DNA of 44,559 nt from a virus: IMG/VR virus record IMGVR_UViG_3300005582_002476, positions 1 to 44,559 of that record. The stretch is one strand, 5' to 3'. Shown piece after piece: positions 1 to 44,559 of the stretch (position 1 is the stretch's first letter; every line of letters begins with the position of its first letter). A program made the position numbers and the translations under genes. The notes under the pieces were generated by a model. That model did not search any database and was not told the DNA's origin. It saw only the letters and a list, made by a program, of their open reading frames with translations.

Positions 1-70
1 AAACCGGGCGGTCAACGAACGGTGAGGCGAGTACTGCCAGTGCGACAGCCAGGACGGTCAGTCGACGCAT
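1..70 (-). CDS. Secreted protein, N-terminal fragment (runs off the window)
   Basis: Reading the minus strand from an ATG at 70 gives an open frame of 23 codons that leaves the window at base 1. The peptide begins MRRLTVLAVALAVLASPFVD, a textbook secretion signal: two Arg, a hydrophobic Leu/Val/Ala core and a small-residue cleavage region. A GGAG Shine-Dalgarno lies just upstream of the ATG. The start overlaps the last 13 bases of the transglycosylase gene, so the two are probably co-transcribed. The mature domain is outside the window, so the function is unknown. A second lysis or cell-wall protein would fit the context, but that is inference. Confidence 0.6.
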   Translation of the reverse strand, partial: MRRLTVLAVALAVLASPFVDRPV

Positions 71-669
71 GGCCTGCTCCACGGTCGGAATCCACAACGA
101 CCTCTTGCGTCAAGATCGCTGTAGAGCTTCCAGGCGAACTCAAGGTTCTTGAGAGGGTCAACCATTGCGTCCATCTCGCCGTATAACTGTGTGACGAACT
201 CCTTGTGAGTGAAGCCGTTGATCTGCATCAAGCCCCAATCGGATCTATTCCACAGTTCGGTGTAGTCGTTGCCCCATGCGTCGGTTCGTTCGCCAGACCA
301 ATGTTCCGGGTATGCGCTGGGCGGACCGAGTGGGAGACATCGAGACTCGCTGTACATCTCGTCAAGGACGTCGGGAATGAGATCCAACGGCCAACCTGCT
401 TGTGCGGCGGTACGAAACCATTCCGAGCAAGGATGCCAATCAAGTGTGAGGTAGACGGCTTCCGCCTCGCCAACAGGATCGGGGATGGTCGTGGTTGTGG
501 TCGTCGTTTCCGGAACAACGATTGTCGTTGTGGTTGTTTCGGGGGTGCTGACAACCGTGGTTGTTGTGCTGGGGGCTGGTGCCATCCCGTTGGCTGTGTA
601 GCCGATTGAGATGACGAGGGCGACGGTTGCCGCCCCAATGGCGTAGCCAAAGGCTTTTTGCTTGCGCAT
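58..669 (-). CDS. Membrane-anchored SLT-type transglycosylase / lysozyme-like protein
   Basis: A 203-aa protein with a short basic N-terminus, one hydrophobic segment (about residues 8-27), a Thr/Pro-rich linker (about 33-64) and a C-terminal lysozyme-like domain. The SLT (goose-lysozyme-like) signature is visible: the candidate catalytic Glu in SESRC (E108), followed by GLMQIN at 146-151. Cys81, Cys111 and two C-terminal Cys could form disulfides, as expected outside the membrane. The family cleaves the MurNAc-GlcNAc bond of peptidoglycan. It could act in lysis or be a virion-associated wall hydrolase; the N-terminal anchor favours an exported enzyme. AAGGAG precedes the ATG at 669. Thr-rich linkers like this are common in secreted actinobacterial proteins, which is one hint about the host. 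Confidence 0.75.
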   Translation of the reverse strand: MRKQKAFGYAIGAATVALVISIGYTANGMAPAPSTTTTVVSTPETTTTTIVVPETTTTTTTIPDPVGEAEAVYLTLDWHPCSEWFRTAAQAGWPLDLIPDVLDEMYSESRCLPLGPPSAYPEHWSGERTDAWGNDYTELWNRSDWGLMQINGFTHKEFVTQLYGEMDAMVDPLKNLEFAWKLYSDLDARGRCGFRPWSRPCVD

Positions 670-1011
670 GGTGTTTCTCCTTCTGGTTGTTGCGCGGTCA
701 GTGGGGTTCTATGGGGTGGCTTGCTTGCGCTTGCCGGCCTTAGTGGCCCTTCTTGCCGTCGTGTCCCTCCTGAGACACTCCAGTTGGCAAATCGGAGTCC
801 ATCGTCCCGTTGTCCTTCCCGTTCTTTTCACGGGGGTCGGCGGGGGTCTCCGTCGTTTGGTGTTAGAAAGACCTTACCGACTTCCGGGAGGCATTTCAAG
901 CACCAAGTTTGCCGTCAATGCCATTTGGGGTATTTGCCGTCAATGTTGCGGTCACAGAAGCCCTAGTGGGGGTATGTTTTCATAGGTATCACCGACCAAA
1001 GGAAAAGTTTC
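670..1011. other. Divergent intergenic region, no convincing gene
   Basis: This 342-base gap separates the leftward lysozyme gene from the rightward protease gene and must hold the start signals for both. Two overlapping plus-strand frames cross it, but neither has a ribosome site or recognisable protein character. On the minus strand a short frame ends in GHDGKKGH near 740-800, but it has no credible start. A 13-base direct repeat is listed separately. I found no clear sigma-70 box with good spacing for either gene. Confidence 0.5.
908..945. repeat. 13-bp direct repeat TTTGCCGTCAATG, two copies 25 bp apart
   Basis: TTTGCCGTCAATG occurs at 908-920 and 933-945. Read on the minus strand each copy contains TTGACGGCAAA, which resembles an actinobacterial -35 element. 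A start-to-start distance of 25 bp is a little over two helical turns. It lies in the divergent control region between the lysozyme and protease genes and could bind a regulator. This is a direct sequence observation; the role is unknown. Confidence 0.6.
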
Positions 1012-4000
1012 GTGGCTGATCTCAGTTTCAAGACAATGGGGGGACAAGTTGGCATTGACGATGCCCTTGGCATAGTGGAGTGTTTTGTTGCTGCAATCGG
1101 CAATAAGGACAGCGTGGGCGACATCATCATCCCCGGTGCTTTCAACAAGTCGCTCAAGCGCAGGAAACCCCGTGTTGTATGGGGACATGACTGGAATCAA
1201 CCCATCGGCAAGGTCATTGACATCTTTGAGGTTGGCCCAAGTGACCCCAGGCTTCCTATGAAAATGAAGCAGGCTGGTGTGGGCGCGGTTTATGCCCGTG
1301 TGCAACTGAACCTCAAGTCAGAACGTGGCCGTGAAGCCTTTTCGTTCGTGCAGTTCTTCGGCGAGGAGCAGGAATGGTCAATCGGCTACAAGACACTCGA
1401 CGCCGTATTTGACCCCAAGCTTCAAGCCAACATCCTCAAGGAACTTGAACTCTACGAAGTCTCACCCGTGCTACACGGCGCAAACCAACTGACCTCCACT
1501 TTGTCCGTGAAAAATGACAAGGGTGGCGATATGCGCACCGATATGCCCATGGTTGAAGGTAGGCCAATCCTTGATGCCGAGGAATCCGATCTCAGGGATT
1601 CTTTACTCAGGATTGTCTCCACTCATGGACGTTTCAATGAGGACTCTCAAGGAGTCTGGGCTGCTTACACCCCCGCCGACGAGAACGAAGTTGCCTCAAT
1701 CGGTGTCAAGTGCTCAAACTGCGTTTTCTATAACGCAGACGGCTCGTGCGACATCATTGCCATGGACATCGAGCCAGGCGGGAAATGCCGTTTCGCGGTC
1801 ATCCCCAAGGGCGTTGTTGATGTTGACGATGACGATGACGACTTGAAAATGTGGCTTCCTTCTGGTGACTCCGAAGAGAGGGTGAAGTTTCTTGAGGACG
1901 ATGACGAATACGAGGAGAGCAAGGCAGCACCCGGTGCAGATGCCCTGAATCAGATCGCCAACATTGTCGGTGTTGACGTTCCGCAGGAAAATGTCACCGG
2001 TGATATTGCTAGGGGTTACGGCCCACGCAGAGGAAACCTTGAGAGGTTGCTCCGTTACTGGCGTCCAATCATGAAGAAGCCAGGCGGGTTTCGTAGGTGT
2101 CGCGTCATTCTCGCCGACCACCCCGAGTTGTACCCGTTGGAGAACATCTGCGCCTGGTTGCATCACGAGACGACCGGATTATGGCCAAACGAAGGGTGTC
2201 ATCATCCTGGGATGAAGAACTGCAAGAAGAAGTTGAAGAAAGGTAAGCGTGTGATTCAGGGATCGCTTTTCAGTGATGCCGAGTTCAACAACAACCTCAA
2301 CAATCGTTTTGACAAGTCGTATGGCAATCCCTACGACGAAGAGGGCGATGACGACGAGGAGATGAAGAGTTTCATGCTGGCCCTGAAAGACTTCATGGGG
2401 GAAGAGCCAGAGTTTGTAGATTTCTTGAGGGACGACGATAACTGGGAGTCCGAAGGTGAGGACGAAGAAGGTATGAGCATGGTCATGCCATATGCAAAGA
2501 AGCCTGGTTGCGGTTGCGGTTGCGGTGGCTCAAAGTCAGCGTTTGACGACGACCTATTTGGTATCAAGGCAGGACGCGTCTTGTCGTCCAGCAACATTGC
2601 CAAACTCAAGCAAGCGGCCGAACTTATCAACGACGTGATCACGATCGGTGAGGTTCAGTTCAAGGGCGTGGCGTTTGTACTGTCGGTTGAGGACGCAAGT
2701 GACCTCGTGTCGCATATTGCTCCTGTTGTCAGCAACTATGACCTCTCCGTCTCGGTAAAGTCACAGACTGTGACGATTAACGAGAAGAACATGACCGCCG
2801 ACGCCGCTACGGCAATCGGCAACGCTATTAGCTCATACACCGAGTGGGTTGATGAAGACGGCTATTCCGTCAAAGGGCTTTCTGGTATGGACCCCGACGC
2901 CCGCGACGCAGATGGCGACGGTATGGTTCAAGACAACACCGTCTATCAGAGGCCTGCCGGTCCAAAGAAGCTCGTGAGTGCGGCTGTTTCAGGCGTAAAT
3001 GCGATGAAAGAAGAGGCCAAGAAGAAGGCCATCAAGAAGCTGAAGGGCAACGAGCCGACCACCGCACACGAGATGTTCGGCGTATCTGGGACATTGCGCA
3101 ACGCTTTAGGCAGGTTGGTGTCTGACAAGACGAGGGGAATCCCTGGTAGTAAGCACGTAGACGGTGTCGGTACTCAAGAACTGCTTCCAATGATCAACGG
3201 AACGACGGGTAAGAGGATTCTTGAGCACACATCCAATGACGGCAAGCTAAAAATCTGGGCCCCACTCTGGACAGCAGTTAAGAAGGGTTATTCCGGTAGC
3301 GCATACGACAAGAAGTTCCATCAGTCAGACTTGATGCTTGACTCCGTTGGGCGTTCGCAACTCAAGGTCGAGATGCTGAGGAAGTCGGCTGAACTGAGGC
3401 GGGCATACGGCGAGATCTGGGGAAGCAGGCCGAAGAAGATGGACAAGAATACCGTGTTCAGGATTCTCGGGGAGCAGTCCAAGACCGCCGGAGGGGTTGA
3501 CCGCATGTTTGACTCCAACGCACCCAAGGGGTCCCCGAGGGAGATAATGGGAGCGATTATCAACTTGTGGGATCTTTCGTACGCCGACCTAGAAAACGAA
3601 GACCCGAAGATTCAGAAGTTTCAGGACGAGAAACTCGGATTTTCGGATGTGGAACTCTCCGTTAAGGACGCCGAGAAACTCAAGGAACTGATGAAGTTGC
3701 GGGAACAGGCGGCGAATGATGCGGGCCGACGAGTGGCAGAAACCATATGGGACAAAAACAAGGCTGGTTTCACCTGGGATACTGTCCTTGACTACATGGA
3801 AAAAAGCTTGATCCCAATGCACGAAAAAATCGTGGACATAGACAAGCAGATATCCGAACTAAAGTCATCCGGCAAGAAGTCACTCCTTCAGGACGGGGTA
3901 AGTTTTGACGACCACAAAGACTGGATCGCTCCTGTTGCCTCGTACCACGACGTCAACTACACGGTCAAGGGCGACAAGGTGTTCTACGACACCAACGCAG

Positions 4001-4056
4001 TAAGTGCCGACGCACTCGAGGCACTCAAAAAAGCCATCGGGTCGGTGTCGCAATGA
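1012..4056 (+). CDS. Prohead (capsid maturation) protease with a very long C-terminal extension
   Basis: A 1014-aa protein with a GTG start and an AAAGGAAAAG ribosome site. Residues 1-165 match the HK97-type prohead protease family (peptidase S78): candidate catalytic His59 in VVWGHDW, Ser123 in EWSIGY, then LYEVSPVLHGANQLT. Family members cleave scaffold and capsid N-termini during head maturation and are usually about 200 aa. The extra 850 aa hold a four-Cys cluster (C234, C237, C246, C259) resembling a HiPIP/zinc-knuckle motif, a basic conserved-looking block at about 330-410 (RGNLERLLRYW, CAWLHHETTG, CHHPGMKNCKKK), a CGCGCG stretch near 499-505, an acidic DADGDG loop (627-641), and a duplicated ~45-residue module at about 563-608 and 967-1012. 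The protease assignment is secure; the role of the extension is unknown. Likely it co-assembles with, or is cleaved inside, the head. Confidence 0.85.
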   Translation: MADLSFKTMGGQVGIDDALGIVECFVAAIGNKDSVGDIIIPGAFNKSLKRRKPRVVWGHDWNQPIGKVIDIFEVGPSDPRLPMKMKQAGVGAVYARVQLNLKSERGREAFSFVQFFGEEQEWSIGYKTLDAVFDPKLQANILKELELYEVSPVLHGANQLTSTLSVKNDKGGDMRTDMPMVEGRPILDAEESDLRDSLLRIVSTHGRFNEDSQGVWAAYTPADENEVASIGVKCSNCVFYNADGSCDIIAMDIEPGGKCRFAVIPKGVVDVDDDDDDLKMWLPSGDSEERVKFLEDDDEYEESKAAPGADALNQIANIVGVDVPQENVTGDIARGYGPRRGNLERLLRYWRPIMKKPGGFRRCRVILADHPELYPLENICAWLHHETTGLWPNEGCHHPGMKNCKKKLKKGKRVIQGSLFSDAEFNNNLNNRFDKSYGNPYDEEGDDDEEMKSFMLALKDFMGEEPEFVDFLRDDDNWESEGEDEEGMSMVMPYAKKPGCGCGCGGSKSAFDDDLFGIKAGRVLSSSNIAKLKQAAELINDVITIGEVQFKGVAFVLSVEDASDLVSHIAPVVSNYDLSVSVKSQTVTINEKNMTADAATAIGNAISSYTEWVDEDGYSVKGLSGMDPDARDADGDGMVQDNTVYQRPAGPKKLVSAAVSGVNAMKEEAKKKAIKKLKGNEPTTAHEMFGVSGTLRNALGRLVSDKTRGIPGSKHVDGVGTQELLPMINGTTGKRILEHTSNDGKLKIWAPLWTAVKKGYSGSAYDKKFHQSDLMLDSVGRSQLKVEMLRKSAELRRAYGEIWGSRPKKMDKNTVFRILGEQSKTAGGVDRMFDSNAPKGSPREIMGAIINLWDLSYADLENEDPKIQKFQDEKLGFSDVELSVKDAEKLKELMKLREQAANDAGRRVAETIWDKNKAGFTWDTVLDYMEKSLIPMHEKIVDIDKQISELKSSGKKSLLQDGVSFDDHKDWIAPVASYHDVNYTVKGDKVFYDTNAVSADALEALKKAIGSVSQ

Positions 4057-4159
4057 TGACGAACGGATGTTGTACAGTTCAGGGCAGCGAAAAAAAGCTC
4101 TGTAGTACCCAGCAATGGGCAAACCAAATGACCCGCAGGGGATCACGGAGGACAGGAAA

Positions 4160-5164
4160 ATGAACCCAGAGATCAGTCAGTCTATTGACGAAGAGGTTGA
4201 GGAAAAAGCCGTCGTACGCGTCAGCGCCATGGGCGAGGTCAAGGCGTGTGCCAAGGGCGATGTCGCCGGTTGTGGCTACAAGAAGGGCGACAAGGTCTGC
4301 GGTAAGTGCGGAGCTATGGCCGTCATGACCAAGGGCGCGCCTACCGAGGACGAGGAATCCGAAATGGACGAGGAGATGTCCAAGGGAGAACTTGAACTCA
4401 TGCCAATGAAGAAAAAACCCAAAATGGCATCCGTTGAAGACGAAGAGACTGAAGACGACGAGACAGAAGTCGAAGAGACGGAAGTTGAAGAACGTACCGA
4501 GGGCAAGAAAATGCGCATGGAGCGCATGAACAAGATCGGTGTCAAGGACGCAAGTGATGACCACTTTATGTGTGCCTTTGACCGCAAGGTTCTGGCCCCG
4601 GAATCGGCAGCCTGCGAAGGATGCAAGGGTGGTTGTTTCGCCGTCAAGGGCGGCGTTGACATCCTTGAAGTAGAAGCGATCGCAGAGCAACAGTACGACG
4701 CTGAAGTAGTTGACTCTGGTTATAGCGACATCTTTGACAGGTTTGTGGTTGACCTTCGCAAGAAGGACGGCGAACTTATTGAGGCGTTCTATGACGGTTC
4801 TGGCAAGGATCGTGGATGGCAGCCATTGGAGGACGACGTCCTTTCAATCGCCAACGACGCAATCTCACCAGACGAGGCCGTTGACATCGCAGAAGGTTTC
4901 ATTGAGGGTAAGAGCCTGACCATCACCGTGAGTTCATACGAGGGCGGAATGTCCTACTGTGTTGAACTCGAAGGCAAGGACGGCTACTCGTACGATGTTT
5001 TCATTGACCCGGTGGAGGGCAAAGTCCTCGGTGCCGATCAGTGGGAATACGAAACTTCTGCCGTTGAACCTGGCATGCAGAAGGATGATGCCTTGATGGC
5101 AAGTTTGATGGAGTTTGAGGCACTTAGCGCGGAAGAAGAACTCCGCGAGAAGGGTCTCATCTGA
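4160..5164 (+). CDS. Acidic Cys-rich protein with a C-terminal PepSY-like domain
   Basis: The ATG at 4160 is preferred over one at 4115 because CGGAGGA lies at the right distance; this gives 334 aa. The N-terminal part has a Cys cluster (CAKGDVAGC, then CGYKKGDKVCGKCGAMAV) that looks like a small metal-binding knuckle. A long Glu/Asp/Lys-rich segment follows, then a second Cys group (CAFDRKVL, CEGCKGGC) around residues 135-160. The last ~100 residues resemble PepSY domains (YCVELEGKDGYSYDVFIDP, then VEGKVLGADQ). PepSY domains are often inhibitory or chaperone-like modules of protease propeptides, which is suggestive directly after a protease gene. A scaffold-like or protease-modulating role is inference. 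Confidence 0.6.
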   Translation: MNPEISQSIDEEVEEKAVVRVSAMGEVKACAKGDVAGCGYKKGDKVCGKCGAMAVMTKGAPTEDEESEMDEEMSKGELELMPMKKKPKMASVEDEETEDDETEVEETEVEERTEGKKMRMERMNKIGVKDASDDHFMCAFDRKVLAPESAACEGCKGGCFAVKGGVDILEVEAIAEQQYDAEVVDSGYSDIFDRFVVDLRKKDGELIEAFYDGSGKDRGWQPLEDDVLSIANDAISPDEAVDIAEGFIEGKSLTITVSSYEGGMSYCVELEGKDGYSYDVFIDPVEGKVLGADQWEYETSAVEPGMQKDDALMASLMEFEALSAEEELREKGLI

Positions 5165-5177
5165 GAGAGGTAATGGG

Positions 5178-5444
5178 ATGAAAAAGATCATGCGTCAAGT
5201 GGGCAATGATGCCCCAAGGAATATCGTCGATCTTTCGCCAAAGGCGGAAGAGGTCGTCGTTAGCGAACCCGTCGTTGAGGAAGTCAAGGTTGAAGAGGCC
5301 GTGGCGGAACCTGTCGTTGAGGAAGTCGCAACAGAGGCAGTCGCCGAGGAACATACTCACGACGAAAACTGCGAACACTCTGCAGAGGAACAGGCTCCGA
5401 AGCGTTCGCGCAAGAAGCAAGCCGAACCTTCAGACGCAGAATAA
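5178..5444 (+). CDS. Small acidic Val/Glu-rich protein
   Basis: The best start is ATG 5178 behind GAGAGAGG, giving 88 aa. The sequence is low complexity: a basic start (MKKIMRQVGN), repeats of the EPVVEEV type in the middle, a His/Asp segment (HTHDENCEH) and a Lys/Arg end. It sits 13 bases after its upstream neighbour in a tight cluster. The composition suggests a disordered protein, perhaps a scaffold fragment or an acidic partner that keeps a cargo protein inactive. No family is recognised. Confidence 0.5.
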   Translation: MKKIMRQVGNDAPRNIVDLSPKAEEVVVSEPVVEEVKVEEAVAEPVVEEVATEAVAEEHTHDENCEHSAEEQAPKRSRKKQAEPSDAE

Positions 5445-5453
5445 CGGGCCGCG

Positions 5454-8252
5454 ATGGACGCCGATAGGCGCATCAAAGCCGGTGAACGCAGGTCTACCCT
5501 GCTTTCGGAGACAACCTCTTTTGTGGCTTTGTCCGATGACGAGCTGATGCTCGTCGGCACAACCGACGATGAACATCAGTCTGACGACGGAATGTCACGT
5601 TGGGACACCAAGGTTGCGATCATGGCGAACGGCATGAATACGAGGGCCGTTCAGTTATTCGAGTCCCTGCTTGAGAAAGGTCTACGTCCCGGCATCGGAG
5701 CGGTAAACGCCGTCAAGAAGGGTGTCGCTGTCGTTGATGAGATGGGCAAGTTGCGTTGCCCTCCAGGAACAGCGAACGCCATGGAGTTCACCGACAATCT
5801 TGGCTCCAACTGCGGGATACCTGGTTCAAGAGTCAAACCGGAAGCGATTGGCGATGTGTCCAACATTGCTGGAGCGCAGAAGCTCCCTCGCATCGGCGAT
5901 GCAGACATACAGAAGAATAGGGGCGCCGAGACTGCGAAACGTTCTGCTCGAACCTCACTCGCCGAGGGTACGCGGAAGTTTCTTTTAAGGAAGAAGACCA
6001 AAGGCGATAACTCTTCGGCGTGGGCAGAGGCTCTTCAATCTCTCAGTAATCCTGGTGAGGGTTTATCATTTGACATCGTCCTTGGAGAAAATGCCAAGGA
6101 AGGCTACGCCATAGCTAGACCCAATAGAGGTATTGCGGTTATGGCGGACACGCTGTTTGATGAAAATGGTGAACCGACGGAGGACGGGGCTCTTCAACTG
6201 GCGAGGATGATCTCCGTTAATGCCGATGAGATTCTGACCCCAGCAACCGTCACCGTCAATGGTAAGAGTGTGACTGCGGAAAAAGTTGTGCTTGGCGCGT
6301 GGCACTCCGATAAGGCCCACAACATAAACGGCGAACTGATTGACATGAACGGTGACGTTGTTACTGATGGTGACAAGGCCGCCGATCTACGAGAGGCACA
6401 GGACGCTGGACTCGGCGTGTATGGGTTTGTTTACTTTGACATATCCGACATATTTCCTGAAAAGATTGGGGATGCGGATGCGTATGAGATCGGCAAAAGC
6501 CGAAATCAGCAATCCATTGCAAACTTGAGACTCCTCGGGGAGGGTAACTTTGATGCAGTTGATCTTGACGGCATTAACAATGACCTGACCGGAGCGTTTA
6601 TCAACACAGGCGGGACGGGTGGAGACCTGATGCCCAAGGACGCCTTTGAGAGCATGGTCGTAAGTTCCGTTAGATCGTTTGCTACAGATGGACCACTAGA
6701 GCAAGCGATCAACTCAAATGGCGGAACGACCATGGACATAGAGAACTTCACCCCGAAGCAGGTGAAGCAAATGCTTGGCTACCTAAAGGAGGCCCCAGGG
6801 TTTGAGTGGATTGACTCGGAAAATGAATCCCACTTAGCTGCCGCAATCTCTCAAATCTCAAGCAATCTTGTACTACTGCTGGATCAGACTAACGAAGATC
6901 AACGCAAAACATGGATGAGGTGGTATGACATTGCCAATAACTTCAGTCGTAGGATGGCGAAAGAGACCGGCGTGTCGGACAGAACGATGGCCGCCGTTAT
7001 CGCTGCTCTATCTCCTCAGAAAGATTGGGATCAGAACACAGCCATGGCCGAGCATCTTGCGCGCCTTCTGTCTGACAAGGACCTAAAACTGTCAGATGTT
7101 GTTGCCAAACGAGCCTTAGATTTTGCCGTTGGCGTATGGAGAGTCAGGAATGAGGGCGATCAAGGTTACGAGCAAAAGATCTCCTCAATCAAGAAAAAAA
7201 TCTCTGAGTCAGAGATCAAGATCAAAGAGGGTCTTGCTAAGAGTGGTGAAAAAGCAAAGCAGATGATTGTCAACGAGAGGGAAAAAATCGCCAAGATGTG
7301 GATGGAGATTGAGGATATTGACCGATCTCGTAACGCAGATACGAAGCCAAAACTTGAAGATTTCCTTGGGCGCAACTTGCTTGACATGAGTGACACAAAT
7401 GCCGCGGCCGCCATTCGTGCGCACTCGGAGATCGAGGGTGGTGCATATCTTGGGATGCCTGACGCTCCACCAAAGACTAAGAAGAAATCCGGGGAAACGG
7501 TGTCTATGTCAAGACTTCGCCCGTACACAACGGAGTTTGGCGATAAAGGCCCTGGTGATCACACACTCACCCCCCGGGACGGGACGGTGATGGCAACAAG
7601 TTTCTCTACGTACACAACTGCGGTTAAAGTTTTCAGGTCAGGTGGAGGCTCGGCAGATATTGACAGGCTTCTGAACGGTAGCAAAGTTAGATCTTTCTTC
7701 AACAATATATTTATGCCGAATGACACGATCAACAGAGATGTAACGATTGACACCCACGCAATCGCAGGTGAACTTCTTGTACCCGTAAGTGCAAGTCACA
7801 TTATTACGGACCTTGGTTTTGCTCATGTGGCCGGACTCGGTACAGCAAGGGCATACCCGATAATGCGAGCGGCCATGATTGCGGCCGGCATTATGTGGGA
7901 AAAAAAGACAGGAGAGAAGTACCTTCCTCGACAGATCCAATCCATCACATGGGAGCAAATAAGATCCATGATTCCGTCAGCAACAAAGAAATACATGGTT
8001 GACAGGATGGCGCAACTTCAATCGCTCGCAAACGGCCCAGAAATGAATCCGTTGTTTATGGGCAAGAATAGGGAAGAGGCAGTACTTGCCCTTGTGCGGG
8101 CCGCAACCGTTGATCTGAAGCAAGAGGCTGAGGGCAGGGGCAAGAAGGTGACGAGGGAGCAACTCATACTTGAGGTAGCTCAGGATCTGGGACTCCCGTT
8201 GGGGGTCACTAAGTTGCCGCGCAAAGTCAAGAAGGTTGCGGAAAATAGTTGA
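5454..8252 (+). CDS. Large polyvalent-type protein with a DUF7178-like domain
   Basis: A 932-aa protein. Near the N-terminus is a CPPG-x14-CG motif (C102 to C120), also found in the 724-aa protein downstream. A block starting at W490 (WYDIANNFSRRMAKETGV, then VIAALSPQKDWDQN) and a distal block (KVRSFFNNI from 744; VTIDTHAIAG near 763-771) together resemble the phage family I know as DUF7178; a link to helix-hairpin-helix/glycosylase-like folds is uncertain. Between them, about residues 565-640, is a charged coiled-coil-like insertion. The C-terminus is basic and helical. The start at ATG 5454 has only a weak ribosome site. It lies in the run of giant genes between protease and capsid, so packaging in the head is plausible. 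The enzymatic role is unproven. Confidence 0.55.
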   Translation: MDADRRIKAGERRSTLLSETTSFVALSDDELMLVGTTDDEHQSDDGMSRWDTKVAIMANGMNTRAVQLFESLLEKGLRPGIGAVNAVKKGVAVVDEMGKLRCPPGTANAMEFTDNLGSNCGIPGSRVKPEAIGDVSNIAGAQKLPRIGDADIQKNRGAETAKRSARTSLAEGTRKFLLRKKTKGDNSSAWAEALQSLSNPGEGLSFDIVLGENAKEGYAIARPNRGIAVMADTLFDENGEPTEDGALQLARMISVNADEILTPATVTVNGKSVTAEKVVLGAWHSDKAHNINGELIDMNGDVVTDGDKAADLREAQDAGLGVYGFVYFDISDIFPEKIGDADAYEIGKSRNQQSIANLRLLGEGNFDAVDLDGINNDLTGAFINTGGTGGDLMPKDAFESMVVSSVRSFATDGPLEQAINSNGGTTMDIENFTPKQVKQMLGYLKEAPGFEWIDSENESHLAAAISQISSNLVLLLDQTNEDQRKTWMRWYDIANNFSRRMAKETGVSDRTMAAVIAALSPQKDWDQNTAMAEHLARLLSDKDLKLSDVVAKRALDFAVGVWRVRNEGDQGYEQKISSIKKKISESEIKIKEGLAKSGEKAKQMIVNEREKIAKMWMEIEDIDRSRNADTKPKLEDFLGRNLLDMSDTNAAAAIRAHSEIEGGAYLGMPDAPPKTKKKSGETVSMSRLRPYTTEFGDKGPGDHTLTPRDGTVMATSFSTYTTAVKVFRSGGGSADIDRLLNGSKVRSFFNNIFMPNDTINRDVTIDTHAIAGELLVPVSASHIITDLGFAHVAGLGTARAYPIMRAAMIAAGIMWEKKTGEKYLPRQIQSITWEQIRSMIPSATKKYMVDRMAQLQSLANGPEMNPLFMGKNREEAVLALVRAATVDLKQEAEGRGKKVTREQLILEVAQDLGLPLGVTKLPRKVKKVAENS

Positions 8253-8277
8253 CAGGTCAACATGATATATGTATCAT
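8249..8277 (+). promoter_or_regulatory. Sigma-70-type promoter TTGACA-N17-TATCAT
   Basis: TTGACA at 8249-8254, a 17-base spacer and TATCAT at 8272-8277 form a near-consensus promoter. The -35 box contains the TGA stop of the 932-aa gene. Transcription would start around 8284, about 20 bases ahead of the ATG at 8305 and just before its GGGAGGT ribosome site. It would separately drive the second half of the cargo cluster. Confidence 0.65.
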
Positions 8278-8283
8278 TGACCT
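8254..8283. repeat. Inverted repeat AGGTCAA...TTGACCT overlapping the promoter
   Basis: AGGTCAA at 8254-8260 is mirrored by TTGACCT at 8277-8283. The pairing continues inward (ATGATA/TATCAT around a TATG loop) with a two-base bulge. The palindrome covers the spacer and the -10 box of the promoter at 8249-8277, the classic place for a repressor operator. There is no T-run, so a terminator is less likely. The regulator is unknown. Confidence 0.6.
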
Positions 8284-8304
8284 CTAACAACAGGGAGGTA
8301 TGAG

Positions 8305-8559
8305 ATGGCAAAGAGTGACGAGAAAGAAAACGGTCTGTTAGGGCATTACGACGACAATCCGTTTGCTGATGTATCAACTATCAGGGACGTAACCGATGAG
8401 CAAATGCTTGCGATGTATGACGACCCAGGGCATCTCAAGCTCCTACGAGAGGCTTACGGCGATTCAGTTACCGACGAGGAGTTTGAGGTGGACGTCAAGA
8501 AGCATATAGCGTGGTTAAAAACCTGTATCGCTATGCGAGAGGAAGAGGACGAGGAATAG
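8305..8559 (+). CDS. Small acidic protein of unknown function
   Basis: 84 aa, ATG with an excellent GGGAGGT ribosome site; first gene behind the promoter at 8249. The sequence is acidic and mostly helical, with no Cys. The middle (DEQMLAMYDDPGHLKLLREA) reads like a small helical domain, and the end is a run of Glu/Asp. No family is recognised. It is followed after one base by another very small gene, so the two are likely translated together. Confidence 0.6.
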   Translation: MAKSDEKENGLLGHYDDNPFADVSTIRDVTDEQMLAMYDDPGHLKLLREAYGDSVTDEEFEVDVKKHIAWLKTCIAMREEEDEE

Positions 8560-8560
8560 T

Positions 8561-8704
8561 ATGGCTGACAAGAAACCCAAGAAAAAAGCATCCGTCATTC
8601 GTATTGACGACTTCAAGGACCTATCCGAGAGAGAACAGGTTGAACGGGTGAAGGAGATGCTTCGGTCTCTCGGCAAACCCAGCAAGAATACCAACCGAGG
8701 CTAG
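8561..8704 (+). CDS. 47-aa basic helical protein
   Basis: A short frame from ATG 8561 to TAG 8704 starting MADKKPKKKASVIRIDDF. A GAGGAA ribosome site lies in the end of the gene before. It has a Lys-rich head and an amphipathic helix (LSEREQVERVKEMLRSLG). Tight spacing (one base after the upstream stop, ten before the next ATG), a good ribosome site and plausible composition support a real gene. Function unknown; its positive charge complements the acidic neighbour upstream. Confidence 0.55.
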   Translation: MADKKPKKKASVIRIDDFKDLSEREQVERVKEMLRSLGKPSKNTNRG

Positions 8705-8714
8705 GATACGCAAC

Positions 8715-10889
8715 ATGCGTATAAAAGCCACACGGCCCGACCCCTTCGCGGTGATTGCGTCCTCCGTCAAGACGGCGGCGGCTTTTTCGTCCCCAAAGTC
8801 TGCCGAGGGCGACTGCGGGTGTGGATGTAGTAACTCCGTCTCAGAGGACATCGCCCCCGTGTCGTCCACAAAATCCAGGAGGGTCAATGCCGACCGACAG
8901 AGGGTCTCCGACCTCTCTTCGCACCTTGGTCTCATCGGGGGCAGGCGCAACATTGTTGACCTCAAGGTTGCGGCCAGGATTGCCGACGAAGGCTCAGGAA
9001 AAACTCCCGTTCACGATCCCAACGCTTATGTCGTGGGTCTCCCGTCAAGGTTTATTCAACAAAAAGCCGGCCTCGTTCGTTCCAATAGTCGTATTGGTAG
9101 AGCCGCCCAATCTGCCGCGTCCATTGCCATCCCCGGAGATATGTCCAGGGTCAGGAGTCCTATTAGGTCGACCATATCCCGCGCCCTTACTCCTGGTGGA
9201 GGACGTGGGCTACCCGGCAGAATCGGTGGACAGCAGGTAGTCACTCGTTGCCCACCTGGATATGAACATGGCGGTAGGTTCTCTAACAACACATTCACGA
9301 ACTGCGGTATGCAGTTATTTGAGGCCATTGTGGCGGCCGCAACAGCGACCTCTGATGCGGCAAGCAACTCAAAACTACGCCTAGATTCCACGCCCGCTCC
9401 TTCAATCCTGAGGGGTGTCCGTGTTACGGCAGGCAAATACACGGGTGATGCCGTGGCAATCTCAAGGGCTGCCGATGTACCACGCATGAGTGTTCCGTCG
9501 GCAAAGAAAAGAGATCAGGCAATCTCTAGTGTTGTCAATAGTGCCAGTTCTGCCGAGGGTTCTTTTATCAGAATGGTCAGGGCGGACGGTGTCACTTTCT
9601 TGCCCATCGGCAATATGGCAAGAATCGCCAAACAGAGAAATAATACCGACATGAAGGGGGCAACATGGGTCACCGCGCTCAACTCTCCTCAGGCAATCGG
9701 CGGGGAAGAAATAGCACTCTTTGGTGCCGGGATTTCCAGCATTAGGTATGCGATTCCTGGCTCAGGTGAGCTCAGGGTTGACGCAACTAAGCCGATCGGA
9801 CAAGCAAGAGCGAGTGCCCTCATGAGGAAACTTTCGTCGGCAAGAGCAAAGGGCGACCAAAACGGTTCGGCTCTTAGGGAAATGGTCAGGCAGTCCAATG
9901 GCGACCTCGTCTACTCTGAGTCGTTCCCAAATATGGACAAACCAAACGAACTCGTAGTCATTGCCAAGGGCAAGGAACGCATGACGATGCCAAGGTGGAT
10001 CTATGAAGCTTGGTACACGGATAAGTCATCGGGCAAAGACAAGTCCTCTGGTTGGACGGTCATCGACACAGTTGTGAACTCGTCGTCTCAAGAGGCAATA
10101 GGCAAGGATGTGAAAGCCGAGGCAACCGCCGAGTCACTTGGCGCACTCTCTTCATTTGATAGAGGCAAGGCCCTCGCCCTCGGTAAGTCCAAAGACATCG
10201 GTGCAGGCAGGACTGCGGTTTCTATGAACGATGGGACTACATGGATCGTCCACGATCAGGATGGCGACTCCCATATCGGAATCGTGGTTGGTAACGACAT
10301 AGCAAAGAGCCTCGGCGTGAACGCCCCTAACTCATACCTCTCGGGTGAAGGCAATGCCCGCAAGGCCGTAGTTGAGTCTCCAAGCGAAATCATCGGGATG
10401 AAGATGACCAAAGACGGCTCAATATCAGACACCCCGGGCGAACAACTAGCCAAGATCGTGATCGTTGACTACCTCACCAACAACAAGGGAAGAACTCCGG
10501 CGACGGTCGTCCCCGCAAAAGGCAAGGGCGATGACGTCATCTCAATGTCCTCATCTCGAAACCTACTTGCGGGTGTAGGGGGAGCCAAGTTGCCGTCGCA
10601 ACAGGACTTCCCTTCGTATCTAAAGCAAGATGGCTCAAGTAAGTGGCTGGCCGAGAAGGTGGCGAATATGGAGAAGATCAAGGAAAAGGTCGCCGCAATG
10701 TACGAACAACTCCTACGGCAAGCCGAACAGTTTGACTGGGACGCGTATATTGACAGGCTTGCCATTGCTGGCCTAACCGACGGCGAGAAGACGCACCTTG
10801 GATTAACCAAGCAGCTTTATGAACTGAGAGTCAATCAAATGAGGTCGTCTAGGAAGACCTTCCTCTCGGCTCTTGGGGTAATCGCATGA
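8715..10889 (+). CDS. Large cargo-type protein with CPPG-Cys motif and a possible pseudokinase region
   Basis: A 724-aa protein. Residues about 1-175 are Ser/Arg/Ala-rich with a CGCGC cluster. C179 to C197 form the same CPPG-x14-CG motif as in the 932-aa protein. Residues about 495-615 look like a distant, degraded version of the kinase region in the 3404-aa protein: TTWIVHD at 508-514 lines up with the Lys-bearing QTFVIKS strand there, and VDYLTNNKGR (584-593) with MDSLFRYYDRQGDN, but the Lys and the catalytic Asp-Arg...Asn are missing. The last 100 residues are helical and charged. If correct it is a non-catalytic relative, perhaps a partner or decoy of the giant kinase. This is by-eye alignment only. 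It overlaps the next gene by ATGA. Confidence 0.5.
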   Translation: MRIKATRPDPFAVIASSVKTAAAFSSPKSAEGDCGCGCSNSVSEDIAPVSSTKSRRVNADRQRVSDLSSHLGLIGGRRNIVDLKVAARIADEGSGKTPVHDPNAYVVGLPSRFIQQKAGLVRSNSRIGRAAQSAASIAIPGDMSRVRSPIRSTISRALTPGGGRGLPGRIGGQQVVTRCPPGYEHGGRFSNNTFTNCGMQLFEAIVAAATATSDAASNSKLRLDSTPAPSILRGVRVTAGKYTGDAVAISRAADVPRMSVPSAKKRDQAISSVVNSASSAEGSFIRMVRADGVTFLPIGNMARIAKQRNNTDMKGATWVTALNSPQAIGGEEIALFGAGISSIRYAIPGSGELRVDATKPIGQARASALMRKLSSARAKGDQNGSALREMVRQSNGDLVYSESFPNMDKPNELVVIAKGKERMTMPRWIYEAWYTDKSSGKDKSSGWTVIDTVVNSSSQEAIGKDVKAEATAESLGALSSFDRGKALALGKSKDIGAGRTAVSMNDGTTWIVHDQDGDSHIGIVVGNDIAKSLGVNAPNSYLSGEGNARKAVVESPSEIIGMKMTKDGSISDTPGEQLAKIVIVDYLTNNKGRTPATVVPAKGKGDDVISMSSSRNLLAGVGGAKLPSQQDFPSYLKQDGSSKWLAEKVANMEKIKEKVAAMYEQLLRQAEQFDWDAYIDRLAIAGLTDGEKTHLGLTKQLYELRVNQMRSSRKTFLSALGVIA

Positions 10890-11170
10890 ACAAGGTCGCC
10901 TTCGTAAAGAGTATTGACGGTGGGAAGTTTGCCGTACTCGTTGAGAGCGACGGAGGCGTGGACGCTATCGGTATCTCTGCCCACGGGAAAGAGTGGTCGG
11001 CCTGGGTTGATGTCCTCCCATTCAGGGAACGCAGGAAGATAGAGGATGTCCTTTGGTCTGTATCAGAGGCTCAGGTTGTTGATGGGCCAAGAGTCCCAAC
11101 GAGGGTTGAACGTGCCGATATTACCGCACTACTGAACGGCGAGCAGACGGCCAACATAACCAACGGTTGA
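10886..11170 (+). CDS. Small protein coupled to the 724-aa gene, unknown function
   Basis: 94 aa; its ATG overlaps the upstream TGA (ATGA at 10886), so translation is probably coupled. The sequence starts MNKVAFVKSIDGGKFAVLVE and looks like a compact beta-rich domain followed by a helix (FRERRKIEDVLWSVSEA). No Cys, signal or membrane segment. A comparable small gene also overlaps the end of its neighbour ahead of the 1275-aa gene, so these may be dedicated partners of the giant proteins. No family recognised. Confidence 0.55.
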   Translation: MNKVAFVKSIDGGKFAVLVESDGGVDAIGISAHGKEWSAWVDVLPFRERRKIEDVLWSVSEAQVVDGPRVPTRVERADITALLNGEQTANITNG

Positions 11171-11190
11171 TCTATGGATACGCCTTAGGG

Positions 11191-11199
11191 TGATAGTGT
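11191..11199 (+). promoter_or_regulatory. Candidate extended -10 promoter TGATAGTGT
   Basis: TGATAGTGT fits the extended -10 pattern TGnTAnnnT and lies in the 68-base gap before the 3404-aa gene, about 40 bases ahead of its ATG. No -35 box at 17 bases is obvious, as is common with extended -10 promoters. The same TAGTGT core precedes the methyltransferase and portal transcription units. Confidence 0.4.
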
Positions 11200-11238
11200 T
11201 TTGTCGTCAAGTAACTGCTTTCAGAACACAGTGAGGCC

Positions 11239-14200
11239 ATGCACAAATCACGGATAGAGTTCTCCGTCCTTACGCGTAAGGCCGCAATAGACGCTTCTTC
11301 TGTAGCCCTCGGGGTGAGGGTTGCGAGCCGTCTTTCTACGGGCAGGACGACAGGCTTCGCCAATAGCACCAAGGGTGTTCCCTTCGTTCATACTGAGACG
11401 ATTGACTTTGAGTTCCGCAGGCCAAATGACCGAGTTCATTATTTCCGTCTTGAGGGGCTGACTAAGGCCGCCAACGAAAATGCCATCAGGGCAAAGAGTC
11501 TCATCGCCACTACTGGACCAGACATAATCCTGTGGCCAGAACGGGATGGATCGTTCGACTTCAAGAAACTTGCCTCCATCGGCAAGCGCACTCGCACGGC
11601 CGCACAGGGGTACGACCCTGATGCAAGCGACGCTGACGGCGACATGATTGTTCAGGACGGAACGCCGTGGGAACGCCCAAAGACACCAAAGATTTCCAAG
11701 AGAGGTCAGAGGAAGCCCGGCAAGACTCGTGTTGCCGTCGCCTCTGGTCTAGAGAATGTTGCCGACAGGGTTGATCAAGCCGCGGCCAAACGTAGGTCGC
11801 GCAGGCAAGAACGCGGACCACTGAAGGAACGGATTGCCGGACGGATTGAGGGCGTAGCCGACAGGATTGACAAGAGGCGTTCGGGTAAACCGAGTAAACC
11901 TGGCGATGAATCGGCAGAGAAGCCGAAGCGGAGTAGGGCGGGTCTAGCAGAGAGGTTCGGCGACTACGTATTGGGCGACCAACGTGTGAAACCGTCTAAA
12001 GACAAGCCAAGCCAAAAGCCTGACGAAACCCCGGATGTTACGCCCGACAACGAGCCCGAAACAAACCTAGATGAACTGGCCCCGCCAGACATCACTACCG
12101 CCAAGCCAAAGACACCCGTCGAGGATGTAACGGCAACAGCAACCGCCACCGAGAAACTCCCCGGCAGGGTCATCGGCAAACCCGACGATGACAGGGCGTT
12201 TGCCATGGTCACCGCTCGCAACTCTTCGTTAGCTAAGCCCAATCTCAAGGAAGGCGACGACAACAAACCGCAGAACCTTCACGTCGTAAAAAACGATGAG
12301 GGCAAGTTCGTCGTCGTTGACGATGAGAGGTTGAAGGCGATGGAGGGCGTAACGCCGGTCGCAACATTCCGCGACGGTAAAGTCACGTCACTTGATGGCG
12401 AGCCAAAGAAGGCCAACAACAAGAAGGCATCAGCCGAAAAGATTGCCGCCGCACCAGGATGGGGACGCCAGGAACCGAACGGCAATAGTGCCGAGGACAG
12501 CATCTCCAACATTGACAACACCACCTTCTATGGCCCAGGTGGCGCAAGTGGCGAGAGTAAAAAGTTTCAAGATGGCGAAGCGGCCCACCTTATTCAGTCG
12601 TTCGACGGTAAGTACTTCCTGGTTGACGAAGAGAAGTTACAGGCACTCGGCGTTGAGCCGATTAAGTCGTACAGAGCGGGCGAGGGTGAGTTCGTCTACG
12701 CCTCCGAGAAGCCACCGAAAGTAACCCCGAGCAAGCCAAAGGAAGATGTCGCCGTCGGCCAGATCCCCGGCGAAGGCCCAATGGAGAAGCCATCGTTGCC
12801 TGAGGTTTCCGCAGACGCAAAGAAGAAGCCGAAGAAGTCAAAGCTTGACGGCAAGCAGGACGGCAAGTACAAGAACCCTGCAACTGCGTACGTCCGCGCC
12901 AACAAGTTGTCTGCCGAGGACGGCAAGGATAGGTATGTAGTTGAAGCACCAGGTGGCGGTTATGCCGTCGTGGATAAGGAACGCCTTGACGCCATGGGTG
13001 TCGAGCCACGTTCCTCGCACTCAATGGGCAAGGGTAAGAGCACGGGTGGCACTTTCAATAAACCAAAAACACCCGAGACAGATGCTCTTGACACCAACGC
13101 ACCTGAGGCGGATAAGCCCGAAGCCGATACCCCTGAGGCAAAGAAGCCGAAGAAGCCGTCCGTCACCACACTGCAACCGCCCGAACCCGGGACGGAAAAA
13201 GGCCCAGTTCCCGAATGGTTGAAACCGAAGCCCGAAAAACCAGAGCCAGAAAAGCCTGAGTTCCCCGCATGGCTGAAGCCCAAGGATCCAGAGGCGGAAA
13301 AGCCTGAGGCAAAGAAGCCAAAAGAAGTCGCTACGACAACGGATAAAGATCAGTACGACGAGGTCACAGACGCACTTGACGCATTTAACGATCGCATCAA
13401 CAAGGGCGAGGTCATCTCCTCCGACGACATACAGGAGTTGCGCAATCGCATTGAGACGATGCCCGACCTATTGGGGGACGAGGAGGGTGACGAACATCAG
13501 AAGTTTGTGTACGACGCACTCGCTAGGATTGACAACCTTGAGTCAGCGAAGAAGCCAAAAGAAGCCACGCCGACCAAGAAACTCACGGCAAAGAAAACTC
13601 CGAAGCAGAGTATCCAATACTTGAATCAGGAACTCGACAAGGCGCAGAAGCTCTACGATGCTGGCGACAAAGAAGGCGCAACGGCGTACGCCAAGCAGTC
13701 AATGGCGAACATTGACGAGGCACGCAAGGAGGGCCTACTCAGGGCGAACGAGTACACCGCTGAGTCGTTTATGGCTCAGATTGACGAACTCCGTTGGCAC
13801 GCCGACGGTCACCCAGGACTTGAAGACGACACGGAATCTGAAACCCCCGCAGTACTTGAGACACCGAAGGAGCAAGTTCCGTCACAACTAAGTGCCAAGC
13901 CGTATAACGACTTGAACTCTCTCATTGAGAAAGCAAAGAAAGATAAGGATCCAGGCAGTTTTGACGATGCTGATGCGCTCGTCAACGAAATGATCAAAGT
14001 ACGTGTGAACGAACTGAAGAAGTCTGGGTTATGGCCTAAAGATTATGGCAACGACTCAATATATATGGGTCTCGTGAAACAACGGGACGACCTTGCGATA
14101 TTTAGGGAAGATGTTGCATCCGCCGCCGGTTACAGCATGACCAAGCCTAAGACACCGAAGCCGTCAAAACCAAAGAAGCCAGCAAAGATCACGCCCGGGA

Positions 14201-17200
14201 TGAACCTTTCCGGTCTTGACCTGACTGAGTACGTGCTCAACGACGGTGGTATTGAACTCAAGGGCAGAGACCTGTCCAACACGGACTTGTCCGGGCTGTC
14301 CCTTGCCAATATGGATCTAAGTGGCGCAAACCTCACGGGTGCGAGCCTCGACGGCACAGACCTGACAGGCGCAAACCTGAGTGGCGCAAACCTTGAAGGC
14401 GCAAGCCTGAGCGGGGCGGATATGCTCGGCGCAAACCTAACGGGCGCAAACCTTGAAGGCGCAAATCTTGAAGGCGCAACCCTAACTCAGGCAGATCTGA
14501 CAGGTGCAAAACTGAGTGGCGCAAGCCTGATTGACGCAAACTTGGAAGAAGCAAAACTGGGAGGCGCAGACCTGTCTGGCGCAAGCCTGAAAGGCGTATA
14601 TCTGACTGGCGCAGATTTGTCCAAGGCGAACTTGTCTGACGCAAACCTGTCCGATACAAATCTTGCAAACGCCAGCCTTGAGGGTGCTGACCTTACTAAC
14701 GCAGATCTAACCGATGCTGTTCTTGAAGGGGCGGCCATGAGGGACGCTGAACTTGAGGGTGCCAACCTGTTTGGTGCCAACCTGTTTGGTGCGGATCTCA
14801 CCAGTGCGCACATGCCCAATGCGAACCTTGAGGGTGCTGATCTTAGAGATACGAGCATGAATGGTGTCGTCCTACTTGACGCCAATATGACCGGCGCCAA
14901 CCTCATGGGTGCTGATCTTTCCGACGCCGTAATGAACAGGGCGAGCTTGGACGGTGCGGATTTGCGCAATGCAAACCTCACCAGCGTGGCACTCAGGGAA
15001 GCAGATCTTGCCGGTGCGTCCCTCAACAATGCAAACCTGTCCTCTGCCGACCTGCGTAAAGCAAACATGAGCAACACCATCATGGAGGGTGCGAACCTGA
15101 AGAACGCAAACCTCAGTGGTGCGGATCTTGAGAGTGCCGACATGGCGAATGTCAACTTGAATGGTGCCGACCTTGAGGGCGCAGATCTGAATAGTGCCAA
15201 CCTCGAGGGCGCGGACTTACGTGACTCTGATCTAACCAATGCAGACCTCCGTCAAGCGCAACTTGAAAGTGCTGATCTCACGGGCGCAAACACGACCGGC
15301 ACTAAGTTTGACGCAGACTTCAACGCCCCGGACTGGGAGGACGAAGAGCTCTTTGACTATGCGGACTTACCAGACGGCGAGAAGTGGAAGTCCGTTGGTA
15401 GGGCCGGCTACAAGCAACGCATCGACGACCTCAATAGCATGACCGACACATGGTTCGAGAGTCCCGAGGACCGAGAAGCCATATATGACCTGGGCATTGA
15501 GAGAGCCAATGAGGCGATAACCGAGAGGTTTCAGGAACTGTCCGATGCTGGCCTTGACAACTACGAGATTGGTAAAGACCCCGTCACCAACGAACTCGTC
15601 AAAATCTCTGAGCGCCTAAAGGCAGAGAAGGACGCCCCGCCGACAAACCTTGCATCAAACAAGCCTCAGTCCGATGCAAAGAAAATCGTTAATGACTCAG
15701 GCGACCTTGCCGATGATGTCAGTCAGGGCAAAGCGAAAAATGTTCTTCAGGCACTTGAGGCAGAGAACGACCCGTCCAACGATGAGGCAATCGCCAAGCT
15801 GACAAACGCAATCGCCAAGAATGAGGCGGAGAATCCAACTCCGATCACACCGTCGTCGCCGTTGCCATACAAGACATCAAAGAAACTCAACACCGAGGCG
15901 ATGGACGCCGCAGACTATGACGTAGACGGCGCAAATGACTCCATAGGCGAAGTGCTTGATGCGCAGAAGGAGTCGTTGCGAGGCATCCTCGCAAATGAAC
16001 TTGGTGTCAGTAAGTCGCTCAACGATGAGCAGATGAGGGAAGCGGCCGTTCAGGCGTACAACAACCTCGGAGAACTAAGCGGAATCCCAGAAGCAAACAA
16101 GGAGTACGCTGCGACTAGGGCAAGGGTCAAGACGCACCTCCATAACTGGGATGTACTAACCAGGCAAGGTGCGTATTCCGAGGACAACTCCCCCGAGTTG
16201 ACGCACATTGACAGGCTCAACCACCTCAGCCCTGCGGGGCAGAAGTCTTTCCTGAAGGCACTTGAGGAGTCGGCCTTAAAACGCATAGAACTTGAGCCTG
16301 GTGAGGAAATCACTCAGGAAGATCTAGACCAGCTTCAGGAGATAGTTAAGACATTTGATTCGTTCCTCCAACCTCAGGGTAAGAAGCCAAAGAAGCCAAA
16401 GGAAGTGGCCAAAGAAATCGTTGATGACTTTGTTGCCAATGTAGAAAAAGACGTCGCTGGGCCCAAGCCTGAACCAAAGCCGACCAAGATTGACGGATTG
16501 TCTATGAAGATCGCCTCCATTGGTCAGGTCGCCATCTTAAATCCTGATGATGCCAGGAGCAAGGGAGTGCCAACTCTTGGCGCAGAGGATGAGTCCAAGT
16601 TCCCTCCGGGATCTATCTTGGGCTATCTCGAACTACCCCCAGACAAGACATTGTCCGGGGCGCAGCAACTTGCCTATCAAACAACGGGCGAGAAGACCTA
16701 CCTACCCAAGGGCATGAAAAAGGGCGACATAGAACTCGCTCAGATCACCGCAGCCGATGGTTCATTGGTGGCAGTCGTACTCAATGCCAAGGCCGACGGA
16801 TTCAGCGATTGGGATCCAGAACAAGTTTTCCCCAATGCGTACGGTGAAGATACGCCAGGTGAGTTTTCTAACTGGGTCAACCATGGCAACCCCCATACAG
16901 ATGCGAGCCCAGACGAAGATTCACCACTGAGTGGCGCAAAGACCATTTCTATGGACGGAACGGAGATTAACGACAATAAGCCGACTTTGCCAGGTGGGCC
17001 AGAAATAAGCATGTGGACGAGGCTGAGTAAGGCTATCGGCGGTATGCCGTTTGACTCCAATGAAGAAAATGTACAAAATCTGTTGAGAGATAAGTTTGGA
17101 GACGACGGCGGCATTATCGTCAGGTCGCCCGATGGCAACTACCACGCAATGTCGATGAAAGATTGGGACGAGTCTTTCTCTAAGATGACGGACAGTGAGC

Positions 17201-20200
17201 AACTCGGACACGACATCATCACCAAGAGTCCGCCAAAGTACGTCTCATGGGCAGCGAGCAAAAAAACCGGCAAGAACATAAATGACGTTCCGTGGGACAC
17301 ACTTGAGCCAGAGGTTGCCGACGAAGCATTGAAGATCCTGCTCGAGAACAACAACTTTGATGATCTGTCAAAGATGGGTCTCACTACCGCCCATAAGTTC
17401 AGTCACCTGAACACAGAAACCCCAGAACAGATTGCAAGTGTGATTGAGTTCTTTGAGCAAAAGGGAAAACAAGCCGAGGCCAACCCCGACGATGATCTCA
17501 ACACAGAGGGCAGTGGTCAGTGGGGGTTGTTCTCTGTCAGGGTGAAATCGTTTAGCTCTTCAGATAAGGTCATGCAGTTCTCCGTCCTACTCGGTGGCGA
17601 GGACATGGCGTTCGCACTTGCTCATCCCGGCGCCTTTGGTAAGCCGCTATGGACATACGACTCGGTGGCTTCCTCTGGGGACAGTATCGGCGACATCTTG
17701 GATACTGGTACTGCGGCCGAGGCACTACGAATCGTTGATAACCCCGCAGACATGTCATTTGTGGCTAACGGCAACATAGAAGGCAGTAGGTTGCAGGCCG
17801 TCGCCTCTGCGTGGGACGGGAAGCTCTACAGCAACGCTCAATACAACCCCGATCATGCCACGAAGGCGATGGCCGACGCCGAGAAACGCCTTGCGGATAT
17901 GGGCGCAATCCTAAAAGAGGTCATTGGCAACAGAGACCCCAAGAAGATGACGATTGCCGAACTCAAGGAGGCACTTGCCGGCAAGGTCTTCGGCGAACCC
18001 GATGCCTTTATTGGCAAGATGATGGAGACGGCGGTCAGGCTTGACGTCACCAAGAAGTTCCTGGCGACTCGCATGATGGCAACTCAAGATGCCCTTGAGA
18101 CCGAGCAAGAACTCAAGGAGATGCTCGACAAAAACCCTAAGGGCATTGGGCAAATCTTGAAACTGGACGCAGAACTCAAGACCGAGATGATCAGTGCGGT
18201 AAAAGACCTGACGAACGCAACGGTGGCATTAGAGAACGCAACCACCGGCATGGACATCAAAGAGCAGTACGACAGGGTAAACGAGGCAAAGAACAGGGTC
18301 AGGGCTGCCGAGGCTCTTGCAAAGGTATATACCGATGTAACAGAGGCGCACAAAAAGAAGTTCACCACCGTGTTCAGTGGCGGCGAGCAGTACGACCTCA
18401 AGAAGTCCTCAGTAGTATCCGAGAACGCGCCCTCGCTTGAGAACGCGTCCAACATTGCTGCGGCCATTGCTCCGATCATGCCGAGTGGAACGAGTATTGG
18501 CATATTCAAGGAAGACCTCGGCGGCTACGCCCTCATCAAGATGGAAGATGCGATTGACGCCGGTATGCCTGCGCCAGATGCGATCTTCTCCAGTTCGGGT
18601 GTTGGTGGAATCCCTGTTGTTGACTCAACCGAACTCATGAACCTGACGACTGCGCCGGGTATGCCGAAGTTGCCCGACAACTATCAGGGAACAACCGCAC
18701 TCGGTGTCAACTCGGTGGACGGTAAGGCAATCGGACAGCACATCCCGACCCCGTTGTCGATTGACTCATCGCCGATTGACGAGAACCATCCGTTAGTGAA
18801 GGAGTGGTCGCAAAAGATTGCGGACGGTGCAAGCCTTGCCGATGTTCCTAACGAACTCCTCAAGGAGAGCATCTGGGCAAACACCGAAGGTGGCGGTGGC
18901 GGTAGTGGTCGTTTCAAGTTGTTGTCCAAGGCGAGTGGTTTCAACGATCAGGGCAAGGGTCCAAAAGATCAGACACAACGATTCCTCGACACGGCAACTG
19001 GTCAGACGTTCGTCATCAAGTCGGCAACAAGGAACGACCAAGAGGGAATCCGCGAACTCTTTGGCAATCAGGTCATGCAGATGCTGGGCTTCCCGTCGTC
19101 GGGTGGCCGAACTGCTGGCGTTGTTGACAAGTCGCCGAATAAGTTCCCAGACTTCCACCCGGAGTACGACGCAGAGGCAGATCAAGTACCTATCCTCATT
19201 GAGTCCTCGGAGATGCTCTATGACGGCAAGTCGCTTGGTCATATCCGAAACATGCCGTCGTCTCAACAGAACGACATCATCTCAAGGCTGACCCCTGAGT
19301 CTCTCGCTACCGGCGTGGTCATGGACTCGTTGTTCAGGTACTACGACCGACAGGGCGACAACTGGATCGCAGTTGAACTTTCAGACGGGTCAGTCGCCTA
19401 CCATCCGATCGACCACGGTAATGCTTTTGGTCCATTCAAGGGGCACAAGTTCTTTGACAAGGACGGCAAAAAGATCAGCAAGGGCAAAGACTCGCCTGCG
19501 GACGAGGACGCCCTTGGTTTCATGTTTAGTGGTCTTGACGGCGAGGGCGCATGGAAGATCGCAAGGCAGTCAATGAACACTCCTGAACGTAGGCAGATGT
19601 TCGCAGAGTCCATTGTCCATGCCGTGAGGCGCGCAGAGTCCGTTGACTATGCGGGTGAAGCCGAGAAGTTGATTCAGGGACAAAACCTTGGAGGCAAGTT
19701 GGCCGCAAGGGCACGCACTTCGGCGCAGACGCTAGAGGAGAAGAAGGGCAGACTTGACTCATACGTCGACCCGATGCTGAGGGAGCTCGGAATGACCGAC
19801 GAGGAGATAGCCGCCGTCAGAACCAAGGTTGACGCAGATCTTGGTGGTGGTGTCATGAAGGCATCTCAGTCACCAAAAGTTCTCGCACCGCAAGCAGCAG
19901 CACCGAAACTCTTCTCGCCAACACCGATTGACGGCGAAGAAGCGTTCGGCAACGCTCCCGCCGCAGGAGGAAAAACGGTCACACTTGCCATCAACGAGTC
20001 AATGCTTGACCCTTCGTCCGTTCACTACACCACGATTGGTTTAGGCGGTCAGACAAAGGAGGGCGTAAGGTTCGTATCCTTCCCGCAAGCAGGTGAGGGC
20101 AAGTCTCCGATTGCTTCAATGTCAACGAGGCTCGACTACGAAACATCCAAGTCAATCGGAGAGGCACTTGCTTCAGGCAAGGATGCTCAGGGCAATCCAG

Positions 20201-21453
20201 TTGAAATACTTCAGGTGGGTAGTGGCCATAGGGCGTATCAGAGTAATGGTGGTATGTGGAACCATGTTAATGGTGTTCCAAATACGGCAACTGCCTCGTA
20301 TGACGGAAAGTACGTCATGGCGAAGATGTCAGATGGCGCAATCGTCCTGGTCAACTATGACACTAAGGAAAAGAGCGATGGCACCTATTCCTCAAGGGGA
20401 CTCGTCTCCGTGTTCTATCCAGAAAATAGGCCAAACGCAGAAAAAGTCGCATCCACATTGTCTTCCATCGGTGTCTCGGACATTGGTTATGTGAATGACG
20501 ATAGATGGAAGTTGGCGGCCGCCGAAATGCTCACCAGAACATTTGACAAAGAACTACTAAATAGCGGGGACAGTCTCGCCGTCAGGTTGGCGAGGATCGC
20601 ATCAGATAGGGGAATCACAATCAACGACCTTGAGCCGTACCATGACAGCATGGGTAGGCTCAGGTATAGGTTGAGCGACGAAGGCTACAAGTCATTACTT
20701 CAGAAGCACCCCAACCTTGCGCAGACAACGCACTTCGGTAAGAGCATGGGCACCTATAACGATGGATCAAACGTCGTAAGGCTCATTAAGTCCGGCGGAC
20801 AAGTATCAAAGATTGAGCAAGTCATGAGTGGTAGTGGACTCCAAACGAACGCTGCCGCTGGTCAGGGTGGATATGGTGCGTCACCACAAAGCGACCTCAC
20901 ATCAGGCGGTGGTGATGGACTATTTATGTCAGCGTTCTCTGGTGGTGCCGCCGGCGACTCAAAGGGCGTGCACATAAACGCGTCTTCTTTCTGGGGAACT
21001 GGCAAGGACACATGGGTCGTTCTTGATGCCGAGACACAGTTGAGGGACGTTGGCTGGTGGGCGCACGGTCCGCAAGACGGCCCGTATGGCGCGTTGAACC
21101 CCCTCACCTCAAACGGCAGCACGGCAAAGAACATGGACTCAACCGACCCGATTGAACTCATGGAGGAGGCTCGAGTCTTTGAGTTTATGGGCAACGGGAC
21201 AACACCCTTGGAGCACATTTCATTCATCATCCTCCCACCAGCAGCAAGAATCAAGGCCATACAGAAGTTGAAGGCAGATGGCGTTACACAGATCAACGGT
21301 AAGCCGATTGAGGAGTTCATCGTCAGTTCTAGGGCCGGCTCCAAGGTGAGGGCAGCACTCGGACCGCTCTGGACAAAGTCTAAGTTCGGCTCTATCGCAA
21401 CGCCAAAGAAAGCCTCGCCCGCAGAACTTGCCGCAGAAGGCACGACGGTCTAA
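11239..21453 (+). CDS. Giant 3404-aa polyvalent protein: pentapeptide-repeat helix plus HipA/PI4K-like kinase domain
   Basis: One uninterrupted 10.2 kb frame, ATG 11239 behind GTGAGG. Order of parts: a ~120-aa N-terminal domain; an acidic DADGD loop (126-147); Lys/Pro/Arg-rich linkers; three copies of a ~45-aa module (about 355-373, 458-475, 573-590; core VVD-ER-L-AMGVEP); more Pro/Lys linkers; a pentapeptide-repeat segment (about 989-1358); long helical linkers; unknown globular parts (about 1750-2560); an atypical kinase region (about 2575-2820) with VIK Lys2594, DRQGDN (D2703, N2708) and IDHG D2725; and a ~550-aa C-terminal region of unknown fold. The kinase pattern resembles HipA and PI3/4-kinase-like enzymes. 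Pentapeptide helices can mimic DNA and inhibit gyrase. Packaging and injection with the DNA is inference from position and the polyvalent class. Confidence 0.75.
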   Translation: MHKSRIEFSVLTRKAAIDASSVALGVRVASRLSTGRTTGFANSTKGVPFVHTETIDFEFRRPNDRVHYFRLEGLTKAANENAIRAKSLIATTGPDIILWPERDGSFDFKKLASIGKRTRTAAQGYDPDASDADGDMIVQDGTPWERPKTPKISKRGQRKPGKTRVAVASGLENVADRVDQAAAKRRSRRQERGPLKERIAGRIEGVADRIDKRRSGKPSKPGDESAEKPKRSRAGLAERFGDYVLGDQRVKPSKDKPSQKPDETPDVTPDNEPETNLDELAPPDITTAKPKTPVEDVTATATATEKLPGRVIGKPDDDRAFAMVTARNSSLAKPNLKEGDDNKPQNLHVVKNDEGKFVVVDDERLKAMEGVTPVATFRDGKVTSLDGEPKKANNKKASAEKIAAAPGWGRQEPNGNSAEDSISNIDNTTFYGPGGASGESKKFQDGEAAHLIQSFDGKYFLVDEEKLQALGVEPIKSYRAGEGEFVYASEKPPKVTPSKPKEDVAVGQIPGEGPMEKPSLPEVSADAKKKPKKSKLDGKQDGKYKNPATAYVRANKLSAEDGKDRYVVEAPGGGYAVVDKERLDAMGVEPRSSHSMGKGKSTGGTFNKPKTPETDALDTNAPEADKPEADTPEAKKPKKPSVTTLQPPEPGTEKGPVPEWLKPKPEKPEPEKPEFPAWLKPKDPEAEKPEAKKPKEVATTTDKDQYDEVTDALDAFNDRINKGEVISSDDIQELRNRIETMPDLLGDEEGDEHQKFVYDALARIDNLESAKKPKEATPTKKLTAKKTPKQSIQYLNQELDKAQKLYDAGDKEGATAYAKQSMANIDEARKEGLLRANEYTAESFMAQIDELRWHADGHPGLEDDTESETPAVLETPKEQVPSQLSAKPYNDLNSLIEKAKKDKDPGSFDDADALVNEMIKVRVNELKKSGLWPKDYGNDSIYMGLVKQRDDLAIFREDVASAAGYSMTKPKTPKPSKPKKPAKITPGMNLSGLDLTEYVLNDGGIELKGRDLSNTDLSGLSLANMDLSGANLTGASLDGTDLTGANLSGANLEGASLSGADMLGANLTGANLEGANLEGATLTQADLTGAKLSGASLIDANLEEAKLGGADLSGASLKGVYLTGADLSKANLSDANLSDTNLANASLEGADLTNADLTDAVLEGAAMRDAELEGANLFGANLFGADLTSAHMPNANLEGADLRDTSMNGVVLLDANMTGANLMGADLSDAVMNRASLDGADLRNANLTSVALREADLAGASLNNANLSSADLRKANMSNTIMEGANLKNANLSGADLESADMANVNLNGADLEGADLNSANLEGADLRDSDLTNADLRQAQLESADLTGANTTGTKFDADFNAPDWEDEELFDYADLPDGEKWKSVGRAGYKQRIDDLNSMTDTWFESPEDREAIYDLGIERANEAITERFQELSDAGLDNYEIGKDPVTNELVKISERLKAEKDAPPTNLASNKPQSDAKKIVNDSGDLADDVSQGKAKNVLQALEAENDPSNDEAIAKLTNAIAKNEAENPTPITPSSPLPYKTSKKLNTEAMDAADYDVDGANDSIGEVLDAQKESLRGILANELGVSKSLNDEQMREAAVQAYNNLGELSGIPEANKEYAATRARVKTHLHNWDVLTRQGAYSEDNSPELTHIDRLNHLSPAGQKSFLKALEESALKRIELEPGEEITQEDLDQLQEIVKTFDSFLQPQGKKPKKPKEVAKEIVDDFVANVEKDVAGPKPEPKPTKIDGLSMKIASIGQVAILNPDDARSKGVPTLGAEDESKFPPGSILGYLELPPDKTLSGAQQLAYQTTGEKTYLPKGMKKGDIELAQITAADGSLVAVVLNAKADGFSDWDPEQVFPNAYGEDTPGEFSNWVNHGNPHTDASPDEDSPLSGAKTISMDGTEINDNKPTLPGGPEISMWTRLSKAIGGMPFDSNEENVQNLLRDKFGDDGGIIVRSPDGNYHAMSMKDWDESFSKMTDSEQLGHDIITKSPPKYVSWAASKKTGKNINDVPWDTLEPEVADEALKILLENNNFDDLSKMGLTTAHKFSHLNTETPEQIASVIEFFEQKGKQAEANPDDDLNTEGSGQWGLFSVRVKSFSSSDKVMQFSVLLGGEDMAFALAHPGAFGKPLWTYDSVASSGDSIGDILDTGTAAEALRIVDNPADMSFVANGNIEGSRLQAVASAWDGKLYSNAQYNPDHATKAMADAEKRLADMGAILKEVIGNRDPKKMTIAELKEALAGKVFGEPDAFIGKMMETAVRLDVTKKFLATRMMATQDALETEQELKEMLDKNPKGIGQILKLDAELKTEMISAVKDLTNATVALENATTGMDIKEQYDRVNEAKNRVRAAEALAKVYTDVTEAHKKKFTTVFSGGEQYDLKKSSVVSENAPSLENASNIAAAIAPIMPSGTSIGIFKEDLGGYALIKMEDAIDAGMPAPDAIFSSSGVGGIPVVDSTELMNLTTAPGMPKLPDNYQGTTALGVNSVDGKAIGQHIPTPLSIDSSPIDENHPLVKEWSQKIADGASLADVPNELLKESIWANTEGGGGGSGRFKLLSKASGFNDQGKGPKDQTQRFLDTATGQTFVIKSATRNDQEGIRELFGNQVMQMLGFPSSGGRTAGVVDKSPNKFPDFHPEYDAEADQVPILIESSEMLYDGKSLGHIRNMPSSQQNDIISRLTPESLATGVVMDSLFRYYDRQGDNWIAVELSDGSVAYHPIDHGNAFGPFKGHKFFDKDGKKISKGKDSPADEDALGFMFSGLDGEGAWKIARQSMNTPERRQMFAESIVHAVRRAESVDYAGEAEKLIQGQNLGGKLAARARTSAQTLEEKKGRLDSYVDPMLRELGMTDEEIAAVRTKVDADLGGGVMKASQSPKVLAPQAAAPKLFSPTPIDGEEAFGNAPAAGGKTVTLAINESMLDPSSVHYTTIGLGGQTKEGVRFVSFPQAGEGKSPIASMSTRLDYETSKSIGEALASGKDAQGNPVEILQVGSGHRAYQSNGGMWNHVNGVPNTATASYDGKYVMAKMSDGAIVLVNYDTKEKSDGTYSSRGLVSVFYPENRPNAEKVASTLSSIGVSDIGYVNDDRWKLAAAEMLTRTFDKELLNSGDSLAVRLARIASDRGITINDLEPYHDSMGRLRYRLSDEGYKSLLQKHPNLAQTTHFGKSMGTYNDGSNVVRLIKSGGQVSKIEQVMSGSGLQTNAAAGQGGYGASPQSDLTSGGGDGLFMSAFSGGAAGDSKGVHINASSFWGTGKDTWVVLDAETQLRDVGWWAHGPQDGPYGALNPLTSNGSTAKNMDSTDPIELMEEARVFEFMGNGTTPLEHISFIILPPAARIKAIQKLKADGVTQINGKPIEEFIVSSRAGSKVRAALGPLWTKSKFGSIATPKKASPAELAAEGTTV
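14203..15312 (+). repeat. Pentapeptide-repeat array (about 70 tandem A(D/N)LxG units)
   Basis: Within the giant gene about 1.1 kb encodes tandem five-residue units of the A(D/N)LxG/A(S/T)LxG type (for example GANLEGANLEGATL). These build a right-handed square beta-helix, four units per turn, so this one would have about 17-18 turns. At DNA level the first part (about 14320-14620) uses mostly GGCGCA for the Gly-Ala pair and the later part (about 14690-15190) mostly GGTGC, hinting at two separate amplification events. Confidence 0.9.
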
Positions 21454-21479
21454 GTCATGGACGCAAGTAGGTTGTTCAC

Positions 21480-21926
21480 ATGAAGACGAAGAAGACACTT
21501 AGCTTCAGCGATATGTTGGATCAGTACCAATCAGTTGCTGCGGTACCTGCGAAAATCAGGCAGATGCCAGACGACGAAGAGGACTCGCCGGGCATTGTTA
21601 TTATGTGGGACACCAATCACCCCATGGCTGCCTACTACCTTGACGAACCGATGACCAAGTACGTCATTCCATCTGCCGAGATCGTCGGCAGCGAGGATGA
21701 CGCACAAATCGAGGCGTCAATGCTCACGACCGGTGTTTTTGCACCCATGAGACCGACCTCTATCACAAAGACAAAAGAGGGTCTGATCTTGTTCATGACC
21801 CTTGATCGAGTCGCCGACATAGCCGTAAGGCCGCTGACCGTTGAGGACTCGCAGTGGGTTAAGGGTGGACCTTCTAAGTCCATGCAGGAACTCATCAACT
21901 ACATAGCCGAACAGGATACGTTGTGA
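21480..21926 (+). CDS. Conserved-looking small protein of unknown function
   Basis: 148 aa, ATG 21480, 26 bases after the giant gene. It starts MKTKKTLSFSDMLDQYQSV, followed by a mixed alpha/beta globular domain (IVIMWDTNHPMAAYYLDEP, ..., LILFMTLDRVADIAVRPL) and a short C-terminal helix. No Cys, membrane segment or known motif is visible. Its stop overlaps the next start (GTGA at 21923), so the pair is translationally coupled and belongs to the cargo operon. It may be a partner or chaperone of one of the giant proteins. Confidence 0.55.
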   Translation: MKTKKTLSFSDMLDQYQSVAAVPAKIRQMPDDEEDSPGIVIMWDTNHPMAAYYLDEPMTKYVIPSAEIVGSEDDAQIEASMLTTGVFAPMRPTSITKTKEGLILFMTLDRVADIAVRPLTVEDSQWVKGGPSKSMQELINYIAEQDTL

Positions 21927-22225
21927 AAGATTCCGTCGCCTACATCTACAGCAGGGCAGTTGACGCTGACGACGCACCGATCGCCATGATCGTCCTTGAG
22001 GGTGGCGTACTTAGGTTCTACGCACCCGAGGGTTCGTCAATGTCCAACAAGGCTAAGTCTTTGACGGCCAATGCGTTACAACTCGAGCCCGACGAGGCGG
22101 AAGACTATTTTGACACCTATGTTGATAGGTGGAACGGGCAGAGTATGCACGCCACCGTGGTTGCCCTTACCGGTGCCGCAGCAAGGAAGGTTGAGGTCAC
22201 TAAGGCCAAGTGGAGGAAGGCATGA
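21923..22225 (+). CDS. Small protein of unknown function, coupled to both neighbours
   Basis: 100 aa from a GTG that overlaps the previous stop (GTGA). Its own TGA overlaps the ATG of the 1275-aa gene (ATGA at 22222). The sequence begins MKDSVAYIYSRAVDADDAP with a beta strand (AMIVLEGGVLRFYAP), an acidic helix (ALQLEPDEAEDYFDTYVDRW) and a basic tail (VEVTKAKWRKA). Overlap at both ends suggests its amount is matched to the zeta-domain protein. It is in the right place to be an antidote or chaperone for it, but nothing in the sequence proves that. Confidence 0.55.
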   Translation: MKDSVAYIYSRAVDADDAPIAMIVLEGGVLRFYAPEGSSMSNKAKSLTANALQLEPDEAEDYFDTYVDRWNGQSMHATVVALTGAAARKVEVTKAKWRKA

Positions 22226-25200
22226 GCGGCAAAGAGCCGTTGCGTGATCCAGATGGCGGACTGACTGCCGCGGGCCGTAGGCACTTCAGGGAAACTGAGG
22301 GCGCAAACCTCCGCCCAGGCGTGAGAGGTGCCGCAGATACGCCGACCAAGATGCGCCGTAAAGGCTCATTCCTAACTAGGTTCTTCACCAACCCATCTGG
22401 ACCGATGGTTGACGATAATGGCGAACCGACTCGCCTGGCATTATCGGCAAGGGCATGGGGCGAACCCGTGCCGAAGAACATGGATGATGCCGCCAAACTT
22501 GCGGCCAAGGGACGACGCCTTCTTGAGAGGTACGCCAATCAGAAGGAAAAACAAGACTCCAAAGCCGCAGATGGCAAGAAGAAGAACGCCACCAGGGAAG
22601 AAGCACTTGCCGTTGCAAAGATGATGGGTTGCGACACCGTTCATGAGGTTGAAGGTGGCTGGATGCCATGCTCTTCATCTGAAGAAATGGAACGCATATC
22701 AAAGTTGGCCGAGGATGACTCGTGGCTCAACGAACCGATCTCCGGCAAGGACATGGTCTCACCGTCGGGTAGGAAGAGGAAGCGAAGAGTACGGCGATGG
22801 GAGAATCTTGCCCAACGTTCCTACGGAATGACGGGTGTTCCCGGTGTCGGTATCGTCTCTGCTTCTCCGGCAAAACCAACTAGCCCAATGGGCGACTCTT
22901 ATGCTTCTGGGCCGTCGGGTGTCATCACACTCTCTGCTGAGGGCAAGGAACTACAGCCTTTTACGCCAGAAGTCGGCGAGCCTGATGTGTTCACATCAGC
23001 CGATGCGGCAAGGATGCGTTCAAGGCAGATCGGTTGCACTGGGATCAGGAGATACACGACGAGGTCAGGTGTCAATGTCTGGATGCCTTGCACCACGGGC
23101 GTTACCTTTGACAGGACGATGGGGTACGGGGCGTATTCAAGGTCAGGAAGCAGGCTTGAGTCGGCGAGGATTGAACGCGAGGTACGCAGGCAACTCCGCG
23201 CTGCTGGTCACACCGGTGGCAAGTCGGCTAGAAGGCTCGCCGCAACACCGGCAAAACCCTCCGAACGAGTACGCGGATCGTCGTCAAATAATGAGGGTTC
23301 GGCATCGTCGGTTAGTAGTGCTCGGGGGATAGCCCTCTCAGCCGAACAGGACAAGGCACTCGTTGTAAAGGCGCGCGAACACAACGCCAAGATGGCCAAG
23401 AATGGTAAGCCCAAGTGGTCTCGCACTTCACCAAACGCACTGAAGGCTGTCATGAGGCGGGGCATGGGTGCGTTCAGTTCGTCGCATCGACCCGATGTAT
23501 CGTCCCGTCAGCAATGGGGCATGGGACGCGTGAACGCCTTTCTTGTGATACTTGAGAAGGGCGCACCCAATAACCGAAAGTACACAACCGACAACGACCT
23601 TCTCCGTGCGGGGCACCCATGGAAGGAACGCACCATTGGGCGCAATAGCAAGATGTTGCCACCGACAAATGGAGACGGCACCTCCACGAACCAGTCAACG
23701 AAGAAAGAACCGATAGACGCCGACGGAGACGGTTGGGTTGACGAAGGCAAGCCGACAAGACGTTTCGTCGGAATCAGTGCCGTCAGGGACGCAGTTCGTT
23801 CGGGTGTTGGTCGAGGAAGAGACATATTCGGTAGAGGCGGTTCCAGGAGGCAGGACAGGTCAATCCGAGTTTCTGCCGGTGAGGGCGCACTCGGCAGGGC
23901 CAGGTCACGAAGGATTGCTAGTGATATGCGATCCGCAGTAGAGCAGATCGCTGATGGTGGCAAGGCACCTAAGAAAATCAAGTCAAAGAAGACATCAAGT
24001 GTGCCCGAAAGAATCTCATCAAACAGACTCAGGAAACTCAAACCTCAGAGGATCAACCACTCGTCATTGGTGAGTACGCAGAAGGCGTATCCACACGCTC
24101 CAAAGATTGAGGGCGACTTCCCTCCAAGAACGATGGACGAACTAGGACGCGCCAGGAATGGCGGGATCAAGAGCACTTTTGACCACTTTGGGATTGGTTC
24201 GGGTGAAATCCCCGCAGAACGTAGAGCCCTACACGAGGCGATCATCAACTCAATCATCTATGGCAACGGCAAGTGGTCGCCAAAGAAACAAGAGAACCCC
24301 GCGGCATGGATTATGGGTGGCGGACCCGCTTCCGGGAAGACTTTCCTCAGGCAGGGCGGCTTCTTTGACACTCCATCACGAGGCGACGCAGTCCACCTGG
24401 ACGCCGACGAGATCAAGCATATGATCCCCGAGTTTGACTCATTGGTCAAGGAGCTTACTGATGCGGGCATGGATCCGACTCAGGCGGCCTCTGCGGTTCA
24501 TTCTGAGTCAACATACATTCAGAGGCAAGCCATAGCAAGGGCGGCCTCTGAGGGCTTTCATGTCGTCGTTGACTCGACTGGCGACGGCGGCCCAAAGTCT
24601 TTCCATAGCAAGATTGACGCACTCCGCGCCGCTGGCTACAAAATGAAGGGGAGGTTTGCCGATGTCTCAATCGGCAAGGCACTCACCGATGCAAAGGCCA
24701 GGCAAAAAGAGCAGAAGCGCGGCGTTCCGGATGACATCCTTATTGACACGCACATTGACGTCGCCCGTGCCGTTTTGTATTCATTGGAGAACGGACTTTT
24801 TGACGACTTTGAGATAGTAAATAACGAGAACCACAACGCCCCGGTAACCGTGGCTGCGTTTAAGGATGGCGTCCTCGCCGTTCACGACACCAAGAAGTGG
24901 TCGGAGTTCATTAGTAAGGCAAGGCTTGCCTTCAAGAACGATTACAAAGAGGACTACTTTGACGACATCAAGAAGGGTGCGGGCAGGACTCGCAACAAGG
25001 CCGAGAGGGCAACTGCGCGCAAGGTCAAGAGGAAAGAGGTTGAGGGCGTTGAGACCATAACAGCAGAACCCGTTCGTTCGCTGGCCGAGGCACTCAAGGA
25101 CTCAGGTATTGACTTTACTAAAGTGAAGGCAGTTCCCGCCGAGAAACGCGTAGAGATTGCTCAGGCATACAACGGATTGCCCGAGAGGTCTCCCGAGGCG

Positions 25201-26049
25201 AAGGAGGCATACGACGCCCTTCAGGCGGAGATTGAGGAACACTTCAGGATGCTGACCGATGACTTTGGTGTCAAGGTTGAGTTCGTTGACAATGATCCGT
25301 ATACGGACGGCGTTGAGATGATGGACGACATTGAGAACAACGGTGTCCTAAAAGTCCTCAAGACGGAGTCAACCGGGTCGCACCCTTACTGGTCGGACGA
25401 GGTGAATGATATGTTCCGCGCTGTCCACGACGCCTTCGGACACGCCGCCACGGGCAGGGGCTTTGATAGGCATGGCGAGGAGGCCGCCTATCAGGCGCAT
25501 CGTTCTATGGTGACGAACGCACTAGCAAGGCTTGCCCTTGCGACCGAGACGAGGGGGCAAAGTGCCGCCCTAATCGAGGGAGGGGAGTTCCCCGTTCAGA
25601 AGGCCGCACTCCTTGACGAGATACTTACTAAGCAGGCCGCATTACCACCGATGCCGAGGATGGTCATCCCATCAGACCCGCCGATTCAGACAGGCATGAT
25701 TGACTCCGTCCCGGCTACGGCAGATCAAGACAATGTTTACGAGTCAACCAGGTGCCACCATGTCTCGGGTGGTAGGAGGTTGGAAGGTCAAGACGAGGTC
25801 GTTCCCGTTGGTGGCCTGTACTCCGACCTGGGTGATGACATAAGGCTCTCGCCTGAGACGAGGCAGAAGATCTATGTGGTTGCGGCTTCGGGAGCGGATT
25901 CGCTTGAGGACTCTGGCCTTGACCCCGACAATAAGAGGATTGCCTCATATTTCAAGTCCGTCAAGAAGGGCATCAAGTCCCTGGGCAAGAACGACATGGC
26001 CGCAATCCCTAACTCCGCAGTTGAGTCACTCCCTGACTCCGTCGGGTGA
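22222..26049 (+). CDS. Polyvalent protein with zeta-toxin-like kinase and a C-terminal VHDxFGHA domain
   Basis: 1275 aa from ATG 22222 behind GGAGGAAGG. N-terminal ~100 residues (DPDGGLTAAGRRHF, RRKGSFLTRF, LSARAWGEPVPKN) resemble what I know as DUF6321. Two Cys motifs ending in WMPC follow (C137-C150, C272-C290). Then a block RRGMGAFSSSHRPDV...NAFL (about 412-445), an acidic EF-hand-like loop DADGDGWVDEG (499-509), and a zeta-toxin-like P-loop kinase with Walker A GGGPASGKT (699-707), HLDADEIK (725-732), VVDSTGDGG and an ARQKEQKRG arginine region, ending near 900. A second domain has AVHDAFGHA (H1069, D1070, H1074), HGEEAAYQAH (1084-1093) and ETRGQ, like a possible metal-binding enzyme. Zeta enzymes phosphorylate UDP-GlcNAc-type sugars and poison wall synthesis; this substrate is inferred. 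No epsilon antitoxin is seen. Confidence 0.75.
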   Translation: MSGKEPLRDPDGGLTAAGRRHFRETEGANLRPGVRGAADTPTKMRRKGSFLTRFFTNPSGPMVDDNGEPTRLALSARAWGEPVPKNMDDAAKLAAKGRRLLERYANQKEKQDSKAADGKKKNATREEALAVAKMMGCDTVHEVEGGWMPCSSSEEMERISKLAEDDSWLNEPISGKDMVSPSGRKRKRRVRRWENLAQRSYGMTGVPGVGIVSASPAKPTSPMGDSYASGPSGVITLSAEGKELQPFTPEVGEPDVFTSADAARMRSRQIGCTGIRRYTTRSGVNVWMPCTTGVTFDRTMGYGAYSRSGSRLESARIEREVRRQLRAAGHTGGKSARRLAATPAKPSERVRGSSSNNEGSASSVSSARGIALSAEQDKALVVKAREHNAKMAKNGKPKWSRTSPNALKAVMRRGMGAFSSSHRPDVSSRQQWGMGRVNAFLVILEKGAPNNRKYTTDNDLLRAGHPWKERTIGRNSKMLPPTNGDGTSTNQSTKKEPIDADGDGWVDEGKPTRRFVGISAVRDAVRSGVGRGRDIFGRGGSRRQDRSIRVSAGEGALGRARSRRIASDMRSAVEQIADGGKAPKKIKSKKTSSVPERISSNRLRKLKPQRINHSSLVSTQKAYPHAPKIEGDFPPRTMDELGRARNGGIKSTFDHFGIGSGEIPAERRALHEAIINSIIYGNGKWSPKKQENPAAWIMGGGPASGKTFLRQGGFFDTPSRGDAVHLDADEIKHMIPEFDSLVKELTDAGMDPTQAASAVHSESTYIQRQAIARAASEGFHVVVDSTGDGGPKSFHSKIDALRAAGYKMKGRFADVSIGKALTDAKARQKEQKRGVPDDILIDTHIDVARAVLYSLENGLFDDFEIVNNENHNAPVTVAAFKDGVLAVHDTKKWSEFISKARLAFKNDYKEDYFDDIKKGAGRTRNKAERATARKVKRKEVEGVETITAEPVRSLAEALKDSGIDFTKVKAVPAEKRVEIAQAYNGLPERSPEAKEAYDALQAEIEEHFRMLTDDFGVKVEFVDNDPYTDGVEMMDDIENNGVLKVLKTESTGSHPYWSDEVNDMFRAVHDAFGHAATGRGFDRHGEEAAYQAHRSMVTNALARLALATETRGQSAALIEGGEFPVQKAALLDEILTKQAALPPMPRMVIPSDPPIQTGMIDSVPATADQDNVYESTRCHHVSGGRRLEGQDEVVPVGGLYSDLGDDIRLSPETRQKIYVVAASGADSLEDSGLDPDNKRIASYFKSVKKGIKSLGKNDMAAIPNSAVESLPDSVG

Positions 26050-26083
26050 GATAGCACTCTTCCACTAGATAGGTGGTAGTTGT

Positions 26084-26092
26084 TGGTACTGT
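26084..26092 (+). promoter_or_regulatory. Candidate extended -10 (TGGTACTGT) for the capsid gene
   Basis: TGGTACTGT fits TGnTAnnnT and lies 95 bases before the capsid ATG. Capsid genes usually need strong separate transcription, and this 137-base gap is the largest inside the rightward cluster. A -35 box is not clear. Confidence is limited to the motif match and position. Confidence 0.3.
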
Positions 26093-26120
26093 TCCGTACA
26101 AGACAAAGACGGGCTGGGTG

Positions 26121-26143
26121 CTGACCTGAGCCACCTAGGTCAG
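26121..26143 (+). promoter_or_regulatory. Hairpin in the capsid mRNA leader
   Basis: CTGACCT (26121-26127) pairs with AGGTCAG (26137-26143) around a nine-base loop. It is followed by AAAACA rather than a T-run, so it is not a standard terminator. It could stabilise or punctuate the capsid message, or be a protein-binding palindrome; it shares the TGACCT half-site with the operator-like repeat at 8254. Confidence 0.4.
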
Positions 26144-26186
26144 AAAACACAAACCACACACAATCCGAAACAGGAGAAAAGCACCC

Positions 26187-27527
26187 ATGTCAGCAGACAA
26201 TGCACGCATCAGCGAACTGCAAAATGCACTTCGTAAGAAAATGGCAGACAACAAGACCATTGCCGATTCATTCAAGGTTGAAGAAGGCACCGTTGTCGTC
26301 TCAACCGAGCAGAAGGCAGCCTTCGACTCGAATATGAGGGACATCAAGGAAATCAAGGGCCTCATCGAGGGTCTTGAATCCATGGATCAGGTCAACTCAT
26401 GGTCGTCAGAACCAGCAAGCGATTCAGTCGGAGCAGCAGCAGCTGCCGGCCAAATGGCTCGCTCGCACGGCGCAAAGAGCCTTGGTCAGTTGTTCCTTGA
26501 CTCACCCGAGTTCAAGTCGCTCAACGGCGGCAAGAACGGCGCAAACATGCCCAGCCCCTTCATTCTCAACAGCGGTGACATCACCAGCCAAGGTTGGGGC
26601 CAGAAGGACGTCTACAGCGGTTTGCTCGACACCACCGGCCTTTCATTCACTGGTTTTGGAACCCGTGAACGCGATGCCTTGGTCATCCCGCCAATGCGCA
26701 CACGTCGCGTCCGCGACTTGTTCCCGGCACGCACAACCACCGCGGCAGTTATTGAATACTTCCGTCAGTTGGGCTTCACCACTCCAGGTACCACAGCGAC
26801 CAATGCCGCTGCACCCGTAGCACAACGCAGTGGTGGCGCTTTCGCCTCAAAGCCACAGTCGTCTATGGTTTTCGAGGGTCATCAGGCTCCAGTACGTACG
26901 CTCGCCCACTGGGAAGCTGCGCACAGGAACGTGTTGGCTGACGAACCGCAGTTGCGTTCAATCATCGACAACGAACTCCTCTATGGTCTTCGCCTTCAAG
27001 AGGATTACCAGATCCTCAACGGTGACGGAACCGGCGAGAACTTGCTCGGTGTTCTTGAGACCCCTGGCGTTCAGGAATACTCCTGGTCAGACGGCGCAAC
27101 CACACCAGTCCCGGACACCAAGGCTGATGCGCTTCGTCGCGCCGCAACCTTGGCCTTCTTGGCCTACTACGAACCGACCGGCATCGTTCTTCACCCGAAC
27201 GACTGGGAAGATCTCGAACTGACCAAGAACACCCAAGGCACCTACCTCATGGCAGTTTCCATGCAGGTCGGCTCCGAGGCAAGGGTCTGGCGCATGCCCG
27301 TCATCGACACACCGGCAATCGCAGAAGGAACCGCACTCGTTGGTGCCTTCGGAACCGGTGCTCAGTTGTACGACCGCGAGCAAGCGAACATCCGCATCAG
27401 CGAACAGCACGCAGACTTCTTCGTGCGCAATGCGATTGTGATCTTGGCCGAACAGCGTTTGGCTCTCGCAGTCAAGCGTCCGGAATCGTTCGTCAAGGTT
27501 GACTTCGACTCGGCCCCAGAAGCCTGA
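26187..27527 (+). CDS. Major capsid protein, HK97 fold
   Basis: 446 aa, ATG 26187 with an AGGAGAAAAG ribosome site. The first ~70 residues are charged and helical, like the delta/scaffold domain that the prohead protease removes. The rest reads as an HK97-type capsid protein: PPMRTRRVRDLFPARTT (N-arm/E-loop region), HWEAAHRNVLADEPQLRSII (spine helix), LQEDYQILNGDGTGENLLGVL, then PTGIVLHPNDWEDLELTK and the typical end RNAIVILAEQRLALAVKRP. The family forms the head shell. It is isolated by a leader upstream and a strong terminator downstream, consistent with very high expression. About 22 kb of giant genes separate it from its protease, an unusual arrangement. Confidence 0.9.
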   Translation: MSADNARISELQNALRKKMADNKTIADSFKVEEGTVVVSTEQKAAFDSNMRDIKEIKGLIEGLESMDQVNSWSSEPASDSVGAAAAAGQMARSHGAKSLGQLFLDSPEFKSLNGGKNGANMPSPFILNSGDITSQGWGQKDVYSGLLDTTGLSFTGFGTRERDALVIPPMRTRRVRDLFPARTTTAAVIEYFRQLGFTTPGTTATNAAAPVAQRSGGAFASKPQSSMVFEGHQAPVRTLAHWEAAHRNVLADEPQLRSIIDNELLYGLRLQEDYQILNGDGTGENLLGVLETPGVQEYSWSDGATTPVPDTKADALRRAATLAFLAYYEPTGIVLHPNDWEDLELTKNTQGTYLMAVSMQVGSEARVWRMPVIDTPAIAEGTALVGAFGTGAQLYDREQANIRISEQHADFFVRNAIVILAEQRLALAVKRPESFVKVDFDSAPEA

Positions 27528-27554
27528 TAAGCAAAATCCGCCTACCTTAGGCAC

Positions 27555-27588
27555 AAAGACCCCCCGTCAGAAATGGCGGGGGGTCTTT
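27555..27588. terminator. Strong intrinsic terminator after the capsid gene
   Basis: A perfect 12-bp stem, AAAGACCCCCCG with CGGGGGGTCTTT, around a 10-base loop, 27 bases after the capsid stop. The left arm begins with AAA and the right arm ends with TTT, so it could act on transcripts from both sides, though the flanking T-run is short. Confidence 0.85.
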
Positions 27589-27607
27589 GCTTTATACAAT
27601 GTTCTGT

Positions 27608-28141
27608 ATGCAAGAAAATCAACCATTCCTATTTGTTGGCAATATGCCATCGTTTGACAACCTTCTTGGTGATGTCTTATCCATGACACCCGAAGACTGG
27701 TCAAAATACACGGAACGCAAGAATACGGGAGGAGTAGCGTCATACAACTCTGACACAATCCCATTGGTCTACGACACGAGGCACGACCTCAACTCAAATA
27801 TCCGACATGAAAACTATGAGCGATTCGGCGTATATGTGAACGAGGTTATTCTCGCCACAGTTGGACATATCGGCAAAGTCAAGGTACGACAGGCAATACT
27901 CACAAAGCTCAATGCTCGCACCGTCATTCCAAGACACCGAGACAGAGGTCCACTGACTGCCAAGACCCACAGGATACATGTGCCGATCATTACCAATACG
28001 GAGTGCATATTTAGCGTGGGTGATGAGTCAAGAAATATGAGAGCAGGGGAGATCTGGATCATTGACAATGTCGGCAGATATCACAGTGTTGAGAACAATG
28101 GCGACTGCGATCGGATCCACCTAATCGTAGACGCAATCTGA
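27608..28141 (+). CDS. Aspartyl/asparaginyl beta-hydroxylase-like 2-oxoglutarate/Fe(II) oxygenase
   Basis: 177 aa from ATG 27608 (27599 is an alternative). The iron-binding pattern HxD...H is visible: PRHRDRGPLTAKTHRIHVPI supplies His and Asp and a substrate-side THR-H, and AGEIWIIDNVGRYHSVENNG supplies the distal His; DRIHLIVDAI ends the fold. This matches the Asp/Asn hydroxylase family (PF05118 type), which hydroxylates side chains of proteins or peptides using 2-oxoglutarate and O2. It lies alone right behind the capsid terminator. TGCTTTATA at 27588-27596 could be an extended -10, leaving almost no leader. The target could be a virion or host protein; nothing shows which. Confidence 0.75.
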   Translation: MQENQPFLFVGNMPSFDNLLGDVLSMTPEDWSKYTERKNTGGVASYNSDTIPLVYDTRHDLNSNIRHENYERFGVYVNEVILATVGHIGKVKVRQAILTKLNARTVIPRHRDRGPLTAKTHRIHVPIITNTECIFSVGDESRNMRAGEIWIIDNVGRYHSVENNGDCDRIHLIVDAI

Positions 28142-28163
28142 ACAGGGCCTTCCGAGCCTCTTG

Positions 28164-28553
28164 CTACTTTTTGCCGTTGGCGATTGCGAGGGTGTCATAG
28201 CACCCAACAAGTAGATGTACCGCCTCTTCCGTGCCGTTAGACGGGTCATCTTCCCACGCATAGATGTCGTCAGTTTCGGAATCAACACACTCCCATGCAA
28301 GCAGTGCAGCTGGCCTCTTGGTTTGCGGTACATCCCTAGAGACGGCCTCGGGGTCGTCGCTAAGGTTCTTCCACTTCACACCCGAGACGAGCATGATCGC
28401 ACCGACAATACTCACCTGCCCCGTGTTCCTATTCCTGACCGCACCTTTACAGAGGCCGCGTTTGGCAACCTCTTGTGATGCGAGTAAGAGAACCCTCGCG
28501 GCTTGCGACGTCCTTAGTTCCGAGAACGGCACATCGGTCACTTGATCGGACAC
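28164..28553 (-). CDS. DUF6197-like small protein in the RNR operon
   Basis: 129 aa on the minus strand; its start overlaps the end of the reductase gene by 16 bases, so the two are probably translated together. The pattern LLLASQEVAKRGLCKGAV...VGAIMLVSG...YAWEDDPSNGTEEAVHLL resembles the DUF6197 family as I remember it (short phage and actinobacterial proteins ending in a WND-P-RT-EEV motif). No catalytic motif is evident. It converges on the hydroxylase gene with only 22 bases between the stops. Confidence 0.6.
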   Translation of the reverse strand: MSDQVTDVPFSELRTSQAARVLLLASQEVAKRGLCKGAVRNRNTGQVSIVGAIMLVSGVKWKNLSDDPEAVSRDVPQTKRPAALLAWECVDSETDDIYAWEDDPSNGTEEAVHLLVGCYDTLAIANGKK

Positions 28554-30457
28554 GCCCCCGTGGCGCAGTCGTCAAGGTCTATGGAAGAATCCCCGGCAAC
28601 ATCAACCAACGGTGTTGAGAAGTCAATCTTCCCAAGGAGTTTGCGATAAGTCGCTTCGTCAATCTCCTCGTATGGAGGAAGGGGGAAGTTGTGATCGGTA
28701 TGGAGGAGGAACGACACACTCTTGACACTGTTGTCGTAGTTATTGCTGAGCCACTCCTTGATCAACGAGAGTTCTTCCTTGCGGTAGTAAACGGTGACCG
28801 AGACGGCGTTATCCGCCCAGATCGTCTGCATACGCTTAACCCACTCAAGTTGCTCCACCGCAGTCATGTCGGCGGCGAGGATTGAGCCCTCAGGAGATTC
28901 GCATGGGAACTCAACGACCCACCTGGTGTGATCCTCTCGACCGTCAAGGCCAACATCAGGAACGACCTTGTAGCCACGCTTCCTACACTTGTCCACCAAC
29001 GGATCGGATGCGCCAAAACGCACGCGCCTAATGTAGTGACGAGCAAAGGCTGGGTGAATACCAGGGGTTACACCCGGGAGCAACGACAATGTTCCCGATG
29101 GCTGAACCGTAGTAAGCCTTACCGATGCGGTAATGCCCGTCTGCTCAGAGAACCAGATGTCGTAGTCCCTGAGTGCCTTGTACGCCTCGTCAAGCCATGA
29201 GATCTGCTCTGGGGTACACTGCAGGACACCTGTGATGGACTGCCCAAGCCTGCGGTTCTTGCTGACGATCTTGGTCGTCTTCTCGTACGGATATTCCATC
29301 GAGGTGACTGCCTTCTGCACCTTGTAGAGCAAGCGAGAGATCTCAAGCAGATCATCCTTGGAGGTGATGTTTGGCAAGAAAATGGTTGAGAGGTTGCAGG
29401 ACTCGCCGTCGGCAAGACCAATCTCGGCGCAGGGGTTGAAACCGTCAATAGTGGGGTCGGGCTTCGGTTCGTTTAGCCGTCCAACTTTCCTTGCGAGGCC
29501 ACGGTTGATGAGGCCGTACGGCTCGCCCGAGCCGTCGTAACCCTTCCACAGTTCGCTCAGGATGTGGTCGTACGAGTCTGCGTACACGCTGTTGTTGCTA
29601 TTGGCTCGCCATGCCGGGACAGAACCAGTGGACCAGTTCTTTGCCCTAAGGAACAGGACATCGTCGGGGTCGCCAATGGCGATCTGAGCAGAACGACGGG
29701 AAGACCCTGAAATGACGATCCTGCCGATGATGTTACAGATGTCGAGAACATCAACAGACCTGAGCTTCTTGCCGGCACGAGCATCCATGACCTTACAGAT
29801 ATCCGCAATCCCGTCAATGAGTGCGCCGGGGCCAGATGCGGTTCCGCCGAATGTTTTGAGGGGTGCGCCAAACTCTCGGACGAGGATCGTCGAGTAGGTG
29901 AAAGACTTACCGGTGTAGAAGTAGGACTTCAGTACGGAGTGAACGAGCTTGCGCCACCCTTGCCTGCTGTCGGGGACGATGATGTCCGCATCGTTCGTGC
30001 GTTCGTGCGAGATTGAGACATTCGTCTTGACCTTGGGCATCTCATGGATGCGGGAACGTTCAACGGAGTAGCCAACACCGCCCCCAAGCATGAGGTAGTC
30101 AAACAGAAGCTCAAAGTCCTCAATCTTCTCCATGTTGACGAAGTAGCAGTTATTGAGGCTGGTGCCGTTGTATTTATTGACGAGTGTCGTTCCGAGCTGC
30201 CACAGGGCGCGCCCAGACAATGAGCACCTCAAGTTGAAGATGTGGTCAAACAGTTTCTCTGCCTCGTCATCCGATAGGTTCGCACCAATCTGAATAGCCC
30301 CGTTGACGCAACGTTCAATGGTTTCGGGCCAGGTCTCCTTCCTGCCGTCAACGTCCCTTGCGTAAGTGCGAAGGTAGACGATCTCACCAAGGCCACCAAA
30401 GCCCCATGGTGCTTGCCGGCCCGAGTAGGAGGACACGAAATCCTTTGAGAGTGTCAT
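28538..30457 (-). CDS. nrdJ: Adenosylcobalamin-dependent (class II) ribonucleoside-triphosphate reductase
   Basis: 639 aa. This matches the monomeric class II reductase of the Lactobacillus leichmannii type. Visible residues: C104 (NNCYF) and C354 (DGESCNLST) as the redox pair, C343 in FNPCAEI as the thiyl-radical Cys, and C631/C636 in the C-terminal CATGACPIK tail that re-reduces the site. The 343-354 and 631-636 spacings equal those of the Lactobacillus enzyme (408-419, 731-736), but the protein is about 100 residues shorter. It makes deoxynucleotides from ribonucleotides for phage DNA synthesis and works without oxygen but needs vitamin B12 from the host. It is the middle gene of a three-gene leftward unit. 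Confidence 0.92.
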   Translation of the reverse strand: MTLSKDFVSSYSGRQAPWGFGGLGEIVYLRTYARDVDGRKETWPETIERCVNGAIQIGANLSDDEAEKLFDHIFNLRCSLSGRALWQLGTTLVNKYNGTSLNNCYFVNMEKIEDFELLFDYLMLGGGVGYSVERSRIHEMPKVKTNVSISHERTNDADIIVPDSRQGWRKLVHSVLKSYFYTGKSFTYSTILVREFGAPLKTFGGTASGPGALIDGIADICKVMDARAGKKLRSVDVLDICNIIGRIVISGSSRRSAQIAIGDPDDVLFLRAKNWSTGSVPAWRANSNNSVYADSYDHILSELWKGYDGSGEPYGLINRGLARKVGRLNEPKPDPTIDGFNPCAEIGLADGESCNLSTIFLPNITSKDDLLEISRLLYKVQKAVTSMEYPYEKTTKIVSKNRRLGQSITGVLQCTPEQISWLDEAYKALRDYDIWFSEQTGITASVRLTTVQPSGTLSLLPGVTPGIHPAFARHYIRRVRFGASDPLVDKCRKRGYKVVPDVGLDGREDHTRWVVEFPCESPEGSILAADMTAVEQLEWVKRMQTIWADNAVSVTVYYRKEELSLIKEWLSNNYDNSVKSVSFLLHTDHNFPLPPYEEIDEATYRKLLGKIDFSTPLVDVAGDSSIDLDDCATGACPIK

Positions 30458-30491
30458 TTTTTTACTGCCCCTTGTTTGCTGTTGTTGATTG

Positions 30492-30905
30492 TCAGATAAT
30501 GCCGAGTTCTTCGGCCTTGCTCTTGGTTACATATGTCCCCGCCTTAGCGACGAGAACCCTTGTCTTTGTCATTGAAGAAAGGGCTATTTCCCTATGGATA
30601 TCCTGCGCAACGAAGATGACTCCTTCTTCTTTGCGGGACTCAACCAAGGGGGCAAACTGTACACGAACCTCGGTCGGTATTTGCGCCTCAACGAGGTGGC
30701 TTGTGCAATCTCCAGTGGGATGTCCGCAGATAATGCAAGACTGCCTATCTGCCCTCAGTATTGAGATGCCGTCAAGTATTGTGTCGGGGCTTGAACCGTC
30801 GGAAGAGAACATGACAACGAACCTAGCCGAGTTGCGTACACCATCGGAAACCGAAATGTGGTAGTGCTGGCGCGCAAGAATCATTGACGCCGACGGCTTG
30901 CGCAC
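30492..30905 (-). CDS. Small protein with a CxxC...C..H zinc-knuckle-like motif
   Basis: 137 aa from a GTG at 30905; an ATG at 30884 is an alternative start. The centre contains CIICGHPTGDCTSH, a compact Cys/His metal-binding pattern. The last part (RVLVAKAGTYVTKSKAEELGII) looks like a helical/basic tail. It is the first gene of the leftward reductase unit, 34 bases ahead of it. I recall similar Cys motifs in small actinophage proteins but cannot assign a function. Confidence 0.55.
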   Translation of the reverse strand: MRKPSASMILARQHYHISVSDGVRNSARFVVMFSSDGSSPDTILDGISILRADRQSCIICGHPTGDCTSHLVEAQIPTEVRVQFAPLVESRKEEGVIFVAQDIHREIALSSMTKTRVLVAKAGTYVTKSKAEELGII

Positions 30906-30917
30906 AACCCAATGGAG

Positions 30918-30926
30918 TGGTAGTGT
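30918..30926 (+). promoter_or_regulatory. Extended -10 promoter TGGTAGTGT for the methyltransferase unit
   Basis: TGGTAGTGT sits 36 bases before the methyltransferase ATG in the divergent gap. The same nine bases occur on the minus strand at 36689-36697 ahead of the membrane-protein/portal unit, and TGGTAGTAT precedes the RuvC gene, so it is a recurrent motif in promoter position. Confidence 0.5.
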
Positions 30927-30962
30927 CTCCCTAGTCAGTATCTAATCAAACTATGAGGTGAC

Positions 30963-32309
30963 ATGAACAGAATCAAAGTTCTCTCGCTCTTCAGTGGTGC
31001 GGGCGGCCTCGACCTTGGTCTTGAAAGAGCTGGGATGGAAGTCGTCGCATTGTGCGAGATCGACCCAAAAGCAAAAATGGTGCTTCGTAAGCACTGGCCA
31101 GACACATTCATTTATGACGACGTGAGAGAGGTAACACGTGAACGACTCATTTCAGACAACATTATTCGACCAGACATCGTCGCAGGAGGAAGTCCTTGCC
31201 AGGACCTCTCTGTTGCCGGACGTCGTAAGGGACTTGATGGATCTCGTTCGGGACTCTTCTGGGAACAATGTCGCATCGCCGACGAAATCGGGGCGGACAT
31301 CCTCTGGGAAAACGTCCCCGGCGCCCTATCTAGTAACGACGGAGCCGACTTCGCTGCCGTGCTGTGGGGAATCACGGGAGCACTCGTCGAGTTGCCCCCT
31401 AAGCAGAAGTGGGCCAAGTCCGGCGTCCTGGTGGGACCAAAGCGGACAGCCATCTGGCGTGTTGCCGATGCCCAGCGTTTCGGAGTTCCCCAAAGACGGC
31501 GTCGTATCTACGTTATCGGATGTTCTGGAACCATGGCACGAGGGCTTGCGCCGTTACTGCTTGAGTGCGAGGGCGGCCAAGGGAATCATTCGTCGGGCCG
31601 AGAGACGCGAACGCGTTCTTCCGGAACCGCTTCGGACGGCTCTGGCGACTCTGGCAGCCACAGAGCCGGACGACCCGGAGGAGACGCGGGAAACGACGGA
31701 AACGAAGTAACTGGCTTCGTGAAGTCTCGTAGGGCGCAAAGCAATACCGACGACGAAACATGGAAAGAGGGCGGAGTTGCCCCGACATTGACGTCCTTTG
31801 ATAATGGAGGGGACTCTCGGGCGACGGTTCTTGCCATTCATGATGAGACGACCTGGTATACCGAGTCGCAGTTTGCTCAATACGCCAAAGACATCGTTGG
31901 CACACTTCGTGCCGCGGGTGGCACTTATGGCGGTGGATCTGAGAATATCGTGGTCACCAAGCCCGAGGTTGCAGCTTGCCTGAGGAGCGGTGGCGATGGC
32001 GGTGTTCCGTCCAGCAGGGGCGAGAACCTCGTTGTTCAGCATCAGTATGACCCAAGGATCATTGGCTTTTCCCACACACAGGGACTTGACCATCAGGCAT
32101 CGACGACCGTTTTCCCAACCTTGCGTGCCGAGGGTGGCGGACATGCGGTCATGTATGACCCAACCGAACCGCCGTTGCTATTTCAGCAAAACCAACGAGA
32201 TGAGGTTCGGATCATGCCGGGTTACGCAGGATCGCTAAATGCCGAGACAGGCATGCACAACACCAACTTTGTCCTACAAGACCAAGAGGACGACGGTGTC
32301 GTTGACTGA
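30963..32309 (+). CDS. dcm: C5-cytosine DNA methyltransferase, catalytic part (ORF 1 of 4)
   Basis: 448 aa, ATG 30963 with GAGGTG. It carries the N-terminal motifs of C5-cytosine methyltransferases: motif I FSGAGGLDLGL (10-20, SAM binding), motif IV GGSPCQDLS with nucleophile C79, motif VI ENV (116-118) and motif VIII QRRRRIYVIG (177-186). After about residue 250 it changes into repeated short units (APTLTSFDNGGDSRATVL, GTLRAAGGTYGGGSENIVV, FPTLRAEGGGHAVMY) typical of the expanded target-recognition region of phage enzymes. Motifs IX-X are missing here and lie in the ORF at 33178-34116. The enzyme would methylate cytosine in a short DNA sequence, most likely to protect phage DNA from restriction. 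It overlaps the next ORF by 14 bases. Confidence 0.85.
   Translation: MNRIKVLSLFSGAGGLDLGLERAGMEVVALCEIDPKAKMVLRKHWPDTFIYDDVREVTRERLISDNIIRPDIVAGGSPCQDLSVAGRRKGLDGSRSGLFWEQCRIADEIGADILWENVPGALSSNDGADFAAVLWGITGALVELPPKQKWAKSGVLVGPKRTAIWRVADAQRFGVPQRRRRIYVIGCSGTMARGLAPLLLECEGGQGNHSSGRETRTRSSGTASDGSGDSGSHRAGRPGGDAGNDGNEVTGFVKSRRAQSNTDDETWKEGGVAPTLTSFDNGGDSRATVLAIHDETTWYTESQFAQYAKDIVGTLRAAGGTYGGGSENIVVTKPEVAACLRSGGDGGVPSSRGENLVVQHQYDPRIIGFSHTQGLDHQASTTVFPTLRAEGGGHAVMYDPTEPPLLFQQNQRDEVRIMPGYAGSLNAETGMHNTNFVLQDQEDDGVVD
31138..31710 (+). CDS. ORF overprinted in the +1 frame of the methyltransferase gene
   Basis: 190 aa in another frame entirely inside the methyltransferase ORF (GTG 31138). The end reads LSDVLEP, then YCLSARAAKGIIRRAERRER, then LPEPLRTALATLA. 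From memory, the pattern YxLSxxAxxGIxRRAExRxxxLPxxLxxAL recurs in proteins encoded at methyltransferase loci of many actinophages. The main frame over the same bases (LLLECEGGQGNHSSGRETR) also resembles the normal methyltransferase sequence, so both frames may be under selection. Which start is used, or whether ribosomes shift into this frame, is not known. The alternative is a chance open frame. Confidence 0.4.
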   Translation: MNDSFQTTLFDQTSSQEEVLARTSLLPDVVRDLMDLVRDSSGNNVASPTKSGRTSSGKTSPAPYLVTTEPTSLPCCGESREHSSSCPLSRSGPSPASWWDQSGQPSGVLPMPSVSEFPKDGVVSTLSDVLEPWHEGLRRYCLSARAAKGIIRRAERRERVLPEPLRTALATLAATEPDDPEETRETTETK

Positions 32310-33009
32310 TGGGTACAACAACTGTTTCACGCCCTGGCCAGACATGGGTCAGGCAATACGCGTCTACGCAACCGACGGCCCCTCGCCAACGATCTCCTCG
32401 CACCATGTCCTCATTCTTCAGGAGTTAGAAATGAACGAAGAATCCAGGGCGGAGATGGTTACGCCGATCAGAACATCCAACACGAAGGCAAACGGCATGA
32501 ATGTTGGTGAGCCAGGAGATCCGATGTACACGCTTGACACCGGTGGCTCAATGGCCGTCGGGTATGTCTTATGCTTTGACGGCAAGAGAAACGACGACTT
32601 CAGGATGTTCGAGGACTACTACCCGACACTTACTCAGATGATGGGGACGGGCGGAAACAATGTTCCGATGATCATCCACGACATACCGAGGACGGAGGCG
32701 ACCGAGGTGGAAAACATAGCGGATACGCAATATCAGAGGGTGCCACCGGAGACCGGAGACGACACCGTTGCCGCCTTGACAGTATGTGACCTCACTAAGG
32801 GACAGGGCTCACACCAATCCATCGGATCGGGCTTTCTTCAGGTCTACGCATTGCCTCAGGCGTACTCCATCAGGGAGGACGCAAAAGCCAACAACTTCCA
32901 CGCAACGCCGACGGACACGGCCCTGTGTGTGAACGCACTCCAACCGTCACCACAGTCTCACCACGCTCAGATCTTTATAGTGCAGGTTGAAGAGGGTCGT
33001 AATGCCTAA
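32296..33009 (+). CDS. Methyltransferase target-recognition repeats (ORF 2 of 4)
   Basis: 237 aa from a GTG at 32296 that follows AAGAGGA at good spacing; it overlaps ORF 1 by 14 bases in a different frame. It holds no catalytic motif. It is a run of the same kind of recognition repeats as the end of ORF 1 (SPTISSHHVLIL, MYTLDTGGSMAVGYVL, YPTLTQMMGTGGNNVPMII, VAALTVCDLTKGQG, ALCVNALQPSPQSHHAQIF). Together with ORFs 1, 3 and 4 it would rebuild one methyltransferase of about 1,050 residues. Either the enzyme is made as separate chains, or the gene is frameshifted. Start choice is uncertain; ATG 32344 is possible. Confidence 0.55.
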   Translation: MSLTDGYNNCFTPWPDMGQAIRVYATDGPSPTISSHHVLILQELEMNEESRAEMVTPIRTSNTKANGMNVGEPGDPMYTLDTGGSMAVGYVLCFDGKRNDDFRMFEDYYPTLTQMMGTGGNNVPMIIHDIPRTEATEVENIADTQYQRVPPETGDDTVAALTVCDLTKGQGSHQSIGSGFLQVYALPQAYSIREDAKANNFHATPTDTALCVNALQPSPQSHHAQIFIVQVEEGRNA

Positions 33010-33181
33010 CGACATCGTCCTGCCTTGCAACATTGACGGCGCACAGATTTCCCCTACATTACGAGGCTTTGGGCACGGATGGCAGGGGCAGCACAACAGT
33101 ACGAACGCAGTATTTCAGTCAATCGTATTCAAGTCAGAGGACGACCGACCTGCCGTACTACAGCAGGTCGGCGAAGAATGA
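33002..33181 (+). CDS. Methyltransferase repeat fragment (ORF 3 of 4)
   Basis: 59 aa from ATG 33002, behind GAAGAGGG and overlapping the end of ORF 2 by eight bases. It contains one further recognition-type unit (ISPTLRGFGHGWQGQHNS, then AVFQSIVF) and ends in an ATGA overlap with ORF 4. Too short to fold as an enzyme on its own. An 8-bp hairpin lies in its last codons. Confidence 0.45.
   Translation: MPNDIVLPCNIDGAQISPTLRGFGHGWQGQHNSTNAVFQSIVFKSEDDRPAVLQQVGEE
33146..33170 (+). promoter_or_regulatory. 8-bp RNA hairpin just before the ORF 3/ORF 4 overlap
   Basis: CGACCTGC (33146-33153) pairs perfectly with GCAGGTCG (33163-33170) around a nine-base loop. The stem ends eight bases before the ATGA where ORF 3 stops and ORF 4 starts. 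It could influence re-initiation or frame choice at the junction. There is no T-run, so it is not a terminator. Confidence 0.45.
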
Positions 33182-34116
33182 AAGATGTCTACGGTTATGA
33201 CGAGTACAACGACTCCATCGCCGAGGAACTTCATCACTCGTTGAGAGCCGGCACGAGGCAGTCCGTTGGTGTCGTTCATCCGTTGCCAGAAGGTGTCCTG
33301 TTGTTTGAGCCGATGTCAATGCGCGAGGAGAACTGGGCCGAGAGTGCAGTTAAGAACGCCCTCAGAGCTGGCGCATCAAAGTCGTCGCACGCCATCGTCT
33401 CCTCAGCCGTAGAGACAGAAGAACCACAGCACGACGAACGACGCATACAGATGCTCAACTTTCAGGGGAGTAAGGGCAATACCGTGGTATCTGAGGACGG
33501 GCAGTCATTCACATTGAACGCCATGCACGGCCATGATATGCACGTGATCGCCTACAACATTATGGGCGCACCGCCAAGAGAGCCAGATAGACCAAATGGT
33601 GGTTACTACATCAACAAGACCGAGGTGACGCAGACACTTGATGCCTTTAGTGGTGGACTAAACCCGGTCGTGAATCAAGGTGGACTCGCTATTGTTACCG
33701 AATCTTGGCCTGTTGCTTTCCGCGGTAGAGACGGCGGGATGACCGCCGAACAGGGCGAAGAAGGTATCGCCAACACGATCAGAGCAGGACAGGGCGGTTC
33801 AGTTCGTCCGCATGTATTGACTAGAGAAACCGTCTCAGATAACCTGAACGAAGAACAAGGAGAATATGACATGGACGCAAGCACAAGTCTCGTAGTGAGG
33901 CGGCTGACCCCGCAGGAATGTGAACTTTTGATGGGCTGGGACTCGGGTTGGACTGAGGTCGGCGTCACTGACAAGGGTGAACTCGTGCAGATGGCCGACA
34001 CGCACCGTTACAGGATGTGTGGCAATGGCGTCGTCGCCAATGTTGCCGAGTGGCTCGGTGTTAGGTATCTCGCCGCAAAGTCAGCGGTCGGTGAAGATCC
34101 AAAGGACTCGTGGTGA
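33178..34116 (+). CDS. C5-cytosine methyltransferase, C-terminal part with motifs IX-X (ORF 4 of 4)
   Basis: 312 aa from ATG 33178 (ATGA overlap). It begins with more recognition-type units (FTLNAMHGHDMHVIAYNI, VTQTLDAFSGGLNPVVNQGG, ANTIRAGQGGSVRPHVL). It ends with the conserved C-terminus of C5-methyltransferases: RRLTPQECELLMGW (241 onward, motif IX area) and RYRMCGNGVVANVAEWLG (GNG at 282-284, motif X, part of the SAM site). In ordinary enzymes these lie on the same chain as motifs I-VIII. Here they are three frame changes away from ORF 1, so activity would need assembly of separate chains or ribosomal shifts. Its stop overlaps the next start (GTGA). Confidence 0.7.
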   Translation: MKDVYGYDEYNDSIAEELHHSLRAGTRQSVGVVHPLPEGVLLFEPMSMREENWAESAVKNALRAGASKSSHAIVSSAVETEEPQHDERRIQMLNFQGSKGNTVVSEDGQSFTLNAMHGHDMHVIAYNIMGAPPREPDRPNGGYYINKTEVTQTLDAFSGGLNPVVNQGGLAIVTESWPVAFRGRDGGMTAEQGEEGIANTIRAGQGGSVRPHVLTRETVSDNLNEEQGEYDMDASTSLVVRRLTPQECELLMGWDSGWTEVGVTDKGELVQMADTHRYRMCGNGVVANVAEWLGVRYLAAKSAVGEDPKDSW

Positions 34117-34313
34117 ACGACGACGTCGTAGCCCGTGCCGAAGAACGCCTCGACAAACTCCTGTGGGGCAAGCCCGATGACACTTTCTCGGCGAGGGAAC
34201 TGCTCTTCGTCATTGACCTGCCGGCCTTGATCAACGAAGTGAAGTCACTTCGTGTTCGGCTTGAAGAGGCGCACGCAGAAGTCGCCACGCTCAAGACCAA
34301 CGTCAAGTACTAG
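34113..34313 (+). CDS. Small coiled-coil protein of unknown function
   Basis: 66 aa from GTG 34113, overlapping the methyltransferase stop (GTGA). The sequence is helical and charged: AEERLDKLLWGKPDDTF, then a heptad-like end LINEVKSLRVRLEEAHAEVATL. It ends tail-to-tail with the portal gene with four shared bases. No family recognised; translation appears coupled to the methyltransferase. Confidence 0.55.
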   Translation: MNDDVVARAEERLDKLLWGKPDDTFSARELLFVIDLPALINEVKSLRVRLEEAHAEVATLKTNVKY

Positions 34314-36499
34314 GAGACGTCAAACCTCAGTCTGCAACGGCAGTTGATGGTGAGGTGTGCCGGGGCCAACGGGTCGCCTGGGAACCTGAGTTCGTACTGT
34401 CCGACCTTAAATCCGTCGGCAAGGGGAATCCTGTCGCCTTCAAGCAACCTGTGTTCTGAACGAACCTTAGAGTCCTTGCGAGTTACCCAACGTTTACCGA
34501 TTGCGCCCGCTTGCTTTCCTCCGTACCACATTCCTGCGTTGTATGCGGTCTGTGCCTCGTGTTCAGCGATGGTGCGCTTCCTCTTGGCGAGAAGGTGCGC
34601 AAAGGTTGCGATGATGGCCGCCTTAAGAAGTACATGACCGTCTTCCTCATTGTCCTTCATCATTGCAACGGCGACGATGATGGCCGCGGCGATCTCGTCC
34701 TTGGTGGAGTCGTTTGACTTCTCCATCCTCGCCATTTGCTCGTCCACATATTGGTCAACTTCTTCCTCGGAGGAATCCATCGGCATACCGGTGCGTTCGT
34801 TGGCGGTCTTCATAGCGTCCTCAACGATGGACTTGACCAACGGTCTGACATCGTCGCGCATCTGCTTGTTCCATACCTCAATGTCAAACACCTGCCCGAC
34901 CTCCAGAGTCCCGGCAATCATTGCCTTCCTTGACTTTGCGCCGGTCGCTTTCTCAAGCACGACGCGCTGTTGGCGCTCAAAGAAACGTTCAAGGTTGTTG
35001 TCAAGGATCTCGGCCCACCTATCGGAGTCACCGAGTTCCTTGGTATCCCAAGAGTCATCCATGGTGTTGTTCGGTGCTTGCTTAGTTGCCCATGCGCCGA
35101 CAGACGACGACGCCGATAACTCGGTGTCAGGTACGATCGCCGACTCTGGGGTTGCCATTGTTTCTCCGCCAGCGGTATTGACTTCACCCTCGGGTGGGAG
35201 TTCTTCCTGTGGCATTTCTGCTCCGGGCATAGGTGCGCCAGGCATACCAGGTGCGCCCATAGGTGCCGGGGGCTCGAGCTTCTTCTCGGTATTACCGATC
35301 GGAGTGAGGTTTGGGTTGGCGAGCATGGAGTCGGCTAACTCGGAGTCAACTTTTTTCCTGCCTGTACCGAGGCGATACTCGTTTGCCGTAATGAGTCCAG
35401 AGCCAAACTCTTGCATGAGGTAACGTTCGGCCTCATTCTTTGCCATTTGCAACACTGGTACGCCAGATACATCGAAGTCAAAGTAGAGATCTGGATGAAG
35501 GGCGTCCATGCCCCTGGCAAGCATCTCGAGGTGCTGAGGCATCGTTTCAAGCCAGAATACCCTGGTCTCTTCTACGGCGTTGGAGAAAGTGCGTCCGGCA
35601 GCGTTGCCGATAACAGACTCAGGTACACCGAAAGCTGACAGGATCTCTTCTTTGGAGATCTGCCTCATCTCAATGTAGGACGCCTCGCGAGGCGACGCTC
35701 CTGTGTCAACGTAGTCCACTCCGTCAGACGAGGCAACGACTGATGTCGCACCGGCTCGACCGATGTTGCCGCGGAATCGTGACCTGAGTTCGTCCTTGTC
35801 GTCTTCGTCCATTTCGCCCTTGACGACCAATAGCCCACCTGGCCTGCCGTCATTCACGAGGAAGTTCCTGTTGTAAAACTTTGCCAGCGACTCAAGTTCA
35901 ACGGCTATGCCAGCTGCCTCAAGTGGGGTCATGGACAAATAGGGGTCAAGTGGGTGTGGATGCTTGAACCAAAGGACGTCCTCGGGCTTGACATACTGAA
36001 CCGACATATTGGGAAGCCTGACCTCAAAAGCAGAGACAAACTTTCTAGGATCAGGGATTGGCGATGTGAACTGCGGGGGGAGTAGGTGGAGGGCGACAGG
36101 GTTGCCGCCGCGTCCCCTAATAATCTCAACGAACGCACCCCTGGTTGAGGTAAGCAACTGTGCCGAGAGCCTGTATCTGAAAGCAAATGAGTCTTCGCCA
36201 ACATTCGCTCTCATGTTCAGAATGTCAAGAATGGCGGCATCTTTGACAACCTCGCCACCAGGCTTGTTGTCCTTATGGCCCATGATTGGCAGACGCGCCT
36301 GATTGCCCGCAATCGCGTCAATACAACGATAAACCCAGGTGACTTTCTTGACGCCGTCCCTATAGACCCTCTCAATATCCCATGAGTCGTGATAGCCACG
36401 GACTGAGTACGATGGGTTGGTCGAGATCGGCGCACCAGGCGGGATGACTTTGACTGAGTCGCTAGATAGTGACTTATTTCCGCCGGTATTCCAGGCCAT
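34310..36499 (-). CDS. Portal protein fused to a MuF-type head morphogenesis domain
   Basis: 729 aa. The first ~400 residues read as an HK97-type portal: VYRDGVKKVTWVYRCIDAIA, then PVALHLLPP, DVLWFKHPHPLDPYLSMTPLEAA, FGVPESVIGNAAGRTFSN and FWLETMPQHLE. A Pro/Met/Gly-rich linker follows (about 412-445). The C-terminal ~130 residues form a MuF-like domain (AHEAQTAYNAGMWYGG, KRWVTRKDSKVRSEHRLLEG, APAHLTINCRCRLRF with C720 and C722). The portal is the dodecameric DNA gate of the head; MuF proteins are minor head proteins, and fusing the two fixes their ratio. The gene runs opposite to the terminase and capsid genes, which is unusual. Its ATG overlaps the stop of the membrane-protein gene (TAATG). 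Confidence 0.88.
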   Translation of the reverse strand: MAWNTGGNKSLSSDSVKVIPPGAPISTNPSYSVRGYHDSWDIERVYRDGVKKVTWVYRCIDAIAGNQARLPIMGHKDNKPGGEVVKDAAILDILNMRANVGEDSFAFRYRLSAQLLTSTRGAFVEIIRGRGGNPVALHLLPPQFTSPIPDPRKFVSAFEVRLPNMSVQYVKPEDVLWFKHPHPLDPYLSMTPLEAAGIAVELESLAKFYNRNFLVNDGRPGGLLVVKGEMDEDDKDELRSRFRGNIGRAGATSVVASSDGVDYVDTGASPREASYIEMRQISKEEILSAFGVPESVIGNAAGRTFSNAVEETRVFWLETMPQHLEMLARGMDALHPDLYFDFDVSGVPVLQMAKNEAERYLMQEFGSGLITANEYRLGTGRKKVDSELADSMLANPNLTPIGNTEKKLEPPAPMGAPGMPGAPMPGAEMPQEELPPEGEVNTAGGETMATPESAIVPDTELSASSSVGAWATKQAPNNTMDDSWDTKELGDSDRWAEILDNNLERFFERQQRVVLEKATGAKSRKAMIAGTLEVGQVFDIEVWNKQMRDDVRPLVKSIVEDAMKTANERTGMPMDSSEEEVDQYVDEQMARMEKSNDSTKDEIAAAIIVAVAMMKDNEEDGHVLLKAAIIATFAHLLAKRKRTIAEHEAQTAYNAGMWYGGKQAGAIGKRWVTRKDSKVRSEHRLLEGDRIPLADGFKVGQYELRFPGDPLAPAHLTINCRCRLRFDVS

Positions 36500-36672
36500 T
36501 ATTCAGCTCCGAGGATCATTGCACCGATAAGCGAGCAGGCACCGATTGACACAAAGCCTGCTCCAGTGGAGTAGAAAAACACCCCGATTGGGGTACATAC
36601 GACGAAGGATATTAGAAGCAAGTAGGCCACGAAACCCCTGCCTCCAATCCCGTCTTTGATCTTTTGCAACAT
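36499..36672 (-). CDS. Small two-helix membrane protein
   Basis: 57 aa from ATG 36672. A GTG at 36690 is also in frame, but it overlaps the candidate -10 box, so the ATG is preferred. A short basic segment (MLQKIKDGIGGRGF) precedes two hydrophobic stretches (VAYLLLISFVVCTPIGVFFY and FVSIGACSLIGAMIL). It overlaps the portal start by TAATG, so the two are one transcript. Holin-like size and topology are possible, but linkage to the portal rather than to the lysozyme makes that uncertain. Confidence 0.55.
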   Translation of the reverse strand: MLQKIKDGIGGRGFVAYLLLISFVVCTPIGVFFYSTGAGFVSIGACSLIGAMILGAE

Positions 36673-36688
36673 GCGGCGCGGTAATCTC

Positions 36689-36697
36689 ACACTACCA
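36689..36697 (-). promoter_or_regulatory. Extended -10 promoter TGGTAGTGT for the portal unit
   Basis: Read leftward, the nine bases are identical to the candidate promoter at 30918-30926. Transcription would begin about 36682, roughly ten bases before the ATG at 36672. It sits in the divergent gap with the terminase gene. Confidence 0.5.
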
Positions 36698-36749
36698 CCT
36701 TACATTCCTCATAGATGTGGGCAGGACAGATACTACTAGACGGAGTGAT

Positions 36750-38060
36750 ATGACCCAAGATTGGGAAGAAATACTGCGGTTTCTGAAGCCAAAAGAACCA
36801 CCGTACTGCCCCGAGAAGTCTTCGGTTCAGCAGCAGGTATTTCTCCGGACGAACGCCATGGAGGCTTTATTCGGTGGCGCAGCCGGCGGTGGCAAGTCTT
36901 CCGCTCTACTTATGGCCGCCATGCAATATGTGGATATTCCGGGTTATTCTGCCCTGCTTTTCAGGCGCACACTTCAGGACCTCACCTTGCCCGGCGCCCT
37001 CATGGACCGTTTCCGAGAGTGGATTGCCCCTCACGACGATATTCGCTGGAACGCCAACACCTACACCGCAACCTTTCCGTCGGGGGCAAGGATCGGCTTT
37101 GGCTACCTAAACAACAAGGACGACTACCTGCGTTACAAGGGTGTTGAACTTCAGTTCATCGGAATGGACGAAGTCACCGAAATCCGTGAGTCCGATTACC
37201 GTTACCTGTTCTCTCGACTCCGTCGTCCATCATCTGGCCCATTGTCTCAGGTTCCACTCAGAATGAGGTGCGCATCCAACCCCGCTCCGAACTGGGTTAG
37301 GCAAAGGTTTCTAGTTGAAGGGTCAACGCACGGCAGGATCTTCGTGCCATCCAAGTTGACCGACAACCCCGGCATTGACCCCGACTCGTACAGAAAGGCA
37401 CTCGCCGAACTCGACCCGATTGAACGACGCAGGCTTGAGGACGGAGACTGGTGGGTTACATCCCTCGGCTCAATGTTCCAAAGGCAGGACTTTGTCATCA
37501 TTGACCCATTTGAGATGCCCGAGTTCTCAACGAGTTCAGCCCGAGTGGTCAGGTTCTGGGACATGGCGGCGACCGAGCCTTCGTACAGTAATCCCGATCC
37601 CGACTGGACCGTGGGTACGTTGATGATGTTTGACAAAGGCATCGCCTGGATCATGGACGTGAAGAGGATTAGGGGTAAGGGCGAAGCCGTAGAACGCCTC
37701 ATTGCGCAGACGGCGGCCGACGATGGGCCGACTGTCTCAATCAGGGTGGAGCAGGAGCCAGGATCTGCCGGCAAAAACCTTCTTGACCAATACGCAAGGT
37801 ATGTCGTCCCGGGGTATGACTTCATGGGCATCAGAGCTACCGGCGACAAAGCAACAAGGGCTAGGCCATTTGCCGCTGCTTGCGCCAACGGGAATGTGCG
37901 GGTGCTTGCTGGCTCGTGGCTGACCGAATGGCTTGACGAGATGTCGTCATTCCCAGAAGCCTGCAACCATGACGACCAGGTGGACTCTGCCGTGGGTGCT
38001 TACACTTTTTTGGCAGGGCTTGGACTTCCTCAACGAAATCGTGTTACGATCATCGTCTAG
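36750..38060 (+). CDS. terL: Terminase large subunit (packaging ATPase/nuclease)
   Basis: 436 aa; ATG 36750 is chosen because it follows CGGAGTG, while an in-frame GTG at 36717 has no clear ribosome site. ATPase half: Walker A GGAAGGGKS (43-51) and Walker B with D140-E141 (LQFIGMDEVTEI). Nuclease half with an RNase-H-like fold: D271 in RFWDMAATEP, acidic E335 in VEQEPGS and D408-D409 in NHDDQVDSAVGAYTF. This is the motor that cuts concatemeric DNA and pumps it through the portal into the head. It is the first gene of a rightward unit of replication/recombination genes; no small terminase was recognised. Confidence 0.93.
   Translation: MTQDWEEILRFLKPKEPPYCPEKSSVQQQVFLRTNAMEALFGGAAGGGKSSALLMAAMQYVDIPGYSALLFRRTLQDLTLPGALMDRFREWIAPHDDIRWNANTYTATFPSGARIGFGYLNNKDDYLRYKGVELQFIGMDEVTEIRESDYRYLFSRLRRPSSGPLSQVPLRMRCASNPAPNWVRQRFLVEGSTHGRIFVPSKLTDNPGIDPDSYRKALAELDPIERRRLEDGDWWVTSLGSMFQRQDFVIIDPFEMPEFSTSSARVVRFWDMAATEPSYSNPDPDWTVGTLMMFDKGIAWIMDVKRIRGKGEAVERLIAQTAADDGPTVSIRVEQEPGSAGKNLLDQYARYVVPGYDFMGIRATGDKATRARPFAAACANGNVRVLAGSWLTEWLDEMSSFPEACNHDDQVDSAVGAYTFLAGLGLPQRNRVTIIV
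38042..38050 (+). promoter_or_regulatory. Weak candidate extended -10 (TGTTACGAT)
   Basis: TGTTACGAT, in the last codons of the terminase gene, fits TGnTAnnnT and would start transcription about 35 bases before the ATG at 38092. No clear -35 box. It may be a chance match. Confidence 0.25.
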
Positions 38061-38091
38061 TAGATACACCTAACTTATTGAAAGAGGAATA

Positions 38092-38610
38092 ATGAACGAC
38101 GAGAGCTGGCGCTCTTCTATTGAGGTGCTCATTGAGCAGGCTCACGAGAAGGCCGAACAATACGCAGGCGACCAAGAGTCGCTCGCATCACTAATAGCTG
38201 ATATCCACGACATCAAGGTGCGACTTGCCGATGCCTGGGAATACGCCTCATCACTCTTGATTGAGGTCATGGGTGAAAACCCTGAAGTCGTATCGGGCAA
38301 CAAGATGATCGAGAAGAAAGTTGGCGCACCGAGGAAGTCGTGGAGACACAATGAACTTGCGGACGAAGTTGCCAAGAGGATCATGGCGTCGTCCATTGAC
38401 ATGGACACAGGCGAGGTCATGAAGAGTACGGAGCAGATGATGCTTGAGATGCTCTCTTATGGCGCAGTGTCCTACTGGCGGGTCAAGAACCTGTCAAAGA
38501 TCGGCCTCGTAGCCGATGAGTATTGCGATGTGGGCGAGCCCAAAACATCGCTCGTTGTACGCAATATGGGCGTCGCTTTTTCACAAGAAGAACAATCACC
38601 GGAGGAATGA
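38092..38610 (+). CDS. Conserved-looking phage protein of unknown function
   Basis: 172 aa, ATG behind AAAGAGGA. The N-terminal half is a long acidic helix region. The C-terminal half starts with a basic hinge (KKVGAPRKSWRHNELADEVAKRI) and then MLSYGAVSYWRVKNLSKIGL and DEYCDVGEPKTSLVVR. I recall the RKxWRH...SYWR pattern from actinophage proteins placed next to recombination genes, without known function. A DNA-binding accessory role fits the neighbours (Rad52-like and Cas4-like genes follow). Its stop overlaps a possible ATG, but the following gene most likely starts three bases later. Confidence 0.6.
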   Translation: MNDESWRSSIEVLIEQAHEKAEQYAGDQESLASLIADIHDIKVRLADAWEYASSLLIEVMGENPEVVSGNKMIEKKVGAPRKSWRHNELADEVAKRIMASSIDMDTGEVMKSTEQMMLEMLSYGAVSYWRVKNLSKIGLVADEYCDVGEPKTSLVVRNMGVAFSQEEQSPEE

Positions 38611-38612
38611 AA

Positions 38613-39317
38613 ATGAACAATAACGAACTTTACCTAGCACTATCTGATCCATTTCCAGTAGAGATGGAGAGAACCGTCAACAAGAGCGGTCGGGCGTTGA
38701 CCTATCTTCCCATCGCCGAGGTCATCAACAAGATGAACAAAGTGATCGGCATTGGCAACTGGTCCAGCGAAGTGATCAGCATTGGCCGCGACGCACTCGA
38801 CCCTGATTGGGTGATTGCTCATGTCCGTGTCACCATCATCGTGCCGAGTCATCAGACGAACGAAAAGATCCACGCAACCTACGATGGCGTGGGCGGGCAG
38901 GCGGTCAAACGCAAGAAGACCGGCGAGATCCTTGACCTCGGAGATGAGTTCAAGGGCGCAGTTTCTGACGCACTCAAGAAGGCACTACAGCAGATCGGCC
39001 TCGGTCTTTACCTTGCACGTACCGACGACGCAATCTATGCCGACGAGGCGTACGAGCCACCGGTGGCACCTGTTGCCGAGAAGCCCGTCAAACAGGCGGC
39101 CGGAAAGTCTGACGAGGACAAAATGTGGGATGCCTTTGATGAACACATCTCTGCCATGGACAAGGGTGAGAAGGCTGCACTCGGAGAGTGGTGGCAGAAC
39201 ACCTACCCCAATGAGCCGAAGCCAAAGCGCGGTGGCTCAACTACCAAGGCTCAACTCAAGGCCTGTGTTGCGGAGATCCTCAGGATCAAACTCGGCGCAA
39301 CGACAAAGGAAGACTGA
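38613..39317 (+). CDS. Rad52/ERF-like single-strand annealing protein
   Basis: 234 aa from ATG 38613, placed six bases after GGAGGA; the ATG at 38607 touches the ribosome site and is less likely. The first ~160 residues match the Rad52/Rad22-type annealing fold: YLPIAEVINKMNKVIGIGNWSSEV, then HATYDGVGGQAVKRKKTG and the signature GDEFKGAVSDALKKALQQIGLGLYL. Such proteins form rings, coat single-stranded DNA and pair complementary strands in phage recombination and replication. A Pro/Ala linker leads to a small C-terminal helical domain (MWDAFDEHISAMDKGEKAAL) that may bind a partner. The next gene is a Cas4/RecB-like nuclease, the usual exonuclease partner for such annealers. Confidence 0.85.
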   Translation: MNNNELYLALSDPFPVEMERTVNKSGRALTYLPIAEVINKMNKVIGIGNWSSEVISIGRDALDPDWVIAHVRVTIIVPSHQTNEKIHATYDGVGGQAVKRKKTGEILDLGDEFKGAVSDALKKALQQIGLGLYLARTDDAIYADEAYEPPVAPVAEKPVKQAAGKSDEDKMWDAFDEHISAMDKGEKAALGEWWQNTYPNEPKPKRGGSTTKAQLKACVAEILRIKLGATTKED

Positions 39318-39320
39318 ACC

Positions 39321-40085
39321 GTGGCGCAGATGCCCGAGAGGCTTTCGCCGTCGTCAATCTCAACATGGATGCAGTGTCCGTTGAAGTTCAAGCTCAGCAG
39401 GATTGACAAGATCCCGGATGAGCAGACCGAGGCGCAGGCCGTTGGCAACATGACGCACGAGGTTCTCGAAGCCTTATTCAAGGAGGAGAAGGGCTCGCGT
39501 ACTGTGGCTTTTGCCAGGGCGACCATGGTGCAGATATGGCACGACAAATGGCAGAAGCACGCCGAGGACGTGCTCGGGCTAACCGCCTACGCACAACACA
39601 TGATGCGTTGGAACGCATGGCAGTGCGTAGAGAACTACTTTGGCCTTGAAGACCCCAACGAGGTTGACCTTGCTGGTATTGAAGATGAGGTGCGGGGTCA
39701 TGTCGCCGGTGTGCCGGTCCTCGGTTTCATTGACAGGTGGAGTGTCACCGACGGTGTCGTCACCATTGGGGACTACAAGACGGGCAAGGTATCCAAGCCT
39801 CCGTACGACCGAGATAAGAAGATCCAACTCATGATCTACGCCGATCTCGTTGAGGAGAACAAGGGTTTCCCAGTAGGTTCGTCCGAGCTCATCTACCTGA
39901 AGGGCAAGGGGACTCGGGTAGTGTATGAAGCGACCGAACAACTCAGGGCCGAGACCAGGGAGACGGTCGCCAGGGTCTGGGAAGAACTAAGAGAATCATG
40001 CGATACAGACAACTTCAGCACGAACAGAACAAAACTCTGCGATTGGTGCTCCTACAAACCGACTTGCCCTGCCTGGGAACGGTGA
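39321..40085 (+). CDS. Cas4/RecB-like PD-(D/E)xK exonuclease with four-Cys iron-sulfur motif
   Basis: 254 aa, GTG start three bases after the annealing gene. Nuclease residues: H46 (NMTHEVLEAL), D138 (LGFIDRW), D151-x-K153 (GDYKTGK) and Q169...Y173 (IQLMIYADL). One Cys near the start (C19, WMQCPLKFK) and three at the end (C240, C243, C249) give the C...CxxC...C pattern that holds a 4Fe-4S cluster in Cas4 and AddB-type enzymes. It would resect DNA ends to expose single strands for the Rad52-like protein. No cas genes or arrays occur here, so this is a recombination nuclease, not a CRISPR protein. Confidence 0.88.
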   Translation: MAQMPERLSPSSISTWMQCPLKFKLSRIDKIPDEQTEAQAVGNMTHEVLEALFKEEKGSRTVAFARATMVQIWHDKWQKHAEDVLGLTAYAQHMMRWNAWQCVENYFGLEDPNEVDLAGIEDEVRGHVAGVPVLGFIDRWSVTDGVVTIGDYKTGKVSKPPYDRDKKIQLMIYADLVEENKGFPVGSSELIYLKGKGTRVVYEATEQLRAETRETVARVWEELRESCDTDNFSTNRTKLCDWCSYKPTCPAWER

Positions 40086-40089
40086 AGCC

Positions 40090-40605
40090 ATGATGCCCGA
40101 CGATCAGTTCGCAAGACTCGTCGCAGACGATGTCAAGAACAAAGTGACCGACGAGCAGAAGAGATATCTCCGCCTCCCCGACAACCGAGACAGGTGGATG
40201 GTCAACATCCTTGCCCTTCTCAATAATCTTGATCAGCAGGTCAGGGAGATTGAGGAGCACGAGGAAGACGATCAAGGCTTATACGGGTCTCTCGGCGACG
40301 ATGGGATCAGGTTGTTGGCCGAAGCTCAAGCCTCATCGGAAGAACGGAAGAAAAAAGTACTCCGTTTCCGTTATCACGTAGAGAAAAGGCTTGATGAGTG
40401 CGAACGCATCAACATTGCTCACGATGCCGTTGACGATGAAGATGTCCCACTATTGCGCAGGGCCATTGAGAAACATCGAGAGATGACTGAAGGTTTTGGC
40501 ATTGACCCAACGCAGATTGACGAGGCACTTTGGTTGTCGTTAGCCGGCGTATGGAAGTTTGCCGAGATTGACACTAAGAAACTTTCGGAAGAACTTGACG
40601 ATTGA
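40090..40605 (+). CDS. Helical charged protein of unknown function
   Basis: 171 aa, ATG 40090 four bases after the Cas4-like gene. It looks almost fully alpha-helical: MVNILALLNNLDQQVREIEEHEEDDQG, EERKKKVLRFRYHVEKRL, PLLRRAIEKHREM. No Cys and no catalytic pattern. Its stop overlaps the HNH start (TTGA at 40602), so it belongs to the recombination operon. A replication or nuclease accessory is likely from context only. Confidence 0.55.
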   Translation: MMPDDQFARLVADDVKNKVTDEQKRYLRLPDNRDRWMVNILALLNNLDQQVREIEEHEEDDQGLYGSLGDDGIRLLAEAQASSEERKKKVLRFRYHVEKRLDECERINIAHDAVDDEDVPLLRRAIEKHREMTEGFGIDPTQIDEALWLSLAGVWKFAEIDTKKLSEELDD

Positions 40606-40904
40606 GGAATAGGTCCAAGAAGAAGGAGGAGGAGTACAAACTCCGCCGCCCGCTCGTGGCCAGGTTGCTGTCGGAACGACGGTGGTGCGAGGCATGCCCT
40701 AAGTTCGCTGCGTACGACGACCTCATGGTCTATATACGCAGACCGTCCGTTGATGTCCACGAACTCGTGAGGCGGTCGCAGGGCGGGTCAATACTTGACG
40801 AGTCAAACCTTATGTGCGTCTGCCGGGAGTGCCATCGCAGGATCGGCAACGAGCCACAACTCGCCTTTGATCTAGGTCTAGCGAAGCACGCCTACGACTC
40901 ATAG
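40602..40904 (+). CDS. HNH endonuclease with zinc-binding Cys pairs
   Basis: 100 aa from TTG 40602, overlapping the previous stop by TTGA. Motifs: WCEACPKF (C29, C32), DVHELVRRSQGG (H53), ESNLMCVCRECHRR (N69, C74, C77, H78), i.e. a complete HNH beta-beta-alpha-metal fold with a structural zinc. HNH enzymes cut DNA with one metal ion. In phages such small proteins often help terminase cut DNA or act in recombination. It is the last gene of the terminase/recombination unit and overlaps the opposing GNAT-like gene by 13 bases. Confidence 0.82.
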   Translation: MRNRSKKKEEEYKLRRPLVARLLSERRWCEACPKFAAYDDLMVYIRRPSVDVHELVRRSQGGSILDESNLMCVCRECHRRIGNEPQLAFDLGLAKHAYDS

Positions 40905-41497
40905 GGAAGCACTGACCCGATACGAGGGGTGACCCTTGGGGAGTTGCTCCACGCTTTACGCAGTTCTTCACCGTCAGGTGTGGTGACGTCCCCGCCGTTC
41001 AGGTACGGGCCGTAACCCCCTGAGATAATAATAATGTCCGCAACACCAAAGAGAACCGTGCTGATTCTTTGTCGACGCCAGTTCGGCGATACAAACACCT
41101 GTTGAATCCGTGAATCTTCTCTAAACCACTTTATGAACCCTGCCCTGTCTGATGGCTTGAGGCCAGCCTCTACCGCATCTTTCAGATCAACAACACACCC
41201 CGGAGTGAACAGATCGCTGACTATCGCATGGATTGCAACCATGGAAACAGGGGTGCTGTTCTCCTCTAGTGCGTACCAAGTTGCTGGAGCACCGTCATAC
41301 TGACCATCGTTGAGATCAACGGAAAGGTGACCGTCCTCGCATAGGGAGGAGCCTGAAAAGTATTCGGACTTGGTTGGACACGAATCGGACTCAACAGTTG
41401 ATGGCTTTGGATGTTCGTCGCTTTCATAGTTACGAACAAGTGACCATCGTTGATTAAGTGGTGGCCCTTTCCAGAACCAGATCATCTTCATTGCCAT
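40892..41497 (-). CDS. GNAT-like acetyltransferase (probable)
   Basis: 201 aa on the minus strand, ten bases after its upstream neighbour. The segment TWYALEENSTPVSMVAIHAIV, followed by VFVSPNWRRQRISTVLFGVAD, resembles the GNAT core: a strand then the V-P-x-W-R-R-Q-R-I-S acyl-CoA pyrophosphate loop and helix. GNAT enzymes move acetyl groups from CoA to amines on proteins or small molecules. The first ~60 residues carry Cys and may be an extra domain. The substrate is unknown; modification of a virion or host protein is possible. Several ATG codons near the start make the exact N-terminus uncertain. Confidence 0.55.
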   Translation of the reverse strand: MAMKMIWFWKGPPLNQRWSLVRNYESDEHPKPSTVESDSCPTKSEYFSGSSLCEDGHLSVDLNDGQYDGAPATWYALEENSTPVSMVAIHAIVSDLFTPGCVVDLKDAVEAGLKPSDRAGFIKWFREDSRIQQVFVSPNWRRQRISTVLFGVADIIIISGGYGPYLNGGDVTTPDGEELRKAWSNSPRVTPRIGSVLPYES

Positions 41498-41506
41498 GCG
41501 GCAAGA

Positions 41507-42199
41507 TTAGTCGTTCCACCATTCAAGCCATGTCTTGGCTGAAGCAGAAACTGCTTCTTCGTCAGACATACCAGAATAGGCAACCGAGATTGTGACCTTT
41601 GCGTCATCTTCGTACCCAGTCCAGTCGCCACTGTGAGCATAAACGAACAACTGAAGGAACTCGTCGGTGTTCATGACCGCAACATCTGCGAGGTATGTAT
41701 TTGCGTTCCACTCAGCCTCGTTCCAGCTGTAGTTGATTGCACGGGCTTTGTCAATAGGCGTTGCCGCGGTGCTCCGCAGGTCAAGTACACCGTTGCCGAA
41801 ATACGGCTGCGTGGACCATGCCCCAATGTTGCCGGCGGCGTCATCTGGGTTTCCAAGCCACATTGTTGGCTTGAGGTCTTCGTCTGGCGAAACGTCATAG
41901 GCAAGATCCTCAAAGCCGAACATCCAATCTGTCGGGTTGTCATAAATGCCGTGCTGTGTCTTGGAGTTCTTGGCTTTAATCACTGCGAGGGACAGTCGTC
42001 GATCGGTTGTCTCAATGTCCACAGTGCCGTTGTCTGTGGTACCCCAAAGACCGCTAGTTGCGCTGTAAATCTGTTGTGTAGTAAACCAGATTTTCTCAAT
42101 CTTGACTCGGAATGGGAAAGACACATTCAGGTAAGAAGTGTCGCCTTCCTTGACGGTCCAGTCGTAGTTCACGATTGACGGTGCGATGATGCCGGACAT
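41507..42199 (-). CDS. Probable virion structural protein
   Basis: 230 aa from ATG 42199, chosen because AGGAGAAAC precedes it; the frame stays open further upstream into the terminator, which is unlikely to be coding. The protein looks beta-rich and Trp/Asp/Thr-rich (WTVKEGDTSYLNVSFPF, TSGLWGTTDNGTVDIETT, NTYLADVAVMNTDEFLQ), with no signal peptide or catalytic motif. It starts like a phage shell or fibre protein. A structural role is inferred from composition and from the neighbouring beta-rich gene. Confidence 0.5.
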   Translation of the reverse strand: MSGIIAPSIVNYDWTVKEGDTSYLNVSFPFRVKIEKIWFTTQQIYSATSGLWGTTDNGTVDIETTDRRLSLAVIKAKNSKTQHGIYDNPTDWMFGFEDLAYDVSPDEDLKPTMWLGNPDDAAGNIGAWSTQPYFGNGVLDLRSTAATPIDKARAINYSWNEAEWNANTYLADVAVMNTDEFLQLFVYAHSGDWTGYEDDAKVTISVAYSGMSDEEAVSASAKTWLEWWND

Positions 42200-42236
42200 T
42201 TGTTTCTCCTGTGTTGGATTGTTGGGATTTTGACAT

Positions 42237-42271
42237 AAAAAAATCACCCCACTCGTCAAGAGTGGGGTGAT
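42237..42271 (-). terminator. Intrinsic terminator for the 116-aa gene
   Basis: On the minus strand a perfect 11-bp stem (ATCACCCCACT with AGTGGGGTGAT, seven-base loop) is followed by seven T. It ends the transcript of the gene at 42288-42638 before the 230-aa gene, so the latter depends on read-through or a start in the ~40 bases between. Confidence 0.88.
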
Positions 42272-42287
42272 CCTTTCAGAAGTTTAT

Positions 42288-42638
42288 TCAGCCTTCAACA
42301 ACCGTGAAAGCAACCGTCATGTTTGAGCCGGCGGTACTTGAACCGACAGCTGATACATCAAGACTGACAAGACTGCCTTTTGCGAAGTCGCAGTTGGCTG
42401 CAGTAAGTGTTCCTTCATCCGAAGTTCCAGCGGCGGCAATCGAGAACGCCGCTGCTACATCAGAGCCGACCTTGAGGTCTGCGGTAAGAGCGGAGCCTAC
42501 TGGGGCCGTGGTCACAGCGACATAAGCACCAGTGATTTTGCCGGCGAAGGGCATTGCCATCGTGACGATGCTCGTGGTGGCTAGTCCGCCAGCAATGTTT
42601 AACGTGATGGTTGTGGGGGCGAGTACTGCTGTCGACAT
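42288..42638 (-). CDS. Small beta-rich protein, probable capsid decoration or fibre component
   Basis: 116 aa, ATG 42638 behind GAAAGGA. It is rich in Ala/Thr/Val/Ser with alternating strand-like stretches (TITLNIAGGLATTSIVTMAM, ITGAYVAVTTAPVGSALTADL, LVSLDVSAVGSSTAG, MTVAFTVVEG) and one Cys. Such short beta-sandwich proteins often decorate phage heads or form fibre tips. It has its own promoter and a strong terminator, as expected for an abundant structural protein. No family is firmly recognised. Confidence 0.55.
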   Translation of the reverse strand: MSTAVLAPTTITLNIAGGLATTSIVTMAMPFAGKITGAYVAVTTAPVGSALTADLKVGSDVAAAFSIAAAGTSDEGTLTAANCDFAKGSLVSLDVSAVGSSTAGSNMTVAFTVVEG

Positions 42639-42669
42639 ATTTGATGTCCTTTCGTGGGTTGGTGAAAGA

Positions 42670-42678
42670 AATATAACA
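42670..42678 (-). promoter_or_regulatory. Extended -10 promoter TGTTATATT for the 116-aa gene
   Basis: Read leftward, TGTTATATT fits TGnTATAnT almost perfectly and lies 32 bases before the ATG at 42638. It is the strongest -10 match in the window, in keeping with an abundant virion protein. Confidence 0.5.
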
Positions 42679-42710
42679 AGAAGATTTGATGCCAGCTACT
42701 AGACAAAGGT

Positions 42711-42719
42711 TGGTAGTAT
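42711..42719 (+). promoter_or_regulatory. Extended -10 promoter TGGTAGTAT, probably giving a leaderless RuvC mRNA
   Basis: TGGTAGTAT differs by one base from the repeated TGGTAGTGT motif. The expected start of transcription, six to seven bases downstream, falls on the ATG at 42726. No ribosome site lies between, which points to a leaderless message. Confidence 0.45.
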
Positions 42720-42725
42720 CCGCCA

Positions 42726-43244
42726 ATGCCTGGCATTATTGGACTTGACCTCAGCCTCACCTCAACGGGAGTTTGCTCAAAGGAAGGTTCGTTTGCTTAT
42801 CAAGCCAAGACAAAAGGGATGGAACGCCTAGCAGACATCCGAGATGGGGTCATGCTTGTTGTCGCTGCACAGAACGACCCGATTGTCGTGGTGGAGGGTT
42901 ATTCGTTCTCTTCTCGGAATAGTCAGTCTCACGCATTGGGTGAACTAGGTGGCGTAGTGAGACTTGCTCTTTATGAAGCGGGGGTTTCATACATTGACGT
43001 ACCTCCAACAAGTCGAGCAAAGTTTGCCACAGGCAAAGGGAACGCGTCCAAGAACGAGGTTGTCTCTTCCATCTCGGCCAGAACCGGGATTGTATGGAGT
43101 GGAAAGGGAGCTGACGATATGTGCGATGCGTGGATATTGCGTCAAATGGGACTAGCGCATCTAGGTGAAAGCGAATATGATTGGCCTGCGGTCAATATGA
43201 CGGCACTAGACAAGATTGACTGGTCGGGATTTCCGTCCGCATAG
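42726..43244 (+). CDS. RuvC-like Holliday junction resolvase
   Basis: 172 aa. The four acidic residues of the RuvC/RNase-H fold are visible: D8 in IIGLDLSLTSTG, E57 in IVVVEGYSF, and D131 with D134 in SGKGADDMCDAWIL. The stretch VPPTSRAKFATGKGNASKNEVV is typical of phage RuvC proteins. The family cuts four-way DNA junctions; in phages it trims branched DNA before packaging. There is no Shine-Dalgarno before the ATG and the likely promoter abuts it, so the mRNA may be leaderless. It heads a rightward unit with an unknown gene and a ParB-like gene. Confidence 0.88.
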   Translation: MPGIIGLDLSLTSTGVCSKEGSFAYQAKTKGMERLADIRDGVMLVVAAQNDPIVVVEGYSFSSRNSQSHALGELGGVVRLALYEAGVSYIDVPPTSRAKFATGKGNASKNEVVSSISARTGIVWSGKGADDMCDAWILRQMGLAHLGESEYDWPAVNMTALDKIDWSGFPSA

Positions 43245-43257
43245 CACTGAGGTACAA

Positions 43258-43608
43258 ATGAAGACCAATAGGAACGCACCAATCAGCCAAGTAGACATTG
43301 AGGAAGAGATCATTAGGTTGATCGGCGACCTTGAGTCGGAGACGGAGACTTTTGAGACTCTGTCGATTGACGCTGCCAAGAAAGAATCCCGGTTCAAGTC
43401 AGAGTGGGCCAAGGCGTACCTTTCGGCTCAGGGTTCAATCAAGGAACGCGAGGCCTGGGCCGACTATCAGATATCTGATCCGCATATGGACTGGAAGATC
43501 GCCGATGCGTTAGTTCGTGCAAAACGCGAGAAACTCGCTAGCATCAGGTCGTCAATCGACGCGCTCAGAACTCTGAACGCAAATGTCAGGGCGCAGGTGA
43601 TGTCGTGA
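43258..43608 (+). CDS. Helical phage protein of unknown function
   Basis: 116 aa from ATG 43258 behind GAGGTAC. Fully helical by composition: SQVDIEEEIIRLIGDLESET, KKESRFKSEWAKAYLSAQGS, WKIADALVRAKREKLASIRS. Similar short coiled-coil proteins with an REAWA-type centre are, as I recall, common beside replication and recombination genes in actinophages, with no defined role. Its stop overlaps the ParB-like start (GTGA at 43605), so translation is coupled. Confidence 0.6.
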   Translation: MKTNRNAPISQVDIEEEIIRLIGDLESETETFETLSIDAAKKESRFKSEWAKAYLSAQGSIKEREAWADYQISDPHMDWKIADALVRAKREKLASIRSSIDALRTLNANVRAQVMS

Positions 43609-44384
43609 ACCACAACATCAACCCCGCACTTCAAGATCTTGCCCTGCCTGTTGAACTTCTCGAACCGTTGCCCGGAAACCCGCGCATCGGTAACGTCGAC
43701 GCGATCGCGGCGTCCTATAAAGAGTTCGGGCAGGTCAAGCCCATCGTGGTGAAAGCACAGCCCGACGGCACTTATGTCGTCGTAGCTGGCAACCACCAAC
43801 TACAGGCGGTCAAGCGTCTCGGATGGTCTCATATTGCTGCCGTACAAATGGACGGCGATGACCAAAGGGCGGCTGCTTTTGCGCTCGTAGACAACAGGGT
43901 TGCTGACCTTGGGCGCACAGACCCGGCACTTCTCCACGACATCCTTTCAACAGTCAACGAAGATTTCTCCGAACTCTTTGAGGCAGTAGGTTGGGACGAG
44001 TACGAGGTTGCGTCCATTGGTACCGACCTGGAGGAGCTCTATAGTTCCATCAACGGCAACGGTGCCGCCGGCGCATATATCCCGCCGGTTCTCATGGATC
44101 CCGTCATGCCGATGGGTGTCGAGACTAGGGACGACGGAACGAAGCAGTACACCGCCCCTCCAGCCAGCGATCAGAGGGCGACGGCGGCACAGGGTGCGGC
44201 GGCAGCTGGTTCTTCTGGTGGCGGCAAGCAAGCCGTATTCTCGTTCAGCCTCGTGTTTGATGACAATGCGCAGATGAGCAGATGGTGGGACTTTGTGAAG
44301 TGGCTCAGGGCGAGCCCTGCATACGACGGCGACACGATCGCATCCAAAGTCATGTCGTTCATTGACGCCCACAGCGAGGTCTGA
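43605..44384 (+). CDS. ParB/Srx-like nuclease-domain protein
   Basis: 259 aa from GTG 43605 (GTGA overlap). Residues about 15-100 show the ParB N-terminal fold: LLEPLPGNPRIGNVDAIAAS, FGQVKPIVV, VVAGNHQLQAVKRLGW and AFALVDNRVADLG. A middle helical part (DPALLHDILSTVNEDF) and a Gly/Ala/Ser linker lead to a C-terminal segment (FSFSLVFDDNAQMSRWWDFVKWL). Phage proteins of this type often sit with methyltransferases or terminases and bind or nick DNA; the ParB fold can also bind CTP. No ParA partner is present, so plasmid-style partition is unlikely. Confidence 0.75.
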   Translation: MNHNINPALQDLALPVELLEPLPGNPRIGNVDAIAASYKEFGQVKPIVVKAQPDGTYVVVAGNHQLQAVKRLGWSHIAAVQMDGDDQRAAAFALVDNRVADLGRTDPALLHDILSTVNEDFSELFEAVGWDEYEVASIGTDLEELYSSINGNGAAGAYIPPVLMDPVMPMGVETRDDGTKQYTAPPASDQRATAAQGAAAAGSSGGGKQAVFSFSLVFDDNAQMSRWWDFVKWLRASPAYDGDTIASKVMSFIDAHSEV

Positions 44385-44385
44385 G

Positions 44386-44559
44386 ATGAGTGCCGTATGC
44401 GAATACTGCGGACACGGCCCACACACCCCGGCCGCCTGCCCGTTAGTAAAGAGCGTTGAGTTCTTTCCCGATGGGAGTATAAAGAGGGTCGAGAAGTACG
44501 AGTCTTCATCTTTCGGTGTTCCCTCCAAGACATATGCCTCGGGTCAGCCACAGGGGACG
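44386..44559 (+). CDS. Cys-rich protein, 5' fragment (runs off the window)
   Basis: 58 codons from ATG 44386, directly after the ParB-like gene, open to the window end. It begins MSAVCEYCGHGPHTPAACPL, a CxxC...C zinc-knuckle-like head, followed by VEFFPDGSIKRVEKYE. From memory, a similar head (C-x2-C-G, CP, then VK-x-(I/V)-E(Y/F)-x-PDG-(T/S)-(V/I)-KRVE) begins uncharacterised proteins of many unrelated phages. Function unknown. Confidence 0.6.
   Translation, partial: MSAVCEYCGHGPHTPAACPLVKSVEFFPDGSIKRVEKYESSSFGVPSKTYASGQPQGT

What the first reader, a model, noticed from the sequence alone, without database searches (positions are those of the whole stretch)
4160..26049. 22 kb block of giant, probably packaged 'polyvalent' proteins inserted between prohead protease and capsid gene
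Protease and capsid genes are normally adjacent or nearly so. Here they are separated by four proteins of 932, 724, 3404 and 1275 aa plus small coupled partners. The domain content (zeta-toxin-like kinase, HipA/PI4K-like kinase, pentapeptide helix, VHDxFGHA domain) matches the polyvalent protein concept of Iyer, Aravind and colleagues: multi-effector chains delivered with DNA. The block may be a head-packaged effector arsenal, and the long extension of the protease may belong to the same system.
Basis: partly seen in the sequence, partly recalled or inferred. Interest (0 to 1): 0.8.

Follow-up and report, generated by a model that had tools for sequence, protein, structure and literature searches.

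The report
Phage head-protease-linked giant effector block
Between the gene that matures the virus head and the gene for the head shell, this large environmental phage and its relatives carry a conserved 15-36 kb set of giant multi-enzyme proteins that are probably loaded into the head and injected into the bacterium with the DNA; in many relatives the head-maturing protease is itself the front end of such a giant protein.

Summary
A Peptidase_S78 prohead protease (1012-4056) and an HK97-type capsid gene (26187-27527) are 22.1 kb apart, separated by proteins of 349, 932, 724, 3404 and 1279 aa plus small partners. This is not a one-off insertion: in 29 related contigs the protease-capsid distance is 15-36 kb (median 24 kb), in a conserved order. 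The closest cultured relative, GMA6, and four ordinary phages have the two genes adjacent. Domain content is that of polyvalent proteins: zeta-toxin kinase, a HipA/CotH/PI4K-fold kinase, pentapeptide helix and DUF7178 here; ArdC-N, MPTase-PolyVal, UvrD, exonuclease, DnaJ and NUDIX in relatives. In all six relatives tested whose protease frame exceeds 2,900 aa, S78 is fused in one chain to ArdC-N and MPTase-PolyVal. Tail genes lie elsewhere. New here: 83 of 90 large block proteins carry one of four short shared modules, usually in the first 300 residues; one (DUF6321) stands alone between scaffold and capsid genes in a T7-like phage. Packaging is strongly implied but not shown; the best external support is P-SS2 virion mass spectrometry. 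Verdict: a new variant of a known kind.

The parts
1012..4056 (+). Prohead protease with long extension (1014 aa): S78 domain 1027-1518, HiPIP-like Cys cluster 1711-1788, mod214 domain 1978-2433, CGCGC motif 2497-2571, DGDG/ERP module 2884-2967
   Evidence: Pfam S78, module profiles, catalytic motifs. mod214 is a separate ~215-aa gene in most relatives
4115..5164 (+). Cys-rich protein with PepSY domain (4859-5032), conserved core protein of the block
   Evidence: Pfam PepSY E 5e-7; present in all 26 block genomes
5178..5444 (+).
   Evidence: translation; ORF only, no homology test
5454..8252 (+). 932-aa protein: CPPG..NCG module (5745-5816) and DUF7178 (6822-7082)
   Evidence: Pfam E 6e-20, module profile
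8305..8559 (+). 84-aa ORF of unknown function
   Evidence: ORF only
8715..10889 (+). 724-aa core protein: CPPG module (9243-9308) and C-terminal HipA/CtkA/PI4K-fold domain (10065-10886), catalytic residues largely lost
   Evidence: family found in all 26 block genomes; AlphaFold model, structural match Z 15.1, residue counts
10886..11170 (+). 94-aa coupled partner; its homologue is the N-terminus of 2200-2460-aa proteins in three relatives
   Evidence: blastp
11239..21453 (+). 3404-aa polyvalent protein: DGDG/ERP module (11608-11691), acidic pentapeptide helix (~14281-15423), HipA/CotH/PI4K-like kinase with catalytic residues kept (18649-19812)
   Evidence: Pfam, module profile, kinase alignment, model, Z 13.8 to CotH kinase
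21480..21926 (+). 148-aa ORF, conserved in closest relatives
   Evidence: blastp, dN/dS 0.12
21923..22225 (+). 100-aa ORF overlapping both neighbours
   Evidence: blastp, dN/dS 0.10
22210..26049 (+). 1279-aa polyvalent protein: DUF6321 (22234-22467), DUF3721 x2 (22603-22683, 23008-23100), DUF5824 (23350-23631), zeta-toxin kinase (24265-24909), VHDxFGHA/phrog_3170 domain (25075-25665)
   Evidence: Pfam and PHROGs, solved zeta toxin 1gvn E 3e-9, catalytic alignment
26187..27527 (+). HK97-type major capsid protein
   Evidence: Pfam E 4e-41
34310..36499 (-). Portal with C-terminal MuF domain, displaced from the block here; directly upstream of the protease in 22 relatives
   Evidence: Pfam, homologue positions
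36717..38060 (+). Terminase large subunit
   Evidence: Pfam

Best explanation
The block is a head-gene cluster that encodes internal, ejected head proteins. Giant multi-domain (polyvalent) effectors are made late, enter the procapsid core together with the S78 protease, are trimmed when the protease matures the head, stay inside with the DNA, and enter the next host cell with it. There the domains act: the zeta kinase on cell-wall precursor sugars, the HipA/CotH-like kinase on host targets, the acidic pentapeptide helix as a DNA mimic; in relatives ArdC-N, helicase and exonuclease domains protect or process the incoming DNA. In many relatives the protease is the N-terminal domain of such a chain, so the enzyme that must enter the procapsid carries the cargo and could cut it loose. 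Shown here: gene order, domains, fusions, conservation, tail genes elsewhere. Inferred: packaging, cleavage, injection and each domain's target.
For: Protease-capsid distance 15.3-35.8 kb in 29 contigs, adjacent in GMA6 and four other isolates. Conserved core order portal, S78, PepSY protein, CPPG giant, mod214, 724-aa family, DUF3721 protein, capsid. S78 + ArdC-N + MPTase-PolyVal in one chain in 6 of 6 tested protease frames over 2,900 aa (2943-4736 aa). Zeta + DnaJ + NUDIX in one chain in two relatives, exonuclease in CPPG giants. S78 active-site motifs kept. GMA6 has 2H phosphoesterase, ADP-ribosyltransferase and HNH genes between portal-MuF and protease. P-SS2 MuF+zeta ORF: 96.5 peptides on average in virions (PMC2784084). 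Rhodococcus phage E3 gp205, which shares the VHDxFGHA domain, is annotated 'structural protein', and in mycobacteriophage Astraea that gene follows capsid and head-fibre genes. T4 and SPN3US are precedents for packaged, protease-trimmed, ejected proteins (PMC9026906, PMC10052503).
Against: No virion proteomics exists for this clade. The P-SS2 peptides are reported for the whole 1500-aa ORF, which the deposited record read here splits in two, so they may come from the capsid half only. The basis of the E3 'structural protein' label could not be checked. Cleavage sites are unknown. No ArdC-N or MPTase domain is found in the window itself.
Confidence: 0.78

Rival explanations
1. The giants are head structural or scaffolding proteins (core, decoration, head fibres) whose enzyme-like domains serve assembly, not host takeover.
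For: A core set (PepSY protein, mod214, 724-aa family with a degenerate kinase fold) occurs in nearly every genome of the clade, as expected of assembly parts. DUF6321 stands alone between scaffold and capsid genes in HTVC031P.
Against: Variable members keep catalytic motifs (zeta Walker A and Asp, kinase D-R-N-D) and carry DNA-directed domains (ArdC-N, UvrD, exonuclease, sigma-like HTH) with no assembly role. A mixture is probable: core proteins structural, variable ones effectors.
Confidence: 0.15
2. The proteins are made after infection and act inside the cell without being packaged; their place beside the capsid gene reflects co-regulation or chance.
For: No mass spectrometry for the clade; T4 ModA/ModB (paralogues of the packaged Alt that are not injected, PMC5512222) show that phage effectors can be made in the cell.
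Against: Same position in 29 contigs, fusion to the prohead protease, modules shared with head genes of unrelated phages, P-SS2 virion peptides.
Confidence: 0.06
3. The giants are tail or host-recognition proteins placed in an unusual order.
For: Their size is in the range of tape measure and fibre proteins; the pentapeptide repeat overlaps weakly with a PHROG named tail fibre.
Against: In the circular relative G002 the sheath, a 1505-aa tape-measure candidate, a collagen-like tail fibre and other virion proteins lie at 42-68 kb, far from the block.
Confidence: 0.01

Closest known systems
Phage polyvalent proteins (Iyer et al. 2017, PMC5512222)
   Same: Giant chains with unrelated effector domains near virion genes; ArdC-N and MPTase hub domains in relatives; zeta kinases fused to MuF in phages are described there
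   Different: Here the S78 prohead protease is N-terminal to the effectors; the paper reports assemblin-like peptidases always at the C-terminus. Several chains per genome lie in one conserved cluster between protease and capsid, with short modules shared between them
T4 internal proteins Alt, IPI-III with N-terminal capsid targeting sequences
   Same: Internal head proteins, prohead protease trimming, shared N-terminal targeting element (PMC9026906)
   Different: T4 elements are about 10 residues and removed; the modules here are 25-80 residues, often 100-250 residues in, and untested
SPN3US and phiKZ-like giant phage ejection proteins
   Same: Large protein load in the head, prohead protease cleaves N-terminal propeptides (PMC10052503)
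   Different: No sequence relation was tested; the packaged proteins described there are not polyvalent chains of this kind
Cyanophage P-SS2 ORF030 (MuF + zeta, next to or fused with capsid)
   Same: Zeta kinase encoded directly at the capsid gene; ORF detected in virions
   Different: Single protein with MuF; no protease-to-capsid effector block; no S78 match in that record
Gordonia phage GMA6 and Actinomycetia phage DSL-LC01
   Same: GMA6 is the closest cultured relative by capsid (49%); both have effector-type or giant genes in the head cluster
   Different: In both the extra genes lie between portal and protease, and S78 is next to the capsid (GMA6) or nearly so (DSL-LC01)

Membership tests
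Phage polyvalent proteins | Two or more functionally unrelated domains in one chain | tested here: met
   1279 aa: zeta kinase + phrog_3170 domain + DUF5824; 3404 aa: pentapeptide helix + kinase; relatives: S78 + ArdC-N + UvrD + exonuclease + MPTase
Phage polyvalent proteins | Encoded among late virion genes of a portal-terminase phage | tested here: met
   between protease and capsid; portal-MuF and TerL in the window
Phage polyvalent proteins | Hub domains MPTase-PolyVal or ArdC-N (frequent, not obligatory) | tested here: inconclusive
   absent from window proteins, present in six relatives at the same locus
Phage polyvalent proteins | Packaged in the virion and injected | not testable with these tools
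   needs virion proteomics; indirect support from P-SS2
Zeta-toxin kinases | Walker A lysine and catalytic aspartate | tested here: met
   GGGPASGKT and LDADEIK align with 1gvn; Walker lysine kept in 12 of 13 clade sequences, the other lacks that part
Zeta-toxin kinases | Phosphorylates UDP-N-acetylglucosamine | not testable with these tools
   biochemistry
HipA/CtkA/PI4K-like kinases (3404-aa protein) | Fold | tested here: met
   residues 2471-2858; CotH Z 13.8, CtkA Z 12.0, PI4KII Z 11.9
HipA/CtkA/PI4K-like kinases (3404-aa protein) | Catalytic Asp/Asn and metal-binding Asp | tested here: met
   D264-R265-N269 and D286 of the modelled segment invariant in 6 sequences
HipA/CtkA/PI4K-like kinases (724-aa family) | Fold | tested here: met
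   CtkA Z 15.1 over 210 residues; profile match to the other kinase, probability 98.3%
HipA/CtkA/PI4K-like kinases (724-aa family) | Catalytic residues | tested here: not met
   catalytic Asp position G/E/D mixed, Asn to Ser in 13 of 17, metal Asp to Asn in 14 of 17; reads as a pseudokinase, dependent on the alignment
HK97-type head module with S78 protease | Protease gene adjacent to capsid gene | tested here: not met
   22.1 kb here, 15-36 kb in the clade

The most novel reading that the evidence does not exclude
The head cluster is a modular loading system: the prohead protease is itself a delivery vehicle, covalently attached to giant effector chains that it carries into the procapsid and may later cut, while a small set of interchangeable N-terminal modules (CPPG..NCG, DGDG/ERP, DUF3721, DUF6321) acts as an address code that lets any chain enter the head.
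Probability: 0.35. Interest if true: 0.85.

Novelty: new variant of a known kind. Interest (0 to 1): 0.73.

Why it matters
How phages sort large cargo proteins into heads is known mainly from T4's ten-residue tags. If these modules are sorting elements, they give a second, domain-based code that can be tested by simple fusions, and a way to predict which unknown phage proteins are injected. The protease fusion ties cargo loading to head maturation. The clade is common in public environmental virus sets (301 capsid relatives in one scan) and spends 14-26% of its coding capacity on the block in three genomes measured, so a large, uncharacterised set of anti-host and anti-defence enzymes is laid out in order.

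Tried and rejected
tblastn of the 724-aa protein and of the kinase region against 50,697 phage records: no match, so these are not in cultured phages at sequence level. Sequence search of the kinase profile against solved structures: only sub-threshold hits; fold comparison was needed. First regex motifs found nothing in G028, because its module variants differ; profile searches replaced them. Cleavage sites were not predicted: I know of no S78 consensus to scan with. Literature: no paper found that joins prohead protease and giant fused proteins; the E3 proteome paper is not held. Tail-protein reading rejected. Host: a genome scan gave one Actinomycetota MAG contig (70% capsid identity) and one Verrucomicrobiales MAG contig of very low coverage (61%); an actinobacterial host is likely but not proven. 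The window alone cannot show genome size; relative G002 closes to about 130.3 kb. Two structure-search sessions could not model the first 255 residues of the 724-aa protein, so nothing is claimed on that part.

Full report
WHAT IS IN THE WINDOW. The window is a complete IMG/VR record, a linear 44,559-base fragment. The Peptidase_S78 prohead protease (1012-4056) and the HK97-type capsid (26187-27527) are 22.1 kb apart, with five large proteins (349, 932, 724, 3404, 1279 aa) and small partners between them, all on the + strand. The genes are under purifying selection against the nearest relative: dN/dS 0.05 for the 349-aa protein, 0.10 for 724, 0.15 for 3404, 0.08 for 1279, 0.07 for capsid, 0.23 for 932 and 0.31 for the protease with its extension; it could not be computed for the 94-aa ORF.

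DOMAINS. The zeta domain matches the solved toxin 1gvn, with its Walker A lysine and catalytic aspartate kept, also in relatives. The 3404-aa protein has a long proline- and charge-rich N-terminal part, an acidic pentapeptide helix (net charge -40 over 376 residues) and, at 2471-2858, a kinase of the HipA/CotH/PI4K fold (Z 13.8 to CotH kinase) with its catalytic residues invariant in six sequences. The 932-aa protein has DUF7178. The 724-aa protein had no family match; its C-terminal part was modelled at fair confidence (mostly about 70-88 pLDDT from residue 478 on) and has the same kinase fold (CtkA Z 15.1; profile-profile 98.3% with the other kinase), but the catalytic residues are mostly replaced across 17 sequences, so it is best read as a pseudokinase. 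Its first 255 residues are not modelled with confidence.

THE BLOCK IS A CLADE FEATURE. Capsid relatives were collected from IMG/VR (301 found, best 80 kept) and 41 records searched for S78. In 29 contigs with both genes in order, the distance from protease domain to capsid is 15.3-35.8 kb, median 24.2 kb. Gordonia phage GMA6, the closest cultured relative (capsid 49%), has S78 directly before the capsid, as do PhancyPhin, a Vibrio phage, mEpX2 and TZGordon, with gaps of 2-30 bases. Profiles built from window segments show a conserved order in 26 genomes: S78; PepSY protein; a giant with a CPPG module; mod214; the 724-aa family; a DUF3721 protein; capsid, with small variations. Portal-MuF lies directly upstream of the protease in 22 relatives; in the window it is on the other strand at 34310-36499.

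POLYVALENT CONTENT IN RELATIVES. In six relatives the protease frame is 2943-4736 aa and contains, in one chain, S78 at the N-terminus and ArdC-N plus MPTase-PolyVal further on, five of them with UvrD helicase as well, and one also with exonuclease, KTSC and sigma-like regions. Two shorter ones (1935 and 2305 aa) showed S78 without them. Other block proteins join zeta, DnaJ and NUDIX, or carry a 3'-5' exonuclease. MPTase and ArdC-N are the hub domains of polyvalent proteins; the describing paper says assemblin-like peptidases are always C-terminal there, whereas S78 is N-terminal here. Of 27 S78 sequences, 25 keep the His motif and all 27 the SIGY motif.

SHORT SHARED MODULES. Of 90 large block proteins other than protease, PepSY protein and capsid, 83 carry at least one of four short modules (CPPG..NCG, DGDG/ERP, DUF3721, DUF6321), and in 82 of these the first lies within the first 300 residues. 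In three whole genomes, 13 of 18 large block proteins carry one against 3 of 80 elsewhere (Fisher p 7.5e-10). This test is biased because the profiles were built from block sequences. Independent signs: DUF6321 is a stand-alone small gene between scaffold and capsid in pelagiphage HTVC031P and, more weakly, near a head-assembly gene in S-RIP1; DUF5824 is in a protein annotated as capsid in Roseobacter phage CRP-821, in the gene just upstream of the capsid homologue in Salinibacter phages, and in the head cluster of DSL-LC01. The three outside hits are all in G008, in a second group of large proteins at 41-52 kb.

NOT TAIL GENES. Relative G002 closes to a circle of about 130.3 kb (its ends overlap by about 136 bases and G001 spans the junction). 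Its tail sheath, a 1505-aa tape-measure candidate and a collagen-like fibre lie at 42-68 kb, so the phages are myovirus-like and the block is separate.

PACKAGING. Not shown for this clade. Indirect support: P-SS2 ORF030 joins MuF and zeta domains next to or fused with the capsid and gave 96.5 peptides on average from virions (PMC2784084). The deposited record read here splits this ORF, and the second half gave no Pfam match, so which half the peptides come from is open. E3 gp205 with the phrog_3170 domain is labelled structural; the Astraea homologue sits shortly after capsid and head-fibre genes. GMA6 has 2H phosphoesterase, ADP-ribosyltransferase and HNH genes between portal-MuF and protease. 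T4 and SPN3US give the mechanism: internal proteins enter the procapsid core, are trimmed by the prohead protease and are ejected (PMC9026906, PMC10052503).

MECHANISM AND VERDICT. Most likely these are internal head effectors, loaded with or by the prohead protease and injected with the DNA. The zeta kinase would act on cell-wall precursors, the kinase on host proteins or lipids, the pentapeptide helix as a DNA mimic; these targets are inference from the families. The block is a new variant of phage polyvalent systems, distinguished by protease-led chains, a fixed position between protease and capsid, and shared short modules that may be an address code.

Noticed in passing
window 27587-28141: An aspartyl/asparaginyl beta-hydroxylase-like gene (E 5e-17) directly follows the capsid gene here; among the block pieces compared only relative G004 has it too.
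   Followed up: no
window 34310-36499: Portal-MuF is on the minus strand, away from the protease; 22 relatives have it directly upstream of the protease, so this sub-clade has moved it.
   Followed up: partly
window 1711-1788: A Cys cluster resembling that of high-potential iron-sulfur proteins inside the protease extension, also in block proteins of ten relatives; DSL-LC01 has a gene annotated as such beside its protease.
   Followed up: partly
L178 1456-12048 (relative G008, 41456-52048): A second group of three large proteins (563, 1616, 1164 aa) with the DGDG/ERP module and no Pfam match, outside the block on the other strand.
   Followed up: partly
window 30963-34116: A C5 cytosine methyltransferase region appears as three consecutive ORFs (448, 256, 345 aa); only the first was searched and matches with its N-terminal part, the last ends in methylase-like sequence; possibly one gene split by frameshifts or a very long insertion.
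   Followed up: no
window 28538-30457: A 639-aa B12-dependent (class II) ribonucleotide reductase on the minus strand next to the capsid region; a homologue lies next to the capsid in G008 too.
   Followed up: no
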